A stretch of 64,000 bases of DNA, taken from positions 51,001-115,000 of the forward strand of contig CAJNDS010002753.1 in assembly GCA_905221605.1 (NCBI GenBank), written 5' to 3'. Below are positions 1 through 64,000 of the stretch, one piece after another; position 1 is the first letter of the stretch, and each line of letters begins with the position of its first letter. The notes beneath the pieces are model-generated. The model was not told the origin of the DNA, did no database searches, and saw only the letters and a list, made by a program, of their open reading frames with translations. A program made the position numbers and the translations under genes. This DNA comes from Symbiodinium natans (taxonomy: Eukaryota; Sar; Dinophyceae; Suessiales; Symbiodiniaceae).

Positions 1-4
1 TTAG

Positions 5-99
5 CCCATCCTGGAAGCAGAGGTGTTCTGCGCTGCGAAGCAGTTCGCAGATCACAGAGCTTGGCTTGGAAGAGCAGCACATCTGTCCTGTGGTCTCGG
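5..99 (+). CDS. Exon of unassigned protein, left edge of window
   Basis: An open segment follows TTAG and ends at a GT (TCGG|GTGATG) that leads straight into a G-strand telomeric array. It reads PILEAEVFCAAKQFADHRAW then GRAAHLSCGL. The helical, alanine-rich composition resembles a TPR-type repeat, but I do not recognise a family. The acceptor depends on the first four bases of the window, so the exon may start earlier. Confidence 0.5.
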
Positions 100-105
100 G
101 TGATG

Positions 106-196
106 TAGGGTTTAGGGTTTAGGGCTGAGGGTTTAGGGTTTAGGGTCTACGGTCTAGGGCCTAGGGTCTAGGGTTTAGGGTTTATGGTTTAGGGGT
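106..196 (+). repeat. G-strand telomeric array after first exon
   Basis: Degenerate TTTAGGG units (also TCTAGGG, CCTAGGG) lie directly 3' of the exon ending at 99, in the G-after-exon orientation seen throughout the window. A weak exon candidate follows at 233-275 (after TTTCCCAG, before GGGTGTTG); it is too short to judge. Confidence 0.85.
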
Positions 197-396
197 GCAA
201 GGACTTGGGCTGAGGAGTTAGTGATTTCCCAGGCGTTGTGCAGCTCCGAGCATCGAATGTGTATACGTCATCGGGGTGTTGTTTTAAAGTCTAGGGTCCC
301 TGATGATACCCAAAACGTTGATGGTTCGGGTTTAGGGTACCGAATCTCATGAACCCTAAACCCTAAATTTGGGGGGCTTAGCGTTTACGGTTAGAG

Positions 397-585
397 TTGA
401 GGGTACCGAGTTACATGGGGACCCTAACACCATCGTCAGTGTTTGGCGCGAGTCCACAAGCGGCAGAAATCGCCAAAGGAGCTACATTAGAGGAAGGGCT
501 CGGACGTTCAGCAAAAAAAGGATGGCTGTACAGTTACGAACCACCCAAAAATCAAAATATATTCTGCCTAGTAAGGGAAATATAG
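397..585 (+). CDS. Small ORF, possible exon
   Basis: A 62-codon open frame. Its central part (SSVFGASPQAAEIAKGATLE) has protein-like composition, while the last third is AT-rich and looks non-coding. No splice sites are convincing, and a second frame (369-629) is also open. Listed because it lies in array-free sequence between a C-strand fragment (350-366) and the 682-764 array. Confidence 0.25.
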   Translation: MRVPSYMGTLTPSSVFGASPQAAEIAKGATLEEGLGRSAKKGWLYSYEPPKNQNIFCLVREI

Positions 586-681
586 GGATTATCATTTTCA
601 TATTTGCGGGGTTCTTAAGCAAACAGTAGTCTAGGTGGCTGTGCGCTCTTATGGGCGAGTATAGTGTTCTTGCCTCAGGAG

Positions 682-906
682 AACCCTAAACCCTGAACCC
701 TAAACCCTAAACCCTAAACCCTAAACCCTAAATCCTAAACCCTAATCAAACCCTAAACCCTCCTCCCTCAGCTAGCCCATACTACCCTTACCGAGGCGGA
801 CATGCCAATAGTTCTTCGGTCTATTACGTTGCCCCCCCCCCCCCCCCCCCTTTTAGGGTTTAGGGTCTAGGGTTTAGGGGTTAGGGTTTAGGGTTTAGGG
901 TTTAGG
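682..906. repeat. Facing C-strand and G-strand telomeric arrays with poly-C
   Basis: A C-strand array (682-764), a short unique segment, a run of about 20 C (831-850) and a G-strand array (853-906). No coding signal is seen between them. Confidence 0.85.
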
Positions 907-1187
907 TATTTCCCAAACCTCAGGCTTGTTCTCAAGACATAGGGCTCGAAGGGAGCATCCAAGGATAAACCGCCCACCCAACACCCTAAACCACACACCC
1001 CAAAATGGCTCTAAACCATATAACCCCCGCCCCCAACCCTAAACCCTAAACCCTAAACCCAAAAAATACCAAAAATTCCGAACCCAACACGCTGAACAGG
1101 CAAGCCTGAAGACTCCCATTACCATCGCAGAAGCTGGGCCTCAGGATCAAACAATTGGTACGGTCCTTGCTTAGTGAAGGGGTTAAG

Positions 1188-1317
1188 ACTCGTACCCCTA
1201 AGGTTGCACCCCTAAAGGTTCCCCTTAATATTCTCCTAATATGGACCTTATACTACCTCAAGGATTTTTTGCAAACGGGTCACCAAAACCCAAGGGTGCA
1301 ACCTTAGGGCTTAGCAT
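1188..1317. mobile_element. Hairpin element, family A
   Basis: Inverted arms: 5' CCCTAAGGTTGCACCC at about 1196 and 3' GGGTGCAACCTTAGGG at about 1293. The same arms, diverged, occur at 14402-14535. The length and foldback structure resemble the other short hairpin families in this window. Confidence 0.65.
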
Positions 1318-1440
1318 GGAACTCTCGTAATGTCATATGGGGGTCTCCGAAGGTAGGGGTACCTTCTTGGGGTCCTTATTACGAGGGAGTCGGGTCTATA
1401 CTAAATGGCCCCTGACCTTCGTAAATCCCCCATATGCTTG
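1318..1440. mobile_element. Hairpin element, family B
   Basis: The arms CATATGGGGGTCTCCGAAGG and CCTTCGTAAATCCCCCATATG fold back imperfectly. The central piece GGGGTCCTTATTACGAGG recurs, diverged, at 14166-14370, 34360-34530 and 36406-36510. It abuts the family A hairpin directly. Confidence 0.6.
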
Positions 1441-1546
1441 GTTGGGCTCAAGGCCCTACCTGCGTCCCTACCTTCCCGACCTTGTTTGTTGTTTGAGGGC
1501 ACCCTAAACCCTAAACCCTAAACCCTAAACCCTAATGCCTCCTCAG

Positions 1547-1613
1547 TGCAGAGCTGGGGTTGCAGGCAAGCCCCACTCAATCGAAACCCAAGTCAGCGAG
1601 CTGCACGCGCCAG
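1547..1613 (+). CDS. Candidate exon
   Basis: Follows CCTCCTCAG downstream of a C-strand array and ends near CGCCAG before the next C-strand array. One frame reads AELGLQASPTQSKPKSASC. Frame and donor are uncertain. Confidence 0.4.
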
Positions 1614-1725
1614 CCCTAAACCCCAAACCCTAAACCCCAAACCCCAAGCCCTAAACCCTAAATCCTAAACCCTAAACCCTAAACCCTAAACCCTAAACCC
1701 TAAACCCTAAACCCTAAACCCATCC

Positions 1726-1830
1726 ATGAATGCCATGAACGCTTCTGCCACGGGCTGCTGGCTGCTCCTGTTCATCGGCCGGGTGGTTGAAGGATCGTTC
1801 AGGGTGCCCGGGTCCCCCGAAACAACATAA
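1726..1830 (+). CDS. Candidate exon or small ORF
   Basis: Lies between a C-strand array (1612-1720) and a G-strand array (1833-1890), the polarity typical of exons here. The open frame starts at ATG and includes ATGCWLLLFIGRVVEGSF, a hydrophobic stretch followed by a stop at 1828. No good acceptor AG is visible immediately upstream. Confidence 0.35.
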   Translation: MNAMNASATGCWLLLFIGRVVEGSFRVPGSPETT

Positions 1831-2457
1831 TTGGGTTTAGGGTTTAGGGTTTAGGGTTTAGGGTTTAGGATTTAGGGTTTAGGGTTTGGGGTCCAGCAGC
1901 TAGGGCTCACAGAAGGGCATATTGCTTCTCAGAACTGACCACCCATGCATACCCAAACCCCCTACACCCGCTTGACTTCCTTGGAGGCCCTTGGTAGGCC
2001 CTTATTCCCTTGTTTTACGGTTTTGGGTTTTGGGGTTTAGGGTTTAGGGTTTAGGGCTACTAGGACCCAGAGTAGGCCCTTCTTCCCTCGTTCCCTTCTC
2101 AACCCCTTTAAGAAGGGCAAGCTTTTCATTCATAGGTTTCTCTTGGGTCTCGGGCCCGTTCGACTTCGAATGCGGGAGGATCTTACGTCGACTACCTGGA
2201 CAGGATCGAAAAACGCGGCAGGGCTGCAAGTTTGGTTTGTTTGCAGTACGGGACCATTGGGGTTCAGGGTTTGGGGGTACCGAGAACCTAAACTGTAAAG
2301 CCGAAGATGCGCCCTGTAAGCCCAGGAGTAGTCTACCTAGAGCAACCTGAAGGGACAAGTGCTTGATTTTCCGGGCCTTTTTCTTGGAAGTACAGTGTTG
2401 CTCTTGGGCAAATCCGACATAAACTACGCCCCTCTCCCCCCCGCCCCTCTTTTCAAG

Positions 2458-2641
2458 AAGTTTGAGCCTTCTTCCCAGAGACTCCAATACCCTAAAATCC
2501 CATGTGCCTATTTGTTTTGGGGGTACCTGCTTCCATGATAAGAGCTTTCCAAGAAGTTTGAGCCTTCTTCCCAGAGACTCCGATACCCAAAAGCCTCATG
2601 CAACTATGGTTTTTTTGGGGGGTACCTGCTTGCACGATAAG
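2458..2641 (+). repeat. Two-copy direct repeat of about 95 bp
   Basis: AAGTTTGAGCCTTCTTCCCA followed by GAGACTCC recurs at about 2458 and 2553, each copy followed by GGGGGTACCTGCTT and a GATAAGAGC end. The copies differ by substitutions and small indels. The frames running across it look like repeat shadows, not genes. Confidence 0.8.
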
Positions 2642-2764
2642 AGCAAAAAAACTGTGCCAAGCCCTCCGTGAAACCGACTGTTGGCAGGCTGGACTCCGTG
2701 GAGTATTTGCATCTTCTTAGGCCCCAGCTTTTGAAGTCCCAAAGCAACAATGCTTGAGCTTCTT

Positions 2765-3036
2765 TTTATAGGGTTCTTAAGGGAGGGGGGTTTCAAGGGG
2801 TCCGAGGTTCCCTAGTACTCCCCACCACCTAAGCTTCCCTTAGGTTCCCTGCGGTGGATGGAGGAAATCTTGCACCGCCTGTGAACTTATTGCTACAGGC
2901 TGCACCCACTTCTGGGGACTGACTCAACAAAATCGGTTGCCAGAGGCGGGCCTTACAAAAGCGGTGCAAGATTTCCTCCATCCACAGTAGGTACCTACCC
3001 CCCCCTTGAACCCCCCCCCCCCCTTAAGAACCCATA
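2765..3036. mobile_element. Large nested hairpin element (family Y)
   Basis: The outer arms are TATAGGGTTCTTAAGGG (2768) and CCCTTAAGAACCCATAG (3022). The inner arms are GGTGGATGGAGGAAATCTTG (2852) and CAAGATTTCCTCCATCCACA (2968), almost perfect over about 25 bp. The loop carries unique sequence. A degraded relative lies at 22530-22680 (GGGTTCTTAAGGGAAGG). The high arm identity suggests a younger copy than most hairpins here. Confidence 0.75.
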
Positions 3037-3058
3037 GTCTTTTCACCATTGCACCAAG

Positions 3059-3170
3059 GGACATCCGATGCCATTGCCCTACACCGCTCGGGCCAGATCG
3101 CGAAGGCTTTGAGTGAAAGGGTCTGGTTTATGCGTCGGTCGTCGTGGCTTTCTAGCAGGATTGCATTGGG
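3059..3170 (+). CDS. Exon with TPR-like helix
   Basis: Follows ACCAAG directly downstream of the family Y hairpin. The frame reads TSDAIALHRSGQIAKAL then SERVWFMRR. The AxALHRxGQxAxAL spacing is what TPR helix pairs of SPINDLY/OGT-type proteins show (family knowledge; the assignment is inference). The 3' end is uncertain because the sequence runs into poly-G (3169-3179); a GTCGTGG donor near 3139 is an alternative. Confidence 0.5.
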
Positions 3171-3266
3171 GGGGGGGGGTGTTGAGTTTGCAAAGACTTG
3201 CGTTTGTATACAGAAAATTGCACATGCTAACATACATGTGCGCATATGCATGTGTAAATATTCGCA

Positions 3267-3272
<6 letters not shown>

Positions 3273-3304
<32 letters not shown>

Positions 3305-3352
3305 GCTCTCTCTCTCTCTTTCTCTGTCGCCTCGGGGGGGGGGGGGGGGGGG
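3273..3352 (+). repeat. (TC)n microsatellite plus poly-G
   Basis: A roughly 55-bp CT-rich dinucleotide run followed by about 19 G. The long frames across it are artefacts of the dinucleotide. Confidence 0.95.
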
Positions 3353-3592
3353 TGGAGGGGCTTAGGGTTTAGTGTCGCTGCTTTCTTCCAGGATGATGGG
3401 TGATGGTATACTTCAGACTCTCCCCCTCAACCCTAAACCCTGAAGCCAAAACCCCTTTGTTGCCTTGGCGGAATTCCTGAAGCGCAGCAGACTTCTCCGG
3501 CTCTAGGCTTCAGGGTTCAGGGACAGGGTCAGGACTCAGAGTAGGCCCTTATTCCCTTTTTTTTCAGGGTTTAGGGTTTAGGGTTTAGGGCT

Positions 3593-3709
3593 ACTAGGAC
3601 CCAGAGTAGGCCCTTATTCCCCTTCTTTTGAAATTCAGGTGCCCTTCCCAAACAGGGTGCCTTTTGCCTTTGATTCTTTCCTAGGCTACTCTTGGGTCTA
3701 GGACAAGGG
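3593..3709. mobile_element. Hairpin element, family P
   Basis: The 5' arm is CTAGGACCCAGAGTAGGCCC and the 3' arm CCTAGGCTACTCTTGGGTCTAG, with TTCAGGTGCCC and GGGTGCC inside. Other copies or pieces are at 2063, 3535, 16253, 23755, 45273, 45400, 46944, 47438 and 47866. Confidence 0.8.
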
Positions 3710-3854
3710 TATAGGATCCTAAGTAGGCCCGTGGGACATTTGAACTTTTTCCCTTACTGGTTTAATGGGATCATATTCAGAAATATTGTTCGAAGGGCTT
3801 TTAGGGCCACCCGAGGATGGAGAGTTTTAAGAGAATAGCTGCTTGTGCCTTTAA

Positions 3855-5000
3855 GCTATGGGTTTAGGGTGTAGGGTGTAGGGTTTAGGGTTTAGGGTTT
3901 AGGGTTTAGGGTTTAGGGGTGTCTGGTATGGTATCAGCTACGATGAACCGAATAGAGCCGACAAGCCCGAGAAGGATCGTCTTCTTGACACCTCCGCAAA
4001 ACCCAAGCCGTGACCCTGTACCTAAAGAGCCCAGTGCCCCTTAAAAAGGCGTATACCTGATTTGGTTCTCTGGGTATACTTCAAAAACACAAAGTCCAAA
4101 GCACATGGCTCCAGGCGCTCGAAACTCTGAGCGAGGTGGCAGTCTCGGTTTGCGTCTATTCCCCATATCCCTGATTCCTGCCTTGTCATAGGTGCGATAA
4201 GTACCCTCGATTTAAGAATAGACCTTAAACCATATTTTAGTAGAGTAGGTAGCCCTCAACCTTTTGATTTGGGGGGTTATATAATACTACCATCATTGAC
4301 AGCAACTAGCATACTAAGGATCCTGAACATGGTCCTAAAACCCTCAACCCGAATCTCCCTAAACCCTAGATTTTTGGGGACTTGCAAAAAAAACCCTGAC
4401 AGCTTGGGCTCAGGGTTTACAGGGTTTAGGGTTTAGGGTTTAGGGTTTAGGGATTTTAGGGACCCAGTGGGCCCCCTTGAGCCTGGAGTCCTTGCCCTAA
4501 ACCCACCACATCTACATAAAGATTCTACAAACATGGCTTTCCAGAATCCTCTGAAAGGGGCCCCGGTACCCCAACAGTAGGATCCCTATGTTTATGTGTT
4601 TTGTTGGGGCCCTTAAGCCCTAAACCCTGAACCCTTGAGGCCACAAATCCGAAAACCCCTTCACAGTTAAGGCTCGGGCTCAGAGTAGACCCGTATTCAC
4701 GGTTTCTGGGTCTTAGGTCGCCCTCGGACCACATGCGTCAGCACTGGGGAAGGTTTCGGGTTTAGGGAGTTATACGCCTCGTATTTGGGTTCTGGGGTGT
4801 TGGAGGGTGGAGTTCCACATTCAAGGGACTAAACCCCTAAACCTTACAGTTTTTTTCTCCAGGCACAACATACCTTCCAGAAAGTCCTAAGCACCCCCCA
4901 CCTCAAGGCAAGACCCTATATCCTAAACACACCCTAAACATGTGGGGGTTTACGACCATAGGGCTACCCCTTATATACCCCAAACTACTATCTCATCCCT
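3855..5000. other. Intergenic/intronic stretch with telomeric fragments
   Basis: G-strand arrays at 3859-3917 and 4415-4455, isolated CCCTAAA units, and diverged unique sequence rich in CCCTAA-like words. No island with both composition and splice sites typical of exons is seen. Confidence 0.5.
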
Positions 5001-5133
5001 TTGGAACCCACAAAAAGGGTTTAGGGTTTAGGGTTACGGAAACCCCCATGTAAGGGTTGAGAGATCAGGGAGTTCACCTGCCAAAGCCGTCTTTGGGAAC
5101 TCCCTGTCAAAGCAAGCTTCGACTTGCCATGCT

Positions 5134-5260
5134 TCCCTAAACCCTAAACCCTAAACCCTAAACCCTAAACCCTAAACCCTAAACCCTAAACCCTAAACCC
5201 TAAACCCTAAACCCTTTAAGCCCTAAACCCTAAAGCCTTAAACCCTTTGAACCCTAAACC
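5134..5260 (+). repeat. C-strand telomeric array
   Basis: About eleven perfect CCCTAAA units followed by degenerate ones. A further short C-strand block (5450-5485) lies just before the exon at 5512. Confidence 0.95.
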
Positions 5261-5511
5261 AGGAGGGCCTCCTATACTAGCTTTCTTTAGTTAAGAGACT
5301 TGTGTCCGAAGTCAGGAGACTTATAGCACAATTTCGGGCCCTTAGAACACAGATTCATGGCCCCCCAGTGATCCCAATACCCCCCTAGTTAAGAAAATAT
5401 ACGTTAAACCAAACAGGGATCCCTGATCTGATTTGAGGCATATTATTCCTAAACTCCAAACCCCAAACCCTAAACCCTGAACCCCAGGAGGTATTTTTCT
5501 TTTGGGCAAAG

Positions 5512-5615
5512 GTCCGCGAGAGCTTTCGCTCTGCCGTGCAGCTGGATTCGAAGAAGCCCGACGCCTATGTCACTTTCGCCCAGCCACCGGGCAAGACTTA
5601 CTCCAGGCTCTATGG
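5512..5615 (+). CDS. Exon with TPR-like helix
   Basis: Acceptor GGGCAAAG, donor TATGG|GTTTAGGG made by the telomeric array that follows. The frame reads VRESFRSAVQLDSKKPDAY then VTFAQPPGKTYSRL. The pattern FxxAVxLDxxxPDAY is that of a TPR helix A/B boundary (inference). Flanks are C-strand before and G-strand after. GC content is clearly higher than in the surrounding sequence. Confidence 0.65.
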
Positions 5616-5676
5616 GTTTAGGGTTTAGGGTTTAGGTGTATCATTAGGGTTTAGGGTTTAGGGTTTAGGAGTTAGG
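5616..5676 (+). repeat. G-strand telomeric array starting at the splice donor
   Basis: The first GT of the array is the predicted donor of the exon ending at 5615. It is interrupted by GTGTATCA, then resumes. Confidence 0.9.
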
Positions 5677-6267
5677 GTATGTGCCCATATGGTCAATTCT
5701 CCAAATTATGCTCCCTTTCGGGGTTACCATTATCAGGCGACCTTAAATATTTAGGGTAATTACTCAGCAAGGGACCAGTATTTTGAGAACTGACTAGAAA
5801 ATTGTATCTATCTATAGGAACACCTTGAGGGCCCCATGGATTGCTTTGTCCAGACCTCACTTGGTTTTTGGTTACACAGGTTTAGAATCCTCACGTGGAG
5901 GGCATTTGTATTGTGCTCTTGGATCTTGTCTGATTCTCAGGCAGTCTCTCCTACAGTCGAGTGCTGAAACAAGCTTCCGTCAGCAGCACCTCAGGTCTAT
6001 GCTGACATGCAACCAGCTGGAGGCCAGCCAGATTTCGAGAATCCTTTTTTTGGGCGACCCGAAATAAACTATCATCAGGGACTATCCGACAGAAGCTGTG
6101 CAGAAACCCGGCGCCAGAAAAAAAGCCGCAGCCCTACACCCTAAAGCCTAAACCCTAAACCCTAAACAGGCAACGACACTACGAGTCGAGCCCAGAACGT
6201 GAGAAAACCGAAGTTGCAAGCCCCAATCCCTAAACGCTACACAAAGGCTCCAATGTAGTTCCTTTTG

Positions 6268-6347
6268 GGTTAGGGTTTAGGGTTTAGGGTTTAGGGTTTA
6301 GGGTTTAGGGTTTAGGGTTTAGGGTTTAGGGTTTAGGGTTTAGGGTT
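6268..6347 (+). repeat. G-strand telomeric array
   Basis: About eleven uninterrupted TTTAGGG units. Immediately upstream (6240-6268) is the 5' arm of a family C hairpin (CAAAGGCTCCAATGTAGTTC), cut by the array. Confidence 0.95.
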
Positions 6348-6734
6348 CAGCATCTCAAGTCCAAGCATTTCACTAGTAGAGCTCCTTACTCCGGTATCGA
6401 ATATCGACCCACCCACCCAGTGGATCCCATAACATTATGAAAATATTTTACTTTATGTTTTAATCTTCAAATTTTTGGTTCAGTCGGCTGCCGCCCAGGG
6501 TGGGCCCTAAACCCAAAAGGCAGCCCAGAGCAGGGCCTAACCTCAATAAAACCAGCCCCGCGTAGCCCCCGAGCCAGCCCAGAAGCCAGCCCAGACTAGG
6601 CCCTAAACCCTACAGCCAGCCCAGAGTAGGCCCTAAACCCTAAAGCCAGTACCGAATAGGCCCTAAACCCTAAAGCCTGCCCAGAGTAGGCCCTAAACCC
6701 TAAAGCCAGCCCAGAGTAGGCCCCCCGAGCAACC

Positions 6735-7705
6735 GGTAAATTTTGGTGGAAAACCGGGAAAACCGGGATTTGTGTAAAACCGGGAATGTTTAGTGGAAAA
6801 CCGGGAATTTTTAGTAGAAAAACCGGGAATTTTTGGTGGAAAACCGGGATTTTTTAGTAGAAAAACCGGGAGTTTTTGGTGGAAAAACCGGGAAGTTTTA
6901 GTGGAAAAACCCGGAATTTTTAGTGGAAAACCGGGATTTTTCGTGGAAAAACCGGGAATTTTTGGTGGAAAAACCTGGAAGTTTTAGTGGAAAAACCGGG
7001 AATTCTTAGTGGAAAACCGGGAATTTTTAGTGGAAAAACCGGGAGTTTTTTGTGGAAAACCGGGAATTTTTAGTGGAAAAACCGGGAGTTTTTGGTGGAA
7101 AAACCGGGAAGTTTTAGTGGAAAAACCTGGAATTTTTAGTGGAAAACCTGGATTTTTTAGTGGAAAAACCGGGAATTTTTGGTGGAAAACCGGGAGTTTT
7201 TAGTGGAAAAACCGGGAGTTTTTAGTGGAAAAACCGGGAAGTTTTTGGTTGAAAAACCTGGAATTTTTCGTGGAAAACCGGGATTTTTTGGTGGAACACC
7301 GGGATTGTGGAAAACCGGGAATTTTTAGTGGAAAACCGGGAATTTTTAGTGGAAAACCGGGAATTGTTGGTGGAAAACCGGGAATTTTTAGTGGAAAACC
7401 GGGAATTTTTAGTGGAAAACCGGGAATTTTTAGTGGAAAACCTGGAATTTTTAGTGGAAAACCGGGAATATTTAGTGGAAAAACCGGGAGTTTTGGTGGA
7501 AAAACCGGGAAGTTTTAGTGGAAAAACCGGGAATTTTTTGTGGAAAACCGGGAATTTTTGGTGGAAAAACCTGGATTTGTGGAAAACCGGTAATTTTTAG
7601 TGGAAAACCGGGAATTTTTAGTGGAAAACCGGGAATTTTTGGTGGAAAACCGGTAATTTTTAGTGGAAAACCGGTAATTTTTAGTGGAAAAACCGGGAAG
7701 CCATT
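6735..7705 (+). repeat. 22-bp minisatellite, about 45 copies
   Basis: Tandem units of roughly GGAAAACCGGGAATTTTTAG with spacing of 20-23 bp, variants GGTGG/AGTGG and GGGAGTT/GGGAATT. Several frames stay open across it and would encode monotonous NREFLVE- or KPGIFSG-type repeats. Those frames are by-products of unit length, not evidence of a gene. It sits between the exons at 5512 and 7993, so it is probably intronic. Confidence 0.95.
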
Positions 7706-7740
7706 AGCCATTAAATATACATAGGATAGAGAGTGTTTAG

Positions 7741-7873
7741 GGTTTAGGGGATTCTAGTATACTACCCCAAAAGGGTACGCTACCCAAAGGCTCCAGTGTA
7801 GTTCCTTTTTGGGTTTGCTATAGGGGATTCCAGTATACTGCCCCAAAAAGGGACTGCATAGCAGCCTTTGGGT
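7741..7873. mobile_element. Hairpin element, family C (with extra half copy)
   Basis: ACCCAAAGGCTCCAGTGTAG and CTGCATAGCAGCCTTTGGGTA form the arms, with TATAGGGGATTCCAGTATAC in the loop. A partial second copy (GATTCTAGTATACTACCCC) precedes it. Relatives are at 48578, 49050, 50350 and 61429. Confidence 0.8.
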
Positions 7874-7897
7874 AAAGTCCAAACAATGGTTAGGGGC

Positions 7898-7980
7898 ATT
7901 GGGGTTTAGGGTTTAGGGTTTGGGGTTTAGGGTTTAGGGTTTGGGGTTTAGGGTTTGGGGTTTGGGGTTTAGGGTTTTGG
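7898..7980 (+). repeat. G-strand telomeric array upstream of exon
   Basis: TTTAGGG and TTTGGGG units directly before the exon at 7993. This is an exception to the usual C-before-exon orientation. Confidence 0.9.
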
Positions 7981-7992
7981 GACACCCGCCAG

Positions 7993-8060
7993 GAGTCGAT
8001 AAGCGCATGGGAGGGGGCTTTGCAGAGGATCGACAAGGAGACTCTCGGCCACCACAAAGG
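7993..8060 (+). CDS. Exon with TPR-like helix
   Basis: Acceptor CACCCGCCAG, donor AAAGG|GTTTAGGG at the start of the next array. It reads ESISAWEGALQRIDKETLG then HHK. AWxxALxRxxxETLGHHxG fits a TPR helix A followed by the next turn (inference). G-strand arrays lie on both sides. Confidence 0.65.
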
Positions 8061-8165
8061 GTTTAGGGTTTAGGGTTAGGGTTTGGGGTTTAGGGTTTAG
8101 GGTGTAGGGTTTAGGGTTAAGGTTTTTGGGGTTTTCGGTGCAGGGCTTGAAGAGGGTTTAGGGTT

Positions 8166-8840
8166 TTTGGGCGGTGTAGGTTTGTCGGGGTTTCCGATGT
8201 CAACGTTCGAATTGGGTTGGTACGTATAAATGGAGGTCGCTTCTTTCCTGTTAAATTGCTGCTACTCGGGAATATGGGAAGCCCCCACCACAAGTACGAA
8301 GAATAAAGAAAGAAATGAAACTACTTGAGGAAATGATGAATTGGCGGTCACTTCGCATGCTGAAGTCATATTTGCTTGAGTGACCGGGAATGTTGGAAGA
8401 GAACAAAGGACAGCTACTAGGACAACGGATGCGCCAGCCAAAGTATCTTTTTTGATCGGGCTAGCATTTTAGTTTGTAATTCGGGCTAGAGGTGTGCCTT
8501 GATCTGAACAGCTATGAGAACAGACCTTGTAGGAGTATATCCTTAGGAGCTAGACCTTATTTCACCCCCCCCCCCCTCCTTCCCAACTTTAAATGCGAAA
8601 ACGTCAACCAAATGGTAGGTATACTTTGGAGGCCACTGTTCATTCCTAAACATCTACTACTTAATGAGGGTTGGAGTATTGGAAGCCCCTCCCCAAGTCG
8701 AAATGCAAATGGCTCGGATTATTTGGGATAAAAGGGTGTCACCAATCATTTCAAAGTTATTGCTTGAGTGACTGGGAATGTTGGACGAGAATGTAGGACA
8801 ACCGATGCCACAACATAATTGTTAGGGCTACTCTTAGAAT
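8166..8840 (+). repeat. Diverged tandem duplication in an array-free region
   Basis: GCTTGAGTGACCGGGAATGT at about 8375 recurs as GCTTGAGTGACTGGGAATGT at 8762, each followed by GAGAA..AGGACA. Upstream, GGAAGCCCCCACCACAAGTA (8278) matches GGAAGCCCCTCCCCAAGTCG (8678). This implies a roughly 390-bp unit present twice. No convincing gene is seen; small frames at 8492-8731 and 8819-9109 are not supported by splice sites. Confidence 0.6.
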
Positions 8841-9076
8841 CGTTTCTTTTGATAGGGCCAGTGACATTCCTTGAAATACAATTTCAACAGGAAGAACGTT
8901 TCCGTCTTGCGTGCTTAATCCATTGGCCCATCGGTCGTCCCAAGAGCCGTCCTTCACTCTCTTTCAACACCCCCTTAAACAAGTATATTTTTTTCAAGGA
9001 ACATAGCTGGCCTCACCATTATGTTTCTCAAGAGTCAGTAGAATCCCTTCCCCCTAATATTAAACGGGGGGAACCT

Positions 9077-9078
<2 letters not shown>

Positions 9079-9104
<26 letters not shown>
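9079..9104 (+). repeat. Poly-C tract
   Basis: About 25 consecutive C. Similar runs of 15-25 C or G occur near 831, 3012, 3334, 9427, 14207, 18125, 18267, 38540 and 46047. Confidence 0.95.
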
Positions 9105-9107
<3 letters not shown>

Positions 9108-9225
9108 AGAAACCGAAATGTGATTTTTTATTATAAGGAGATGTTTTATCCAAATGTCATGTTTTGGGTCTTGAGGGTCTAGGCTTCAGGGTTTGGAGGT
9201 TTAAGTACTTAATTAGGTGCAAACT

Positions 9226-9226
<1 letters not shown>

Positions 9227-9297
<71 letters not shown>

Positions 9298-9298
9298 G
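9227..9298 (+). repeat. (GA)n microsatellite
   Basis: A roughly 70-bp nearly pure GA dinucleotide run. Confidence 0.97.
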
Positions 9299-9518
9299 GA
9301 AGGGAGCTTCAGGATGTTGGTTGGTTTGAGGGTTTTGGGAGACCTCAACCCTCCCCCTAATTCGGAATAGGTTTTAAACTGTGGGGGGTGATTTCGGAAA
9401 GATGTTCAAGAACGTGTTTTACAATTAGGGGGGGGGGGGGGGGTATTTAAGACCATGGGGAAACGATTAACCAGTAAGCGTATACTTCTGTAAGTGCTGT
9501 TCTTGCAATACTGGAGAT

Positions 9519-9722
9519 TTGTGTTTGTTTAGCTTTAAAGGCAGTGCCTTTTTGTTGCATGCTGTTGCAGTGCATATCACTAGCCGCCTGAGTACAAAAA
9601 CACATTGCCTTCATCAAGTTGAGTTAACAGTTGATGAGCCTTTGATGTTCGTGATTGCAAGCTATGTATTTGAAACCTTGCAAACTAAGCATGTGTTTAT
9701 CCAAGCGACTCGTCTAAATTGA
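9519..9722 (+). CDS. Weak ORF in array-free region
   Basis: A 67-codon frame with mixed composition (for example SAFLLHAVAVHITSRLSTKT). The reverse strand (9662-9880) is also partly open. No telomeric arrays or clear splice sites surround it. It could be part of an unrecognised inserted element. Confidence 0.25.
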   Translation: MCLFSFKGSAFLLHAVAVHITSRLSTKTHCLHQVELTVDEPLMFVIASYVFETLQTKHVFIQATRLN

Positions 9723-9955
9723 CAACAACCAATAATATTTACTTTGGCTTCATGAGCCGAACTTGCAAAGTAACACTCATGATTTTGCGATCTTAGCCTA
9801 GTCCAAGCTCGTCTTCGCGAATTGAGTGCCAGAAGCAAGCGCCGAGGTCGTCGCTCTACATCTGTATTACATGAGCGCACCTGTTTAAACAGCCATTGGG
9901 TTCAAACACGCGTTCGAAATCACAAAAGGTAGGCGCATGAGGGGGGGGGGGGGTA

Positions 9956-10072
9956 GCATATATATATATATATATACATGTATATATATATATATATCTA
10001 TACATATATGTATGGGTCATATATATATATATATGTATGGGTCATATATATATATATATATGTCTATAGACA
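9956..10072 (+). repeat. (TA)n microsatellite with internal repeats
   Basis: TATA runs broken by three ATGTATGGGTCATATATA-type units. Confidence 0.95.
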
Positions 10073-10404
10073 TATTTGAGGAACATGAGACGTCGTAACA
10101 GTGGAGTTATCATACCTCAAACGGAACCCTACTTGAGCTTCTCCTGCTTAGTAGCTAGCTCTCACCTGATTCCTGCTTATTCAGTCACCGACCCTCGAAA
10201 CATTCCCTAAGCACACGCCTCAGTCCTATTTTCCCTCCCTATATCCCGAAAAGCCATAAAGCCTACATTCCCTGATCTCCTTGCATACCCCTCAAAGAAA
10301 CCCCTTTGCTGTGCTCTGCCGCCTTTCAACCCTCCCCCCCCCCCCCCTTTATCCCTAAATTCCCTGAACTCCTTAAAGTCCTTAAGTTCGCTATGTTCCT
10401 TCTA

Positions 10405-10503
10405 AACCCTAAACCCTAAACCCTAAACCCTAAACCCTAAACCCTAAACCCTAAACCCTAAACCCTAAACCCTAAACCCTAAACCCTAAACCCTAAACCC
10501 TAG
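10405..10503 (+). repeat. C-strand telomeric array
   Basis: About 14 near-perfect CCCTAAA units, marking the right border of the array-free stretch 8.2-10.4 kb and preceding the exon candidate at 10524. Confidence 0.95.
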
Positions 10504-10523
10504 GACCGAGCCCGATCTTGCAG

Positions 10524-10580
10524 CCTGGGCGGCCGGGAGGCTTCGATGGGCGAAGTGCCTGTGCCCGACCACCCATGCCC
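10524..10580 (+). CDS. Candidate exon
   Basis: Follows GATCTTGCAG after a long C-strand array. Two frames are open: LGGREASMGEVPVPDHPCP and GRPGGFDGRSACARPPMP. The donor is not clear. Confidence 0.4.
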
Positions 10581-10985
10581 CTTAAACCCACAGAGCCCAA
10601 TAACCCTAAATTGAGGGTTAGGGTTTGGGGTTTAGGGTTTAGGGTTTAGGGTTTAAGGTTTAGGGTTTAACCCACAGAGCCCAGGAATATACCTGTTGGG
10701 GCCCAGAGAGAAAGGCTACAGATTCCATACACTCGGAACGTACAAAGAGGGGCCTTGTAGTTACAAGTAGAGTTACACGGGCCTTGAAATTGGGTTCTAA
10801 GTATTCAAACTTAGGTCATAAGTCCCTGAACTATTGTTGGTATACAAAGAGGGCCTTTTGTTTTTGGGAGTTCGGATTTGCCTGGGTTGAGGGCGTAGCT
10901 GCTTAGCTTGCCTGGAGAGCTTCAAAGTCCTGGACCTCGGCCAAACGAGAAGTCTACTGGAGCAGCCCTAAACCTCACCTCCCTT

Positions 10986-11140
10986 CTCAGGGTGGCTACA
11001 TGGTCCCCCAATTTTGGCCCTTAATTGGGGAACACGTAGATACCCCTCATATACCCTATAAAACCCCAAATGCCATACACACTTCAGAACGCTTGAAAGA
11101 AGGTAAGGGGCCATATGATCCCTCCGGCCCGGATGACCCA
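10986..11140. mobile_element. Hairpin element, family M (diverged)
   Basis: Begins GGGTGGCTACATGGTCCCCC and ends AAGGGGCCATATGATCCCTC. Related to the better preserved copies at 21187, 35745 and 37516. The frame 11000-11263 runs through it; its last part (RDQAGSVLFGLERVPYPACA) may be a real exon read through from the hairpin. Confidence 0.5.
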
Positions 11141-11291
11141 ACAAGGTATGGTATGGTTTCAATGGAGCGCGACCAGGCAGGATCGGTTCTGTTTGGGCTC
11201 GAAAGAGTTCCGTATCCTGCTTGTGCCGTGTGCCGCAAGTTCATGTTGCTTTCGTTATGGTAGGTGTGCGACCGCAAGACCTCATTGGCAG

Positions 11292-11322
11292 GCTGCCCAA
11301 AACGTGTGGGCCGTCAGGCAAG
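11292..11322 (+). CDS. Short exon candidate
   Basis: CATTGGCAG before and CAAG|GC after; reads AAQNVWAVRQ. Plausible composition and an AG / GC pair, but only 31 bp. Confidence 0.35.
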
Positions 11323-11902
11323 GCTCGAAACCCTTAAAGGTGTAAAGTGTGCCAGCCCCGAACCTGAGAATGAGAATTGGCAAACCCTCAGCTGTCAAAA
11401 AATGTGTGTATCGCATCGCTGACCCCAAGCTCGGGTGGCTAATGCCATGGCCATACCGAAGAGCTGCTGGTAGGAGCTTGGGGGCCTCTGCGTTCAAGTT
11501 TACTTAGGGTTTAGGGTTTAGGGTTTAGGGTTCAGGGTTCAGGGTTTAGGGGGTTTAGGGTTTAGGGTAGCGCCAGAATCCCCCTGAACCCCGATTCCAC
11601 GATCCTGATTCTTGGAACCCAGCACTCCTCCCTGATGCAGGGAGCCCGAAACCCTCAACCCTAATTTGGGGACCAGGGTTTTTTAGGGTTTGGGTTTACA
11701 TTTTGACCCTCGAGATGGACTCTGATCTACCCAGACCCCTGGGAGGATCCAAAAAGCAGAACCCCAAACTTGTACCCTAATGCTACTCTTGGGTCATTCT
11801 TAAAAAGCCCTTAGGGGGGATCTACTTCTTGGAGAAGTCTGGGCCCTAAACCCTAAACCCTAAACCCTAAACTTTAAACCCTAAACCCTAAACCCTGGGC
11901 AG

Positions 11903-11972
11903 GTTTATGCTGGTGGGCAGGGCGACCTGCAGGCCTCCCTCAAGCTCATCGAGAAGCAGCTCGAGACCTGTC
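11903..11972 (+). CDS. Exon bounded by telomeric splice sites
   Basis: The preceding C-strand array ends AAACCCTGGGCAG and the exon ends CTGTC|GTTTAGGG, so the donor GT is the first dinucleotide of the G-strand array. It reads VYAGGQGDLQASLKL then IEKQLETC, an amphipathic helix. Family unknown. This is one of the cleanest examples of C-array, exon, G-array order. Confidence 0.75.
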
Positions 11973-12060
11973 GTTTAGGGTTTAGGGTTCAGGGTTTAGG
12001 GGTTTCGGGTTTCGGGTTTAGGGTTCAGGGTTTAGGGTTTCGGGTTCAGGGTTCAGGGTT
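11973..12060 (+). repeat. G-strand telomeric array (degenerate)
   Basis: TTTAGGG with TTCAGGG and TTTCGGG variants, starting exactly at the predicted donor. Confidence 0.9.
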
Positions 12061-12344
12061 ATGCCTCGACCCAGACGCCTGGGAGGATGCAAAAAGTAGA
12101 TCCCTTCGAGGGTTCCTGAGAAATGTCCGAATCGTTGGGGGTCTACTTGTTGGGGTTTGTGGGGAGGGAACTGGAGAGCCACAGGTACACATGCAATGGG
12201 CACCAGATGTTGGGGTGTTTGTTGTTTCTTGTTTTCCTTTTCTCTTTTTGCCCCCCCAAACCCTAAAACCCTAACAATGCCCTAAACTCTGAAACCATAA
12301 ACCCTGAAAATCCTTAAGTCTGTCATCTTCCCCTCGTGCCAAAG

Positions 12345-12386
12345 TTTTGAACCCTGGTCATCAATCCTTGCGCGGATGTTTGAAAG
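12345..12386 (+). CDS. Short exon candidate
   Basis: GTGCCAAAG before, TTGAAAG|GTGGGG after. Two frames are open: FEPWSSILARMFE and LNPGHQSLRGCLK. Supported only by the splice-like ends. Confidence 0.3.
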
Positions 12387-12847
12387 GTGGGGTTCGTCCA
12401 CATACAGCAATGGTTTCCTTAAGTCCCTCGTGCTACAAGGGGTTAGGGGTTTCAGGTTTAGGGTCTAGAGTTGAGGGTTTAACTGTAGTAGGGCCCTTAT
12501 ACCGCGTCATGGACGGCGAATCCACCGTCAACCCCACAGGCCCAAGCCCCAAACCCGAGAAGCTAAAGTCTCAACCCCAAGACATTTTAACCCTTCTAAC
12601 CCTGCAAACCTGTAAACCCTAAACCCCCACAGCCCCAACCGCTAAACTCGAGAAGTAAAGTCTCAACCCCAAGACATCCTAACTGCCCCTTCTAACCACG
12701 TAACCCTGTAAACCTTAAACCCTACTTGTAGGTAGTTACCGAGGAAGGGCGATTAAGGACGCTAACCCCAACTAAAGTCCCAAAAGTATCTTATCCCATA
12801 ACTCCACGTTGTGTTCCTACTTATTAAGTTGCCCGATCCTGAGAACC

Positions 12848-13103
12848 ATGAACCCTAAACCCTAAACCCTAAACCCTAAACCCTAAACCCTAAACCCTAA
12901 ACCCTAAACCCTAAACCCTAAACCCTAAACCCTAAACCCTAAACCCTAAACCCTAAACCCTAAACCGTACACCCTAAACCCTAAACCCTAAACCCTAAAC
13001 CCTAAACCCTAAACCCTAAACCCTAAACCCTAAACCCTAAACCCTAAACCCTAAACCCTAAACCCTAAACCCTAAACCCTAAACCCTAAACCCTAAACCC
13101 AAG
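12848..13103 (+). repeat. Long C-strand telomeric array ending in an acceptor
   Basis: About 36 CCCTAAA units with one CCGTACA interruption near 12966. The last unit reads CCCTAAACCCAAG, giving the acceptor of the next exon. Confidence 0.97.
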
Positions 13104-13178
13104 GACATCTACCCTGGCTTCCCAAGCATGCACCACGACTTGGCCACGACCCGGGTGATGGTCTCCGAGCTTCGGAAG
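13104..13178 (+). CDS. Exon 1 of a five-exon phase-matched run
   Basis: Starts directly after CCCTAAACCCAAG and ends CGGAAG|GC (GC donor, known in dinoflagellates). It reads DIYPGFPSMHHDLATTR then VMVSELRK. Phase 0 at both ends. It joins in frame to 13439-13480, 13626-13707, 14662-14738 and 14891-15014. No family is recognised. Confidence 0.72.
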
Positions 13179-13438
13179 GCGCGGAGTCTAGGAATTTAGG
13201 GTTTGGGGTTTAGGGTTTAGGGTTTAGGGTTATAGTTCAGCATTTAGAGTTCAGGGTTTAGCGTGTATGGGACAATTTCGAGGTGGCTGGCGGTTTCACG
13301 TGTGCAGTCTGCTTGTGAGCCCTTGTACCCTCAAAAAATCCTGCATGTCCCACAAAAGCGCCTGTCCAAACTCGAAACCCCAAGCCCCGAACCCTAAACC
13401 CTAAACCTTTTTTCCATCGTTACGGGAAGGGGGGTCAG

Positions 13439-13480
13439 GATGTGCAGTCTCACCTGAAACCGAAGTCCGCCCAGCGAATT
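13439..13480 (+). CDS. Exon 2 of the run
   Basis: GGGGTCAG before, CGAATT|GTTTTTTT after; reads DVQSHLKPKSAQRI. Phase 0/0. Short, so supported mainly by phase agreement with its neighbours. Confidence 0.5.
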
Positions 13481-13625
13481 GTTTTTTTTGCTTTGCTCCA
13501 AAGTAGGGTTGCGTGTTTAGGGTTTAAAGGTTTAGGGTTTAAGGTTTCAGGCTTGGGTTTGGGGTTTAGGGTTTAAGGCTTAGAGTGTCCCTCGGGTTTC
13601 GGGGTTTGATCTTGTACAACTTCAG

Positions 13626-13707
13626 GCGCGCGTGTTTCTTTTCAACAAGCCAGTTGATGCCAACTTCGTCCTATTCCACCCCGGCTTTGGCCAGCACATT
13701 TCAAAAG
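13626..13707 (+). CDS. Exon 3 of the run (or a terminal exon to 13745)
   Basis: ACAACTTCAG before, TCAAAAG|GC after. It reads ARVFLFNKPVDANFVLFHPG then FGQHISK, strongly protein-like with alternating hydrophobic residues. The frame continues open to a TGA at 13743, so without the GC donor this would be a C-terminus. With it, the one-base overhang fits the exon at 14662. Confidence 0.7.
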
Positions 13708-13867
13708 GCAACTGCAAGATCCCACGGAAAAAGCCACTCATATGAGACAGGTGAAGAATGCCAAGTCCTCTCATAGTTCTGATCAAGACATCCGCGGCAT
13801 CTTTGGGATTCCGCGTTCTGCCTTATTCAAAAACATCCTGACTGTCTGGCACCCCAAGCCCTAGACT

Positions 13868-13926
13868 CTAGACCCTAGACCCTAAACCCTAAACCCTAAA
13901 CCCTAAACCCTAAACCCTAAACCCTA
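13868..13926 (+). repeat. C-strand telomeric array
   Basis: CCCTAGA units grading into perfect CCCTAAA, within the predicted intron 13708-14661. Confidence 0.9.
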
Positions 13927-14165
13927 CAGTAGCCCTAAGCCATGCGTTGAATTCGTTGCCTCTTTTGGAGATTGCTAGCTTCAATCATGTCAGCAGATCG
14001 ACCACCGATCTGCATTCCGTTCTTGCCCTAAGCTATGTCATAGTTGGGTACCATTTTACATCTTTAAGGGTACTTAAACCCCATAAGGAATAAACAAATA
14101 GTTGTACTTATAGTATATACTTGGGCCCTGAAGCGACTATACAGGAACCACCTAAACATTCCAAG

Positions 14166-14370
14166 TAAATACTCTATGGGGGCTTACGAAAATCTAAAAT
14201 ACGCCTCCCCCCCCCCCCCCCCCCCCCCCCCAACAGTGGGATTTCCTGAAAAGTATGGACCCCAATAAGGTGCCCCTAATGTCGGAAACCCTAAATCCGA
14301 AACCCTAGACCCTAGACCCTTATAATAAGGACCCCAATAAGGCACACCCCTAATTTCGGAAACCCGCATA
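14166..14370. mobile_element. Family B hairpin fragments around poly-C
   Basis: CTATGGGGGCTTACGAAAAT, GGACCCCAATAAGGTGCCCC and GGACCCCAATAAGGCACACC are family B pieces. About 25 C at 14207 interrupt them. Confidence 0.5.
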
Positions 14371-14401
14371 TAGGCACACAGATGCTCACAGCTGAAGGGA
14401 T

Positions 14402-14535
14402 GAAGATATGCACCACTAAGGTTGTAAGGCTCCCCGAAAGTATACTCCTAATCTGGCCCCTGTGTTCCCTTAGGGATCCCTTCTTAAGGACCCCCCAAAA
14501 CCCAAGGGTACAGCTTCTAAGGGTCCTAGGTAGAA
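14402..14535. mobile_element. Hairpin element, family A
   Basis: Arms ACTAAGGTTGTAAGGCTCCC and AAGGGTACAGCTTCTAAGGG, diverged relatives of the 1188-1317 copy. It abuts the family T hairpin that follows. Confidence 0.55.
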
Positions 14536-14539
14536 CCGC

Positions 14540-14661
14540 TACTTAGAGGTTCATGGGTACTTATAACCACAGTTATAAGTCTACTTATAACCTACTTACG
14601 GGACTTAGGGGGCTTGTAAGTAGAGTTGGAATTAGGGTTATAAGTACCATGAACCTCCAAG
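14540..14661. mobile_element. Hairpin element, family T, supplying an acceptor
   Basis: Arms CTACTTAGAGGTTCATGGGT and ACCATGAACCTCCAAGTAG; the middle alternates TTATAA-type words. The AAG inside the 3' arm (14659-14661) is the predicted acceptor of the exon at 14662. A weak AACCG / AACAG direct repeat flanks the element. Confidence 0.8.
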
Positions 14662-14738
14662 TAGAACAGCGCAGACTCCGTGCAGAGTATAAAAATCTAC
14701 ACCTAGGATCGACGAACGACTTCACGTCCGCATCGCAG
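14662..14738 (+). CDS. Exon 4 of the run, consensus donor
   Basis: Begins inside the hairpin's CTCCAAG end and finishes CATCGCAG|GTAAGT, the best consensus donor in the window. It reads EQRRLRAEYKNLHLGSTNDF then TSASQ. It starts with two bases (TA) that complete the single base left by exon 13626-13707, and ends in phase 0. Confidence 0.75.
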
Positions 14739-14890
14739 GTAAGTAGGGTTTGGGCAACGGTTTGGGGTTTATAGGCTTTATAGGGTTTAGGGTTCAGGGT
14801 TTAGGGTTCAGAATCCAGTCAGTTGCCCATACACGCTTTATACCCCAATGTGATAGTGCTAAACCCTAAATCCCACACTCTTGAAGCCAG

Positions 14891-15014
14891 GAAGGTTGCA
14901 ATAACTCTGAGACTCCCCGCCCGCAAAAACCATCCTCTCCGAGAAGATGGCAGGAGTCGAACATCACAACCCAGGCCGTTGCGAGCTTCAAGGAAGCCCA
15001 TGAGCGAGCTGCTT
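14891..15014 (+). CDS. Exon 5 of the run
   Basis: TTGAAGCCAG before, GCTGCTT|GTATGT after. It reads EGCNNSETPRPQKPSSPRRW then QESNITTQAVASFKEAHERA. Starts in phase 0, as required. A basic, proline-rich stretch precedes a short helix. Another frame (14823-15071) is open but has poorer composition. Confidence 0.68.
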
Positions 15015-15020
15015 GTATGT

Positions 15021-15232
15021 TCTGCTTCCCTAAGAGCCCAAGAACCCTTAAATAAGGAATATATTCCTTAAAGCATCTGCTCTGCTTCCCTAAGAGCCCA
15101 AGAACCCTTAATACAAGGAATATATTCCTTAAAGCATATCAAGGATAAGGAATATACCTGAAATCATATTAAGGATCCCTGTATATTGCAAGGTATATGT
15201 CCTGCATTGAGGGGCATCGGGCTCTTTGGGCC
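15021..15232. mobile_element. Hairpin element, family S, with duplicated first arm
   Basis: CTGCTTCCCTAAGAGCCCAA and the following AGGAATATATTCCTTAAAGC occur twice in tandem (15021-15076 and 15079-15139). The second copy continues through GGATCCCTGTATATTGC to the closing arm GAGGGGCATCGGGCTCTTT. This is one complete S hairpin with a duplicated 5' arm. Confidence 0.75.
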
Positions 15233-15263
15233 GTGGCAGGGCCTTGGCCCCCCGTTTTGCAGT

Positions 15264-15315
15264 CTAGGGTTTAGGGTTTCGGGTTTAGGGTTTAGGGTTT
15301 AGGGTTTAGGGTTGA
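15264..15315 (+). repeat. G-strand telomeric array
   Basis: About seven units. It precedes a short exon candidate at 15368-15403 (TTCTCAG before, GATCGA|GTTAGGG after; VSVGSARRSLDR or an alternative frame). Confidence 0.85.
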
Positions 15316-15582
15316 GCGGTTCCCTTACAAACCCCGAAAACATGCATCCAGGTAGCCTTATTCTCAGGTTTCAGTGGGATCAGCCCGGCGATCCCTAGAT
15401 CGAGTTAGGGTGTATAGAGGGTTTAGGGTTTAGGGTTTAGGGTTTAAGTCTAGAGTTTATAGGGCTTCTGGGCCTTTTGGTAGGCTTTCTCTAGGGCTCT
15501 GAGGATTCAGGGTTTAGGGTTTGGGGATTTTAAGAACCCTATAAGCCCTAGAGCCGATAAGCCCTAAAACCCCTAACTGCGA

Positions 15583-15748
15583 ACCCTAAACCCTAAACCC
15601 TAAACCCTAAGCCCTGGAGCCCCCAACTGTGAACCCCTGAAGCCCGAAGCCCTAAACCCTAAACCCTAAACCCTAAACCCTAAACCCTAAACCCTAAACC
15701 CTAAACCCTAAACCCTAAGCCCTAAACCCTAAACCCTAAACCCTAAAC
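15583..15748 (+). repeat. C-strand telomeric array
   Basis: Long CCCTAAA block with CCCTAAG and CCCTGGAG variants, directly upstream of the exon at 15759. Confidence 0.95.
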
Positions 15749-15758
15749 AAATCTGAAG

Positions 15759-15841
15759 CGGGCAGCCATCGCTGAGGCTTTCGAAGCATGGAAGGCCGGG
15801 CTCATCGAGCGCAAACGCGTCTTGGCGTTGCTCCCTACAAG
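15759..15841 (+). CDS. Exon of unassigned helical protein
   Basis: AAATCTGAAG before, CTACAAG|GTCTGC after. It reads RAAIAEAFEAWKAGLIERKR then VLALLPT, a clear amphipathic helix. C-strand array upstream; a family S hairpin starts 12 bp after the donor, then a G-strand block. Family unknown. Confidence 0.75.
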
Positions 15842-15852
15842 GTCTGCGATTT

Positions 15853-15960
15853 CCAGAGAGCCCAAGACCCCCTTAATTGAGGAAGATGCCTTAGATCATA
15901 AAGGGACCCATAATATCATGTAAGGTATCTTGCTTGGTTAAGGGGTATTGGGCTCTTCGG
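15853..15960. mobile_element. Hairpin element, family S
   Basis: Arms AGAGAGCCCAAGACCCCCTT and TTAAGGGGTATTGGGCTCTT. It lies immediately inside the intron after the donor at 15842. Confidence 0.85.
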
Positions 15961-16075
15961 GTTTCGGTTTAGGGTTTGACGATTTTGACAAGGGAGGGCT
16001 TACGGGGCTTCGACTATGCGGTTTGGATTCTAGGTGTCACTGGGTCTTGGACTTTCGCAGGGTCTATAGACGCAG

Positions 16076-16132
16076 GACTGCCCGTTGCGGGGTACCACCA
16101 CGTTCTACGATCGGCCTGAAGCGGCTAAGCTC
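16076..16132 (+). CDS. Exon candidate
   Basis: ATAGACGCAG before; reads DCPLRGTTTFYDRPEAAKL. The donor is not clear because CTAAGCTCC runs into a C-strand block, opposite to the usual G-after-exon order. The acidic/aromatic composition is protein-like. Confidence 0.5.
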
Positions 16133-16252
16133 CAAACCCCAAACCCTAAATTCTAAATCCTAAGCCCCTACAAACCCTCAAACCCCTCAACCCAGAAGTC
16201 TAAACCTTGAATTCCCAAACTAGACAAAGCCGAAACTGTGATAATTACCCCT

Positions 16253-16335
16253 ATCCTTTTTGTTGTGCTCAGGTTCCCTTATAAACCCCTTGAAGAAAAC
16301 AAGGGCACCCTTTTAATCCTAGGCTACTGGGCAGC
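16253..16335. mobile_element. Hairpin element, family P (3' part)
   Basis: CAGGTTCCCTTATAAACCCC, AAGGGCACCCTTTTAATCCT and AGGCTACTGGGCAGCC match the 3' half of the copies at 47438 and 47866. Confidence 0.65.
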
Positions 16336-16412
16336 CAAATTAAACGAGAGGCGTAGTGAAGCCTCCCTTCCCCCAAACAAATCTTGCACCCTGCCGAAAA
16401 CGATTGGAGATC

Positions 16413-16474
16413 TTTAGGGTTTAGGGTTTAGGGTTTAGGGTTTAGGGTTTAGGGTTTAGGGTTTAGGGTTAGGG
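16413..16474 (+). repeat. G-strand telomeric array
   Basis: Eight uninterrupted TTTAGGG units. Confidence 0.95.
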
Positions 16475-16683
16475 TCTAAGGAGGAGCTACTTCATGTCTT
16501 GATTGATTTGGAGTATATTCTGAAACCTCAATGAATCCCAGCCCCTCTACAGCCCTACGTAGCCCATGGGTTTGTTGCTGTTTTAGGCCACCAAATCCAC
16601 CTCAGTGTCTAGGGTTTCAAGCATCGGCCCCGAATCTTGGGCCCTTCGCCTTTTTTGGAGTCCTGATTGGTATTGGTAGAGTG

Positions 16684-16738
16684 TATATATATATATATAT
16701 ATTTATTTATTTATTTATTTATATATATATATAAATGG
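16684..16738 (+). repeat. TA/TTTA microsatellite
   Basis: (TA)n, (TTTA)n, (TA)n. The 147-codon frame starting at 16667 owes its first 20 codons to this tract. Confidence 0.95.
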
Positions 16739-16855
16739 ATAAATACAAGCTGGGTATGCGATGGGCACATAAGCATCCCATATTCAGGATTTGGGGGGCC
16801 CAGACTTGTAACCCTGCACAGTGCTGGTCTACAAGGCACGAAGACCTGTGACCAG

Positions 16856-16915
16856 GGCGCGCTGGTCTACGACTGGATCGAGGCTACCGCAAGCTCAGGC
16901 GCGAAACTGTTCGGG
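16856..16915 (+). CDS. Exon candidate
   Basis: CTGTGACCAG before, TTCGGG|GTTTGG after; reads GALVYDWIEATASSGAKLFG. It is embedded in an open frame from 16741 to 17110, so the exon may be longer. The sequence is free of telomeric repeats for several hundred bases either side. Confidence 0.6.
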
Positions 16916-17226
16916 GTTTGGACATTTCAGAACCAGCCCTCTCAAAGGCTCAGCAGCATAGCCAGCATAGCTTCATATTCGGTACACCCAATTGTGGTTC
17001 TCTTTTGGGGGCTGCTTAAACTTTTGTTGTGCGAGTTGCAAGTTGGTAGGAACCACAACCCCATTAGGTTGTGTGATGGCCCACATTACACAGCAGCACC
17101 CTGCAACTGAATCCACCTTTAGGGAGGTTTAGGGTTTCGAGCTTAGGGCTCTGCCGCTTGGATACCCCTCCCTTGAGGACCCTAAAGTCTCTTGTTGCGA
17201 AGGCTTCGGGTTTATATCGGCTTCAG

Positions 17227-17308
17227 GGCGTTCAAGCCCCGAAGATGCTTTTGAACTTGTGGCAAGTCGACGATGGGAATGCCTACTGGGCCATTCGAAG
17301 GTTTTCAG
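17227..17308 (+). CDS. Exon of unassigned protein
   Basis: TCGGCTTCAG before, TTTTCAG|GTTTGA after. It reads GVQAPKMLLNLWQVDDGNAY then WAIRRFS. The frame is open from 17158 to 17442. Composition and both splice sites are good; family unknown. Confidence 0.68.
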
Positions 17309-17999
17309 GTTTGATCCTCCGTTCACGAAGCCCCGTGATCGCGAAGCACTTTCAGCAGCACGAGATGCCAAACTGCGAAAGCCAAAATTCAGGGTTTTGG
17401 GGTTTTGCGTTTAGGGGTGCCTGCCCTAGTAAGCGGCTTTAGACGCTGAGAATGGCTGCAGAGATAAGGGAGCAGCGAAATCAGCAGGACCGAACTTTAA
17501 ACCCCCGAAGCCCTCAGCCCTGCACGGGTGCCTCAAGAATTCGCATCTGGCTTTCCGAATCCTAAACCCAATAAACTCTTAAAACCCCTAAGAACCAGAA
17601 GGGTTCCGGGTTTCGGGTTTAGGGTTTAGGGCATGACAGGAACCCAAAACTCTGGACCACTTGGGGGTTTGGAGTGGCATGGTTGCTTTCTGCGAAGCCG
17701 CTGTTGAAATTTCAGCCTCAAAGGAGCAGCCCTCCCAGCCCTATAGTCCCTATAGTAAGGGCTGCATGCCTTCGTCTGTACCTATAATTATAGGGTTTAG
17801 GGTTTCGGGTGAATTGAAATACTCTACAAAGTCGTATAATAAGAACAGAATATTCTGATACGTTTATATATACAAGCCATGATCACCAAACCCCCCATTA
17901 TCACCCCAAAAAAACCCTAGGCCCTACACGATGTTCCCTTATATGAAAACCTCCCGAAATGTGTGGGGTACTGCACCCTTAGCATACCCCCCCCCCCCC

Positions 18000-18032
18000 G
18001 CAAAAAAAAAATATATATATATATATATACAA
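18000..18032 (+). repeat. Poly-A / (TA)n tract
   Basis: Short A-run followed by TA dinucleotides, with poly-C on both sides (17988 and 18125). Confidence 0.9.
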
Positions 18033-18124
18033 ATATACATATAATACTAATTCATAAATAACCAAATAGCAAAACAACTTATTGCAGGAACGCCCCCAAA
18101 AAGGGTACCCCTGTTTTTGGAACA

Positions 18125-18290
18125 CCCCCCCCCCCCCCCCAACCCTAAACCCTAAACCCTAACCCACCCCCGCCCCCCCCCCCCCCCTCAACCCTAAACC
18201 CTAAACCCTAACCCCTCCCCCCCCTCACCCCCCCCCTCTTCAACCCTAAACCCTAATCCCTAACCCCCCCCCCCCCCCCCCCCCCCCCAA
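18125..18290 (+). repeat. C-strand telomeric units between three poly-C runs
   Basis: Three short CCCTAAA blocks, each preceded by a long C run (18125, 18171, 18267). The similar order suggests local duplication of a C-run plus telomere unit. Confidence 0.85.
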
Positions 18291-18313
18291 TACTAGTCCC
18301 AAATAAGCCGCAG

Positions 18314-18470
18314 GCATGGACATATCAGTGGACTTCGTTCAGCACACTGGGTCGAGTGAGCCGCAGGGGAGTGCGGCCGGTTATGTGGCCACTTTCAAGA
18401 ATGAAGCCCGGTTGCACGTCGACCCCCCTAAACCGGGCTCGGAAGGTGCAGCCCTGCCTGTGCTCTCCTG
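18314..18470 (+). CDS. Long, well supported exon
   Basis: AAGCCGCAG before, CTCCTG|GTAGTAGGGTTT after, so the donor opens a G-strand array. It reads MDISVDFVQHTGSSEPQGS, AAGYVATFKNEARLHVDPP and KPGSEGAALPVLS. At 157 bp it is about the longest fully bounded exon seen here. Poly-C plus C-strand units lie upstream. No domain is recognised. Confidence 0.78.
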
Positions 18471-18474
18471 GTAG

Positions 18475-18533
18475 TAGGGTTTAGGGTTTAGGGTTTAGGG
18501 TTTAGGGTTTTAGGGTTTTAGGGTTTCGGGGAC
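18475..18533 (+). repeat. G-strand telomeric array
   Basis: Starts within the donor of the preceding exon; TTTTAGGG variants at the 3' end. Confidence 0.92.
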
Positions 18534-18544
18534 CTCTCGCTGAG

Positions 18545-18625
18545 GTGGGGCTGGCCGGGGATGATGGTCTCATCGTCGATGAGAAGTTGCTGGGCGATAG
18601 CTGGGGAACGTTTGCCGGGTACAAG
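18545..18625 (+). CDS. Exon with possible GA donor
   Basis: TCGCTGAG before, TACAAG|GAGGGG after. It reads VGLAGDDGLIVDEKLLGDSW then GTFAGYK, very protein-like. There is no GT at the 3' end; the frame runs straight into the arm of the next hairpin. A GA donor (described for some Symbiodiniaceae introns) or a later donor are the options. Phase does not match exon 18314-18470 directly. Confidence 0.68.
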
Positions 18626-18786
18626 GAGGGGCCCCCCTTACTATACGAGCTAGCTATAGTTAAGGGACTTATAACCTAATTTAGGAGCAGGGTTTAGGGT
18701 TTAGGGTTTAGGGTTTATCCTGAAAACCTACTTTAGGGTCCAAATAACTCTACTCAAATCTAGGAGGCCCCTCCTTGTAGGCCTCA
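18620..18786. mobile_element. Hairpin element (family H) with telomeric insert in its loop
   Basis: The arms AAGGAGGGGCCCCCCTTAC and TAGGAGGCCCCTCCTTG are inverted copies. Inner arms (TTAGGAGCAGGG, ACTCAAATCTAGG) are weaker. The loop holds four TTTAGGG units (18691-18718), so the telomeric array lies inside the hairpin. The first arm touches the exon end at 18625. Confidence 0.75.
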
Positions 18787-18971
18787 CGCCACCTTGACTA
18801 CCCCCCCCCCCGAGCTCCAAATGAGCCTTTTGGGCTCTAGTTTTGTAGTTTGAGTATAGTACAGTCGGTGCGGAATCCGGGTTTAGGGTTTAGGGTTTGG
18901 GGATTGGGGTTTAGGGTTAGTTTTTTGTGTTTCTATGGGATCAGGGAACGGCCGCCCGAAACCTAAACCCC

Positions 18972-19031
18972 TAAACTGCCCTAAACCCTAAACCCTAAAC
19001 CCTAAACCCTAAACCCTAAACCCTAAACCCT
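18972..19031 (+). repeat. C-strand telomeric array
   Basis: Eight units, then CTTTTCATCTCAG forms a pyrimidine-rich acceptor. Confidence 0.95.
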
Positions 19032-19042
19032 TTTCATCTCAG

Positions 19043-19118
19043 GAACTGCCGCATCTACCTGGCCTCTGCCGGGCTGGCGGTGAACCTGGCCGCCAACCTC
19101 CAGCTGCTCGAGGCCTCA
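19043..19118 (+). CDS. Exon with polypyrimidine acceptor and telomeric donor
   Basis: Acceptor CTTTTCATCTCAG|G, donor GCCTCA|GTTTAGGG. It reads NCRIYLASAGLAVNLAANLQ then LLEAS. Textbook C-array, exon, G-array order, the donor being the first telomeric GT. Family unknown. Confidence 0.8.
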
Positions 19119-19260
19119 GTTTAGGGTTTAGGGTTTAGGGTTCCGAGTTTAGGGTTTATAATTAGGGTTCAGGGTTTAGGATTTAGGGTTTAGGGTTCAG
19201 GTTTTAGGTTTTAGGGTTTAGGGTTTAGGGTTTTAGGGTGCAGGGTTCAGGGTTCAGGGC
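19119..19260 (+). repeat. G-strand telomeric array (degenerate)
   Basis: Twenty-odd units with TTCAGGG, TTTTAGG and TATAATTAGGG variants. Confidence 0.92.
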
Positions 19261-19304
19261 CTTTAAGGGCACTACCCTTAGAGTTTAAGGCCTCTTACTT
19301 GGCA

Positions 19305-19425
19305 GTTCATGGGTACTTATAACCCTCATTGTAAGTCTACTTGTCACCGACTTAGAGGATTTAGGGGGCTTATAAGTGCAGCTACAATTGGGCTTAAAAA
19401 ACGTACCCTGAACCTCCAAGTAGGG
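19305..19425. mobile_element. Hairpin element, family T
   Basis: Arms CAGTTCATGGGTACTTATAA and GTACCCTGAACCTCCAAGTA; interior GGATTTAGGGGGCTTATAAG as in other T copies. Confidence 0.8.
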
Positions 19426-19994
19426 TTTATTCGACGTATTTAGGGTTTAGGTTTCTTGGGTGGTTGTTTAGGGTTTTTGGAGTTTCTTATGCTTGATTAG
19501 GGTTTGTTTGGAAGCTTTTCTACGGTTTGAGTCCCCCAAACCCTAGACCCTAAACTTTAGGGTTTGGAGTTTAGGATGGGCCCTGGGCGTGTTCCGCGGC
19601 CAGTAGACCCCCCCTCCCTTTCCTTGTGGTTGAAACTGGGCTTGGGTTTAGGGTTTAGGGTTTAGCAGACGGGTTCAGTTGCAACGTGGGGATTCCACGG
19701 GTTACAGGCTCACACTGTCAGCTGGGGCCCCGGCTTAAAATGCTTCAAAAGCATCGGTTTTTGCATGGTTTTTTTACTCATGCGGGAACCCACGGACCCA
19801 AGAGATGTATCTGCGGACAATTCTTCCGTGCTTGCGTTTTGCACCAGGTGCAAAACGCAAGCACGTTTTCACGGTTTCTGTCGCCTCTCACAAAAATGCT
19901 GCAGGTGCCACATTTCTGCATGCGTACGGTTTGACGTGCTGTCGGCTGTCCTGCGCAATCCTTGCTCGCAAAACGTTTTGGGGTTGCGGGGGGT

Positions 19995-20105
19995 GGGGGG
20001 GGGGGATAATCACGTCCAATCCAAAGCTCTTCACCTGAAGCCTCTGGGGGGGGGGGGGGGGGGTAATCACGTCCAATCCAAAGCGCTTCACCTGAAGTCT
20101 CTGGG
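19995..20105 (+). repeat. Two-copy repeat with poly-G
   Basis: AATCACGTCCAATCCAAAGC followed by CTTCACCTGAAG occurs twice (20009 and 20066), each preceded by a G run. Confidence 0.85.
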
Positions 20106-20125
20106 TTTTGTAAACACCCGTCTAC

Positions 20126-20275
20126 CCCGCACGATGAGAAAGTCCGTGTGACCAGTGCGTGCGAATGGCCAGAGCATTCATGTCCGCACGATGAGAACGT
20201 CCGCGTGACCACTGCGTGCGAATGGCCAGAGCATCCATGTCCGCACGATGAGAACGTCCGTGTGACAAGACAACA
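20126..20275 (+). repeat. 57-bp tandem repeat, open as a 19-residue repeat
   Basis: CCGCACGATGAGAACGTCCG and GCGAATGGCCAGAGCAT recur at 57-bp spacing, about 2.5 copies. Because 57 is a multiple of three, frame + encodes ACEWPEHSCPHDENVRVT-type repeats (20148-20342) and frame - is open too. It could be coding or a chance effect of period. Confidence 0.8.
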
Positions 20276-20445
20276 CAACAAAACCTATGTCTTCCCAAGT
20301 AACATAAAAGGGCTTCTTGACCAAAACCCTCGCGTTTACTAACATTTTCCTTCCCAAGAACCACGTTGGAAGTGAACCTGTAGGGAGGGTTTAGGGTTTA
20401 GGGTTTAGGGTTCAGGGTTTAGGGTTTAGGGCCAGAAATAAGCAG

Positions 20446-20478
20446 AGCCTGTGGAGAAGCACATGCCCAACCGAGTGG
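20446..20478 (+). CDS. Short exon candidate
   Basis: ATAAGCAG before, GAGTGG|GTTTGG after; reads EPVEKHMPNRV. Follows a G-strand array (20385-20430). Confidence 0.35.
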
Positions 20479-20616
20479 GTTTGGGGCTTGGCGTCCTCAA
20501 GCGAAATCCTCCGTAAGCTCTACCGTAAAGCCTATAAGTAGTCTAAAGTCTTTACCCGCCAACCCCAAGGCCCAAGGCCCCAAAATACTCACAGCCTGAA
20601 TCGAAGTCCAGCACCC

Positions 20617-20706
20617 CAAAGAGCCCAACACCCCTTAGTTAAGGAATATTAAATCGTACTCAGGATTTCTGCATGTAACTTAAGGCAGACTCCTTTGGTA
20701 TCGGGC
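20617..20706. mobile_element. Hairpin element, family S
   Basis: AAAGAGCCCAACACCCCTTA opens and CTTTGGTATCGGGCT closes; AGTTAAGGAATATT and TTAAGGCAGACTCC are the inner arms. A C-strand array begins at the closing arm. Confidence 0.75.
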
Positions 20707-20772
20707 TAAACCCTAAACCCTAACCCTAAACCCTAACCCTAAACCCTAAACCCTAAACCCTAAGCCCTAAAC
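20705..20772 (+). repeat. C-strand telomeric array
   Basis: CCCTAAA with two CCCTAA hexamers, ending in CCAACTAAG, the acceptor of the next exon. Confidence 0.93.
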
Positions 20773-20782
20773 TCCAACTAAG

Positions 20783-20849
20783 ATCTGGGGCGATCCTGCC
20801 ACTCCTTATTCTTCCGGAGCGCGGTGGAAATGGTACGACTATTCGCAAG
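20783..20849 (+). CDS. Exon of unassigned protein
   Basis: CCAACTAAG before, TCGCAAG|GC after (GC donor). It reads IWGDPATPYSSGARWKWYDY then SQ. Tryptophan/tyrosine-rich and clearly protein-like. The frame stays open to TGA at about 20860, so it could instead be terminal. Confidence 0.7.
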
Positions 20850-21186
20850 GCCCGGCGTCCTGACGTCCTCACCCTTAAACCTAGACTGGGTTTATGGGTT
20901 GAGGGTATAAGTTATAAAGGCCGGCGGCCTCTTTATCTGTTACCCTTATGCCTTAATATAGCCCCTGGATACCCTATATAAGAACCCCCCCTATAAAAGC
21001 AGAAACCCTACTTGAAGAGAAGGTATAAGGTTTAAAGTTTAGGGTTCAGGGTTTAGGGTTTGGACTCCAACCCTCTAAGCCACATGGGCCCTAGTGCTTA
21101 GGGTTTAGGGTTTAGGGTTTAGGGCTTAGGGCTTAGGGTTTAGGGTTTAGGGTTAGGGTTTAGGGTTTAGGGCTTAGGGCTGATCT

Positions 21187-21332
21187 ACGGGTAGTTTCAT
21201 GGGCCCTTAATATGGTCCTTTACCTCCTTTACAGGTGATGTATGGGCCCTGAATTTGTACAGGGTAGACAAAAAGGCGGAACTAAGGGGTACCCTTTTAA
21301 TGGCCCATACTAAGGAACCCGTAGCCCTGGGG
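21187..21332. mobile_element. Hairpin element, family M
   Basis: GGGTAGTTTCATGGGCCCTT opens; GGCCCATACTAAGGAACCCG closes; AAGGGGTACCC is internal. It lies between a G-strand array (21030-21182) and a long degenerate C-strand block. Confidence 0.75.
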
Positions 21333-21381
21333 TTTTAGGATGTTGGTGTTTGGGTGTGTGAGGGCTGGGGGCTTTCCTGGG

Positions 21382-21782
21382 CTTAACCCTTAGACCCCAA
21401 AAATGAAACCTTCAAAGCCCTAAGCCCGAAGCCCAATGCCCTAAACCCTAAAGCCCTAACCCTAAACCCGAAGCCTGTAACCCTAAATCCTGAACCCTAA
21501 ACCCAAGCCCGAAACCCCAAAGCAACCTAGAACCCCGAACTGGGTCCAAGCTTGATCTGATGTGGCGAAGGGTTTATAGGGTCAAGGGTCCTGAGCCCCA
21601 GGCCCCCGACTCCAAAACACCAAGCCCTAAACCCTGAACCCTCAACCCGAAACCCTAAACCCTGAACCCTAAACCCTGAACCCTAAACCCTAAACCCTTA
21701 ACCTTTAACCCTAAACCCTAAACCCAAAACCCTAAACCCTAAACCCTCAACCCTCAACCCTGAACCCTGAACCCTAACCTGA
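21382..21782 (+). repeat. Degenerate C-strand telomeric tract
   Basis: Two blocks (21382-21525 and 21622-21782) of CCCTAAA with CCCGAAG, CCCTGAA, CCCTCAA variants. It precedes the exon at 21803. Confidence 0.9.
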
Positions 21783-21802
21783 ACGCGAAATCCCCTACTC
21801 AG

Positions 21803-21880
21803 GTGACTGCAGAAGTATGGGCCCTTGGGCCCTTAGAGGGCAGAGATCTCGCAGCCTACCAATTCCCCTCGACCTGCTAG
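21803..21880 (+). CDS. Exon candidate ending in a stop
   Basis: CCCCTACTCAG before; reads VTAEVWALGPLEGRDLAAYQ then FPSTC and TAG at 21878. It could be a C-terminal exon, or an internal exon with an unseen donor. A C-strand array lies before it but another C-strand array (21981-22094) follows. Confidence 0.5.
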   Translation: MTAEVWALGPLEGRDLAAYQFPSTC

Positions 21881-22110
21881 TTTTGGGTGGTGACAACCCT
21901 TAACCCGTGAAACGCTTAGCTCCTTCAATTCTGAGCCCCTTAAACCTCATGAACTCCACAAAAAAACCTTAACCTCAAACATTAAACCCTAAACCCTACC
22001 CACCCCCCCCCCCCCCCCAAGCCCTAAACCCTCAACCCTCAACCCTAAACCCTAAACCCTAAACCCTAAACCCTAAACCCTAAACCCTAAACCCCCCCAA
22101 CAAGCTCCAG

Positions 22111-22163
22111 GCCGAGCACCGAACCACGGAGCCTGGGAAACACCCGCAAAGGCGGTTCGGAAG
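22111..22163 (+). CDS. Exon candidate
   Basis: AGCTCCAG before, GGAAG|GGCTTT after. Two frames are open: RAPNHGAWETPAKAVRK and AEHRTTEPGKHPQRRFG. C-strand before and G-strand after (22195-22265). Confidence 0.45.
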
Positions 22164-22375
22164 GGCTTTTGGGGCCTTAGGGGTCTAGGGAATAGGGTTT
22201 AGGGTTTAGGATTTAGGGTTTAGGGTTTAGGGTTTGAGGTTTAGGGTTTCGGGTTTGCGGTTTGTGGCTTTAAGGTTTGTTTATGTTAAGCTTGTTTTAA
22301 GGTAAAGCTTGTTTTTAAGGGTTTCAGGTTTCGAGTTTTAAGGTTTGTTTGGTTAGCTTATTGTTGCGGGGCTTT

Positions 22376-22418
22376 GTGTGTGTGTGTGTGTGTGTGTTTT
22401 TGTGTGTGTGTGTGTGTC
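22376..22418 (+). repeat. (GT)n microsatellite
   Basis: About 20 GT units with one TTTT interruption, in a T/G-rich region (22260-22470) with no coding signal. Confidence 0.95.
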
Positions 22419-22904
22419 TGTTTTGTCAGGCTTTCTTTGCAGCTTTTGTTTCGGTTCTTTTTGGTTTGGGGTTCATAAGGGTTTAAGGGTTGTAGGGTCT
22501 GCGGCTGGTCTAAGAGGTGTGGCGAGCACTTTATAGGGTTCTTAAGGGAAGGTTCAAGGGAGTATGTAACCCAAGCTTCCCTAATCCTCCCTACTACTCC
22601 CCAAGGCTCCCTAAGCTTTTGTAAGGTTCCCTAGGTACCTACTCCCCTTGCCAGAACCCGATAAGCATTGGGTTTCTGCAGTGTTCAGGTTGGGATTATG
22701 TTAGGCCTCGGTTCGGGGTAGGGTGGAGCTGCATGGCACCTTGAAGGATTTCGGGCTTGTTAAGGGCTTACAGGGTTTACAGGGTTTAGGTCTTCTGGTG
22801 GAGGGTGCGGGACCTCACGTACCCCCAAAGTACTTATGTCCTTCCTGTAGGAACCTGATGTGGGAAATGCCCACGCTGCATATACGGTAAGAACATGTAT
22901 CTGA

Positions 22905-23001
22905 AAGGGTGCTTATAAGCATGTTAGGGCACTTAAGGGGCTTATAAGTGGGTTATAAGTACAGTTCTAATTAGTAAGCCCTCCATGTCAAGAGGATACG
23001 A
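22905..23001. mobile_element. Hairpin element, family T (partial)
   Basis: GGGCACTTAAGGGGCTTATA and GTGGGTTATAAGTACAGTTC are the T interior; the closing arm is degraded (GCCCTCCATGTCAAGAGG). Confidence 0.65.
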
Positions 23002-23053
23002 CCGGTCCGAGAGCTAAACTGCTACAAAGCAAGACATGGCCCCGAGATCCTAA

Positions 23054-23296
23054 GTGAGGCTAAACAGTAGCACCAAGCAAAGCTGGGTTTCCGAAAATGG
23101 CTGCACCCTTGTGGTTTCGGAGCAAAAAGATGGCAAGCCGTACGTCCAAAACGCATTGCAGGTTTCCAAAGTGGCCAGTCTGGTGCAGTTCGCTGCCACG
23201 TCGCATTTCCATGTGCTGACGGAGGTGCACCCAAGTTTCATTGCTGCCGGTACTACAGTCGATAGGTCATCGCATAAGCAAGTGCAAGTACCGTAG
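23054..23296 (+). CDS. ORF, probable exon
   Basis: An 80-codon frame just after a degraded T hairpin. It includes SENGCTLVVSEQKDGKPYVQ, NALQVSKVASLVQFAATSHF and HVLTEVHPSFIAAGTTV, which looks like globular protein, and ends at TAG 23294. The reverse frame (23050-23355) is also open but cysteine/threonine rich and less plausible. Splice sites are not defined. Confidence 0.5.
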   Translation: MRLNSSTKQSWVSENGCTLVVSEQKDGKPYVQNALQVSKVASLVQFAATSHFHVLTEVHPSFIAAGTTVDRSSHKQVQVP

Positions 23297-23565
23297 CGGA
23301 ACTGATGGCTGCATTTGGAGCTGTTGAGACCTGCCAGTAAGTCAGTTTTCCGCAAAACGCTGTAGTGTGATTATGGTCCAGGGCGTCCTCCGCTGCTGGC
23401 ATCTTCTGTCTCTCATAGTGTGGAACATGTAGACCACTGGGATATTCCATCAGCTGCTGTGAGATCCGCTTAGAGCAATGTACGGCTTAGGGTTTAGAGG
23501 GTGTATGGAGTTTGGTGTCCAAATTCTCACTTCGGTTTTACAGACAGTTGGCAGGGAGGGGCAAC

Positions 23566-23654
23566 CCTAAACTTGAAACCCGAAACCCTCAACCCTCAAC
23601 CCTTAACCCTCAACCCTCAACCCTAAACCCTAAACCCTAAACCCTACACCCTAC
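23566..23654 (+). repeat. C-strand telomeric array
   Basis: CCCTCAA units changing to CCCTAAA toward the exon at 23665. Confidence 0.92.
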
Positions 23655-23664
23655 CCACGACCAG

Positions 23665-23746
23665 GTGCTGGGGCGGCTCTGGCTGCTTGTGCGCCACGGT
23701 GCGCTGGAGGATCCGGAGATGCACCTCGCGCTGCCAAAGCCTTTCG
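23665..23746 (+). CDS. Exon 1 of a three-exon phase-matched run
   Basis: CCACGACCAG before, CTTTCG|GTCTCT after. It reads VLGRLWLLVRHGALEDPEMH then LALPKPF. It ends with one base, which the two-base start of 23876-23927 completes. Family not recognised; it lies upstream of the GT61-like exons on the same strand. Confidence 0.75.
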
Positions 23747-23786
23747 GTCTCTTGGACCCAGAGTAGGCCCTTATTTTGCGGTTTTT

Positions 23787-23862
23787 GTTAGGGTTTAGGG
23801 TTTTTAGGGTTTAGGGTTTAGGGTTTAAGGTTTAGGGTTTAGGGTTTAGGGTTTAGGGCTAG
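23787..23862 (+). repeat. G-strand telomeric array
   Basis: Fills most of the short intron 23747-23875, together with a family P fragment (CTTGGACCCAGAGTAGGCCC at 23752). Confidence 0.93.
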
Positions 23863-23875
23863 GACCTGGGTCTAG

Positions 23876-23927
23876 GTTTCTTGGCTGCTGGCCTGAAGCT
23901 GCTTACCAAGGGGCGCCTGGGCGGCCT
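23876..23927 (+). CDS. Exon 2 of the run
   Basis: GGGTCTAG before, GGCGGCCT|GTGAGAG after, a good donor. It reads FLAAGLKLLTKGRLGG. Starts with two bases and ends with two, matching its neighbours. Confidence 0.65.
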
Positions 23928-24005
23928 GTGAGAGGGGTTTTCATTTATGGCAACCCCGAGCTCCCTCCGAAGGTGCAACCCTCATGCCCTAGAAGGCCTT
24001 AATGA

Positions 24006-24384
24006 ATAGGGTTTAGGGTTTAGGGTTGGGTTTAGGGTTTAGGGTTTAGGGTTTAGGGTTAGGGTTTAGGGTTTAGGGTTTAGGGTTTAGGGTTTAGGGC
24101 TTGGGGGTTCCCTAATGCTCTAAACCGGCGCAGGTTTGAGCACATTTTGTACTAGCCCCGTTCCCCCTATATATAATCCTTATTGAGCCATATGTTTTTT
24201 TTTTTTTATGGAGGCCCCCAAACCTACCCTAAGCCCTGAACCCTGAGCCCTCAGATCTGTAGCCCTAAACCCTAAACCCTAAACCCTAAACCCTATACTA
24301 AACCCTACACCCTGAATCCTGAACCCTGAACCCTGAGCCCTCACATCTCTAGCCCTAAACCCTAAACCCTAAACCCTGAGCCCT
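24006..24384. repeat. Facing G-strand and C-strand arrays in one intron
   Basis: G-strand units 24006-24103, about 110 bp of spacer, then C-strand units 24222-24384 interrupted by a repeated CCCTCAGATCTCTAG-like word. The intron 23928-24415 thus begins G-rich and ends C-rich and can fold on itself. Confidence 0.93.
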
Positions 24385-24415
24385 CAGATCTCTAAGAAGA
24401 TGCCTAAGCCCCCAG

Positions 24416-24467
24416 ATCGGCCGAGGCTCTCCCTGCCCAGCAGCTTGACCTTTCTGTTGAGCAGTTT
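24416..24467 (+). CDS. Exon 3 of the run
   Basis: TAAGCCCCCAG before, GAGCAGTTT|GTCTAGGG after, a donor formed by a telomere-like unit. It reads SAEALPAQQLDLSVEQF. The one-base start completes the preceding exon; ends in phase 0. Confidence 0.72.
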
Positions 24468-24659
24468 GTCTAGGGTTTAGGGTTTAGGGTTAGCTTCATA
24501 TTGCTTTTTCTAGGCAGGTTATATATCAAGAACCCAAGCAAGACACAGTAGACACCCAAGCAACTCTTAAAACAAGCTAAGAGCCTAAAACCTCTTCAAT
24601 CCTACAATAAGAAACACCAAAACCCCCTTGCAAAGGGTTCCCAAAACCAGCAAGAGTTC

Positions 24660-24860
24660 ACAGCAACAATGACCATTACAGCAACAGCAACAACGAGACA
24701 GCGATGGCGACGGAGCGACGACGACGACAACGACAACGACAGCGTCAACAACGACAACGACCACAACGACAACGCCCACAACGACATTACAACGACATGA
24801 ATCAACGACCACACATGACATCAGCGACGGCAACGACGACGACGAGAACAGCAGCAAACA
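24660..24860 (+). repeat. ACGACA/CAACAG-type microsatellite
   Basis: Degenerate CAACGA/ACGACG units. Both strands show long frames (R/Q-rich on +, V-rich on -), which is expected of a trinucleotide tract. The tail KLDRVPKAEKADRKARKPR (about 24890-24950) has more normal composition and might be coding. Confidence 0.8.
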
Positions 24861-25065
24861 CACCCACAACCCCTTCAAGAATCACTTTAGCAAAGCTGGA
24901 TCGAGTTCCAAAGGCAGAGAAGGCGGACCGGAAGGCGCGTAAGCCCAGGCCGAACGCGCAGCCGCTCCACAGACACACGGCGCACACAAAGCATACTTCT
25001 GTTCAAGCCTAAAACCCCTTGCAGAAAGGACGTAAACAGCACAGATAAGCCAAAAAACGAAAGCA

Positions 25066-25116
25066 TATCTACGTATATATATTTATATATACATATATAT
25101 GTATATATATATATAT
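25066..25116 (+). repeat. (TA)n microsatellite
   Basis: TATA-rich tract; a second one lies at 25443-25535. Confidence 0.95.
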
Positions 25117-25200
25117 TTCTGTGGTCTATCTTATAAAAGAAGCATTGCCCTCTGACCTTTCGACGTGGCTGCTTCAAAAAAGAGCAGTTGCAGGCAGCAG

Positions 25201-25277
25201 GATGATCCACTGGACCTCGGGGCCCAATGACGTTCGACTCAGAGTCGCCTGGCCTCAGTTTGATGGTTGGACTTTGG
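25201..25277 (+). CDS. Exon candidate
   Basis: GCAGGCAGCAG before, ACTTTGG|GTATGC after. It reads MIHWTSGPNDVRLRVAWPQF then DGWTL. An open frame extends back to 25121 (VYLIKEALPSDLSTWLLQKR), so the true start may be earlier. AT microsatellites flank it. Confidence 0.55.
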
Positions 25278-25845
25278 GTATGCATGTACACAGTGAGAAA
25301 TGTATATAGTGTTATTGGTGTATTTATGTATCCATTTGTTTTCCATTTGTCCATTTATGTATTTATGTGATGATTGCTTATTTATTTTGTTTTTGTTCTC
25401 CCCTATTTCTTCGTTTCAGGGTTTAGGCCTTTGACATCTTATGTATACATATATATATATATACATATATATATATATGTATCTGTATATATATATATGT
25501 ATATATGTACATACATATATATCTATATACATATACACAGGGTTTAGGCGGGGGAGCGGGGGAGGGGGATTACGTGTAGTAGGGTCAGTGTAAGGAGTGT
25601 TTTGGGGCTCAGTGTTGTTTGGCAGCCTGATTTAGGGTTTAGGCTTTCGGGAGCAGCACCATCATGACATGAAACCAAAGTAACCTACCCCCCGGACCCC
25701 ATCTTATCTGACCTGCATACTGGTGCCTGAGTGGAGACGTGGATCCCTCTCATGATTCCTCGACAATGCCAATGAAATCAAAGCCTAGAGGCCGTTGTCA
25801 GGCAGTAGTCGCCAGACTCAGTACAGCCTTAATCCTTTCAGCTTT

Positions 25846-25940
25846 CAACCCTAAACCCTAAACCCCTAAACCCTAAGCCCTAAACCTCCCCCAAACCCTG
25901 AACTCTAAACCCCAAGCCCTAAGCCCCAAACCCTCAGACC
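25846..25940 (+). repeat. C-strand telomeric array (degenerate)
   Basis: CCCTAAA, CCCTAAG and CCCCAAA units before the exon at 25959. Confidence 0.9.
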
Positions 25941-25958
25941 CTTGATTGCATACTTCAG

Positions 25959-26027
25959 GCCGACACCCTGGTCTTCGCGAACTGGAGGCCGCCAGTGGAG
26001 TTTGGCCAGGCGGGTCCGGGGTCGAGG
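25959..26027 (+). CDS. Exon abutting a hairpin introner
   Basis: GCATACTTCAG before, GGTCGAGG|GTCTAC after. It reads ADTLVFANWRPPVEFGQAGP then GSR, exactly 23 codons. The family T hairpin begins three bases into the predicted intron. C-strand array upstream. Confidence 0.75.
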
Positions 26028-26163
26028 GTCTACTTAGAGGTTCAGGGTACATAGAACCCGAACTATAAATGTACTGTACTTATATAAGCCCCCTAAGTTC
26101 CCTAAGTAGGCTATAAGTAGACGTATAGCTATGGTTATAAGTACCCATGAACTTCCAAGTAGG
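26028..26163. mobile_element. Hairpin element, family T
   Basis: Arms CTACTTAGAGGTTCAGGGTA and ACCCATGAACTTCCAAGTAG; a near-complete copy placed at an exon boundary. Confidence 0.85.
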
Positions 26164-26346
26164 GTTTCTGGTTTCTGGAGTACTGTAGTTTAGTGCTTTG
26201 TTTGGTTCCGGGTTCCTATTCTAGCTACTTATACCTTAAAAGTATGTACTTTTTTCCAGGGTCTACTCCAAGTAGGGGTTTAGAGTTTAAGGCCGAGTAG
26301 ATTTGAGGGCCGTTTAGGGTTTAGGGTTTGCCGTGATAAGGCGCAG

Positions 26347-26395
26347 AAGCTGTCAAGGTTGGGAGTAGGTTCGAAAAGCATCGCGAAGAGAATCT
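26347..26395 (+). CDS. Weak exon candidate
   Basis: AAGGCGCAG before; reads KLSRLGVGSKSIAKRI then a stop. Between a G-strand fragment and the 26546-26588 C-strand array. Confidence 0.3.
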
Positions 26396-26664
26396 AGTGG
26401 AAGGCCATCTAGCACTTTTATCCCACCCCACGCCGTCTCAGGCGGCAAAAACACCCTAACCTATTCCTTTTAGGGTTTATGCCTAAACTCAAGCCACTTG
26501 CCTACAACAAACTGCTTCGTCTTCACATTGCCCTGAGGATTCGGACAAACCCTAAACCCTAAACCCTAAACCCTAAACCCTAAACCCTTCCAATAGGGTT
26601 CAGGCTTTAGGGTTTAGGGTTTAGGGATTAGAGTTTTTTGAGTTTACAGGGTGCATCTGAAGGC

Positions 26665-26770
26665 AAAGAGCCCAATACCCCTTGATGAAGGAGCATTCCT
26701 TAAATCATAATAAGGATCTCTGTATAGTTTAAGTCATACTCCTCAACGAAGGGGTAGTGGGCACTCTGGG
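26665..26770. mobile_element. Hairpin element, family S
   Basis: AAAGAGCCCAATACCCCTTG and CAACGAAGGGGTAGTGGGCA are the arms; TTAAATCATAATAAGGATCT fills the middle as in other S copies. Confidence 0.85.
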
Positions 26771-26872
26771 AAGGTTCCATACTAGCTCCCGTTTGTGGGT
26801 TTGTGAGTCGAAGTTCCACTAGACCCTGAAAGGTACTCTGGAGCCCTACAAAACCTGCAAATAGAAGCCGTG

Positions 26873-26968
26873 CTTGGAGGTTCACTAACTGTACTTACAA
26901 CCCACTTATAAGCCTCTTAGATGGTTAGAAGTACAGTCTATAAGTACAGCTTAAGAAGTACCATGAAC
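26873..26968. mobile_element. Hairpin element, family T
   Basis: TGCTTGGAGGTTCACTAACT and AAGAAGTACCATGAACCCCT; a C-strand array (26969-27045) begins at the closing arm. Confidence 0.75.
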
Positions 26969-27056
26969 CCCTAAACCCTAAACCCTGAACCCTAAACCCG
27001 AAACCCTAAACCCCAAACCCTAAACCCTAAACCCTAAACCCTCCAAGTATACAAAG

Positions 27057-27178
27057 CCGAGGAGGGCGGCCACTGCCCCACTTCGGGGCCGGTCCTCCTC
27101 GGCCTCCGCGGCGCCTTGGCGCCCTTGGCCGCGCGGCAACCGGCCGCGCGATCGCCGCTGGGCTTGAGGGCTTCGAGG
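27057..27178 (+). CDS. GC-rich exon candidate
   Basis: ATACAAAG before, TTCGAGG|GTTTTTGG after. One frame reads EEGGHCPTSGPVLLGLRGAL then APLAARQPAARSPLG. Very GC-rich and low complexity, so the frame is uncertain. The following 27180-27340 is a TTTTTGAGGG-like degenerate repeat. Confidence 0.5.
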
Positions 27179-28075
27179 GTTTTTGGTGGGGGTTAGTGAC
27201 AGGGTTTTTTGAGGGTTTTTGTTGAGGGTTTTTTGGAGGGTTTGTTGAGGGATTTTTGAGGGTTTTTTGAGGGATTGTTGAGGGTTTTTTTGAGGAATTT
27301 TTGAGGGTTTTTTGAGGGCTTTGAGGGTTTAGATGTTCTAGAAGGTTTTTGTTGAGGTTGGTTGTTTTTTGTGGGTTTTAGGGGCTTTGGTAGGGCTGGA
27401 GGGCTATGGGGTGGTCAGGTTTGTAGGGTTTGCTGCAGGGTATATATGCGCCCGCCCTCCTGGTGTGGTTCATGGGTTTAGGTTTAGGGGTTTAGGGTTA
27501 GGCTGTAGGGGTCAGGATGGGTTTAGAGTTTGATTAGGGTTCAAGGTTTGGGGTAATGGTAGGTTTACCGTTTCCCCTCTCCCCCCTGTGGTTCGTGCTG
27601 GGTTTACGGTTCAGGGTTCAGGGTTAAAGCAGCAAAGGTTTCGGGTTTACCCTTCTCCCTCCTCGTTCATTGGTGGGTTTAAGTTTAGGTTCAGGGTTTG
27701 GGGTTTAGGCTGAGGCTTCTCCTTCCCCCCCCCCCTGGTCCGCGGTGTTTTGAGGGTTAACAGGCAGGGTTTGGGGGGGGGATACCATGGGGGGGGAGGG
27801 GGATACCTGCACGGCGCAGGGTGGCTTGTTGGGATTCAGGCTCCACTTTGAAGAAGGGCCATGATGGTCGTTCCTTTGCCTAAACCCTAAACCCTAAACC
27901 CTAAACCCTAAACCCTTCTAGGTTTGGGAGTGGGGTTTGTGCATCGTAAGAGCTAAATGATCAGGCATCAGGGCCTCCGATTTCAGGCAGGATCCGTGAG
28001 GCGTAGGACGAAACATCTGTGGCTGCTATTTTGGGGGATGCATTATACGTATACGTCGATATGTTATATGTACAT

Positions 28076-28340
28076 CTACATATTTATGTATAGATACCTT
28101 GGGCGCCCAAAACCCTGAAAAAAGTGGGTTTGGAACCCAAACAAGGTTTTCCGGAAGATTTTGTCAAAAACCTGGTTTTGACTAACAGAACCGGGTTCTT
28201 TCAAAATGTGACGTATAGAACCCGTAAATACCCGTCGGAAAACCCGAAAAAAGCCGTCGAAAACCCATAACAAACCGTCGGCTTTCATTTGGCCCTACAA
28301 AACCCGGTTTTTGTTTCCAGAACCTGGTTTTGAAGTAGAA
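28076..28340. other. AACCCGGTTTT-rich unique stretch
   Basis: Repeated words such as GAACCCGGGTTC, AAACCTGGTTTTGA and AAACCCGGTTTTTG suggest a decayed short tandem or hairpin repeat. The reverse frame 28076-28288 is open but phenylalanine-rich and probably spurious. Confidence 0.4.
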
Positions 28341-28595
28341 CCTTTTTTTGGGGGGTTTTGGTTGCTGAAGGTAGAGATATAGATAGTTATGTACATATGT
28401 TATGTGATGTGTTTGATGGGTAATTATCCTAATCCCAACCTAAGCGAAGAACCCTCAACCCTAAGTCGAAAGCCCTAACCCTCCGAAATCCCATCCCCGA
28501 CCTGGACCCCCAATGATACCGCCCTGCCCTTTTGTTGGGTGCCCAAGTTTCTGTTTTGCTTCTGCTCACAAAAAAACCGGGACACCAAAAGGAAC

Positions 28596-28672
28596 TTCCA
28601 CTTAAGGGGCTTATAAGTGGGTTCTAAGTACAGTTATAACTGGTTCATAAGTACCATGAACCTCCAAGTAGG
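28596..28672. mobile_element. Hairpin element, family T (3' half)
   Basis: CACTTAAGGGGCTTATAAGT to ACCATGAACCTCCAAGTAGG. Ends 20 bp before the exon at 28693. Confidence 0.8.
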
Positions 28673-28692
28673 TAAAACCTGGGCGGAGCCAG

Positions 28693-28764
28693 CCAAAGAG
28701 GCTGGTCTTCATCAAGCGGAAGAAGGGCGACATGCGAAGCCTTCTGCGAAACGACTCCTGCCAT
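28693..28764 (+). CDS. Exon, basic
   Basis: CGGAGCCAG before, TGCCAT|GTTGGC after. It reads PKRLVFIKRKKGDMRSLLRN then DSCH, 24 codons in phase 0/0, compatible in frame with 29777-29860. A G-strand block follows at 28778. Confidence 0.55.
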
Positions 28765-29032
28765 GTTGGCATTTTGGAGTTTAGGGTTTAGGGATTAGGG
28801 GCTTAGGGGCCTCAAAGCCGAACCAAAACCCGGTGGGGGTCTCCCAGCCCCCTAACCAACAAGGCCCCCTGAAATTCAACACAGGGTTTAGGGTGTAGGT
28901 TTAAGGTTTTATAGGGGATGGATATCGAACGAAATACGCACTTGGTAGCAGGTCGACACTGTCACGGCATGTCGCTGATCCCGAAGCTCTTTGAATCACA
29001 AAAAAGACCTAAACTTGCACAAGGGTTCAGAT

Positions 29033-29136
29033 GGTCCCCAAGTACGCCTTAGTTAAGGAATATACCCCAAAATTTCATGTAGGGATCCTGAGCATGACTT
29101 AAGGCATATGCCTTCATTGAGGGGCCTTGGGCTCCT
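29033..29136. mobile_element. Hairpin element, family S (diverged)
   Basis: CCTTAGTTAAGGAATATACC, GTAGGGATCCTGAGCATGAC and TTGAGGGGCCTTGGGCTCCT follow the S consensus with many changes. Another diverged S piece lies at about 29965-30085. Confidence 0.65.
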
Positions 29137-29487
29137 TTTTCGGGTCCTCCTGGCCAGCTGACCTCGTCGGGCCTTTCTAAACCCTGAACCCTAAACCCTA
29201 AACCTTAAACCCTAAACCCCCCTGCCCCCTGCCTTCCACACTCGAGACGAATCTCGTTAATCCCCAACCCGAATGCCCAGACATTGAGTTAAGGGCTTGT
29301 CGGGTCTGGCGACTTTAGTTAGTTGAGCCCTTCCACATCGTGCTTCTTCATGGTGACACACACACACACACCAAGCTGAGCTTTGGGCATCTTTTCAGCA
29401 GTGCAAGCCGGCTTTTTCCATGAAGCTCACCATGAGAATCAAACAGCAGCCTGATCTTACAAGAGCCATTGCACCCGACAACTTGTG

Positions 29488-29581
29488 ATGTTCTCCCTTA
29501 TACTAACAGTCCTTCATAGGGATTATAATCGGGGATACTACAATCCCTATTCAGGACTGTGAGTATAAGGGGGAACATCGC
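29488..29581. mobile_element. Hairpin element, family V
   Basis: Arms GATGTTCTCCCTTATACTAA and GAGTATAAGGGGGAACATC; inner arms CAGTCCTTCATAGGGATT and AATCCCTATTCAGGACTG. Complete and well preserved. Relatives at 42355 and 53130. Confidence 0.88.
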
Positions 29582-29671
29582 ACCCAGTACCCTATACGCA
29601 TTGAACCTCAAACCTCAACCCCCACACGTCTTCCAAGCCATCCTTGGGCCCAATAGTCCCTATAGGCCCTA

Positions 29672-29776
29672 AGCCCTTAGCCCTAAACCCTCAACCCTTA
29701 GCCCTAAACCCTAAACACTAAACCCTAAACCCTAAACCCTAAACCCTAAACCCTAAACCCTAAACCCTAAACCCAG
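29672..29776 (+). repeat. C-strand telomeric array ending in acceptor
   Basis: The last unit CCCTAAACCCAG provides the acceptor AG of the exon at 29777. Confidence 0.95.
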
Positions 29777-29860
29777 GAGTCCGGGTTCGCCGGGCAGCTC
29801 AAGCATCTCACCGGGCCGAAGCTGCGATACGAGGCACAGCCCAGAAAGCCCAGTGCGCCT
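29777..29860 (+). CDS. Exon upstream of the GT61-like domain
   Basis: CCCTAAACCCAG before, GTGCGCCT|GTTTAAAC after, 28 codons in phase 0. It reads ESGFAGQLKHLTGPKLRYEA then QPRKPSAP. In phase with the next exon (30809). It is followed by a G-strand array (29878-29967). Confidence 0.75.
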
Positions 29861-30442
29861 GTTTAAACTCTTGAGAAGGTTTAGGGTTTAGGGTTTAGGG
29901 TTTAGGGTTTAGGGTTTTAAGTTTTGGGTTTTGGGTTTTCTGGTTTAGGGTTTAGGGTTTAGGGATGAATCCTTGGTATGATTCAAGGCATACGAAGTCC
30001 TTAATTGCAGTTCAGGAATATACCTGAAGTTATGTGGTGGTCCTTGATACGGCTTTAAGTTTTTAAAAGGCATGGTGTTTACTTAGGGGGATATTGGGCA
30101 AGCCAGGAGCAGGATCGGTGTTCGGGGTCTGGGGTTTCGGAAGCAGGTATTGGAGTTTAGAGGGTTTAGGATTTCGGGCCGATTGTTGCCCGTGCCGTGA
30201 ACATTGTAGAGATACATGATTTTTGCAGGACGTGTTCCTTACTTGATTACATGGGTCTGCTCTTTGGGTGTCGTCCGTCGTCATTGTGCAGCTCGGTCTT
30301 TGCAGGACAACCCCCAAAAAGCCCGAGATCTCTGAACCTGAGGTCCAACCCGCAACCCTGAACCCTAAGGATCCAATTACCTTTTTAGTATATACCTGGG
30401 CCCTAAAGCTCATTTACGAACCGCTTAAGACCCAAGTAGACA

Positions 30443-30535
30443 TATATATATATATATACACATGTATATATATATATATGTATGCAATTATATGTATGTA
30501 TGTATATATATATATATATATATATATACATAGAT
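30443..30535 (+). repeat. (TA)n microsatellite
   Basis: TA and GTAT repeats. A family W hairpin fragment (AGGATCCAATTACC, AGTATATACCTGGGCCC) lies just upstream at 30368-30436. Confidence 0.95.
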
Positions 30536-30689
30536 AGGTACATGGGTCCTTCGGCGAACCCTTAGCCCGAGAAGCCCGCAAACCCCCAAACCCTGAACAC
30601 TGTAAGCCGGATGAAGCCCCAAATCCTAAACCCCGTAGAACCCCGCCCACAACGGGAACCCGATAAGCCCGATGAAGCCTTAGACCCCC

Positions 30690-30807
30690 TAACCCTAAAA
30701 CCCTAAGCCACCTAAACCCTATAAACCCCTAAACCCTAAGCCCTAAACCCTAAACCCTAAACCCTAAAGCCTAAACCCTAAACCCTAAACCCTAAACCCT
30801 AAACCCC
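30690..30807 (+). repeat. C-strand telomeric array
   Basis: CCCTAAA with CCCTAAG and CCTAAAGCC variants leading to the exon at 30809. Confidence 0.93.
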
Positions 30808-30808
30808 G

Positions 30809-30908
30809 GTTCGCGCAATTACCTGGCACGAGGTCTTCGACGGCAGCGCTAAGCCGAAGGGCACTGCGCAGCTCTTTGCCAGTGCGCGCGTCGTTGTGGG
30901 AGCCCATG
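30809..30908 (+). CDS. GT61-like glycosyltransferase, exon with VVVGAHG motif
   Basis: It reads VRAITWHEVFDGSAKPKGTA then QLFASARVVVGAHG. The segment xxARVVVGAHG is the conserved turn of family-61 glycosyltransferases (DUF563; xylosyl/GlcNAc-type enzymes usually acting in the secretory pathway), where the motif continues G-A-L-A-N. The exon ends CCCATG|GCAGCT, a GC donor that splits the second glycine codon; joining to 31148 restores GAHG-GALAN exactly. No clear AG precedes 30809 (the array ends AACCCCG), so the 5' boundary is unresolved. It is in phase with 29777-29860. Confidence 0.8.
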
Positions 30909-30929
30909 GCAGCTCACCTAGCCTGTGGG

Positions 30930-31080
30930 TTTTAGGCTTTCGGCTTTAGGCTTTAGGCTTTAGGCTTTAGGGCTTTAGGGCTTTAGGGCTTTAGGGCTTT
31001 AGGGCTTTAGGGCTTTAGGGCTTTAGGGCTTTAGGGCTTTAGGGCTTTAGGGCTTTAGGGCTTTAGGGCTTTAGGGCTCT
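30930..31080 (+). repeat. Variant array (GGCTTTA then GGGCTTTA)n
   Basis: About four TTTAGGC units followed by about fifteen 8-mers GGGCTTTA. It lies in the intron between the two GT61-like exons. It has telomere-like spacing but an added C, so it was spread locally by tandem expansion. Confidence 0.95.
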
Positions 31081-31147
31081 AGTACTTGCACTGCAAGCCT
31101 CTTATGTGTGTTCCTTTTCCTTTTCGGGGGATGTTTGGAGACCCAAG

Positions 31148-31305
31148 GCGGTGCGTTGGCCAACATCATCTTCTGCCCCGAGGACGCGGCGATCTTTGAG
31201 CTGGGCTTTCAGTCGCCCTTTGCGGGCCACTACCGCTTCCTGGCGAAGATGTTCAACTTGCGGATGACATTGCCGCTGGGCAGCCCAATGGCGCCCTTTC
31301 TCTCG
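31148..31305 (+). CDS. GT61-like glycosyltransferase, core exon
   Basis: Acceptor AGACCCAAG|G; ends CTCTCG|GTTTTT. It reads GGALANIIFCPEDAAIFELG, then FQSPFAGHYRFLAKMFNLRM and TLPLGSPMAPFLS. GALANIIFCP and the following E-L and HY-x-x-L-A positions match the C-terminal half of GT61 (the usual pattern is HGAGLAN...P...ELxP...YxxLAxxLGL). The frame and motif order agree with the upstream exon across a GC-AG intron of 239 bp. Substrate cannot be told. The likely end is one of two alternative 3' exons (31402 or 31505), both in phase. Confidence 0.85.
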
Positions 31306-31320
31306 GTTTTTTTTGGGGCG

Positions 31321-31401
31321 TTCGACTTTAAGGGGCTGATAAGCGTGGGGGTTATACAAGTACAGTCAGAAATGGCTATAGAAGTACCCCGCACCTCCAA
31401 G
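31321..31401. mobile_element. Hairpin element, family T (3' half), supplying an acceptor
   Basis: CTTTAAGGGGCTGATAAGCG to CCGCACCTCCAAG. The final AAG can serve as acceptor for 31402, as in the copy at 14540. Confidence 0.75.
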
Positions 31402-31443
31402 TGGGCTCTGAAACCAACAGAACCCAGCGCAGCCCTCTTGTAA
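31402..31443 (+). CDS. Alternative last exon of the GT61-like gene (option 1)
   Basis: After the hairpin's CTCCAAG; reads WALKPTEPSAALL and TAA, in phase 0 with 31305. The frame from 31148 is also open without splicing through the hairpin to this stop, which may reflect recent insertion or chance. Confidence 0.4.
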   Translation, partial: WALKPTEPSAALL

Positions 31444-31504
31444 CTCTGGCGGCTGTTCCCCGAGGCTGCCACTCGTGCCGGACAGCCGCGGCATTGCAAG
31501 CCAG

Positions 31505-31588
31505 GAGATCGCCTTGGAAAGCATGGAGGCAGCCCTTGAGGCTGTTCGCGCCGCTGTTGCAGAGTTCATGTCCCACACAGAGCTCTGA
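31505..31588 (+). CDS. Last exon of the GT61-like gene (option 2)
   Basis: TTGCAAGCCAG before; reads EIALESMEAALEAVRAAVAE then FMSHTEL and TGA. A regular amphipathic helix with a clean acceptor, in phase 0 with the exon ending at 31305 (199-bp GT-AG intron). The same frame is open upstream to 31445 (SGGCSPRLPLVPDSRGIASQ), so the exon may be longer. Confidence 0.6.
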   Translation, partial: EIALESMEAALEAVRAAVAEFMSHTEL

Positions 31589-31691
31589 GGCCGCCAGAGG
31601 CCCCTCTGACTCCCGGAGAAAGAGGCATCGGTCCAGTCGCCAGCAACCCGAGCCACCCAAGAAGCTTGGGCCTTGGTGAGGCAGGGGTCAT

Positions 31692-32058
31692 GTGAACGCG
31701 ACGTCCACGTCCTTCTGCAAGGCGGGGAGGAGGCTGGTGGAACACCCATCTCGAAGTCGGGAGGCACGCAAGCACGGAGAGAACCCGACGAGGGCTCATC
31801 ATGGCGGCTGGCCGGCTCGCGAAGATGCCCTGGGCGCGAAGTCCTTTGAGCCAAAAAGATCTTCAGCCTCACAGCCAGGGCAGCAGATTTTGGGAATCCC
31901 CTACTAAGCCAAAAAGGTACATCAGAGCTTTAATGCATAGAATGCAATGTCTCGATCGTTACCATAAGGTCTTATGCGAAGGCCCTAAGCTCCAGCTTGA
32001 AATCCATAGGATGGGACTGTTAGATGAACTTAGGAACTTAGGAAACCCCACACCTTAA
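31692..32058 (+). other. GC-rich tail with overlapping open frames
   Basis: Frames 31692-31907 and 31801-32058 overlap. The second ends YIRALMHRMQCLDRYHKVLC then EGPKLQLEIHRMGLLDELRN, which is protein-like and starts after CTACTAAG. It could be an exon of the next gene or 3' UTR of the GT61-like gene. AATAAA occurs at 32091, but dinoflagellates often lack that signal. Confidence 0.35.
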
Positions 32059-32311
32059 AAGCCCTACTGTGCCCGAGCCCTTTTGACCCCTAAATAAAAG
32101 TTTTTGGTAGCTCCCACTTCGAACACTTCTGCCCCACTGGCTGGTTCGTAGTAGGGAATGGGAACCCTGGATACATCCTAAGCCTTTACATGATCCCCTT
32201 AATAAGGGGATATATGGGGGGCCTAATCCCTAAGAACCCGGGGGGCTAAACAGGAAGCATCTCGAGACCCCCATCATTTGCTTTCCCTTCATGTACTGGT
32301 TCTGGGTCAGA

Positions 32312-32400
32312 GTTAGGGTTTAGGGTGTAGGGTTTAGGGTTTAGCGTTCAGGGTTTAGGGTTTAGGGTTTAGGGTTGGGGTTTAGGGCTTAGGGTTTAGC
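32312..32400 (+). repeat. G-strand telomeric array
   Basis: Degenerate units with TTTAGCG and TTCAGGG, directly before the exon at 32407. Confidence 0.92.
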
Positions 32401-32406
32401 CCCAAG

Positions 32407-32523
32407 TTCCAACATTCTCAACTCGCCGAATTGACGAACCAGCAAGTGAAACCCGGGCAAATCTCCTCCCAGCAGGGAGCCCTCCTCTCTCACAAAATGA
32501 TCATCCCTCTATTGCCTCTATAA
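32407..32523 (+). CDS. Exon candidate ending in a stop
   Basis: AGCCCCAAG before. It reads FQHSQLAELTNQQVKPGQIS, SQQGALLSHKMIIPLLPL and TAA. The last third overlaps a small palindrome (AAAATGATCA / TGATCATTTT, 32499-32545). Confidence 0.5.
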   Translation, partial: FQHSQLAELTNQQVKPGQISSQQGALLSHKMIIPLLPL

Positions 32524-33171
32524 AGAAGGCTTTGATCATTTTTGTGGGGGGGGGGGGAGGGGGGTTCTCAAGCAAATCAAAGAGATTAGGGTTTAGGGTT
32601 TAGGGCTGCGGTGACTGGGTAGGCCTCTTAATAATCAGACAGCCCAGGCACATCTCGGGATTTTGGGGCTTGGGGCGTTTAGGGTTTAGGGCTCAGGTCT
32701 TGGGGCTGTGGAGTGTGGGGTTGAGGGGTTTTAAGGGTGATATATAGGGACCACAAATAAGGGAATACCATTAGTAATTATTCCGGCCCCTATATTACCC
32801 GATCTGCTACGAATCCTGGGAGCCTGAGTCCACAGCCCTAAATGTGTAGCCCTAAATGTGCAACGCGGATTTTTTGGGCTTTGGGTGTGAGTGTGTGCGT
32901 GTGTGACAGATATCTTGTATTTAGGATACGAAATCCACTCGCAGCTGACTGGATAGGTGCATGATATCATGGAAGTAGCTTTATACATACCAAAACCCTG
33001 AACCCTGAACTCTAAACCCTGCAGTAAACCCTAAACCCTACATCCACATTCAGTTTGCAATTCTGTATGTGTGTATATGCGTATATAGCCCCCGGTTCCC
33101 ATGGGTCTCCGCTCCGGTCATGGACATGGCCAAGCTTCGGCGAGGTCCATCCGCAGGCCGCCGCACAACTC

Positions 33172-33572
33172 TAATCCTAAACCCTAAACCCTAAACCCTA
33201 AACCCTAAACCCTAAACCCTAAACCCTAAACCCTAAACCCTAAACCCTAAACCCTAAACCCTAAACCCTAAACCCTAAACCCTAAACCCTAAACCCTAAA
33301 CCCTAAACCCTAAACCCTAAACCCTAAACCCTAAACCCTAAACCCTAAACCCTAAACCTAACCCTAAACCCTAAACCCTAAACCCTAAACCCTAAAAACC
33401 CTAAACCCTAACCCTACCCTAAACCTGAACCTAACCCTAAACCCTAAACCCTAAACCCTAAACCCTAAACCCTAAACCCTAAACCCTAAACCCTAAACCC
33501 TAAACCCTAAACCCTAAACCCTAAACCCTAAACCCTAAACCCTAAACCCTAAACCCTAAACCCTAAACCCCA
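33172..33572 (+). repeat. Longest C-strand telomeric array
   Basis: About 57 units over 400 bp, nearly perfect except for a disturbed zone at 33355-33432 (CCTAAC, AAAACC, CCCTACC). Unlike most arrays it is not tightly bounded by exons; an exon candidate follows at 33622. Confidence 0.98.
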
Positions 33573-33621
33573 GCCCTGAACCCCAAAAGCCATAAACGAA
33601 ACAAACCCTGATTTTCCTTAG

Positions 33622-33683
33622 CTCTGTTGTTCGTGATGGGCAAGGTGTTCTTGAGGCATGCCCACTCAGAGAGCCCAATATCC
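33622..33683 (+). CDS. Exon candidate running into a hairpin
   Basis: TTTTCCTTAG before; reads SVVRDGQGVLEACPLREPNI then LS. It is followed by TTG|GTAGCCC, the start of a family G hairpin whose GT would be the donor. The last 15 bases (CAGAGAGCCCAATATCC) also match the start of family S, so the exon may end at CTCAG 33669. Confidence 0.5.
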
Positions 33684-33802
33684 TTTCTTGGTAGCCCAGT
33701 TGTACCCTTTTCCCTTCGTTGGTTTCTAGGTTCCCTGATAAAGTAACTAGCCCCAAAAGGCGTGCCCTTATTGTAATGTGGTTCCTGGGCTACCAAGCCC
33801 TG
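33684..33802. mobile_element. Hairpin element, family G, complete
   Basis: Arms CTTGGTAGCCCAGTTGTACC and GGTTCCTGGGCTACCAAG; interior CTTTTCCCTT and AAAGTAACTAGCCCCAAAAG. GT near the start and AAG at the end fit the introner layout seen at 62484. Confidence 0.85.
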
Positions 33803-34359
33803 CATGAAGTATATACCTTCATGTTTATGGATCTTTAGCCATTTCGATTTAGGGTATATTCCTTGTCCAAAGTGGGTTGGGGGCCGTTGAGGGTTGGGAA
33901 ATGTCAAATTGACTTCCGACGTATCCTGGAGTTCCAAACTGTTTTGTTGGGTGGAGCGAAGCCCCAACCTCGAAAGCCCAAAAACCCCAAAGAACGCAAG
34001 AGCCCTGACCTGAGATGTGGAGGCGTAGCCTGAAGCCTGAACGGTTTAGGGCTTCGGGTTAGGGTTCTTGGTTTAGGGTTTCGGGTTTAGCCCGAGATTG
34101 CCAGACCCCAAGCCAAAACTCGCCAAGCCCTAAATAGCCAACCCCCACATCCCTAACCCCTGAACACCCAACTCCAAACCTACATCCCTAAATCGTTCTC
34201 GCTGAGAGCCCAGCACCCTCTCAATTAAGGAATCCCTAAACCTTCCAAACCCCAAACCCTAAACCCTAAACCTTACAGGATCCCGACACGGTTCTCTTCC
34301 GCAGGAAACGGAGCATTGGGCTTTTTGGCCCTTAACCCTAAGGCTCCAACTCCGGAAAC

Positions 34360-34530
34360 CCTAAATGGGGGTTTACGAAAGTAAGGGACCCCAAATTTGG
34401 ACCTCCAAACAGAAGGATTCCCTTGTAATAAGGCCCCCAAGAAGGCACCCTCGACTTCGGAAACCCTAAACCCTAAACCCTTACAATAAGGACCCCCCCC
34501 CTCCCCCCTTCCCCTCCCCCTAACTTCGGA
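34360..34530. mobile_element. Hairpin element, family B with C-rich insert
   Basis: GGGGGTTTACGAAAGTAAGG, AATAAGGCCCCCAAGAAGGC and TTCGGAAACCCTAAACCC relate to the copies at 1318 and 36406. An S fragment (GAGAGCCCAGCACCCTCTCA) lies at 34205. Confidence 0.55.
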
Positions 34531-34599
34531 AACCCCAAAATCTCGCAACAGGGTGTCTATAGGGCATTGTAGAGGGCCTCTTTGAGCCTCCCTCAACCT

Positions 34600-34708
34600 G
34601 GCATTTAGGGTTTAGGGTTCAGGGTTTAGGGTTTAGGATTTAGGGGTTTAGGGGTTTAGGGTTTAGGGGTTTAGGGGTTTAGGGGTTTAGGGTTTAGGCT
34701 TTAGGGCT
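34600..34708 (+). repeat. G-strand telomeric array with TTTAGGGG octamers
   Basis: TTTAGGG mixed with TTTAGGGG units. Confidence 0.93.
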
Positions 34709-34819
34709 TCTCTTCTCTGGTGTGGCTCTCAGTCTTGGGGGGGGGGGGGTGGGTTGGGGTCGTAGGGGCGAGGGATTATGTACGGGTTGAGGATTCAGTG
34801 CTGAGAGGGTCGGTTGCAG

Positions 34820-34996
34820 AGGTCACTTGTTTGGGCTGAGGCTAGAGAGATTAGGGGATGCAATGGACTGTCTAGGACGCTGGTACCCGAGTTCCGTTTT
34901 TTTCTGGGCAATCAACCAAAAAGGCACCGTTTCATCTGCTAGGTTGCTGCGGAACCTGGCCTTATTCGTTAAACGGGCAGTTGCATGGCCCCTCAC
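34820..34996 (+). CDS. Long exon candidate
   Basis: GGTTGCAG before. It reads GHLFGLRLERLGDAMDCLGR, WYPSSVFFWAINQKGTVSSA and RLLRNLALFVKRAVAWP. A protein-like open stretch of nearly 60 codons without telomeric repeats. The donor is unclear; it runs into degenerate C-strand sequence at 35000. Confidence 0.58.
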
Positions 34997-35066
34997 CCCC
35001 AAACCCGAAACCCTAAATTTTAAAGTGGTTCTCTGGAGTCTGGGGCCCATGGGCTGTAGACGGTGT

Positions 35067-35127
35067 ATAAACCCTAAACCCTAAACCCTAAACCCTAAAC
35101 CCTAAACCCTAAACCCTAAACCCTAAG
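35067..35127 (+). repeat. C-strand telomeric array
   Basis: Eight units; a family M 3' arm piece (AAGGGCCCATGCCAAGCCCT) follows at 35146. Confidence 0.93.
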
Positions 35128-35429
35128 CCTGTAGGGCTCCCCAATTAAGGGCCCATGCCAAGCCCTTGCAACTACCCTAAGGCTTGTGGAAAGGATCCCC
35201 TCCCGTCAGGGTTGAGGGTTCATGTCCCGATGTGGCTTCTTTTGCAGAGTTTAGGGTTTAGGGTTTAGGGTTTAGGGTTTAGGGTTTGGCTGTTGATGAA
35301 GGTATGAAGTTTGGGGCTTGCAGGGCTTTACAGGGTCTAGGCTTGAGGTTTTCAGTGCTTAATGTTTAGGCTGACCCAAAATCCTAAACCCTAAACCCTA
35401 AACCCTGAACCCTTGTTGATTTCGGCGAG

Positions 35430-35485
35430 GTCTCTCGTGCTCAGGCTTGGGAGCAGAGAACTCAGCCCAGCTTCTGCGCCCTAAG
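35430..35485 (+). CDS. Exon with consensus donor
   Basis: GATTTCGGCGAG before, GCCCTAAG|GTATGG after. It reads VSRAQAWEQRTQPSFCAL. C-strand block upstream (35375-35410) and G-strand array downstream (35525-35572). Another candidate follows at about 35584-35668 (RKCTRFVHFNARARLCYQQP), weaker. Confidence 0.65.
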
Positions 35486-35744
35486 GTATGGTTCCTCTTG
35501 CTTTCCGACTATAAGCCTTGTATGTAGGATTTAGGGTTTAGGGGTTAGGGTTTAGGGTTTAGGGTTTAGGGTTCACGAAAGGGTCAACACTGTCGAGAAT
35601 CGCAAATGCACAAGATTCGTACACTTCAACGCTCGTGCGCGCTTGTGTTACCAACAGCCTCGCTAGCTCACTATCTTGCTAACCAAAGTCTGTTTCGCCA
35701 AAGCGAAAACATCCCAATTCCCTTTCATGGCTTTGGGGCTCAGT

Positions 35745-35891
35745 CTTAGGGTAGTTACATGGTGCCTGAATATGGTCCCTTAGCTTCTTCAAAGGTTCTG
35801 ATGTATTGGCCCTTGGGTTGCAGAGGGCATGTATGGGGTATTAAGGGGTCCCCTTTCAAGTGCCCGGTTTAAGCGACCATGTAGCTATCGT
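35745..35891. mobile_element. Hairpin element, family M, complete
   Basis: GGGTAGTTACATGGTGCCTG opens; AAGCGACCATGTAGCTATCG closes; AAGGGGTCCCCTTTCAAGTG is internal. Ends with TAAG, a possible acceptor for a 30-bp candidate reading IEALRKQNP. Confidence 0.82.
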
Positions 35892-36275
35892 AAGATTGAG
35901 GCGTTGCGAAAACAGAATCCTGGCTAGGGATGTGTCGACTTGACTCGGGATAGCTGCTTCAGGCTTTAGGGTGTGAGATTTGAGGTTGAGTTTAGGGTTA
36001 GGGATTCGGGTTTAGGGTTTAGGGTTTAGGGTGTTTCGGGCACCGTTTGCACTACGACCGACGCAGCGCGAGCACAAGATCGTGCCTGCGTGGGTTTAGG
36101 GTTTAGGGTTTAGGGTTTAGAGTTTAGGGTTTAGGGTTTGCCACGAGCTGTAGGAGGCTTTAGGATGTGCAGAAAGTGGATCGCGCAAGTATAAAATTCC
36201 TAAGTTCTCAGGCCCTACAGCCTAAACCCTAAGACCCTAAACCTAGTAGGCGTAGGAGTTGATTTTCGGGCTCAG

Positions 36276-36340
36276 GTGGCCTTGTGCTGGTCACCTGCTG
36301 GCGCGTAGCTATCCCAGCTGGCAGCTCAGGACATTTGAGG
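36276..36340 (+). CDS. Exon candidate
   Basis: TTCGGGCTCAG before, TTTGAGG|GTTTAC after; reads GLVLVTCWRVAIPAGSSGHL. Hydrophobic, family unknown. Confidence 0.48.
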
Positions 36341-36405
36341 GTTTACACCCCATATGTAGCCAGGGGTTTCTGGATTTAGGGTTTTAGGGTTTAGGGTGTA
36401 GGGTT

Positions 36406-36510
36406 TCCGAAGTTGAGGGCACCTGGTATTGGGGTCCTTATTAACAGGGGATCCTCTTTTATGGGTGTCTATATTACGGGTCCCTTATTGTCGTAAAGCC
36501 CCTTTGGAGG
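36406..36510. mobile_element. Hairpin element, family B
   Basis: CCGAAGTTGAGGGCACCTGG, GGGGTCCTTATTAACAGGGG and TTATTGTCGTAAAGCCCCTT. Confidence 0.6.
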
Positions 36511-36535
36511 CTTTAGGCTTTAGGGCTTTACCGGC

Positions 36536-36632
36536 TTTGAGGGTTTAGGGTTTGGGGTTTAGGGTGTAGGGTTTAGGGTTTAGGGTTTAGGGTGTAGGGT
36601 TTAGGGTGTAGGGTTTAGGGTTTAGGGTTTAA
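36536..36632 (+). repeat. G-strand telomeric array with GTGTAGGG units
   Basis: TTTAGGG alternates with TGTAGGG. It precedes a short exon candidate at 36642-36689 (CCTTCAG before; DLGRHAFGPLGLTGFE). Confidence 0.9.
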
Positions 36633-36714
36633 ACCCTTCAGGATTTGGGGCGTCACGCTTTTGGACCGCTGGGGCTCACGGGCTTCGAGTTTAGGGTTTA
36701 CTTCGGGGGTTCTA

Positions 36715-36920
36715 GTGATACAGTCCTATAGGGCTATGATAGAGTTATAGGTTTTAGGCAGGGTTATAGGGATATGGGTTATAGGTTATAGAGCTTAGGA
36801 TTTTAGGGTTATAGGGTTGCAAGGTTAAAATAGGTTTAGTGTTTAGGGTTATAGAGATCTGGGTAATGGGGGGTCATAGGGTTATAAGGATGTAGGGAAG
36901 TTTAGAGGGTTTGGAGTTTG
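36715..36920 (+). other. TTATAGGG-like degenerate tract
   Basis: Repeated TTATAGGG and GGTTATAG words, a decayed variant of the telomeric repeat; no coding signal. Confidence 0.6.
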
Positions 36921-37090
36921 GGTTAGAACTTTAGACTCACTGGTCTGAGTAGCGAATTCTCTGAAAGGGTTGTATAAGCTAATCGGTGGTCAAAGGCCGC
37001 ACCCTTTCCCTACTTGACGGTCAGATCTCAACAAACGCTGCAACGTCCCCTATTGAGGTTTTCAGCCAGGGAGGTGAAGCCAGAAGTTAG

Positions 37091-37425
37091 CTGGTAGTGC
37101 CATGCACGTCCCTCGGAGACCCCTTGGCCAGCGCCCGCGCGCGCCTGCACCCGGGCGGGGCAGGCGATTTGAGACTGCAGGTGCGCCTGCAGGCTGCGGC
37201 ACCAGGTATCCACACTGTTTGCTCGGGCCAGTGTCGGATGATGAAGGCTCGCAAGGAACAACGGAGATGCCAACGGAGTTGTCAACGGAGATGTGCGGCG
37301 CACTTTCCGGCCCTCTCTCAGACGCTGCGGCTTGGAGGCACACTGCACAGTAACACTGGCTGTGAATTGTGGGTGCGGTTGAAGGGTTGCCCCTTTGCAA
37401 AATCCCGGCAGCATGCCCCACAACT
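37091..37425 (+). CDS. GC-rich coding-like block, frame unresolved
   Basis: All three + frames and one - frame are long here (205 codons in one). The most protein-like pieces are GPVSDDEGSQGTTEMPTELS and TEMCGALSGPLSDAAAWRHT. Several AG/GT pairs are possible. It is probably one or two exons of the gene that continues at 37429, but I cannot choose. Confidence 0.35.
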
Positions 37426-37428
37426 CAG

Positions 37429-37516
37429 GACTCAGACATCGACTCCATCGATGAGGGTTCACAAGGAGCCGCAGAGACGTACACCATCGTCGTGCGGACA
37501 CCGGAGGAGTCTGAGG
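37429..37516 (+). CDS. Exon interrupted by an M-family introner
   Basis: CCACAACTCAG before. It reads DSDIDSIDEGSQGAAETYTI then VVRTPEESE, acidic. It ends TCTGAGG|GTAGTT where the hairpin begins. The coding sequence appears to resume right after the hairpin at 37657. Confidence 0.75.
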
Positions 37517-37651
37517 GTAGTTTCATGGGCCCTCAAGATGGTCCCTAGCCTCCCTTCAAGGGTTCTGAAGTACGGGCCCTTAATTGGTATAGGGTATATC
37601 ATAGAAGGGGTCCCCTTTCAAGGGCCCAAGCAAAGGGACCATGGAACTACC
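37516..37651. mobile_element. Hairpin introner, family M, with target duplication
   Basis: Starts GGTAGTTTCATGGGCCCTCA and ends ACCATGGAACTACC; flanked by CTGAG at 37511-37515 and 37652-37656. GT lies at element position 2 (37517), and the second CTGAG copy supplies the AG acceptor. The internal arms AAGGGTTCTGAAG, GGGGTCCCCTTTCAAGGGCC match other M copies. Confidence 0.85.
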
Positions 37652-37656
37652 CTGAG

Positions 37657-37773
37657 CAGGAGAGTCGGCCATCAAGGGAAGAGACAGACATGCCTTCCTT
37701 GTCTGGGCTGGTGACTGGTAGAGACAAGCTCAAGCGAGCAAGATCCAAGCGCCATGGACTCTTGCACTCATGA
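37657..37773 (+). CDS. Exon after the M introner, C-terminal
   Basis: With GT-AG splicing (37517-37656) the junction continues AGESAIKGRDRHAFLVWAGD and stops at TAG 37719. Precise excision of element plus one duplicate instead gives QESRPSREETDMPSLSGLVT, GRDKLKRARSKRHGLLHS and a stop at TGA 37771. Both are protein-like; transcript data would decide. Either way this is the 3' end of a small gene. Confidence 0.6.
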   Translation, partial: QESRPSREETDMPSLSGLVTGRDKLKRARSKRHGLLHS

Positions 37774-37957
37774 TTTGCGTTGAGGGTTCGGGGGTTTGAG
37801 ATGGCAGTACCAGCCATGATAGTGAGCAGCACACAGCTGCTCGTGATAATGGACTGGTGAGACTGGTATTGCACGAAATCTTAGTAGCAAGTCCCCAAAG
37901 CCACCCTAACCTCTAAACCGCTATTTCCATTTGAGTTCGGCGTGTCTTTGTTGTTCC

Positions 37958-38005
37958 CCTAAACCCTAAACCCTAAACCCTAAACCCTAAACCCTAAACC
38001 CTTTA
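37958..38005 (+). repeat. C-strand telomeric array
   Basis: Six units, then CTTTAGAGCCCATCCAAG, the acceptor region of 38019. Confidence 0.93.
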
Positions 38006-38018
38006 GAGCCCATCCAAG

Positions 38019-38106
38019 GACCAGCGCTTTGGTGGAGCTCTCAGGAAGAGCACTTGCAGAGAATACCACGGGACCTCGACGACCCTTGGTTGTGGAGTTT
38101 GCATAG
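38019..38106 (+). CDS. C-terminal exon resembling the end of an RRM
   Basis: CCCATCCAAG before. It reads TSALVELSGRALAENTTGPR then RPLVVEFA and TAG at 38104. The ending ALxxLxGRxL...RPLVVEFA resembles the helix 2 to strand 4 end of RNA-recognition motifs of the CELF/Bruno type (usually PLVVKFA). This is an inference from a short piece. Confidence 0.6.
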
Positions 38107-38164
38107 CCTTTCTTGAAGGCTCCCTATGTACTACCCTAAACCCTAAACCCTAAACCCTAACCAC

Positions 38165-38208
38165 TTTTTGGGGGGTAGTATACAACCCGAAAGGGAACGA
38201 TGTGGAAG
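38165..38208. mobile_element. Family C hairpin fragment
   Basis: TTTTGGGGGGTAGTATACAA and CCGAAAGGGAACGATGTGG resemble the loop and 3' arm start of family C. Confidence 0.4.
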
Positions 38209-38383
38209 CCCCCTCAGTTGGAACTGTTTTGGGTTCGGGGTTTGGGGTTCAGGGTTCGGGGAGATTAGGGCGAGAGTGAAGACTTTCGGCGGCGGCTCGA
38301 GGGCATGTGGGGAGTAGGAGTGCGATGATGGAGGTGAAACCCTAAACCCTAGACCCTAGACCCTAAACCCTAAACCCTAAAAG

Positions 38384-38487
38384 ATCGTCCCGTCGAGGAT
38401 CCGGCAGAGGCATCGGAGTCGACGCCGCAGCTCGCATCCTTCTCGCTGGCGTGTGACATCTTCAGCCAGGGGCCCTTCCAAAAGTGA
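38384..38487 (+). CDS. C-terminal exon
   Basis: The C-strand block before it ends CCCTAAAAG, the acceptor. It reads RPVEDPAEASESTPQLASFS then LACDIFSQGPFQK and TGA at 38485. The last codons run into ATATATGGGG. Family unknown. Confidence 0.68.
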
Positions 38488-38517
38488 TAATATATGGGGG
38501 CCTCAAGGATTTGATAG

Positions 38518-38552
38518 TTTTTTTTTTTTTTTTTTTTTTGGGGGGGGGGGGT
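38518..38552 (+). repeat. Poly-T / poly-G tract
   Basis: About 21 T followed by 12 G. Confidence 0.95.
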
Positions 38553-38659
38553 GTGTTCTCATAGTACAACTATATAGGGATTCGAGAGAAACTCTGCACA
38601 GGCTTGATGCAAGAATACATTGGGTAGGCCCAAGGAGGCTTCGTTTCTCTTCAACACTG

Positions 38660-38757
38660 AACTGGGTAGTGCTTTGGGATCATTTTAAACTTCCCTTCTT
38701 TCAAGGCAACCTATTCATGAACAACTTTCAAAGCACTTTAAAGCACCACTCAGTGAA
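38660..38757. mobile_element. Hairpin element, family Q
   Basis: CTGGGTAGTGCTTTGGGATC opens and CTTTAAAGCACCACTCAG closes; AAACTTCCCTTCTTTCAAGG inside. A second copy lies at 40013-40118. Confidence 0.75.
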
Positions 38758-38928
38758 AGAACAGCTGCGCAGAATCGCTGCGCACACACGTAGATGGAAG
38801 GGGTCCTCGGAACTCCTCGCAGAGGGAAGCTCGCAGTCCCATAACCCAGCCCAAACTAGAAGGTTTTAGGCTTTGGGGTGTGGGGTTTAGGGTTTAGGGT
38901 GTAGGGTTTAAGGTTTAGGGTTTAGGGT

Positions 38929-39279
38929 TTGGAGCCCCCCTTACCGTTATTCCTGCGTACAAGATCCATGCACTTGGTCCCACTGAAGACTAGAATAGTG
39001 TTGCTGTTTCTAGGCCAGCTGGGGGGTAATTGGGCCATGACAGCGAGGGTGTGTTACCTCAAGCCACAGTGCTTCGGCAGTGGACCCTCAAGGAAAGGAC
39101 TTGAAATCCTTATGCCGTCAAACCCTTGGACCCTGTCCAGACGCTTTGCACAAAGTGCAGATGCTGAGAATCTTCTGATTGATTTTGACGACGGGTCGAC
39201 CGATTGTTTTGAGGCACATGTGGTTTTCCGAAGATTGGTAGTTCCTCTCGGCAGGGGCTTTCTTACAGCTAGGTATTAG
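38929..39279 (+). CDS. Longest plausible uninterrupted ORF (117 codons)
   Basis: An open frame starting within the end of a G-strand array. The central and C-terminal parts look like protein: MTARVCYLKPQCFGSGPSRK, AQSADAENLLIDFDDGSTDC and FEAHVVFRRLVVPLGRGF. Stop TAG at 39277. An acceptor CTGTTTCTAG at 39014 could mark the true exon start. No telomeric repeats interrupt it. Confidence 0.5.
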   Translation: MEPPLPLFLRTRSMHLVPLKTRIVLLFLGQLGGNWAMTARVCYLKPQCFGSGPSRKGLEILMPSNPWTLSRRFAQSADAENLLIDFDDGSTDCFEAHVVFRRLVVPLGRGFLTARY

Positions 39280-39426
39280 CCGAGACCCTTGTGAGGAAAT
39301 CATATCCTGGTCTCCAACAGCCTCGAAGCAAGTTCATGTCGCTAGCCGCATGACAAGAGGAGCTATTCATTTACCTTTCTCCCCTTACAATCATTACATA
39401 GAACACAAGCGGCCCCAAACTCCCAT

Positions 39427-39536
39427 TCCCAAAGGATCCATGTACCTGTATAGTATATACTTGGGCCCTAAAGCTACTATATAGGAACCCCTTTAAGGCC
39501 CAAGTATATACTATCTAGGTACATGGATCCTTTGGG
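39427..39536. mobile_element. Hairpin element, family W, complete
   Basis: Arms AAAGGATCCATGTACCTGTA and TAGGTACATGGATCCTTT; inner arms AGTATATACTTGGGCC and GGCCCAAGTATATACT. Near-perfect foldback, so probably a young copy. The outermost bases are palindromic with CCAAAGG / CCTTTGG. Confidence 0.92.
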
Positions 39537-39540
39537 ATTC

Positions 39541-39693
39541 CAATTTAAAGCGGCGTCGTCATCGCTCAAAACGGGTCTTCGAACCCAAATACAATTACAG
39601 TTTTGCGGGTCAGGCTGCAACAAATGCGTACGCCTGGCCAATTTCAGCTCACTGCGCAAAGTGGGCAAGACCGCGTCTTACCGCTTGTGCTGA
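39541..39693 (+). CDS. Exon candidate after the W hairpin
   Basis: Two frames are open. One reads QFKAASSSLKTGLRTQIQLQ, FCGSGCNKCVRLANFSSLRK then VGKTASYRLC and TGA 39691. The other (AATNAYAWPISAHCAKWARP) runs to TAG 39734. Both are protein-like; the first has a CxxxCxxC-like cluster near its end. Confidence 0.45.
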   Translation, partial: QFKAASSSLKTGLRTQIQLQFCGSGCNKCVRLANFSSLRKVGKTASYRLC

Positions 39694-39738
39694 CAGCCTT
39701 GTCAAATACATGATGAAACTGGCTGGTCTGGGGTAGGG

Positions 39739-39852
39739 CCCAGAGAGCCCAATACCCCTTAACTAAGGAACTATACCTTAATTTTTAAAACAAGGGATCC
39801 TCATCATGATTTAAGGTAAATTCCTTAATTAAGGGGTATTGGGCTCTCTGGG
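39739..39852. mobile_element. Hairpin element, family S, complete
   Basis: Arms CCAGAGAGCCCAATACCCCT and AAGGGGTATTGGGCTCTCTGG, nearly perfect inverted repeats of about 35 bp. Probably a young copy and a good consensus for the family. Confidence 0.93.
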
Positions 39853-39918
39853 AGTACATGGTTGAATGTTCCAAGGTTGCAGCCTTTGTCACATCAGAGG
39901 CGCACCACCTGTCCCTGA

Positions 39919-40009
39919 GGGTCCATGTACCCATCTCGTGTATACTTGGGCCTCAAAGGGGTTCCTATGTAATAGCTTTAGGGTCCAATTATGTACTGTA
40001 TACTGGGTA
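39919..40009. mobile_element. Hairpin element, family W
   Basis: GGGTCCATGTACCCATCTCG, TGTATACTTGGGCC and AGGGTCCAATTATGTACTGT. The second arm is degraded where family Q begins at 40013. Confidence 0.75.
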
Positions 40010-40012
40010 GTG

Positions 40013-40118
40013 CATTGGGGATAATTTTAAATCTCCCTTCTTTCCCTTTTAAGGGAACCTATTCGAAAATCATTTTAACTGGGCTTTAAAGCACCACTCA
40101 ATATGGGTAGATGGACTC
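40013..40118. mobile_element. Hairpin element, family Q
   Basis: CTGGGTAGTGCATTGGGGAT to CTTTAAAGCACCACTCAATA, with TTTTAAATCTCCCTTCTTTC as in the 38660 copy. Confidence 0.75.
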
Positions 40119-40439
40119 TTGGTCAACTATAAACCCTGGGCCTAACCAATGTCTCCTAGCATGCAAACATCGGCCGCGCGGCCCCAAATGTGCCGTTTGG
40201 ATGTAGTCGTCTTTTTCGGAAGCCCCCACATGCCTCCACTCTCTGGCACCCGCTTTTGGGCTTAGGGTTTAGGGTTTAGGGTTTAGGGTTTAGGGTTTAG
40301 GCATTCCCCCAAGTCTGGTTGGGAATCAGTATTGGGTTCCAAGACCAAGCAGAAACTTGCCGTGACTAGCTTGCCGCTCATACCTCGAAGCCTAATACAG
40401 CATTGAATCTACTACACCCACGTGTTTGCCGCTACAAAG

Positions 40440-40544
40440 TACAATCGAATGTACAGCCTGCCGTGGGCTACGGTGCTCGGAACGGACCATCACAAAGACG
40501 ACTTGTGCTGGATGATTGAAGAGGATCTGAGGCTGCAAGGGCTT
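40440..40544 (+). CDS. Exon ending at a telomeric donor
   Basis: CGCTACAAAG before, CAAGGGCTT|GTTTAGGG after. It reads YNRMYSLPWATVLGTDHHKD then DLCWMIEEDLRLQGL, 35 codons in phase 0/0. The intron begins with the telomeric GTTTAGGGTTAG. Family unknown. Confidence 0.75.
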
Positions 40545-40991
40545 GTTTAGGGTTAGAGCTTAGGCCACGCGCAGGATGAATAACGTTTCGGAGGCCCGTG
40601 AAGATTGCCCATGTTTTTCATGTCCTGTCTACGCTTGTGCGGAGTTTGTGTGTGTGGGAACGTGGAGTTGATGGCGGGGTTGGCTTTGGAGTTTTGAGAA
40701 GAATGGAATTCAAGTTAAGCTTCACGGGCCATTTTCTTCTGGATGGTTTGAACACGTTTGTCTTTACGTGTGCATGTACAGCTTAACAAACAGACGCCAA
40801 GCCCTAAACCCTAGTCACTACTGTTTGCTTAAGAAAACTAAACCCTAAAGCCTAAACCCTAAACCCTAAACCCTCAAACAAACCAACGAAGTATTTCCTT
40901 CTAGTCTAAGGGCCAGGATGATTTTGCTATGTCTTTTTGGGGGGGAATCTTAAGCAAATAGTAGGTCAGGATGCAGGCTGAGCTCAGGAAT

Positions 40992-41102
40992 GACCCTAAA
41001 CCCTAAACCCTAAACCCTAAACCCTAAACCCTAAACCCTAAACCCTAAACCCTAAACCCTAAACCCTAAACCCTAAACCCTAAACCCTAAACCCTAAACC
41101 CT
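40992..41102 (+). repeat. C-strand telomeric array
   Basis: About 16 perfect CCCTAAA units. Confidence 0.97.
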
Positions 41103-41308
41103 GCCATCCTACACATCCTCAGCTCAAGCTGTCCTGTCGGCTTGCAGCCCAACCTATAAACCCTCGAGGGTTCTCAGTAGTGCCGCTATTCCCCATGTCT
41201 TTGGCCTTGGATCCCGTGTAAATATTATAGGGGTCGGAATAATTACTAGTAGTATTCCCTTTCGGTCCCTTTATGATTATACTATACTGGCCCCCACAAC
41301 CGTATTCA

Positions 41309-41372
41309 ATACCCTAAACCCTAAACCCTAAACCCTAAACCCTAAACCCTAAACCCTAAACCCTAAACCCTA
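41309..41372 (+). repeat. C-strand telomeric array
   Basis: Nine units. The sequence 41103-41308 between this and the previous array shows no exon signal. Confidence 0.95.
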
Positions 41373-41455
41373 CATACCTGTCTAAGCAAGAAAGGGCGGG
41401 GACCCTTTGTAATCTTGGGCTACTGGGCAATCTCGCCCTTCAGGGTGTCGACTCT

Positions 41456-41632
41456 TGGGTTTAGGGTTTAGGGTTTAGGGTTTCAGGGTTTCAGGGTTTC
41501 AGGGTTTTAGGGTTTTAGGGTTTTAGGGTTTTAGGGTTTTAGGGTTTTAGGGTTTTAGGGTTTTAGGGTTTTAGGGTTTAGGGTTTTAGGGTTTAGGGTT
41601 TTAGGGTTTAGGGTTTTAGGGTTTTAGGGTTC
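41456..41632 (+). repeat. G-strand array switching to TTTTAGGG octamers
   Basis: Four TTTAGGG units, three TTTCAGGG, then about fifteen TTTTAGGG, later alternating 8-mer and 7-mer units. Confidence 0.95.
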
Positions 41633-42142
41633 AGACCCTAAACGCGTTCTTGCTTTGAGTTTGATGGTGGCTTGGACTTAAACACGCACTGCTAGCTCGT
41701 GTGGTACCCGCCAGCGGCTTTGAGCCTTTAAGGGTTAATTCTGGAAGCCTACGCCCTAAACCCTAAACCCCAAACCCTAAACCCTAAACCCTATAACCCT
41801 AAACCTTCCTGTTTCTTTTTCTTTGTTGGAGTTTCGTTGGGTTTCTTACACAAAGCTTCTTATCGCGGCATTCTCGGTATGGCTCTAAAAACAGGCTCTC
41901 AGAAGGGGCGATGCCTAGTCCCTGTTTAGGGTTGAGGGTTTAGGGTTTGGGGTCTAGGGTTTAGGGTTTAGGGTTTGGGGTTTAGGGTTTAGGGTTTAGG
42001 GTTTGGGGTTTAGGGTTTAGAGTTTCGGGACCGTACCCCCGAGACGCCTAAACCCGGAAGGCTAGAAAAGGCTCCAACCTGACACCCTCCTCAGCCCAAC
42101 CCCGGCCTGAAACCCAAAAAGCATTAGAGGCTTAACCCCCCC

Positions 42143-42235
42143 CCCCTAAACCCTAAACCCTAAACCCTAAACCCTAAACCCTAAACCCTAAACCCTAAAC
42201 CCTAAACCCTAAACCTTAAAAACCCTAAACCCTTG
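42143..42235 (+). repeat. C-strand telomeric array after poly-C
   Basis: About twelve units. A G-strand array with TTTGGGG variants (41925-42030) precedes it, again G then C. Confidence 0.95.
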
Positions 42236-42354
42236 AAATCCTAAGACCGCAGAGGCCGAAAGCCCTAAACCTTTAAAGGTCCTTGAACCCTAGAGGCCTA
42301 AAGCCCAAAGCTTCCAAGTCATAAACCCTAGGGGCCTAAAGCCCTAGTCCTCGG

Positions 42355-42447
42355 GATGTTCTCCCCTATACTAACAGTCCTTACTAGGGATTAGAGTAAC
42401 CCCCTATTGTAATCCCAAATAAGGACTGTTAGTTTCAGGGAACATCC
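42355..42447. mobile_element. Hairpin element, family V
   Basis: GATGTTCTCCCCTATACTAA and TTAGTTTCAGGGAACATCC; inner CAGTCCTTACTAGGGATT / AATCCCAAATAAGGACTG. Confidence 0.85.
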
Positions 42448-42605
42448 CTAAACCCTAAACCCTAAACCCCTAAACCCTAGAACCCTAGACCCCTAAACCC
42501 TAAACCCTAAACCCTAAACCCTAAACCCTAAACCCCTAAACCATAAACCCTAAGCCCTAAACCCCGAACCCTAAACCCTTAATCCTGAAACCCTAAGCCT
42601 TGCAG

Positions 42606-42648
42606 TCCGCGGGTGTCGCATTCTGGCCCGCTGCTGCCCGAGGGCCAG
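42606..42648 (+). CDS. Short exon
   Basis: AGCCTTGCAG before, AGGGCCAG|GTGCAC after, consensus-like at both ends; reads SAGVAFWPAAARGP. C-strand before, G-strand after. Confidence 0.5.
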
Positions 42649-42662
42649 GTGCACCCTAGAGG

Positions 42663-42800
42663 GGTTTAGGGTGTAGGATTTAGGGTTTAGGATTTAGGGT
42701 TTAGGATTTAGGGTTAAGGGTTTAGGATGTAAGGTTTAGGATTTAGGGTTTAGGATTTAGGGTATAGGATTTAGGGTATAGGATTTAGGGTTTAGGGTAG
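42663..42800 (+). repeat. G-strand array of TTTAGGATTTAGGG units
   Basis: A higher-order dimer: TTTAGGA alternates with TTTAGGG about eight times. Confidence 0.92.
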
Positions 42801-43099
42801 GGTCCAATCAGGGTTTAGCGTTCAGGGTTAGGGACTGTGGGGTTGGGTTTCACGCACTGAAGACATGCCAATACGATTCCTTTCTCATCCATCCCTTTCT
42901 CATCCTTTACAGAACGCCTGTAAATAAGCTGTGGGGTATTGGTTTAGGGTTAAGTCATTGAGGGGGGAGGGGCTTGGGCTTTAGAATTCGTCCAGCTTTC
43001 TTGCCTTAGGTCCTTAGGTATCAGGAAGGCCCAAAAGCTTAACCCCCAAGTCCTCAAGAGCGAAAACCTCCAGCCACCCTTTAAACCCAAACGACGACC

Positions 43100-44000
43100 C
43101 AGAGCAGGCCCTTGGGCCCTTGGGTTGTAATGTTGCAACTTTTTGAGTGTTGGGCCTGCCCCCCCCCCCCCCCCTCCAGAACAGTCGAAGCTGTTTTTGT
43201 CACTGTATACACAGGGGCTTATATGACTTTTATAAGGCGGAGTTTCAAAGGGCAGTGATGGCTGGCAATTATGTTTAAAGGCACGCCGCGTGGACTTTTA
43301 AAACGGCACCCGGTCGTTTTGACTTAATTCAGCATCCCACCACGCACCCCCAAACAGTCAGGGTGTCCGGAATAGCCCAGCCACTACGACTTTACAGAGG
43401 GGCCCTGCCAAAACAGGTGGAACATTATGGGGTATATACGGGGTATATAGGGGGTCCCCATTTAAGGGCCCATACCAAGCGACCATGTAACTCCACTGAG
43501 TTCGTAAACCCTAAACCCTAATTAAACCCTAAACCTAAACCCTAAACCCTGTGGTTCTCAGGATTTGTCAAGTTGATGTGTCGGCCTTCAGAATCGAAGC
43601 TCCAGTGTTCGACCTCCACTTGTCAGTGTGGGCTTGGGGGCTATGTCTATATCCCCCTTTTTTTAAAACATGTTTATATAAAGCCCAAGAGGATATTAAA
43701 CATATTTTTTTATAAGGTTCTAAGGGGAGTATAGATGTGCTGCGAAGCATATGGCGTGGTGCTTTGTGTAAGACTTGTCAAGCAACAGCATGCCCACCCC
43801 TGATTGGAGTTCCTTTTGTTGGTTTAGGGATGTGTGGAGATGCAAATTCTGTGCTTCACGGCGTTTAGGTTACACCGAAAAAGCCGCTAACCACCATAAG
43901 CCCGAAACACCTTGAATAACTTAAGCCTAAACCTTCAATATGCGCCCGCGCTCCGAGTTCTCGACCGGCTGAACCCTCAGCCCACCATGACATTTGGTAT
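43100..44000. other. Stretch without recognised exon
   Basis: A poly-C run (about 18 C from 43159), a family M 3' half (43425-43500: GGGGTCCCCATTTAAGGGCC, GCGACCATGTAACTCC), a C-strand block (43505-43553) and otherwise unique AT-richer sequence. No frame with good composition and splice sites. Confidence 0.5.
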
Positions 44001-44160
44001 GTTCCCCTATTGGCTCTAAGAGGATCATATTCGGAATATTTTCCCTAAACCCCAAACCCTAAACCCTAAACTTGCAGAGGGTTTCAAGGGCCATCCTGGA
44101 ATCCTCGACCTCCAAACCCTAAACCCTGAACCCTAAACCCTAACACCCCAACATGCGAAG

Positions 44161-44213
44161 GTGGCCTGGAGCGCACACAGCGGAGGGCCAAGGAAGGAGA
44201 AGGGCTCATTTTC
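44161..44213 (+). CDS. Exon candidate abutting a W hairpin
   Basis: ACATGCGAAG before; reads VAWSAHSGGPRKEKGSFS. The hairpin's CCTAAGGACC begins at its 3' end. C-strand block before it. Confidence 0.48.
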
Positions 44214-44303
44214 CCTAAGGACCCATGTGCCCCTAGCGATACTATGTAGGAACCCATCTAAGGCCCAAGTATATGCTATCTAGGTACATGGATCCTTAGG
44301 GTT
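44211..44303. mobile_element. Hairpin element, family W
   Basis: CTAAGGACCCATGTGCCCCT to AGGTACATGGATCCTTAG; CTTGGGCC-type inner arm partly lost. Confidence 0.8.
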
Positions 44304-44469
44304 TGGGGATTCTGGGTTTAAGGCTTTTTTTGGGGGCCCTGAGCCCTAAACCCCCCCACAATCTGCGGGTTTAGGGTTCAGGGCTTAAGGGGATCATGAG
44401 GTCTACGGATCTTAAGGGCTTAGGGATCTTCCGGGTACCCACGCTAGGTGGAGTTGAGAGTGTGAAGTG

Positions 44470-44527
44470 AAGATGCTGAAGAGTCTGGAACTCCGGGTGC
44501 TCAGCGAGCATGGAAGACGCCGAGCCC
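44470..44527 (+). CDS. Weak exon candidate
   Basis: Reads KMLKSLELRVLSEHGRRRAP; composition good, splice sites poor. Confidence 0.33.
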
Positions 44528-44813
44528 CAAACTTATTAAACCCTAAGCCCTAAACCGTAATCCCTAAACCCGAACCCTAAACCCTAAATCTTAAACCCTA
44601 AACCCTCAACCCTAAGCCCAACCTCAGGTTTCAGGCAGCCACAGTGTTGAAAGCCAACCTGTTGCAGGCCTCAAGCCCTGAGCTCCCCGGTAACAAAGGG
44701 GCATGGTGCCTGAATTATTGGGTACATCTGCCCTTCCTATGAATAAGGAATCCTATACCCTAAACCCTAAACCCTAAACCCTAAACCCTAAGCTCCTTTT
44801 CCCTTGCGACCAG

Positions 44814-44850
44814 GCCACTGCGGAGAGGCGAGACCATGGCAACTCGGCTC
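44814..44850 (+). CDS. GT2-like gene, exon 1 of the phase-matched run
   Basis: TTGCGACCAG before, TCGGCTC|GTTAAGGGG after, the donor being in telomere-like sequence; reads ATAERRDHGNSA. It leaves one base (C) that the two-base start of 45022 completes. C-strand before, G-strand after. Confidence 0.58.
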
Positions 44851-44852
44851 GT

Positions 44853-45015
44853 TAAGGGGTTAGGGTTCAGGGTTTAGGGTTTAGGGTTTAGGGTTTAGGG
44901 TTTAGGGTTTAGGGGGTTTGGGGTTTAGGGGGTTTAGGATTTAGGGCTTAGTTTAGGTTTAGGGTTGAGGGTTGAGGGTTGAGGGTTTAGGGTTTAGGGT
45001 TTAGGGTTTAGGGGA
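44853..45015 (+). repeat. G-strand telomeric array filling a whole intron
   Basis: TTAGGG, TTTAGGG and TTGAGGG units occupy nearly all of the predicted intron 44851-45021. One of the few introns here with no C-strand end. Confidence 0.93.
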
Positions 45016-45021
45016 CTGCAG

Positions 45022-45101
45022 ACGAGCCTACGAACTGGTTCATGGCTGTCAGGGAACTTAGAGTAGCTTACCGCAGCGAGGAAGTACCATTTTCTGGCAA
45101 G
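45022..45101 (+). CDS. GT2-like gene, exon 2
   Basis: GGGGACTGCAG before, TCTGGCAAG|GTCCGC after. It reads EPTNWFMAVRELRVAYRSEE then VPFSGK. Ends in phase 0, as required by 46107. The frame is also open to TGA 45147 without splicing. Confidence 0.75.
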
Positions 45102-45399
45102 GTCCGCCGAATTTCGCTGCTGGTCCATCTGCTGAGACCAGAAATGCCCTGAACCCTACACCCCTGAAACCCTAAACCCTAGACCCTCAGCCACCGGCAA
45201 GGAGCCATCAGTGTCTTGAAGTTACGCAAAGTATCCCCGAGGTTTTCGAAAAAGGGGAATGCCTTTTTTTGTACTAGGACCCAGAGTAGACCCTTATTCG
45301 TTTTTTTTTTTTTTTTTTTAATTTTTTTAAAAGGGTTTAGGGTTTAGGGTTTAGGCTTTAGGGTTTAGGGTTTAGGGTTTAGGGTTTAGGGTTTAGGGC

Positions 45400-45517
45400 C
45401 ACTAGGACCCAGGGTAGGCCCTCTTTCCCCATTTACTTAGGGACTTGGGGTGTAGGTTCCCTTATAAGCCCTTTAAGCCAAAAAGGGCACCCTTTGCTCC
45501 CTAGGTTACTTTTGGTT
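45400..45517. mobile_element. Hairpin element, family P
   Basis: CACTAGGACCCAGGGTAGGC, GTAGGTTCCCTTATAAGCCC and GGGCACCCTTTGCTCCCTAG. Another P start (ACTAGGACCCAGAGTAGACC) lies at 45273, and G-strand arrays sit on both sides (45332-45400, 45525-45625). Confidence 0.78.
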
Positions 45518-45622
45518 TAGCCTTTAGGGTTTAGGGTTTAGGGTTTAGGGTTTAGGGTTTAGGGTTTAGGGTTTTAGGGTTTTAGGGTTTTAGGGTTTAG
45601 GGTTTAGGGTTTAGGGTTTAGG

Positions 45623-45738
45623 GTGCCCAGTGGCACCCTTTGCCCTTTATTTTGGGGTTATGGGTTCCCTTATAAGTTATAAAGAAACCCACCCGAAACA
45701 GGTGTGCGCTTATTATAGTCTGGTTACTGGGCTCTTAA
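45623..45738. mobile_element. Hairpin element, family G (diverged)
   Basis: GTGCCCAGTGGCACCCTTTG to ATAGTCTGGTTACTGGGCTC TTAAG; AAAGAAACCCACCCGAAACA inside. Confidence 0.72.
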
Positions 45739-45775
45739 GCCTCTTCTAGAGATTCCTATCACAAGGGTCAGCTTT

Positions 45776-45982
45776 TTTGGGGGTGGGGATGGGGGTGGGG
45801 ATGGGGGGGGGGGGATGGGGGTGAGGATGGGGGTGGGGATGGGGGTGGGGGTGGGGTGGGGATGGGGGTGGGGATGGGGGGATGGGGGTGGGGATGGGGG
45901 TGGGGAGGGGGGGGGGGATGGGGGTGGTGGGGGGGGGGGGTGGGGATGGGGGTGGGGGGGGGGGGGTGGGGTTTGGGGGGTT
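45776..45982 (+). repeat. G-rich GGGGATGGGGGTG minisatellite
   Basis: About 200 bp of G runs with single A or T. A C run (46047-46078) follows 65 bp later. The long P- and G-rich frames on both strands are artefacts. Potential G-quadruplex and foldback with the C run. Confidence 0.9.
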
Positions 45983-46106
45983 GAGGGTAAGGGGTACTTT
46001 GATTTTAGGGAACTCCCTCCGAAACCTCCGTGGCTCCACCCCCTGCCCCCCCTCCCCCCCCCCCCCCCCCCCCCCCCCTCACCTGCTTCAATCCTGCATT
46101 GCTGAG

Positions 46107-46169
46107 ACAGGGTGGCCCCTCGTGAGCATACAGATCGTGACGTACAACCGCCCATCATGGCTACAGCAG
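46107..46169 (+). CDS. GT2-like glycosyltransferase, N-terminal motif exon
   Basis: Acceptor TTGCTGAG; reads TGWPLVSIQIVTYNRPSWLQ then Q. VSIxIVTYNRPxxL is the opening beta strand and nucleotide-binding turn of family-2 (GT-A fold) glycosyltransferases. The best-fitting 3' end is CTACAGCAG|GC (GC donor, 46170), which joins in phase to ALQQIEMQDYP; a GT four bases later (GCGAG|GTACGG) breaks the frame. Phase 0 at both ends. Confidence 0.85.
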
Positions 46170-46187
46170 GCGAGGTACGGGAAAACG

Positions 46188-46239
46188 ATACCCTAAACCC
46201 TAAACCCTAAACCCTAAACCCTAAACCCTAAACCCTAAA
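46188..46239 (+). repeat. C-strand telomeric array
   Basis: Seven perfect units. Confidence 0.95.
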
Positions 46240-46614
46240 CTTGGGCTGTGCGAACTCCAGGGCGCAGGGCTCAGGGACTCTTCCTTGGACCCCTAAGGTT
46301 GTGCCCTGGGTTTGGGGATCCTTTTGAAGATCCTCCAAGGGAATTAAGAGGGCCATATTCTGAGTATGTGCAGGGGAGCTCTTCGGGGTGCAGCCGTAGG
46401 GGTCGGAGTCTGAACCCCTTGGTTTAACTTTGCCTATCGGGCGAAGGAGCACGAGATGCGTGGTTTGAGAAGCACCCTCCGAAGCTGTGCATAGTCCCCC
46501 TTCTCGCTCCCCTATCCACCTAAACCTCAAAGCCCACCCTCATAAACCCAAAACCCTAAAGCCTCAACCCTAAACCCTAAACCCTAAACCTCAGAGCCTC
46601 CCCGCCCACCTTAG

Positions 46615-46665
46615 GCGCTGCAGCAGATAGAGATGCAGGACTACCCTGGCCCCATGGAGGCACGT
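46615..46665 (+). CDS. GT2-like glycosyltransferase, exon 4
   Basis: GCCCACCTTAG before, GAGGCACGT|GTGCTG after; reads ALQQIEMQDYPGPMEAR. This is the ALxSIxxQDYPxxxE stretch that in GT2 enzymes links the first motif to the VVxDD strand. 17 codons, phase 0/0. Confidence 0.85.
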
Positions 46666-46694
46666 GTGCTGTGAGGGTGCAACTGGGATCTTAG

Positions 46695-46790
46695 GGTTGG
46701 GCCTTAGGGGGTTTAGGGTTTAGGGTTTAGGGTTTGGGGTTTGTGGTTTACGGTTTACGGTTTAGGGTTTAGGGTTTAGGGTTTGAGGTC
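46695..46790 (+). repeat. G-strand telomeric array
   Basis: TTTAGGG with TTTACGG units, following the exon. Confidence 0.92.
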
Positions 46791-46943
46791 GAGGGGGTTT
46801 CGGGCTCAGGTTTTAGGGCTTCCACTGAACACCTCCTTGGGTTCAGCGATCGCCCGGATTATCTTGACTTTAGGAACCCTAAACCCTAAACCCTAAACCC
46901 TAAACCATAAATATCTCCTTGCTGATGTGAAAGCCTAGCTTTG

Positions 46944-47054
46944 ACTAGGACCCGGAGTAGGCCCTTATTTGCTTTTTCAGGGTTGGGGCTTGCCTTATAA
47001 TCTCCTTCAAACCAAAAAGGGCACCCTTTTATTCCTAGGTTACTCCTGGGTCTA
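46944..47054. mobile_element. Hairpin element, family P
   Basis: GACTAGGACCCGGAGTAGGC to CTAGGTTACTCCTGGGTCTAG, with AAAAAGGGCACCCTTTTATT inside. Complete. Confidence 0.85.
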
Positions 47055-47437
47055 GTTGACTTTAGGAGCCTACCGGTGTACAGAAACATACTTGGGAAAA
47101 TGCACATATGGGTTTAGGGTTTATACAGGCATGGAGAAAAATCAGCAGATGGACACATGTGTAAGTAGAAATATGTGTATATATATATATACTACATTTT
47201 TTTGACACGCCTCCCCCTTGACCAACCAGCCTGTCTTCTCTATCGCTCATACCGTTTCACACCCTTCTCAATGAATCGGATTCTGCTGTTCTGCATCCAT
47301 CTTTCTTAGATCGCGGGGTACTTGGTTGATTTCACTGCGCCGCTGACAGTATGACCTGGCGACACCGACACGCCGCCAAAACAATAAGATAAAACCCCCG
47401 AAAACAACTCTGTCGGAGAAAAGAGGGTGATTCTAAC

Positions 47438-47550
47438 ATGACTAGGATGCCTAGTAGAACCTTGTTCCCTTTTTTGGGGGGTTTAGGTTCCCTTATAAAC
47501 CCCTTTAAAAAAGGGCACCTGTTTTAAGCCTAGGCTACTGGGCAGCCTAG
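47438..47550. mobile_element. Hairpin element, family P
   Basis: GACTAGGATGCCTAGTAGAA to CCTAGGCTACTGGGCAGCCTAG; AGGTTCCCTTATAAACCCCT inside. Complete. Confidence 0.85.
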
Positions 47551-47865
47551 ATGAAAACAACCATGTTTTTGTTTGGCTTTGCTCGATAGAACGATACTTT
47601 TCTCGCCACGACCATGTTGTACTAAACCCTAAACCCTAAACCCCAAAACCGTAAGGGTCATCCCGTCTCTTTCAACCGGCTTCGCACCAAAACCATCTTT
47701 TCCTGTACAAGATGTCATTTTCCTTTGCGGTGCTTGACTGTAGCTTCAGATCCTCAGCCTTTTTGGGTTTCTTGTGTTTCTGAATACGGCAGCCGAAAGT
47801 GTAGTTTATAGCGACCCTTCTGAGTGCAGCCATGCTTCGACCAAAGCCATCTTGTTTCGAGGAAA

Positions 47866-47991
47866 AGACTAGGATGCCCAGTAGTGCCCTTATTCCCTTT
47901 TTTTGGGGGGGTGGTTTAGGTTCTCTGATAAACCCCTTTAAGCAAAAAAGGGCACCCTTTTTGATCCCAGGTTACTGGGCAGCCCAGAAGA
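47866..47991. mobile_element. Hairpin element, family P
   Basis: GACTAGGATGCCCAGTAGTG to CAGGTTACTGGGCAGCCCAG; GGCACCCTTTTTGATCC inside. The open frame 47832-48224 runs through it and is probably spurious. Confidence 0.83.
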
Positions 47992-48307
47992 TGGTATTTC
48001 TGGCCCCCAGGTTTGGCAGGGCTTCTGAAGTTTCTGAGCCTAAAAAAATGAACAAGCCACGCTCCCCATCAGCCCCTAGATCCGGAACAGGCTACGCCCC
48101 CAAGTGGCAATGGAGAGGGCCAGTCACTTCGAATTTCGAATTTCGAATGGAAGTGGAGATTATGGGGTTTAGGGTTGAGAGTGATCTTATTGGCAATTAT
48201 TTGGGCCAAATCTACGTAGTGTAGAAACTCCGAAAATCAAGCCGGCACCTACAGATTCCCAGTCCCGAACTTCACAGTAGGCCCCGAACATCTTAAGCAA
48301 CCCGAAG

Positions 48308-48485
48308 CCTCAAACCCTGAACCCTGAACCCTAAACTCTAAACCCGAAACCCTAAACCCTAAACCCTAAACCCTAAACCCTAAACCTTAAACCCTAAACC
48401 CTAAACCCTACCCTAACCCTAAACCCTAAACCCTAAATCCTAAATCCTAAACCCAAGCCCTAAGCCCTGAACCCTAAACCCTAAG
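48308..48485 (+). repeat. C-strand telomeric array ending in acceptor
   Basis: CCCTAAA with CCCTGAA, CCCTAA and CCCAAG variants. The last unit, CCCTAAG, gives the AG immediately before the GT2-like VVVVDD exon. Confidence 0.95.
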
Positions 48486-48577
48486 GTGGTCGTCGTGGAC
48501 GACAGCCCCCAAGCGAGCGAGCTTACCACTGCCGGCAACGTGCCTGTGAGGCCAGGCGGTACACTTCGAATGAGAAG
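48486..48577 (+). CDS. GT2-like glycosyltransferase, VVVVDDS exon
   Basis: Acceptor AACCCTAAG, donor ATGAGAAG|GTTTAT. It reads VVVVDDSPQASELTTAGNVP then VRPGGTLRMR. VVVVDDS is the conserved strand plus aspartates that bind the nucleotide sugar in GT2 enzymes. It starts in phase 0 after MEAR and leaves AG, completed by the single G at 49346. Family C and G hairpins begin at the donor. Confidence 0.87.
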
Positions 48578-48677
48578 GTTTATACCCAAAGGCTCCTATG
48601 TAGTACCTTTTTGGTGTAGCATACTAGAATCCCCTATAGCCAACCCAAAAAGGAACTACATTGGAGCCTTCAGGTAG
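48578..48677. mobile_element. Hairpin element, family C, beginning at a splice donor
   Basis: GTTTATACCCAAAGGCTCCT opens and GGAGCCTTCAGGTAGTATAG closes; CAACCCAAAAAGGAACTACA inside. GT at its first base and AG at its end. Confidence 0.87.
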
Positions 48678-48681
48678 TATA

Positions 48682-48800
48682 GCTGGGTAGCCCAGTGGTA
48701 CCCTTTTCCCTTTTTTTTTGGTTCAAGGTTCCTCTAGAAAGTAATCAGCCCAAAAAAGGGTGTGCTTATTATTATAATATGGTTACTGGGCTACTAAGAT
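48682..48800. mobile_element. Hairpin element, family G
   Basis: GGGTAGCCCAGTGGTACCCT to TATGGTTACTGGGCTACTAAG, GCCCAAAAAAGGGTGTGC inside. Five bases after the family C hairpin. Confidence 0.88.
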
Positions 48801-48805
48801 AGGGT

Positions 48806-48873
48806 ATAGGGTTCAGGGTTTAGGGTTCAGGGTTTAGGGTTTCGGGTTTGGGGTTTAGGGTTTAGGGTTTAGG
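48806..48873 (+). repeat. G-strand telomeric array
   Basis: Between two family G hairpins in the GT2-like intron. Confidence 0.93.
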
Positions 48874-48887
48874 GGTACTTGGTAGCC

Positions 48888-48992
48888 CAGTGGTGCCCGT
48901 TTGCCCTTTTTATGTGGTTCCAGGTTCCCTCGTAAAGCAACCAGCCCCCGAAAGGGTGTCCTTACCATGGCATGGTTACTGGGCTGCCAGGG
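48888..48992. mobile_element. Hairpin element, family G
   Basis: TTGGTAGCCCAGTGGTGCCC to CATGGTTACTGGGCTGCCAG. Second G copy in the same intron, about 80 per cent like its neighbour by eye. Confidence 0.85.
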
Positions 48993-49049
48993 TTACCGGT
49001 TTAGGGTTTAGGGTTTAGGGTTTAGGGTTTAGGGTTTAGGGTTTAGGGT

Positions 49050-49146
49050 TACCCCAAGGCTCCAATGTACTTCCTTTTTTGGTTAGTTGTAGGGGATTCT
49101 AGTATACTACCCCAAAAAGGTACTACATAGGAGCCTTTGGGTAAGC
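49050..49146. mobile_element. Hairpin element, family C
   Basis: ACCCCAAGGCTCCAATGTAC to ACATAGGAGCCTTTGGGTAA; GGGGATTCTAGTATACTACC in the loop. Opposite loop orientation to the copy at 48578. Confidence 0.87.
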
Positions 49147-49256
49147 TGTTTGTTGAAGGATTTTGGCACTGTTTTTGGGCTTCTGTCAGCTACCTCAGCG
49201 GAATGCACTCTTCCCTGCAGATGACCCCATGGGTCCGAAATTCCTGAAGCCTAAAG

Positions 49257-49330
49257 TTTAGGGCCTAGGGTTTGGGGTTTAGGGTTTAGGGTCTAGGGTT
49301 TAGGGTAGTTAAACCCTAAACCCTAAAGGA
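49257..49330. repeat. G-strand then C-strand telomeric units
   Basis: G-strand units to 49306 followed directly by GTTAAACCCTAAACCC, an inverted junction just before the exon at 49346. Confidence 0.9.
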
Positions 49331-49345
49331 AGCCCAACTCTGCAG

Positions 49346-49411
49346 GTACTTCCACCTCACGAAGCGGCACACCATCGGCGAGAAGCGGAACATGGCCGTT
49401 TCAGCTGCAAG
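49346..49411 (+). CDS. GT2-like glycosyltransferase, IGEKRN exon
   Basis: CCAACTCTGCAG before. It reads YFHLTKRHTIGEKRNMAVSA. IGEKRNxA is the segment that in GT2 enzymes precedes the catalytic-site DxD. The first G completes AGG from the previous exon. The 3' end is uncertain: GC (49411) and GT (49419) donors leave the wrong phase for 49811, so a small exon, a non-canonical donor or a frame shift must be invoked. Confidence 0.83.
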
Positions 49412-49504
49412 CCAGCCTGGTTCTTGATGCAACTCCCGTGGTGTAGGGTTTAGGGTTTAGGGAGTTTAGGGTTTGGGGTTTAGGGTTTAGGGTTTGGGGC
49501 GGTT

Positions 49505-49638
49505 CATGGTACTTATTAACCAAGTATAACTGTACTTTTCACTGTACTTTTCACCATATTAGGGCACTTAAGGGGCTTATGAGTGGGTTACAAGTACAGT
49601 TATAGCTGGTTAAATAAGTACCATGAACCTTCAAGTAA
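49505..49638. mobile_element. Hairpin element, family T
   Basis: GGTTCATGGTACTTATTAAC to AAGTACCATGAACCTTCAAG; GCACTTAAGGGGCTTATGAG inside. Confidence 0.85.
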
Positions 49639-49639
49639 G

Positions 49640-49743
49640 GGTCCAGGTACCCAAACAGGGTATACTCGGGCTTCAAAGTACTTCCTGTACCCATGACTTT
49701 TGGGGGCCCAAGTATATACTCAAAAAGGTACATGGAGCCATAG
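49640..49743. mobile_element. Hairpin element, family W
   Basis: GGGTCCAGGTACCCAAACAG to AAAAAGGTACATGGAGCC; GGGCCCAAGTATATACTC inner arm. Directly follows the T hairpin. Confidence 0.8.
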
Positions 49744-49810
49744 GGTTAGAGCAGTCAGATGTGCTCAGCGCATAGATACCCAGCCGCCATCATCGCTGTG
49801 GCCCTCCCAG

Positions 49811-49867
49811 GTCTGACGCGGACGTCATCTGCATCTGGGACGATGATGACATCTTCACAGTTGACAG
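49811..49867 (+). CDS. GT2-like glycosyltransferase, DDDD catalytic motif exon
   Basis: GGCCCTCCCAG before, GTTGACAG|GC after. It reads SDADVICIWDDDDIFTVD. The DxIxxWDDDD block is the metal- and nucleotide-binding DxD motif of GT2 enzymes, at the expected place after IGEKRN. It ends with AG, in phase with the one-base start at 51138. A G-strand fragment follows. Confidence 0.86.
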
Positions 49868-50194
49868 GCATTTAGGGTTAAGGGTTTTAGGGTTTTAGGG
49901 CTGTAGGATTTAGGGTTACGGCCGACGCATGCAGTTTGCCAGCTAGGCGTAAAGATTTGCTTGACGGTCTGCCACAGGCTGAGGGTTTAGGGTTTGTAGG
50001 CGTGGGATGTTCCCCCCTAGATTTTCTAATAGGGGGTACTATAATTCCTTTTATACGCGGATGGCATGGCTTCCGTGTAGCTTAGGGCTTCATCGTGCAA
50101 AGTCCAGGAGCCAGCTTGCTTCCTGACCGCGCAGCAAAACCCTAACTCCCAGAGGTGCTGCGCGGCGTGTTGAGTGCGCAACGGGGTATTCAAG

Positions 50195-50265
50195 GGAGCC
50201 CAATACCTCTTAGTTAAGGAATATACTTTAGATCATTTTTTCAGGATCCCTGTATAATTTAAGGG
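50195..50265. mobile_element. Hairpin element, family S (5' half)
   Basis: GGAGCCCAATACCTCTTAGT through AGGATCCCTGTATAATTTAA, then cut by a GGGTTTAGGG-like sequence. Confidence 0.75.
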
Positions 50266-50349
50266 TGGGTTTAGGGATGTTTAGGGTGTCAGGCTTGGGG
50301 GGTCCAGTAAACCCTCCCGGCGGATCCCAGCAAGTCCTGGACTTTTTGA

Positions 50350-50436
50350 GAGCACCTACCCAAAGGCTCCTATGTATGCAGTACCTTTCTGGGGCAGCAT
50401 ACTAGAATCCCCTTTAGGAACTACACTGGAGCGTTT
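50350..50436. mobile_element. Hairpin element, family C
   Basis: ACCCAAAGGCTCCTATGTAT to ACACTGGAGCGTTTAAGCAG; loop shortened. Confidence 0.78.
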
Positions 50437-50478
50437 AAGCAGACCCCAAAAGAACTCCTAAACTCTCAACCGCAAACC

Positions 50479-50647
50479 CTACCCCCCCGCCCCCTTCCCC
50501 CCCCCCCATCCCCCCCACCCCCCTTTTCCCCGCCTCCCCCCTCCCCACCCCCTCCCCCCCCCCTCCCCTCCCCCCCCCCTCCCCTCCCCCCCCCCTCCCC
50601 CTCCCCCCCCCCCTCCCCCCCCTCCCTCCCACCCCCCTCCCCCCCTG
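50479..50647 (+). repeat. C-rich CCCCTCC minisatellite
   Basis: About 170 bp of C runs broken by single T or A. G-rich frames on the - strand are artefacts. Confidence 0.93.
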
Positions 50648-50885
50648 CACCAAAAAAGGAGAAGGCTCAAGGTACAGTTCACCCAAAAAAGGTGAGTAGC
50701 GTCAGTCCTGAAGGTAGACCCCTCCCCGGCGCCCCAACTAATTAACGGCATATCCTACATCTCGAGGGTTATCTGTACAATATATGTACAGATGTCTAGG
50801 ACTTACTGTGTGACATGTACGTACACAGTTCGAGCGTTGGACGAATTCTCCTTCAGAATCCAGAGATTCTTTCTTGAGTTAACCT

Positions 50886-50991
50886 AAGGGTCCATATACC
50901 TTATCATTATGTAGTTGGGCCCCAAAATCCTTGTTTAGGAGGAAATTTACGGCCCAAGTATACCCTATTATTAAGGCACATGGACCCTTAC
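50886..50991. mobile_element. Hairpin element, family W
   Basis: AAGGGTCCATATACCTTATC to AAGGCACATGGACCCTTA; GTTGGGCCCC / GGCCCAAGTATACC inside. Confidence 0.82.
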
Positions 50992-50992
50992 T

Positions 50993-51106
50993 CGGAGGTT
51001 CATGGTACTTTCACACAAATGATAACTCTATTTCTAAGCGGCCTAAGTCCCCTGTAAGTAGACGCGTAAATTGTGGTAATAGGTACCCATGAACCTCCAA
51101 GCAGGG
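50993..51106. mobile_element. Hairpin element, family T
   Basis: ACTCGGAGGTTCATGGTACT to ACCCATGAACCTCCAAGCAG, directly following the W hairpin. Confidence 0.83.
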
Positions 51107-51137
51107 TTCGTCTTTGCTCATGCTGGCGGTGTTCCAG

Positions 51138-51171
51138 ATCCGGCGCCCGAGTTCGCTTCGCACCAGCCAAG
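51138..51171 (+). CDS. GT2-like gene, short exon
   Basis: GGTGTTCCAG before, AGCCAAG|GTGTAA after; reads SGARVRFAPAK. The single A completes AG from 49867 and it ends in phase 0, matching 51523. Supported mainly by phase. Confidence 0.52.
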
Positions 51172-51407
51172 GTGTAAACTGATAGGTCTGAATGAAGAGT
51201 CTGCGAGCGTAGCTACAAACCCTAAACCCTAAACCCTGAACCCTAAACCCTAAACCCTAAACCCTAAGCTGGTGCTGGCTACTGGGCTGCTAAGGCCCGT
51301 CCAGCAACTCCCAAAATCCGAAGGTCTCGTTTCTTAGGCAGCGTTTTCAGAAACGGTGTTTTCTCACTCCGTGTTTTCCGAAGCAGTGCTCGCGTGGTGG
51401 GGTTTGG

Positions 51408-51505
51408 TTAGGGTTTAGGGTTTAGGGTTTAGGGTTTAGGGTTTAGGGTTTAGGGTTCAGGGTTCAGGGTTCAGGGTTTAGGGTTTAGGGTTTAGGGTTT
51501 AGGGG
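51408..51505 (+). repeat. G-strand telomeric array
   Basis: TTTAGGG with a block of TTCAGGG units. Confidence 0.95.
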
Positions 51506-51522
51506 CGTCCTGAACCTGCTAG

Positions 51523-51580
51523 GCTGAGACAGCAAGTCTCGCGGATGTTCGCCCGGAATGCTTCTTGCTCCAGCATCCAG
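51523..51580 (+). CDS. GT2-like gene, exon
   Basis: ACCTGCTAG before, CATCCAG|GC after (GC donor); reads AETASLADVRPECFLLQHP. It leaves one G, completed by the two-base start at 52389. Confidence 0.66.
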
Positions 51581-51747
51581 GCGCCACCTAGGGTTTCCTT
51601 CAGGGTTTAGGGTTTAGGGCTTAGGGTTTAGGGTTTGGGGTTCAGGTTTCGGGTTTTGCCTTTTGGGGTTATCATTTTCAAGCTGGCCCTCATCTTGGGA
51701 ACAGTCCGTGTTGTATCAGAACCGAAATGAGGTTGATCTAACTTCCT

Positions 51748-51825
51748 AGCGGGTTAGGGTTTAGGGTTTAGGGTTTAGGGTTTAGGATTTAGGGTTTAGG
51801 GTTTAGGGTTTAGGGTTTAGGGTTT
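51748..51825 (+). repeat. G-strand telomeric array
   Basis: About eleven units. Confidence 0.95.
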
Positions 51826-52388
51826 GTCCATCCCAACTACCATGGCGCCTTAGGGGGTTGGTGACCTACACCAAGTCGAGTTGTTGTTATGTTATCCTGG
51901 AACATGAAATTCCCACCCACCCACCACCCTCCCCGGCCCTCACTCCGCCCCCCCCCCCCCAAAAAAAAAAAAAATGAATAAATTAATAAATTAATAAAAA
52001 AATATCTAAATATATGGGGTGACTGCAATGTTGGTCGGCGTGATCGACCTGCCAGGTTGCCTTTGTGGCCGTGCTGCCGCAGAAGGGACGACCAGGCTGT
52101 CTTCGACCTCCCCCCCTCCCTCCCCCCAAGCCTCAAATCCATAAATCTTAAACCCTAAGCCCTGAACCCTAAACTCTAAACCCTCAACCCTAAACCCTAA
52201 AGCCTACCTGCTCTTGGATTTCCGGCCTTCGTTTGTTACTTGGCTCCCCCAAGTTTTTTTTGCAAAAGCCCTCAAGGCCCAAACCCTAAACCCTAAACCC
52301 TAAAACCCTAAACCCTAAACCCTAAACCCTAAAACCCTAAACCCTAAACCCTAAAGCCCAGTCTAGACCCCAACGCCTCGCAGCCCAG

Positions 52389-52449
52389 GAGTGCTGCAAC
52401 GTTGCAAGGGCATGCCTTTGCCTTTCGAGAACAGCCCTTGGGAAGCAAG
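52389..52449 (+). CDS. GT2-like gene, exon
   Basis: CGCAGCCCAG before, GAAGCAAG|GATGG after (GA donor or later). It reads VLQRCKGMPLPFENSPWEA. Strongly protein-like; in phase with 51523-51580. C-strand array (52275-52358) before it and a short G-strand block after. Confidence 0.73.
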
Positions 52450-52564
52450 GATGGAGGGTTTTGGGTTTAGGGTTTAGGGTCAGTGCTATGTCTGAAGCTC
52501 CCAGCTGAACTAAGCCTTAAACCCTAAGCCCTGAACCCTGAACCCTAACCCTAAACCCTGAAAC

Positions 52565-52624
52565 CTAAACCCTTTGTAATGCAAGGTATATTCCTTGATT
52601 AAGGGGTATTGGGCTCTCTGGGTC
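52565..52624. mobile_element. Hairpin element, family S (3' half)
   Basis: TGCAAGGTATATTCCTTGAT to AGGGGTATTGGGCTCTCTGG. A T-family 3' arm (ACATGAACCTCCAAG) follows at 52681. Confidence 0.82.
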
Positions 52625-52700
52625 TAGCCAGTTAGCAGCTACCGGGTACCGATGCATGTCAAAGTCCAGTTCTAGCTGCACATGAACCTCCAAGTACAAG

Positions 52701-52769
52701 AAGCGGACGCTTTCCGCGTGCGGGCGCAGTCGACCAAGAACACCTTCCTCAGATCTAAACACCCAACAG
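52701..52769 (+). CDS. Exon candidate after T-family arm
   Basis: CAAGTACAAG before, CCAACAG|GC after. The best frame reads EADAFRVRAQSTKNTFLRSK. A second frame (SGRFPRAGAVDQEHLPQ) is the one in phase with 52449, so the assignment is open. Confidence 0.55.
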
Positions 52770-52794
52770 GCGTTGAGCCTAAACTCTAGGCCCG

Positions 52795-52885
52795 AAGCCC
52801 TAAACCCTAAACCCTAAACCCTAAACCCTAAACCCTAAACCCTAAACCCTAAACCCTAAACCCTAAACCCTAAACCTTAAACCCA
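52795..52885 (+). repeat. C-strand telomeric array
   Basis: About twelve units. Confidence 0.95.
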
Positions 52886-53129
52886 AACCTTCAAGCCACA
52901 AGGGTATCCGGAGGCAACCACCTGCATTGAGGTGCAGTTTGGGAGTTGGGGTTTAGTGCTTAGGGCTTAGGATTGTGCAGTTTGTTCGGATTTGTTGGGA
53001 AAAGGTTAAGGCTTGAAGGAACCCTAAACCCTAAACCCTAAATCCCTGGTTTGGGCTGTTCTGTACCCTCCTCAGCTCGTCCTAAACCCTAAGCCCTAAA
53101 CTAGCCCTAAACTCCTAACCCCGAACTTG

Positions 53130-53224
53130 GGATGTCCCCCCTTATACTAGCAGTCCTTAATAGTGATTATCATAGGGGGGGTACTAGAATCCCCAATAAG
53201 GACAGTTAGTATGAGGGAGAACAT
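53130..53224. mobile_element. Hairpin element, family V
   Basis: GATGTCCCCCCTTATACTAG to TAGTATGAGGGAGAACATC; CAGTCCTTAATAGTGATT inside. Confidence 0.85.
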
Positions 53225-53352
53225 CACAACCCTAAACCCTAAGCCCTCAACCCTGACCCTAAACCCTAGACCTAGACCCTAAACCCTAAACCCTAAACCC
53301 TATAAGCCCAAAACCCTCTTTGCACTTGCAGCTCAGGCTTTTGCTTCCGCAG

Positions 53353-53410
53353 GAGCTGGCTCGAGGAGCGGCCTCCGTTTACGAACTCCAGCTCCTCGGG
53401 GCTGAAAAGG
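53353..53410 (+). CDS. Exon candidate
   Basis: TTGCTTCCGCAG before, GAAAAGG|GTTTTAGG after. Two frames: ELARGAASVYELQLLGAEK and SWLEERPPFTNSSSSGLK. C-strand before, G-strand after (53405-53620). Confidence 0.58.
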
Positions 53411-53620
53411 GTTTTAGGCTTTGGGTTTTAGGTTTCGGGTTTTAGGGTTTGGGTTTTAGGGTTTAAGGTTTATAAGGTTTAGGGTTTAGGGTCTAGGGTT
53501 TAGGGTTTAGGGTTTTAGGGTTTTGGGGTTTAGGTTTTCGGGTTTAGGTTTTTCGGGTTTAGGGTTTAGGGCTTGGGTTTTAAGTTTTAAGGCATAGGAT
53601 TGAGGTTCAGGAGTTTAGGG
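53405..53620 (+). repeat. Degenerate G-strand telomeric tract
   Basis: TTTTAGGG, TTTCGGG and TTTAAGG variants over about 200 bp. Confidence 0.9.
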
Positions 53621-53779
53621 TCGACAAGGCAAATATGCCTGTAAACTGTAAGTACTTCGAGGTCAGTTGAGGCTTATTTTTCGGGCTCAGGGTTCCTCAG
53701 CCCTGTGAGCATCTTTGTTTACTTGAGAGTCAAGATTCGGCGGGCAGCCCAAACAAAACATCCACTTATTTTAAGGGTG

Positions 53780-53905
53780 CCGTAGTACATGCATCCAGTT
53801 CTAACTGTACTTATAACCCACTTATAAGCCCCTGAATATGGTTACAAGTACAGTTAGAAGTAGAGTAATAATTGGTTAGTCAGTACCATGAACCTCCAAG
53901 TATAG
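53780..53905. mobile_element. Hairpin element, family T
   Basis: GTACATGCATCCAGTTCTAA to CAGTACCATGAACCTCCAAG; ACTTATAACCCACTTATAAG and GGTTACAAGTACAGTTAG inside. Confidence 0.78.
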
Positions 53906-54124
53906 GACCTCAGGACCTCAAAGGGACCCTAATCTAGAGAGCTCTCATCCTAAACCCCAAACCCCAGCCCTAAACGTTAAACCCCAAACCCCTCTCGTCT
54001 AGGGCTTCGTAGCAGTCTCGGGTCGGGCCATGTCGCCGATCGTTGGCGCTTAGATTGGGCTCGGTATTGTAGAGCTTCGGGTTTGGGGCTTAAGGTTTAG
54101 GGCTTAGGGCTTACGGCGTAGGGC

Positions 54125-54192
54125 GTTCATGAAGACGACCAGGCAGAACTCGAGACCTTACCCAACGTAGCCCTGCACCTAGTAGACTAGAG
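54125..54192 (+). CDS. Weak terminal exon candidate
   Basis: Reads HEDDQAELETLPNVALHLVD then TAG. No good acceptor; follows CTTAGGG-type units. Confidence 0.33.
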
Positions 54193-54295
54193 CCACTGGG
54201 CCAATGTTGCACAACTTCCCTTCTACAGGGCAAGAGGAGAATCTAGGCATCGAATCTACCTCCCAAGCACGAAAATTCCCTACAAAAACGGCCAA

Positions 54296-54392
54296 GCCCT
54301 AAACCCTAAACCCTAAACCCTAAACCCTAAACCCTAAACCCTAAACCCCAAACCCTAAACCCTAAACCCTAAACCCTAAACCCTAAACCCTA
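54296..54392 (+). repeat. C-strand telomeric array
   Basis: About thirteen units, before the exon candidate at about 54415-54490. Confidence 0.95.
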
Positions 54393-54414
54393 CAGTTCTT
54401 ACTGCACTCAGTTC

Positions 54415-54490
54415 GGCCTGCCAAGGCCTTGGTGAGGGCAACGCCCTTTTTGAAGGCCTCAGCGACTGGTACTCCGAGGCAGCTTGAGGT
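54415..54490 (+). CDS. Exon candidate
   Basis: CTGCACTCAG before. Two frames: VRPAKALVRATPFLKASATG and LGEGNALFEGLSDWYSEAA (the latter ends in TGA). C-strand before, CTTAGGG array after. Confidence 0.42.
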
Positions 54491-54504
54491 TTGTGACGGA
54501 GGGA

Positions 54505-54592
54505 TAAGGTTTAGGGCTTAGGGCTTAGGGCTTAGGGCTTAGGGCGTAGGGCTTAGGGCTTAGGGCTTAGGGCTTAGGGTTCAGGGTTTGCT
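54505..54592 (+). repeat. (CTTAGGG)n variant array
   Basis: About ten GGGCTTA units, a locally expanded variant. Confidence 0.95.
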
Positions 54593-54617
54593 GTAGTGTG
54601 GCGTACAAGCTGTAAAT

Positions 54618-55064
54618 GTGACGTTTTTCAGTAGAGCCTTGAGGGCATCGAGCAATGAATGCAAAGGGCGGCCATGGCCCCAAAAACTTCTTCCGTTCCC
54701 GGGCGTCTCGTGTCAGGGGGTGTCCCAGACAGGGGGCAGGCCCTCCCAGAACTGGGTCCCAGCCAGCAGATGTGCAGGTTTGAGCACCCACCCCGCCTGG
54801 ACCGGCTTGAGGTTTCCTGGTCCCTGGACATGCTGCGGTGAGGGGTCCGGGTCCTCCTGGCCTGGCGGCCTTGGGTTTCCCCCTTCCTAAAATGGCCAGT
54901 GCACGGAGAGTTTGTTCAGGGCATTTACTTTATTATGGCTGCTCCGGTGCCGGGCCCGTCGTGGGTGCTACCGACCTCCGAGCTGCAGGAGGCGGGCAAG
55001 AGACCTGGGTCCACTTTCGCCATTCGCCACAGAGGTCGGCTTAGGCGGCCTAGGTCCCTGAGTT
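54618..55064 (+). CDS. GC-rich coding-like block
   Basis: No telomeric repeats for about 450 bp. The best pieces are KTSSVPGRLVSGGVPDRGQA, EHPPRLDRLEVSWSLDML (to TGA 54839), then HGEFVQGIYFIMAAPVPGPS, WVLPTSELQEAGKRPGSTFA and IRHRGRLRRPRS up to the G-strand array at 55062. Probably two exons in two frames; boundaries are not resolved. Confidence 0.48.
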
Positions 55065-55173
55065 TAGGGTTTAGGGTTTAAGGTTTAGGGTTTAGGGTGG
55101 TGGGTTTAGGGTGGTGGGGAGGGGGGGGGGGGGTGAGGATTCTCTAAAGTATGGGGCCCTTTTCGGTGCTCTA

Positions 55174-55262
55174 TAGGTACATGTATCCATGTATGTATAT
55201 GTTTATATATGTATATATATACATATGTATATATATATACTTATGTTTGTTTATGTATGTTT
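55174..55262 (+). repeat. GTATATA microsatellite
   Basis: TA/TG-rich tract. Confidence 0.93.
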
Positions 55263-55606
55263 TTTTATTGACATGTTTATATACGGCTCGGGGTTATGAT
55301 GTTGAGGGGGTGGAAGGGGGAGGGGGTGAGAGGTTGTGTTGAAGGTTTAGGGTTTGGTGCTGAGGCTTCATGGCTTGTTATTGCCAGGTTGTTCCAGCCA
55401 TAAGACTTGGAGACCTGGGTAGGGGTTAGGGTAAGGGGTTTACTTTTTTTGGGTGGGAGGGGCGAAGTGCTTTTAACGCCAAATGGGCTCAGAATGAGTC
55501 CGACCAGCCCTGCCAGAGCATTTTCTTGTGGGGCGCCTGAGTTTGAGTCAAGCCTGCGGGAGCCGAGCGAAGAACAGAAAGGAAAGGAACTTAATGTGCA
55601 CAACCA

Positions 55607-55712
55607 TCCCCCACCCCCCCTCTTCCCCCCTCCTCCCCTCATCTTCCCTTCGCTCCTCCTCCCTTCGCTCCTCCTCCCTTCCCTCCTCCTCTCTTCCCTC
55701 CTCCCCCCTCCG
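55607..55712 (+). repeat. CCTCCTCCCTT minisatellite
   Basis: C/T-rich 15-bp-like units (CTTCGCTCCTCCTCC). Long frames on both strands here are artefacts. 55110-56030 otherwise shows no exon I can support. Confidence 0.88.
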
Positions 55713-56034
55713 CCAAAAAAAACTTTCGGTAAGTCGGTATATCCTGTCGTTTTTTCACGGTACAAGGGTCTCCTCCAAACCCCAAAACGCCCAACTAGAC
55801 TCTTTTTTTTCTCCTAAAGCCCCTTCAACCCTAAAACCTACCCCAAAACCCCTAAAAGCAACCCTTAAAAAACCCAAAGACCCCCAAACTCCAAACCCCC
55901 CCCCCCCCCACCAAAAAAAAACAAGAACAAAACAAAAACTCAGCCACCAACAAAAACAGACCCTAAACCCAAATCCTAAACCTAATTAAACTCTAAGCCC
56001 TGAATGGGTTAAAAGCCGAAGATCTCAACAAGAG

Positions 56035-56090
56035 GCGCAGCCCGTACCGGGAGAGGAACTTCCATTCCTGTACATTCGCACCGCCTCCAG
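56035..56090 (+). CDS. Exon with consensus donor
   Basis: CTCAACAAGAG before, GCCTCCAG|GTATGT after. It reads AQPVPGEELPFLYIRTAS. Strong donor and protein-like composition; degenerate G-strand units follow. Confidence 0.78.
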
Positions 56091-56371
56091 GTATGTTTTG
56101 GGAAATGCTCAATCCTTTTTGTTTGGGTTTGGGGTTTAGGGCTTCGGGCTTAGGGTTTCGGGCCTAGGGCTTCGGGCTTAGGGCTTAGGTTAAGGATGTA
56201 GGGTTGAGGGGTGAGGGTCGGTGCAAAATACGTTAAGTTTTCCCTACTGGGGTGTACGACGATCTTACATGGGAGTATTAACCCCGAAGCCCCAAACGCT
56301 TATTGCGGTTCCGACGATCTTCCTTGGGAACATTAAGCCCTAAACCCTGACCGTTTCAAGGGCCAGCCTAG

Positions 56372-56421
56372 GCGTCCTCCACCGCGCCAGACGATGCTTT
56401 GGAGCCTTACCCAGTTCCCAG
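56372..56421 (+). CDS. Exon
   Basis: GGCCAGCCTAG before, GTTCCCAG|GC after; reads ASSTAPDDALEPYPVP. A G-strand fragment follows. Confidence 0.6.
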
Positions 56422-56557
56422 GCAACAGCTTAGGGTTTAGGGTTTTTAGTTTCGGGATTTGTTGGGACGTGCCTTTGGCCTCGTGGGCTTGGGGGCCTAA
56501 ACCCTAAACCCTAAATCCTAATCCCTATGCCCTAAACCCTACACCGCACCCTCTAAG

Positions 56558-56636
56558 CCATCGGGAAGATACGATTGGGTAAAGTCTGCCGGGCCACGAG
56601 CTCCAAGCACAATGAGATTGTTCATGGTGCCCTTAA
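56558..56636 (+). CDS. Exon
   Basis: CACCCTCTAAG before, GTTCATG|GTGCCC after. It reads IGKIRLGKVCRATSSKHNEI then VH. C-strand units before, G-strand after (56639-56665). Family unknown. Confidence 0.68.
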
Positions 56637-56670
56637 GGCTTAGGGTTTAGGGTCTAGGGCTTAGGGCAAG

Positions 56671-56712
56671 GCTAATGTCTGTGAAGGGACGCTTTTCACG
56701 CCGATCCTCACC
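56671..56712 (+). CDS. Short exon abutting a W hairpin
   Basis: TTAGGGCAAG before; reads ANVCEGTLFTPILT, then the W hairpin arm CTAAGGATCC. Confidence 0.48.
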
Positions 56713-56844
56713 CTAAGGATCCATGTAACCTATATATATATCTATATATATATATATAGTATATACTTGGGCCCCCTAAAGCTACTACTTAGGAACCCCC
56801 TTTACGCCCAAGTATATACTATATAGGTACATGGATCCTTTGGT
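56711..56844. mobile_element. Hairpin element, family W, with TA microsatellite
   Basis: CCTAAGGATCCATGTAACCT to TAGGTACATGGATCCTTTGG; AGTATATACTTGGGCCCC and GCCCAAGTATATACTATA inside. The TA-rich arm has expanded (56731-56762). Confidence 0.9.
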
Positions 56845-56852
56845 TAGTATAG

Positions 56853-56911
56853 GCGCCACACAAGACCACACTACGGCCACTGAAGAGAGCGCCTCTCGAC
56901 ACAGTACTTAG
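56853..56911 (+). CDS. Exon candidate after the W hairpin
   Basis: TTAGTATAG before; reads ATQDHTTATEESASRHST and TAG. It may be the C-terminal continuation of 56671-56712. Confidence 0.5.
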
Positions 56912-57008
56912 TAGTAGAGTAGGTAACCTGCAACCTTGTGGGGTTACTCTTATCCCTATCAAATCCCAAAGGTTAACCTTTAATTCCCCAAGGTTACTGG
57001 ACGACTAG

Positions 57009-57090
57009 GAGTGCCCGTAGCACTGTGCACAGCTGCGCTTGCCCAGGTTCGCTCCATGCTGCTGGCGCCCAAAGAAGGCACTCACTGTAG
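57009..57090 (+). CDS. Exon candidate
   Basis: CTGGACGACTAG before; reads VPVALCTAALAQVRSMLLAP then KEGTHC. Hydrophobic then polar. The donor is not clear. Confidence 0.52.
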
Positions 57091-57129
57091 TACATGTTCC
57101 TAATCAGGAGAGGCCCAATCCATTGAATA

Positions 57130-57196
57130 CATGTGTATATATACGTATATAGACATATATATATATAGATATATATATATATACATAAATATACAA
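57130..57196 (+). repeat. (TA)n microsatellite
   Basis: TATA-rich tract. 57200-57850 holds AT-rich sequence, G-strand fragments (57500-57625) and no clear exon. Confidence 0.94.
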
Positions 57197-57850
57197 TGCA
57201 TATGATCGCGGTTCGCGGTTCGCCGCTCCCCCCCCCCTCCCTCCCCTAAACAAATAAAACCTAAACCTTAAACCCTAAACCTCAAACTACATATTTGTAT
57301 GTACATGATCATGGCCCCATACATTTTATCTACCCAATACTTCATATACTTCAGTATCTATTCTTCAGTATCTATTTTAAACTATGTATTGATTTTTGTC
57401 TTTCAATTTTTGTATACATCCCTAAGGGTAGGGACTTCAGGGTTCAAGGTGGGACGTTTGCATTGAGCTTCTGCGCATCCTCGACTTCTAACTGCGTCAA
57501 TGTTGTTAAGGGTTTGGGGTTTAGAATTTAGGGTCGAGGGTTTTGGGTTAAGGGCTTAGGATTTAGGGCTAAGGGTTTAGGGTTTAGGGTTTCCAGGTTT
57601 AGGGCTTATGGTGTAGGGCTCAGGGTTGAGGTGCGGCGGTGGTGGTTATGGCGGCTCAGTGGCAAGAGTCGGCGTAGTGAGTAGAAGTGGGAGCATCAGC
57701 AGGCTTGGTCAGGTTGTCAAAGTCCTACACCCCTGAGCCCCAAACCCTCACAACCCCAGACCCTAAAACCCCAAACCCTCAAGCCTCTGAACCCAAAACC
57801 CCTGAGCCCCTAAATCCAAAACACAAAACCCTAAAGCCCAAGCCCTCCAG

Positions 57851-57946
57851 GCGCTGCGCGGCTGGACCTTCCTTTGTTGGCGCTGGCGCGAGCGCTGCGC
57901 CGCCAGCGGTTCCCCGAGCTAACGGAGGCCATTCAGCTGAGGGCTT
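57851..57946 (+). CDS. Exon, helical
   Basis: AGCCCTCCAG before, AGGGCTT|GTAGGG after, a donor in telomere-like sequence. It reads AARLDLPLLALARALRRQRF then PELTEAIQLRA. It leaves one T, completed by the two-base start at 58047. Confidence 0.7.
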
Positions 57947-58046
57947 GTAGGGTTTAGGGTTTAGGTTTTTAGGGTGTAGCGTTTAGGGATGTAGGGTTTA
58001 GGGTTTAGGGTTGCGGGGCTTAGGGCTTATAAGGTTTGGGGTTCAG

Positions 58047-58118
58047 CCAAAGCCTTCAAGCCACCTTCCTTGCGAGTGCGCCCTGGGTCTGGCGCGTGGA
58101 GTTTTTGCGTTTGTCGAG
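58047..58118 (+). CDS. Exon
   Basis: GGGGTTCAG before, TTTGTCGAG|GTTAAC after; reads KAFKPPSLRVRPGSGAWSFC. In phase with 57851-57946. Confidence 0.55.
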
Positions 58119-58413
58119 GTTAACCCCTAGACCCTAAACCCTAAAACCCTATGCCCTAAAGCCCTAAATCGTCAGGGTAAAGGGTTGAGGGTTGAGGTTC
58201 AAGGGTTTGGGCTTATCGAGGTCCCAAGCCCAACAACCTGAGCACACACTGAATTCTTGTGGGTTTCCGGGTACGGGCAGTCCCATTGGTCCAGGGCCTA
58301 GGGCTTATAGCATTTTTCGGGGTGTAGGGTTTGGGGTTTGGGGTTTGGGGTTGAGGGTAAGGTTTGATACATTTGTAGGGTTTACGGGGTTCATAGGGCT
58401 CATATTCAGCTAG

Positions 58414-58516
58414 GACGAAAGTTCGACCCACGACCCAGAGGCATCGGCACACAGGCAAGCATGGCAAGGGCAAGCCCCCATCCCCCTCAGACTCCTCGCC
58501 CACCAGGACTCCACCT
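58414..58516 (+). CDS. Exon, basic/proline-rich
   Basis: ATTCAGCTAG before, CTCCACCT|GTTAAA after. Two frames are good: TKVRPTTQRHRHTGKHGKGK with PPSPSDSSPTRTPP, in phase with 59095; and RKFDPRPRGIGTQASMARAS, in phase with 58047. Confidence 0.58.
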
Positions 58517-58660
58517 GTTAAAATAGCAATCCATTGTTGTTGCGGTGGGTTAATTTCTCCGCTACGCAGGCTAGGTTAAATCCTCATGTGCGCGACTCCG
58601 CGACTCCGCAACGTGTTAAGGTCTTGGTGGGTCGAAACTTTTGTCCTGTCCATGTAGGGT

Positions 58661-58757
58661 TTAGAGGGTGTATAGCCACACTTGGGCACTTAAGGGATTG
58701 CAAGTGGGTGAAAAACACAGCTGTAATTGGGCGAATAAGTACCATGAACCTCCAAGT
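58661..58757. mobile_element. Hairpin element, family T (3' part)
   Basis: GGGCACTTAAGGGATTGCAA to AAGTACCATGAACCTCCAAG. A 5' half (TACTTGGAGGTTCATGGGTA) lies at 58893-58962. Confidence 0.8.
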
Positions 58758-58967
58758 AAGGTTCATAGGGCTCATAGGGCTCAGGGTTTAGGGTTTAGGG
58801 CTTTATAGGCACGTCTCCACAAAGCCGTTGGTCCGTAGAAAAGGAGCTCTAGCCGCTCTAGCCCCCTCGGCCCTAACAAAACCCTGACAAAGCCTACTTG
58901 GAGGTTCATGGGTACTTAGAAGTAGGGCTATAAGTACGGCTATCGATCTAGGGTACTTCTAACCCTA

Positions 58968-59070
58968 CACCCTAACCCCTAACCCCTAACCCCTAACCCC
59001 TAACCCCTAACCCCTAAACCCTAAACCCTAAACCCTAAACCCTAAACCCTAAACCCTAAACCCTAAACCC
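58968..59070 (+). repeat. C-strand array, CCCCTAA then CCCTAAA
   Basis: About seven CCCCTAA units switch abruptly to nine CCCTAAA units. Confidence 0.95.
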
Positions 59071-59094
59071 AAAAGCCTCGCTCTGCCTCCTCAG

Positions 59095-59178
59095 TCCTGT
59101 CCCGGTGCCGCCGCCCTGGTTTTGGTGCGAGAGTCGTTGAAAGCTGCGCTGGAAGAGGCGCGGCCTCAGTTCCCCTAA
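59095..59178 (+). CDS. Exon, probable C-terminus
   Basis: GCCTCCTCAG before. It reads SCPGAAALVLVRESLKAALE then EARPQFP and TAA at 59176; the stop lies in the CCTAAGGG start of a W hairpin. 27 codons plus stop in phase with 58414-58516 (first frame). C-array before it. Confidence 0.72.
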   Translation, partial: SCPGAAALVLVRESLKAALEEARPQFP

Positions 59179-59363
59179 GGGTCTATGTGCCTTACTATTA
59201 TGCACTTGGGCCCCCAAAATAGGGTTTAGGGTTTAGGGTTCAGGGGTTTGGGGTTTAGGGTTGAGGGTTTAGGGTTGAGGGTTTAGGGTTTAGGGCGAAT
59301 CCTTATTTCGGAGGTACTTTGCGGCCCAAGTATACCCCATTTAGGTACATGGACGCTCAGGGT
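59174..59363. mobile_element. Hairpin element, family W, with telomeric array in the loop
   Basis: The 5' half is CCTAAGGGTCTATGTGCCTT with ACTTGGGCCCCC; the 3' half is CGGCCCAAGTATACCCC with TAGGTACATGGACGC. Between them lies an 80-bp G-strand array (59217-59297), absent from other W copies. Confidence 0.85.
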
Positions 59364-59569
59364 TCAGAGGTAAGAGAGCTCAGCGCAGGGCTTAGGGAGA
59401 AGGGGGCCGGGGGGGGGGGGGGTATCCAGGTTGTACAGGATAAGAGAGGTCAGGGCTTGCAGTAGTGGGGTGGGGGGTTTATACAGGTTAAAAGACCCTA
59501 AAACCCTAAACCCTAAACCCTAAACCCTAAAGGTTTGCCTTAGTATTGGAGGTTAGGGTTTAGGGTAGG

Positions 59570-59640
59570 TAGCCCCAGTGGTAGCCTGTGACCAAGTGGC
59601 CCCGACTCATGGACCAAGGAAGCGCCTTAGGCCCTTTTTG
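59570..59640. mobile_element. Family G hairpin fragment
   Basis: GGTAGCCCCAGTGGTAGCCT opens like family G; the rest is diverged. The frame 59643-59849 downstream (for example SLRLPKKLGPLKRVGCED) is a weak coding candidate. Confidence 0.5.
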
Positions 59641-59874
59641 GGGTGTGGTTTAGGGTTTGGGGCTTAGGGTTTAGGATTAGGGTTTTGGGGTTTGGGTTTA
59701 GGGGTTTAGAAGTAACCATCCGAAGTAACCATCCCCCCACAAGGGCTCAAATATGGTCACTGCGGCTGCCAAAAAAATTAGGGCCTTTGAAAAGGGTGGG
59801 ATGTGAGGACTGCAAGGCCAACTGCCCAATGAGACCCTATCAACCTTAACAGGCCCTGTGAAAGGGTGGGCTTA

Positions 59875-60085
59875 GGCTTTAGGGTTTTGGGTTTAGGGCT
59901 TAGGGTTTAGGGTTTAGGGCTTAGGGTTTAGGGTTTAGGGTTTAGGGCTTAGGGTTTAGGGTTTAGGGATTAGGGTTTAGGGTTTAGGGTTTAGGGTTTA
60001 GGGTTTAGGGCTTAGGGCTTAGGGCTTAGGGTTTAGGTTAGGGTTTAGGGCTTGGGGCTTAGGGCTTAGGGTTTAGGGTTTCGCG
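59875..60085 (+). repeat. G-strand telomeric tract with CTTAGGG units
   Basis: About 28 units, mixing TTTAGGG and CTTAGGG. Confidence 0.95.
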
Positions 60086-60151
60086 TGCAAGGCCCAGTGT
60101 GCCCGTGCTGGTTTCGCCTGGCTGTGATAGGCCTTGCTGCATCTCCGCCAG

Positions 60152-60223
60152 GATCTGCAGGCCATGTCCGCCAATGTCGCGGACTCGCAGAAGCTGGCGC
60201 CCACCTACTGGCAACTTGCCTGA
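60152..60223 (+). CDS. C-terminal exon
   Basis: CATCTCCGCCAG before. It reads DLQAMSANVADSQKLAPTYW then QLA and TGA at 60221. A good polypyrimidine-like acceptor. Family unknown. Confidence 0.72.
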   Translation, partial: DLQAMSANVADSQKLAPTYWQLA

Positions 60224-60526
60224 AAAGGTTTACCTTCAGGGTTTAGGGTTTAATTAGGGTTTAGGGTTCCCTAAAGCCTAAACCCTAAATCCTAAGCCCT
60301 AAACCTAAACCCTAAACCCTGAGCCCTAAACCCTAAACCCTGAACCCCAAAACCAGACCACTCGGTCCTCTCAAAGTGTAGTTCGTTGTGGGTTGGGCGC
60401 TGTCTCCGAGCTGAACACCCCGCTGGCCGTGTGTCCCTTCAGCAGCCGGAAAGTATAGGTGCCAACTCTTACCCAAAAACCTAAAGCCCTAAAACCTAAA
60501 CCCTCTATCCTATACCCTACCCTACT

Positions 60527-60583
60527 TGGACGTTCATGGGCGCTTTCCACCTACTTAGAGGACTTAGGGGGCTGATAAGTACA
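60527..60583. mobile_element. Hairpin element, family T (reduced)
   Basis: CTACTTGGACGTTCATGGGC with GAGGACTTAGGGGGCTGATA; the closing arm is replaced by C-strand units. Confidence 0.65.
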
Positions 60584-60674
60584 GCTCTAAACCCTAAACC
60601 CCAATAAGCCCTAAACCCTAAACCCTAAACCCTAAGCCCTAAACCCTAAACCCCTCCCAACCCCATTGGTCCAG

Positions 60675-60749
60675 GAAGGCGCTCTGTGGGCCTGGGCCCG
60701 CGCCCGGGCCGGCTGGGGAGGCGCCCGAGGGCTCCCGGCGCCCGGGCGT
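60675..60749 (+). CDS. Very GC-rich exon candidate
   Basis: TTGGTCCAG before, GGGCGT|GTTTGG after. Frames EGALWAWARARAGWGGARG and RRSVGLGPRPGRLGRRPR are both open. C-strand before, G-strand after. Confidence 0.5.
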
Positions 60750-61123
60750 GTTTGGTTTAGGCTTTAGGGTTTAGGGTTGAGGGTTGAGGGTTGAGGGTTT
60801 AGGGTTTAGGGTTTAGGGTTTAGGTTTCTGCCAGGTGCTGAAAAGCAGAGGCTCTCTTATACAAGGACCTTATTCAGAGGGTCTACATCCCCAAGGGTCC
60901 CCCTAATCCTATCCCCTACCCTTAGAAAGGCCCTGTTTTAGGGTTGATTATATGGGGATTATAGGGTCTGATAGCCCATCCTGGCCTAACCCTCAATCCC
61001 GCCTAGACCCCCCAAGCACCCTTTCTTAAGGGGTACTTGGGGCTGGGGTGCAGGACGTCACACTCATTTTGTGAAAGGGCAGTGTTGCTTTACGGGTTTT
61101 AGATGCCCTGAACCCTTTTCTTT

Positions 61124-61237
61124 TCCCTCCCTCTCTCTCTCTCTCGCTCTCTCTCTGTCTCTCGCGCTCTCTCTCTTTCTCTCTACTCTCTCTCTCTCTC
61201 TCGCTCTCTCCCTCTCTCTCTCTCTCTCTCTTCCTCT
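61124..61237 (+). repeat. (TC)n microsatellite
   Basis: CT runs with CGCTC and CTGTC interruptions. The R/E-rich - strand frames are artefacts. Confidence 0.95.
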
Positions 61238-61322
61238 CCCAGCCCACTGAAGGGTTAGAACCCTAGACCCCAAAACCCTACAGAGCCAAGACACCCCCAA
61301 ATTCTTCCTTGCCAGCTCCAAG

Positions 61323-61428
61323 GAATCCGGACTTCGCCCCCGAAAACCTCAACCTGGAGAACCGGCCTCCGGCGGAAGTAGACTCGGACCCGCTGCCACC
61401 ACCAGAGACGCTCGGCAACAGACCCTGG
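61323..61428 (+). CDS. Exon 1 of a phase-matched run near the right end
   Basis: GCCAGCTCCAAG before, AGACCCTGG|GTTAGT after. It reads NPDFAPENLNLENRPPAEVD then SDPLPPPETLGNRPW. Acidic and proline-rich, unmistakably protein-like. A family C 3' half begins at the donor. Ends in phase 0, matching 61967. Confidence 0.83.
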
Positions 61429-61493
61429 GTTAGTTACAGGGGATTCTAGTATACTACCCCAAAAAGGTACTACATAGGAGCCTTTGGGTAAAC
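61429..61493. mobile_element. Hairpin element, family C (3' half) at a donor
   Basis: GTTAGTTACAGGGGATTCTA to CATAGGAGCCTTTGGGTAAA. Its first GT is the predicted donor, like the loop start GTTAGTTGTAGGGG of the copy at 49082. Confidence 0.82.
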
Positions 61494-61732
61494 TCTAAGT
61501 CCCTGCACCCCTACCCTGAACCCGACACCCTCAACCTCTGCGCCACAATCACCTCGAAACACCCTGCACCACCTCTGGGTAGGCCCTTGGGGTATCCTAT
61601 ATATATGTTCCCTGATTGGGTTTAAAAAGACTATATATATATATACATACATATTTAGGAATCTTTTTCAGAGGGTTTTAAGGACCGTCCGAGACCCTTG
61701 ACCCTGCTTTTACGCGTGCCTGGTCACTTCCT

Positions 61733-61797
61733 AGGGTTTAGGGTTTAGGGTTTAGGGTTTAGGGTTTAGGGTTTAGGGTTTAGGGTTTAAAGTTTAG
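61733..61797 (+). repeat. G-strand telomeric array
   Basis: Nine units, inside the intron 61429-61966. Confidence 0.95.
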
Positions 61798-61966
61798 GGG
61801 CAACCAAGGCGGGCCCTGGAACTACTGAGGGTGGCACTGCGAGGTCTCTGAGAGCTCTGGGACACATTGAGGGGTTTGGGGGGGGCTGGAAATTTAGGCC
61901 TTTAATAGGGTTTTTCGGGTTTAGGGTTTTGGGGTTTGGGGTTTGTGGTTGAGGCTTTGGGGCCAG

Positions 61967-62016
61967 GTCACGTCGGAAGCTCCAGCGAAACACGAGCAAA
62001 AGTTGAGCACTGGAAG
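61967..62016 (+). CDS. Exon 2 of the run
   Basis: TTGGGGCCAG before, ACTGGAAG|GTCTTT after; reads VTSEAPAKHEQKLSTG. Starts in phase 0 and leaves AG, completed by the C at 62373. An open frame continues unspliced to 62308 (for example FPDPHLQQPISYDNHQPQCS), which could be an alternative or a retained intron. Confidence 0.63.
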
Positions 62017-62337
62017 GTCTTTGCACGTCGGTTCACGCATCAGGCCTTTTTGCCTCCCTGCAACTTCTGGGAACAAGAAGTTTCCTGACCCACACTTGCA
62101 ACAGCCGATTTCTTATGATAACCATCAGCCGCAGTGTTCGGGCGGTCTTGTGGTGGGCACGTCTACATTCTACTGCGCGCCACTAGCGCACGCACGAGCG
62201 GCCGAGCGCCCCCATAAGCCCCAAACAATGGTGGTCTTCTGGGTTTTTGTCAGTTCTCCAAATCATGGTCCCTGTTTGGGCAACCTAAACCATCGATGTA
62301 TGTGCTAGCCATATTCACGCCTACTGCTGCTCTGAAT

Positions 62338-62372
62338 AAACCCTAAACCCTAAACCCTAAACCCTAAACCAG
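62338..62372 (+). repeat. C-strand telomeric array ending in acceptor
   Basis: Four units then AAACCAG, the acceptor of exon 62373. Confidence 0.93.
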
Positions 62373-62484
62373 CGCATTTGGGGTAGCTGCTCAGCTTTTT
62401 GCTCGAGTGCTCGCCGGAGGCAACCGAAGCCACCTATTTGTCTTTGGCGCGCAGTACATGTTTGGAAGTCTTATCCCCAACTGG
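62373..62484 (+). CDS. Exon 3 of the run, split by a G-family introner
   Basis: CCTAAACCAG before, CCAACTGG|GTAGCC after. It reads AFGVAAQLFARVLAGGNRSH then LFVFGAQYMFGSLIPNW. Hydrophobic and protein-like. It ends exactly where the hairpin with a 7-bp target duplication is inserted. Confidence 0.8.
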
Positions 62485-62591
62485 GTAGCCCAGTGGTACC
62501 GTTTTCCCTTTGTTTGGTCCAAGGTTCCTCTAGAAAGTAGTCAGCCCAAAAAAGGGTGCCCCTATTATAATATGGTTGCTGGGCTACTAAG
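62484..62591. mobile_element. Complete hairpin introner, family G, with 7-bp target duplication
   Basis: A 108-bp element from GGTAGCCCAGTGGTACCGTT to TATGGTTGCTGGGCTACTAAG. CCAACTG lies on both sides (62477-62483 and 62592-62598). GT is at element bases 2-3 and AG is its last two bases, so the element is an intron on arrival. The reading frame is open before and after. Confidence 0.92.
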
Positions 62592-62650
62592 CCAACTGCA
62601 GTATTGCACAGCCCGAACTCCCCAAGTCTTCTGAACCAACCCAACACCCT
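62592..62650 (+). CDS. Exon 4 of the run, after the introner
   Basis: Starts at the second CCAACTG copy. With GT-AG removal of the element it reads PTAVLHSPNSPSLLNQPNTL in phase 0. The 3' end is unclear and runs into C-strand-like units at 62645. Confidence 0.58.
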
Positions 62651-62709
62651 AGACCCTCAACCCTCAACCCTGCAGCCTAAATCTTGAAAAAACTTCGTCT
62701 CCCTACCAG

Positions 62710-62802
62710 CCGCAGTTTTTGAGCATCCGAGCATCATGGCTGCGGAAAGCAAAGTACGCAAGCGGCAAACAGGTGGACCAGCTGATCTTGCTTCTAACTC
62801 AG
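62710..62802 (+). CDS. Exon abutting an S hairpin
   Basis: CTCCCTACCAG before. It reads PQFLSIRASWLRKAKYASGK then QVDQLILLLTQ. The S hairpin (AGAGAGCCC) starts at its 3' end. There is no GT at this boundary; CTCAGA|GAGCCC would be a GA donor. Strong helical composition. Confidence 0.78.
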
Positions 62803-62895
62803 AGAGCCCAGTACCCTCAATTCAGGAATATACTTTATAGGGATCCTTAATCTGATTTAAGGCATATTCCTTGGTGAAGGGGTATTGGGCTCTGT
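62800..62895. mobile_element. Hairpin element, family S, at an exon end
   Basis: CAGAGAGCCCAGTACCCTCA to TGAAGGGGTATTGGGCTCTG. Also at an exon end at 33667 (CTCAGAGAGCCCAATATCC), suggesting a preferred CTCAG context. Confidence 0.85.
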
Positions 62896-63051
62896 CGTTC
62901 AGGATTCAAGGTGTAGGATTCAGGGTTTAGGGTCTGGCTTTGTGGCCCTATACCCAGGTCCCCCGATAGCCGAGTATGTTGAGGGTTAGAACCCTTGCAC
63001 TTTGTACCAGGTAAAGCCCTTCCAGCTAAAGCCCTTCGTAGACACATCACA

Positions 63052-63768
63052 AACCCTAAATACCCTAGACGCCGCGGAAAACCCGAAACCCCTAAACCCT
63101 AAAATGCCCTAAAATATACAAAAACCCGAAAACCCTAAAACCCCAAAACCCTAAAACCCTAAATCCCTAAAGCCCTGAAACCCTAAAACCCTAAAACCCT
63201 AAGACCCTAAGACCCTAAATCCCTAAACCCGAAAAGCCTAAAACCCTAAAGGTTCTAAGACCCTAAAATCCTGCGACCCTGAGACCCTAAAAACCCTAAG
63301 ACCCTAAAACCCTAAAACCCCAAAACCGTAAAACCCTTAATCCCTAAAGCCCTGAAACCCTAAAACCCTAAGACCCTAAACCCTAAGATATTAAAACCCC
63401 AAAACCTAAAACCTCAAAACCCTAAGACCCTAAAGCCCTAAAACCCTAACACCCTAAAAGCCTAAAGCCCTAAAATCAACCCCTGAACCCCTAAACCGTA
63501 AGACCCTAAGACCCTAAACCCCCAAACCCTAAAATGCTCTAGAATACCCAAAACCCTAAGACCCTAAGACCCTCAACCCTAAAGCCCTAAAACCCCAACA
63601 CCCTAAAGCCCTAAAGCCCCAAAACCCTGAAGCCCTAAAACCCTAAGACCCTAAACCCTAAACCCCTAAAGCCCTAAAGCCCCAAAACCCTGAAGCCCCA
63701 AAACCCTAAGACCCTAAGACCCTAAGACCCTAAACCCTAAACCCGAAGACCCTAAACCCCGAGGCAAG
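63052..63768 (+). repeat. C-strand tract of CCCTAAAA and CCCTAAGA octamers
   Basis: About 700 bp of degenerate 7-8 bp units (CCCTAAAA, CCCTAAGA, CCCCAAAA, AAAGCCCT). The longest degenerate telomere-like tract here. It ends with GAGGCAAG, the acceptor of the last exon. Confidence 0.95.
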
Positions 63769-63860
63769 AACGAGGAGCCCGCTGAGCCGGCGCCCGGCAA
63801 TGTTTGGCAGATCGGCCGCTTCCGCGTGAACTTGGGTCGGATCCCAGAGCCTGGATTGCC
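63769..63860 (+). CDS. Last exon in the window
   Basis: CCGAGGCAAG before, GGATTGCC|GTTAAC after. It reads NEEPAEPAPGNVWQIGRFRV then NLGRIPEPGL. C-strand tract before, G-strand array after (63878-63914). Family unknown; the gene probably continues past the window. Confidence 0.78.
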
Positions 63861-63935
63861 GTTAACCCAAAGAGCCGGGTTTAGGGTTTAGGGTTTAGGG
63901 TTTAGGGTTTAGGGATGGGGTTCTGGCTCAGCTTA

Positions 63936-64000
63936 ACCCAGAGAGCCCAATACCCCTTCATTCCGGAATATACCGTGAAATATATAGGGGTCCTTCATGT
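63936..64000. mobile_element. Hairpin element, family S, cut by window end
   Basis: AACCCAGAGAGCCCAATACC and TTCATTCCGGAATATACCGT; only the 5' half is inside the window. Confidence 0.85.

Follow-up and report, generated by a model that had tools for sequence, protein, structure and literature searches.

Telomere-type arrays and the two genes of the window

The stretch of DNA analysed here, a 64-kb window of the Symbiodinium natans genome, holds two predicted glycosyltransferase genes (Table 1). Between and beside their exons lie tandem arrays of TTTAGGG, the telomere unit reported for dinoflagellates other than S. natans (PMC11453091). With a cut-off of at least 18 nt, we counted 234 TTTAGGG-type arrays, of which 124 (7,133 nt) carry the G strand and 110 (7,101 nt) the C strand. 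Together they make up 22% of the window and also 22% of the length of the introns mapped in the two genes, and as tandem telomere-type units inside a chromosome they are candidate interstitial telomeric sequences.

Exon ends were defined, independently of the arrays, from the S. natans predicted proteins P0001 and P0004, which follow the window exon by exon, with the caveat that the peptides that led to these proteins were taken largely from islands between arrays. Gene 1, with a partial first exon and approximate outer ends, contributed 26 introns, the intron near 23747-24425 being excluded as uncertain. Gene 2, whose exons form a single open frame once spliced, contributed 18. Among the resulting 44 introns, 35 come from the S. 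natans proteins and 9 were placed by hand via homologues; 43 bear arrays. Their donors are GC in 32 cases, GT in 7 and GA in 5, and the consensus is weak beyond the second base.

Most of the 12 exon starts listed in the original prediction are exons in this map, and nine coincide exactly with a mapped acceptor (5512, 11903, 13104, 18314, 19043, 22111, 23665, 29777 and 57851). The other three did not hold up in the same way: 24416 is 10 nt off the mapped 24426, which itself rests on a doubtful part of the P0001 model, and neither 44814 nor 63769 is backed by the proteins used. Among the exceptions it had named, 7993 does begin an exon and is preceded by a G array, the protein-based map has no exon at 16076 or 21803, and 44851-45021 lies outside both mapped genes.

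Arrays beside exons are strand-polarised in both genes

The telomeric arrays beside exons are strand-polarised, mostly with the C strand before and the G strand after the exon, which confirms in two genes the central claim of the original prediction. Where an array lies within 60 nt of a donor, the nearest is G-strand in 23 of 25 cases and C-strand in 2; for acceptors, at the same distance, the nearest is C-strand in 25 of 29 and G-strand in 4. The pooled favoured sense is thus found in 48 of 54 (p=2.5e-8). The bias is present when each gene is tested separately (p=6e-6 and 3e-4), in the 35 introns from S. natans proteins only (39/44, p=1.4e-7), and under an exact-repeat definition of arrays (39/44). 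These figures cover two plus-strand genes in one 64-kb window, with introns mapped from proteins. Since arrays are polarised around exons, introns tend to open with the G strand and close with the C strand, and this second claim, too, stands as a tendency.

Rotating the arrays inside introns (circular-shift null, 3,000 rotations) gave 14.0 +- 3.1 favoured proximal arrays as against the 48 seen, a 3.4-fold excess, and wrong-sense proximal arrays were depleted (6 seen versus 13.9 expected, p=0.004). Deeper in the introns, among 95 arrays lying over 100 nt from either end, polarity was absent (p=0.20), and the G and C homopolymer runs of whole introns had none.

Placement is also tied to the splice sites. 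The favoured donor-side G arrays start 16-26 nt inside the intron in 14 of 23 cases, the favoured acceptor-side C arrays end within 30 nt of the 3´ splice site in 21 of 25, and at 14 of 44 donors an array lies no more than 20 nt away, compared with 7.6% of interior points. G-array coverage after donors is about 40% at +25 to +80, 7-9% at +160 to +220 and 8-18% deeper, while C-array coverage before acceptors is about 50% at -30 to -60 and about 12% from -140. Favoured proximal arrays have median lengths of 76 and 80 nt, versus 35 nt for other intron arrays; wrong-sense proximal arrays are also long (n=8, median 69.5 nt), so array length tracks place, not sense. The spacers from splice site to array are mutually dissimilar by eye.

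No array lies within 80 nt of 17 of the 44 donors and 12 of the 44 acceptors, and at 16 of 41 internal exons a C array precedes and a G array follows, each no further than 60 nt away. Exon-holding islands of 60-160 nt are C-G in 19 cases and G-G in 5; those of 160-400 nt are C-G in 7 of 11, and those above 400 nt in 1 of 11.

Table 1. Genes, splice-proximal arrays and exceptions (positions in the window; offsets in nt, + inside the intron from its donor, - before its acceptor)
Feature	Coordinates	Strand	Remark
Gene 1, predicted GT61 glycosyltransferase, TPR-like N-terminal part	3061..31588	+	28 exons mapped
Gene 2, predicted GT2-like glycosyltransferase	46110..61850	+	19 exons mapped, outer ends approximate
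G-strand array	5614..5678	+	+31, donor 5583
G-strand array	8058..8148	+	+18, donor 8040
G-strand array	10611..10669	+	+56, donor 10555
G-strand array	11973..12060	+	+10, donor 11963
G-strand array	13195..13270	+	+16, donor 13179
G-strand array	19119..19259	+	+6, donor 19113
G-strand array	22177..22278	+	+25, donor 22152
G-strand array	24468..24491	+	+4, donor 24464
G-strand array	28773..28808	+	+20, donor 28753
G-strand array	29878..29964	+	+44, donor 29834
G-strand array, variant GGGCTTTA unit	30927..31076	+	+18, donor 30909
G-strand array	46709..46821	+	+49, donor 46660
G-strand array	49440..49499	+	+25, donor 49415
G-strand array	49871..49917	+	+3, donor 49868
G-strand array	51599..51671	+	+18, donor 51581
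G-strand array	52455..52480	+	+21, donor 52434
G-strand array	53408..53621	+	+17, donor 53391
G-strand array	54505..54589	+	+26, donor 54479
G-strand array	56121..56218	+	+38, donor 56083
G-strand array	56430..56459	+	+16, donor 56414
G-strand array	57948..58029	+	+20, donor 57928
G-strand array	60235..60252	+	+24, donor 60211
G-strand array	60754..60827	+	+16, donor 60738
C-strand array	5448..5484	-	-27, acceptor 5511
C-strand array	10402..10502	-	-1, acceptor 10503
C-strand array	11844..11896	-	-6, acceptor 11902
C-strand array	12844..13100	-	-3, acceptor 13103
C-strand array	15558..15748	-	-28, acceptor 15776
C-strand array	18242..18267	-	-46, acceptor 18313
C-strand array	18979..19031	-	-11, acceptor 19042
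C-strand array	20706..20772	-	-10, acceptor 20782
C-strand array	22015..22094	-	-16, acceptor 22110
C-strand array	23563..23653	-	-11, acceptor 23664
C-strand array	25889..25934	-	-24, acceptor 25958
C-strand array	26966..27042	-	-19, acceptor 27061
C-strand array	29667..29774	-	-2, acceptor 29776
C-strand array	30687..30806	-	-26, acceptor 30832
C-strand array	46543..46590	-	-24, acceptor 46614
C-strand array	48299..48484	-	-1, acceptor 48485
C-strand array	49310..49327	-	-18, acceptor 49345
C-strand array	52278..52358	-	-30, acceptor 52388
C-strand array	53228..53317	-	-19, acceptor 53336
C-strand array	54294..54392	-	-33, acceptor 54425
C-strand array	55960..55982	-	-52, acceptor 56034
C-strand array	57724..57846	-	-4, acceptor 57850
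C-strand array	58961..59078	-	-16, acceptor 59094
C-strand array	60605..60653	-	-21, acceptor 60674
C-strand array	61259..61280	-	-42, acceptor 61322
Exception: C-strand array	46190..46240	-	+20, donor 46170
Exception: C-strand array	52136..52206	-	+40, donor 52096
Exception: G-strand array	7899..7981	+	-11, acceptor 7992
Exception: G-strand array	18475..18530	+	-14, acceptor 18544; 72 nt from donor
Exception: G-strand array	51408..51504	+	-18, acceptor 51522
Exception: G-strand array	61732..61799	+	-9, acceptor 61808

Arrays occur independently at the two intron ends

The original prediction proposed that the arrays act as inverted repeats at intron termini, whose pairing could bring the splice sites together. 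Whether as such repeats or as introner transposons, this now seems very unlikely. The tendency of introns to open with G and close with C does agree with it, and dinoflagellate introners with 8-20 nt inverted repeats at both ends have been described (PMC7789003, PMC10666404). However, a donor G array and an acceptor C array occur in the same intron independently (both in 12, G only in 11, C only in 13, neither in 8; odds ratio 0.67, p=0.56), and the lengths of arrays at the two ends show no significant correlation (rho 0.32, n=12). Eight of the 43 array-bearing introns hold a single array (7 G, 1 C), which in seven has the sense expected for the nearer end, 4 to 56 nt away, with no partner in the intron; in the eighth (18403-18544, 142 nt), a lone G array 14 nt before the acceptor runs opposite to the rule. 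Partners are nearer across exons, where the closest complementary array of a donor-side G array lies in 17 of 23 cases, and the loops would span 76-138 nt (median 102) across 16 exons versus 352-2253 nt (median 820) across 12 introns.

After masking of the arrays, intron-specific terminal complementarity within 30 nt was found in 0 of 44 introns. Without masking, introner-type inverted repeats within 30 nt of the intron ends numbered 4 of 44, as against 3.3 from mismatched intron ends. Identical runs of at least 4 nt at the junctions, the mark of target-site duplications, numbered 14 of 44 versus 12.8 expected from mismatched pairs. An introner element like those of Amoebophrya and Prorocentrum, with 8-20 nt inverted repeats and target-site duplication, was rejected for these 44 introns.

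Possible alternatives: exon hairpins, telomerase healing and negative selection

The same distances would suit a hairpin of RNA or DNA centred on the exon, in which the C array preceding the exon pairs with the G array following it and the exon is looped; such a loop would aid exon definition or yield circular or skipped exons. Two exon-centred segments, modelled without G-quadruplexes, are predicted to fold into strong hairpins that loop the exon (-109.5 and -125.1 kcal/mol, z -8.7 and -6.4). The arrays flanking the same exon lean to co-occur, and the coupling at 60 nt (odds ratio 3.7, p=0.06) and 100 nt (4.3, p=0.05) speaks for pairing, whereas that at 40 nt (2.5, p=0.21) does not. We nevertheless find exon-centred hairpins doubtful, given that no more than 16 of 41 internal exons are flanked on both sides within 60 nt and that the two arrays around an exon do not correlate in length (rho 0.06, n=16). 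An exon that is looped out usually has lower inclusion, which also speaks against them.

The main alternative, possible but on the whole rather unlikely, is a biased origin without function, in which intron breaks would have been trimmed towards an exon as far as the loss is tolerated, healed by telomerase and rejoined. Telomerase extends 3´ ends with the G strand, so a healed end points away from its own exon, C before and G after, and the polarity on both sides follows from the enzyme's chemistry. Healing would fit the enrichment and greater length of arrays at exon borders in either sense, the independence of the two intron ends, the absence of extra G-run conservation and the leaning towards co-occurrence on both exon sides. 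It is less at ease with direct G-to-C fusions, which are not in excess (2 of the 10 array pairs less than 10 nt apart; C then G in 3). Moreover, one break healed from one end would leave either sense near the exon, and insertion alone does not predict the depletion of wrong-sense arrays (6 versus 13.9).

That depletion is what pure negative selection would give, if arrays landed anywhere and those that make cryptic splice sites near exons were lost; the 23 donor-proximal G arrays average 9 GT and 8.6 AGG each. Yet such loss cannot yield the 3.4-fold right-sense excess (48 versus 14), and as the whole explanation it is extremely improbable.

A possible local role in splicing

In these two genes the arrays are enriched at splice sites, in a characteristic position and orientation and independently at the two intron ends, and their orientation around exons suggests a link of telomere-type repeats with splicing. 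We tentatively infer, as the best of the readings though at somewhat less than even odds, that each array is anchored to its own splice site, separately from the other intron end, and is retained for a local effect in the pre-mRNA or because it is tolerated there, perhaps as an auxiliary splicing signal. The favoured excess, the agreement of both genes, the wrong-sense depletion, the unpolarised interior, the uncoupled ends and the single-array introns all argue for local anchoring.

In this proposal, a coding-strand (TTTAGGG)n array shortly after the 5´ splice site could act as a G-run or RNA G-quadruplex enhancer beside weak-consensus donors, for which outside help would be useful given the weakness past the second base. 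A (CCCTAAA)n array close to the 3´ end of the intron could form a tract beside the AG acceptor, its perfect unit being free of AG and GU, and its CUAAAC steps might offer branch-point or C-rich binding sites. Selection would remove opposite-sense arrays, since every unit of a G-strand array ahead of an acceptor presents an AG-G decoy; these units are not always used, as four true acceptors 9-18 nt downstream of a G array show.

With 23 of 25 donor-proximal arrays on the G strand, RNA-sense G-runs are enriched just inside the 5´ splice site, as expected of a splice-proximal G-run or G4 enhancer. Extra conservation of GGG near donors was not found (0.92, 0.95 and 0.88, versus 0.93, 0.95 and 0.96 in interior G arrays), and a G array within 60 nt occurs independently of donor type (17/32 GC, 3/7 GT, 3/5 GA). 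Array-free donors and acceptors (17 and 12 sites) are not rich in G- or C-runs relative to intron interiors (p=0.28 and 0.94), so arrays are not required.

A stronger and unlikely version would make the arrays an exon-definition code read in pre-mRNA, standing in for the weak splice consensus and maintained by recurrent telomerase healing or slippage. A G-strand G-quadruplex after the exon and a C-strand tract before it would carry the code, perhaps bound by telomere-repeat proteins. If functional, such cheap repeats, set beside splice sites in a given sense and at a given distance, would amount to an exon mark that can be tested; if they merely came about through break repair, the arrays would record telomerase healing inside genes. 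Under either reading, introner scans for inverted repeats at intron ends should mask telomeric arrays first.

Relation to known systems

Inverted repeats flanking exons, such as Alu pairs, can drive exon circularisation. The S. natans genes likewise have complementary repeats on both sides of exons, about 100 nt apart; here the repeats are telomere units, and in the two genes they flank 16 of 41 internal exons.

Introners described in Amoebophrya, Prorocentrum and S. microadriaticum come from the same dinoflagellate lineage, and they resemble the S. natans introns in that some have complementary sequences close to their two ends and in their non-canonical donors (PMC7789003, PMC10666404, PMC9860276). 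Unlike introners, the S. natans introns have no intron-specific inverted repeats or duplicated targets after array masking, and their arrays often stand at a single intron end.

Animal splice-proximal G4 and G-run enhancers also place RNA-sense G-runs inside the 5´ splice site, more so at weak sites; in the mouse and human data reported, the enrichment of G4 motifs at 5´ splice sites is 5.56-fold for the non-template strand and 2.38-fold for the template strand (PMC9065059). At 3´ splice sites the same report has G4 slightly commoner on the non-template strand, opposite to the C sense seen here, and the donor-side G runs of S. natans, unlike what is expected of such enhancers, are no more conserved than those of other arrays.

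Like interstitial telomeric sequences, the S. natans arrays are tandem copies of a telomere-type unit away from chromosome ends. Splice-site phasing and exon polarity, which are not among the features that the literature at hand describes for such sequences, are both present in these genes. In three Karenia species, interstitial telomere signals were reported as rare by FISH (PMC6395649), whereas in S. natans arrays constitute 22% of the mapped introns.

Array sense at splice sites

Telomeric arrays are strand-polarized around exons, as the original prediction held. In 44 introns mapped from protein models, the nearest array within 60 nt had the favored sense (TTTAGGG, or G-strand, just inside the donor and CCCTAAA, or C-strand, just before the acceptor) at 48 of 54 splice sites. 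G arrays were nearest at 23 of 25 such donors and C arrays at 25 of 29 acceptors, leaving 2 donors and 4 acceptors, or 6/54 sites, where the rule was broken. This result covers two genes on one contig, with introns taken from protein models rather than RNA reads.

Both genes were mapped with S. natans proteins, which also provide the species assignment of the window and are gene predictions in public records, not sequenced transcripts. The unnamed protein P0001 (gene 1) was retrieved with peptides of putative exons in the first half of the window and P0004 (gene 2) with such peptides from the second half, the queries being mostly chosen from array-flanked islands, the stretches between arrays. 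When the proteins were threaded through the window, with the junction search limited to GT, GC and GA donors and AG acceptors, 18 of 18 P0001 and 17 of 17 P0004 block junctions had zero protein mismatches. A prior donor-free search had solved 15 of 18 attempted P0001 steps, all 15 with GT, GC or GA donors; the other three reflected wrong anchors or a missed microexon. Homologues guided the manual placement of nine extra introns, of which eight lie late in gene 1 and one is at the beginning of gene 2. Donors in the full set are GC (32), GT (7) and GA (5), and the base after the acceptor AG is G in 42/44 introns. The fifth intron base is C in 22/44 donors, and the eighth is G in 24/44 (p=1e-4 relative to a G frequency of 27%; 11 positions were inspected).

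Once spliced, the gene 2 exons form a single open frame. Gene 1 is not displayed in this way because one doubtful intron was kept unspliced. The P0001 model ends via this intron and appears to lack or misread an exon there; since the S. microadriaticum homologue P0002 disagrees with P0001 at this point, the intron was excluded from all counts. By Pfam, a GT61 domain in P0002 and a GT2 domain in P0004 were over the cut-off, and TPR matches in P0001 were under it. P0001 and P0004 are each listed on a 292,166-bp contig, and their S. microadriaticum relatives P0002 and P0005 each on a 156,152-bp contig; thus, the gene pair seems to be conserved.

Features located in the window
Position	Feature	Observation
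3061..31588 (+)	gene 1	GT61 glycosyltransferase
46110..61850 (+)	gene 2	GT2-like glycosyltransferase
6757-7699	minisatellite	0.94 kb, 21/43-bp units (GGAAAACCGGGAATTTTTAGT), within a single gene 1 intron
23747-24425	doubtful GT-AG intron	in P0001 model, without support from P0002; would contribute a favored G array at +41 and a favored C array at -41
30927-31076	array beside donor	variant 8-nt unit GGGCTTTA, favored sense
44814-44850	exon-like island	C array before, G array after, no protein match
~49501-49629	MITE-like hairpin, intronic	ends GGTTCATGGTACTT...AAGTACCATGAACC, similar ends at several other places; 14-mer from ends, 7 copies in window
~62800-62895	example of second short family	ends AGAGCCCAATACCC / GGGTATTGGGCTCT; 14-mer 7 times
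63769-63852	exon-like island	C array before, G array after, no protein match

By hidden Markov segmentation, the window carries 234 arrays of 18 nt or longer, split almost evenly between the two senses. Arrays cover 22.2% of the mapped introns, as of the window, and overlap none of the mapped exons. They crowd against splice sites, starting within 30 nt of 19/44 donors and ending within 30 nt of 25/44 acceptors, in comparison with 11.4% of interior non-array points that have an array within 30 nt. Rotation of arrays within their introns predicted 14 favored and 14 disfavored proximal arrays, as opposed to the 48 and 6 observed; therefore, both the favored-sense excess and the wrong-sense shortage need explaining. 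Proximal arrays are also about twice the length of other intron arrays (76 and 80 nt for the favored sense and 69.5 nt for the wrong sense, versus 35 nt). Scans of the window with Rfam (gathering threshold) and for tRNAs gave no matches, and a viral-contig scan for the telomeric repeat, examined for repeat counts only, gave 17 loci.

The polarity is robust to the choice of distance (favored sense in 39/44 at 30 nt, 51/59 at 100 nt and 54/68 at 200 nt), and persists in each gene taken singly, in the 35 introns from S. natans proteins only, and under an exact-repeat definition of arrays. A relative-position score over all arrays was positive in 37 introns and negative in 6, and 0 of 100,000 per-intron sign flips matched the observed score. 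Among the 95 arrays located beyond 100 nt of both intron ends, there was no polarity (p=0.20), so the polarity is local to splice sites rather than a property of the whole intron. Introns accordingly tend to open with G arrays and close with C arrays.

Before the exon map, which superseded this test, 35/74 islands of 80-160 nt had a C array before and a G array after (C-G). Exon-free islands of 60-160 nt within the genes have no C-G excess (7 C-G, 10 G-C, 12 G-G, 6 C-C; n=35). Outside the genes, 13/31 islands of this size are C-G (9 G-C, 5 C-C, 4 G-G), a lean that weakens the claim that the pattern belongs to exons only; these C-G islands are perhaps unmapped exons. The two exon-like islands in the table may belong to the 5´ region of gene 2 and to a third gene. 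Because reverse complementation leaves the pattern unchanged, these two plus-strand genes cannot separate transcription-linked from exon-linked sense.

Several other sources of the arrays or their polarity were considered. Telomere fusion scars are not the main source, since 10 neighboring array pairs less than 10 nt apart included 2 G-to-C and 3 C-to-G junctions. An introner or terminal-inverted-repeat origin was rejected, and avoidance of decoy splice sites is disfavored as the sole cause. General polarity of G and C runs was likewise rejected: runs of at least 7 nt numbered 6 versus 6 for G and 18 versus 13 for C in the first versus second intron half. Eight of these runs lie 120 nt or less from a splice site; seven have the favored direction, and all seven come from four introns.

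Pairing across introns or exons

It had been proposed that the arrays fold to bridge the intron ends, and this was not supported: obligatory pairing would couple the two ends of an intron, which are uncoupled (odds ratio 0.67, p=0.56). Arrays flanking one exon lean toward co-occurrence, with odds ratios of 2.5, 3.7 and 4.3 at 40, 60 and 100 nt (p=0.21, 0.06 and 0.05). Complementary arrays are separated by about 102 nt over an exon versus 820 nt over an intron, and two exon-centered segments, folded by energy only and without G-quadruplexes, gave hairpins enclosing the exon. Together, these observations make the intron bridge a less likely pairing than an exon-spanning one. Array lengths were not significantly correlated across exons or introns.

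Possible roles of the arrays

We tentatively favor the possibility that the arrays serve as local auxiliary splicing signals, because this would fit their position, their sense, the independence of the two intron ends, and the weak donors. Three observations count against such an effect on splicing: GGG near donors has no added conservation, array-free splice sites have no compensating G or C runs, and four acceptors lie closely downstream of a G array. Telomerase healing of breaks trimmed to exon borders would generate the observed sense without any function, yet leaves the wrong-sense depletion unexplained and the fusion scars missing; we consider this origin less likely.

Among the matches listed, the titles and abstract openings of open-access papers do not report telomeric arrays phased to splice sites. 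The S. natans genome paper (PMC8045281) nowhere uses the stem "telomer" in its main text, nor does the stem appear in PMC9087856, PMC11114475 or PMC10666404. GC and GA donors are known in Symbiodiniaceae (PMC11453091).
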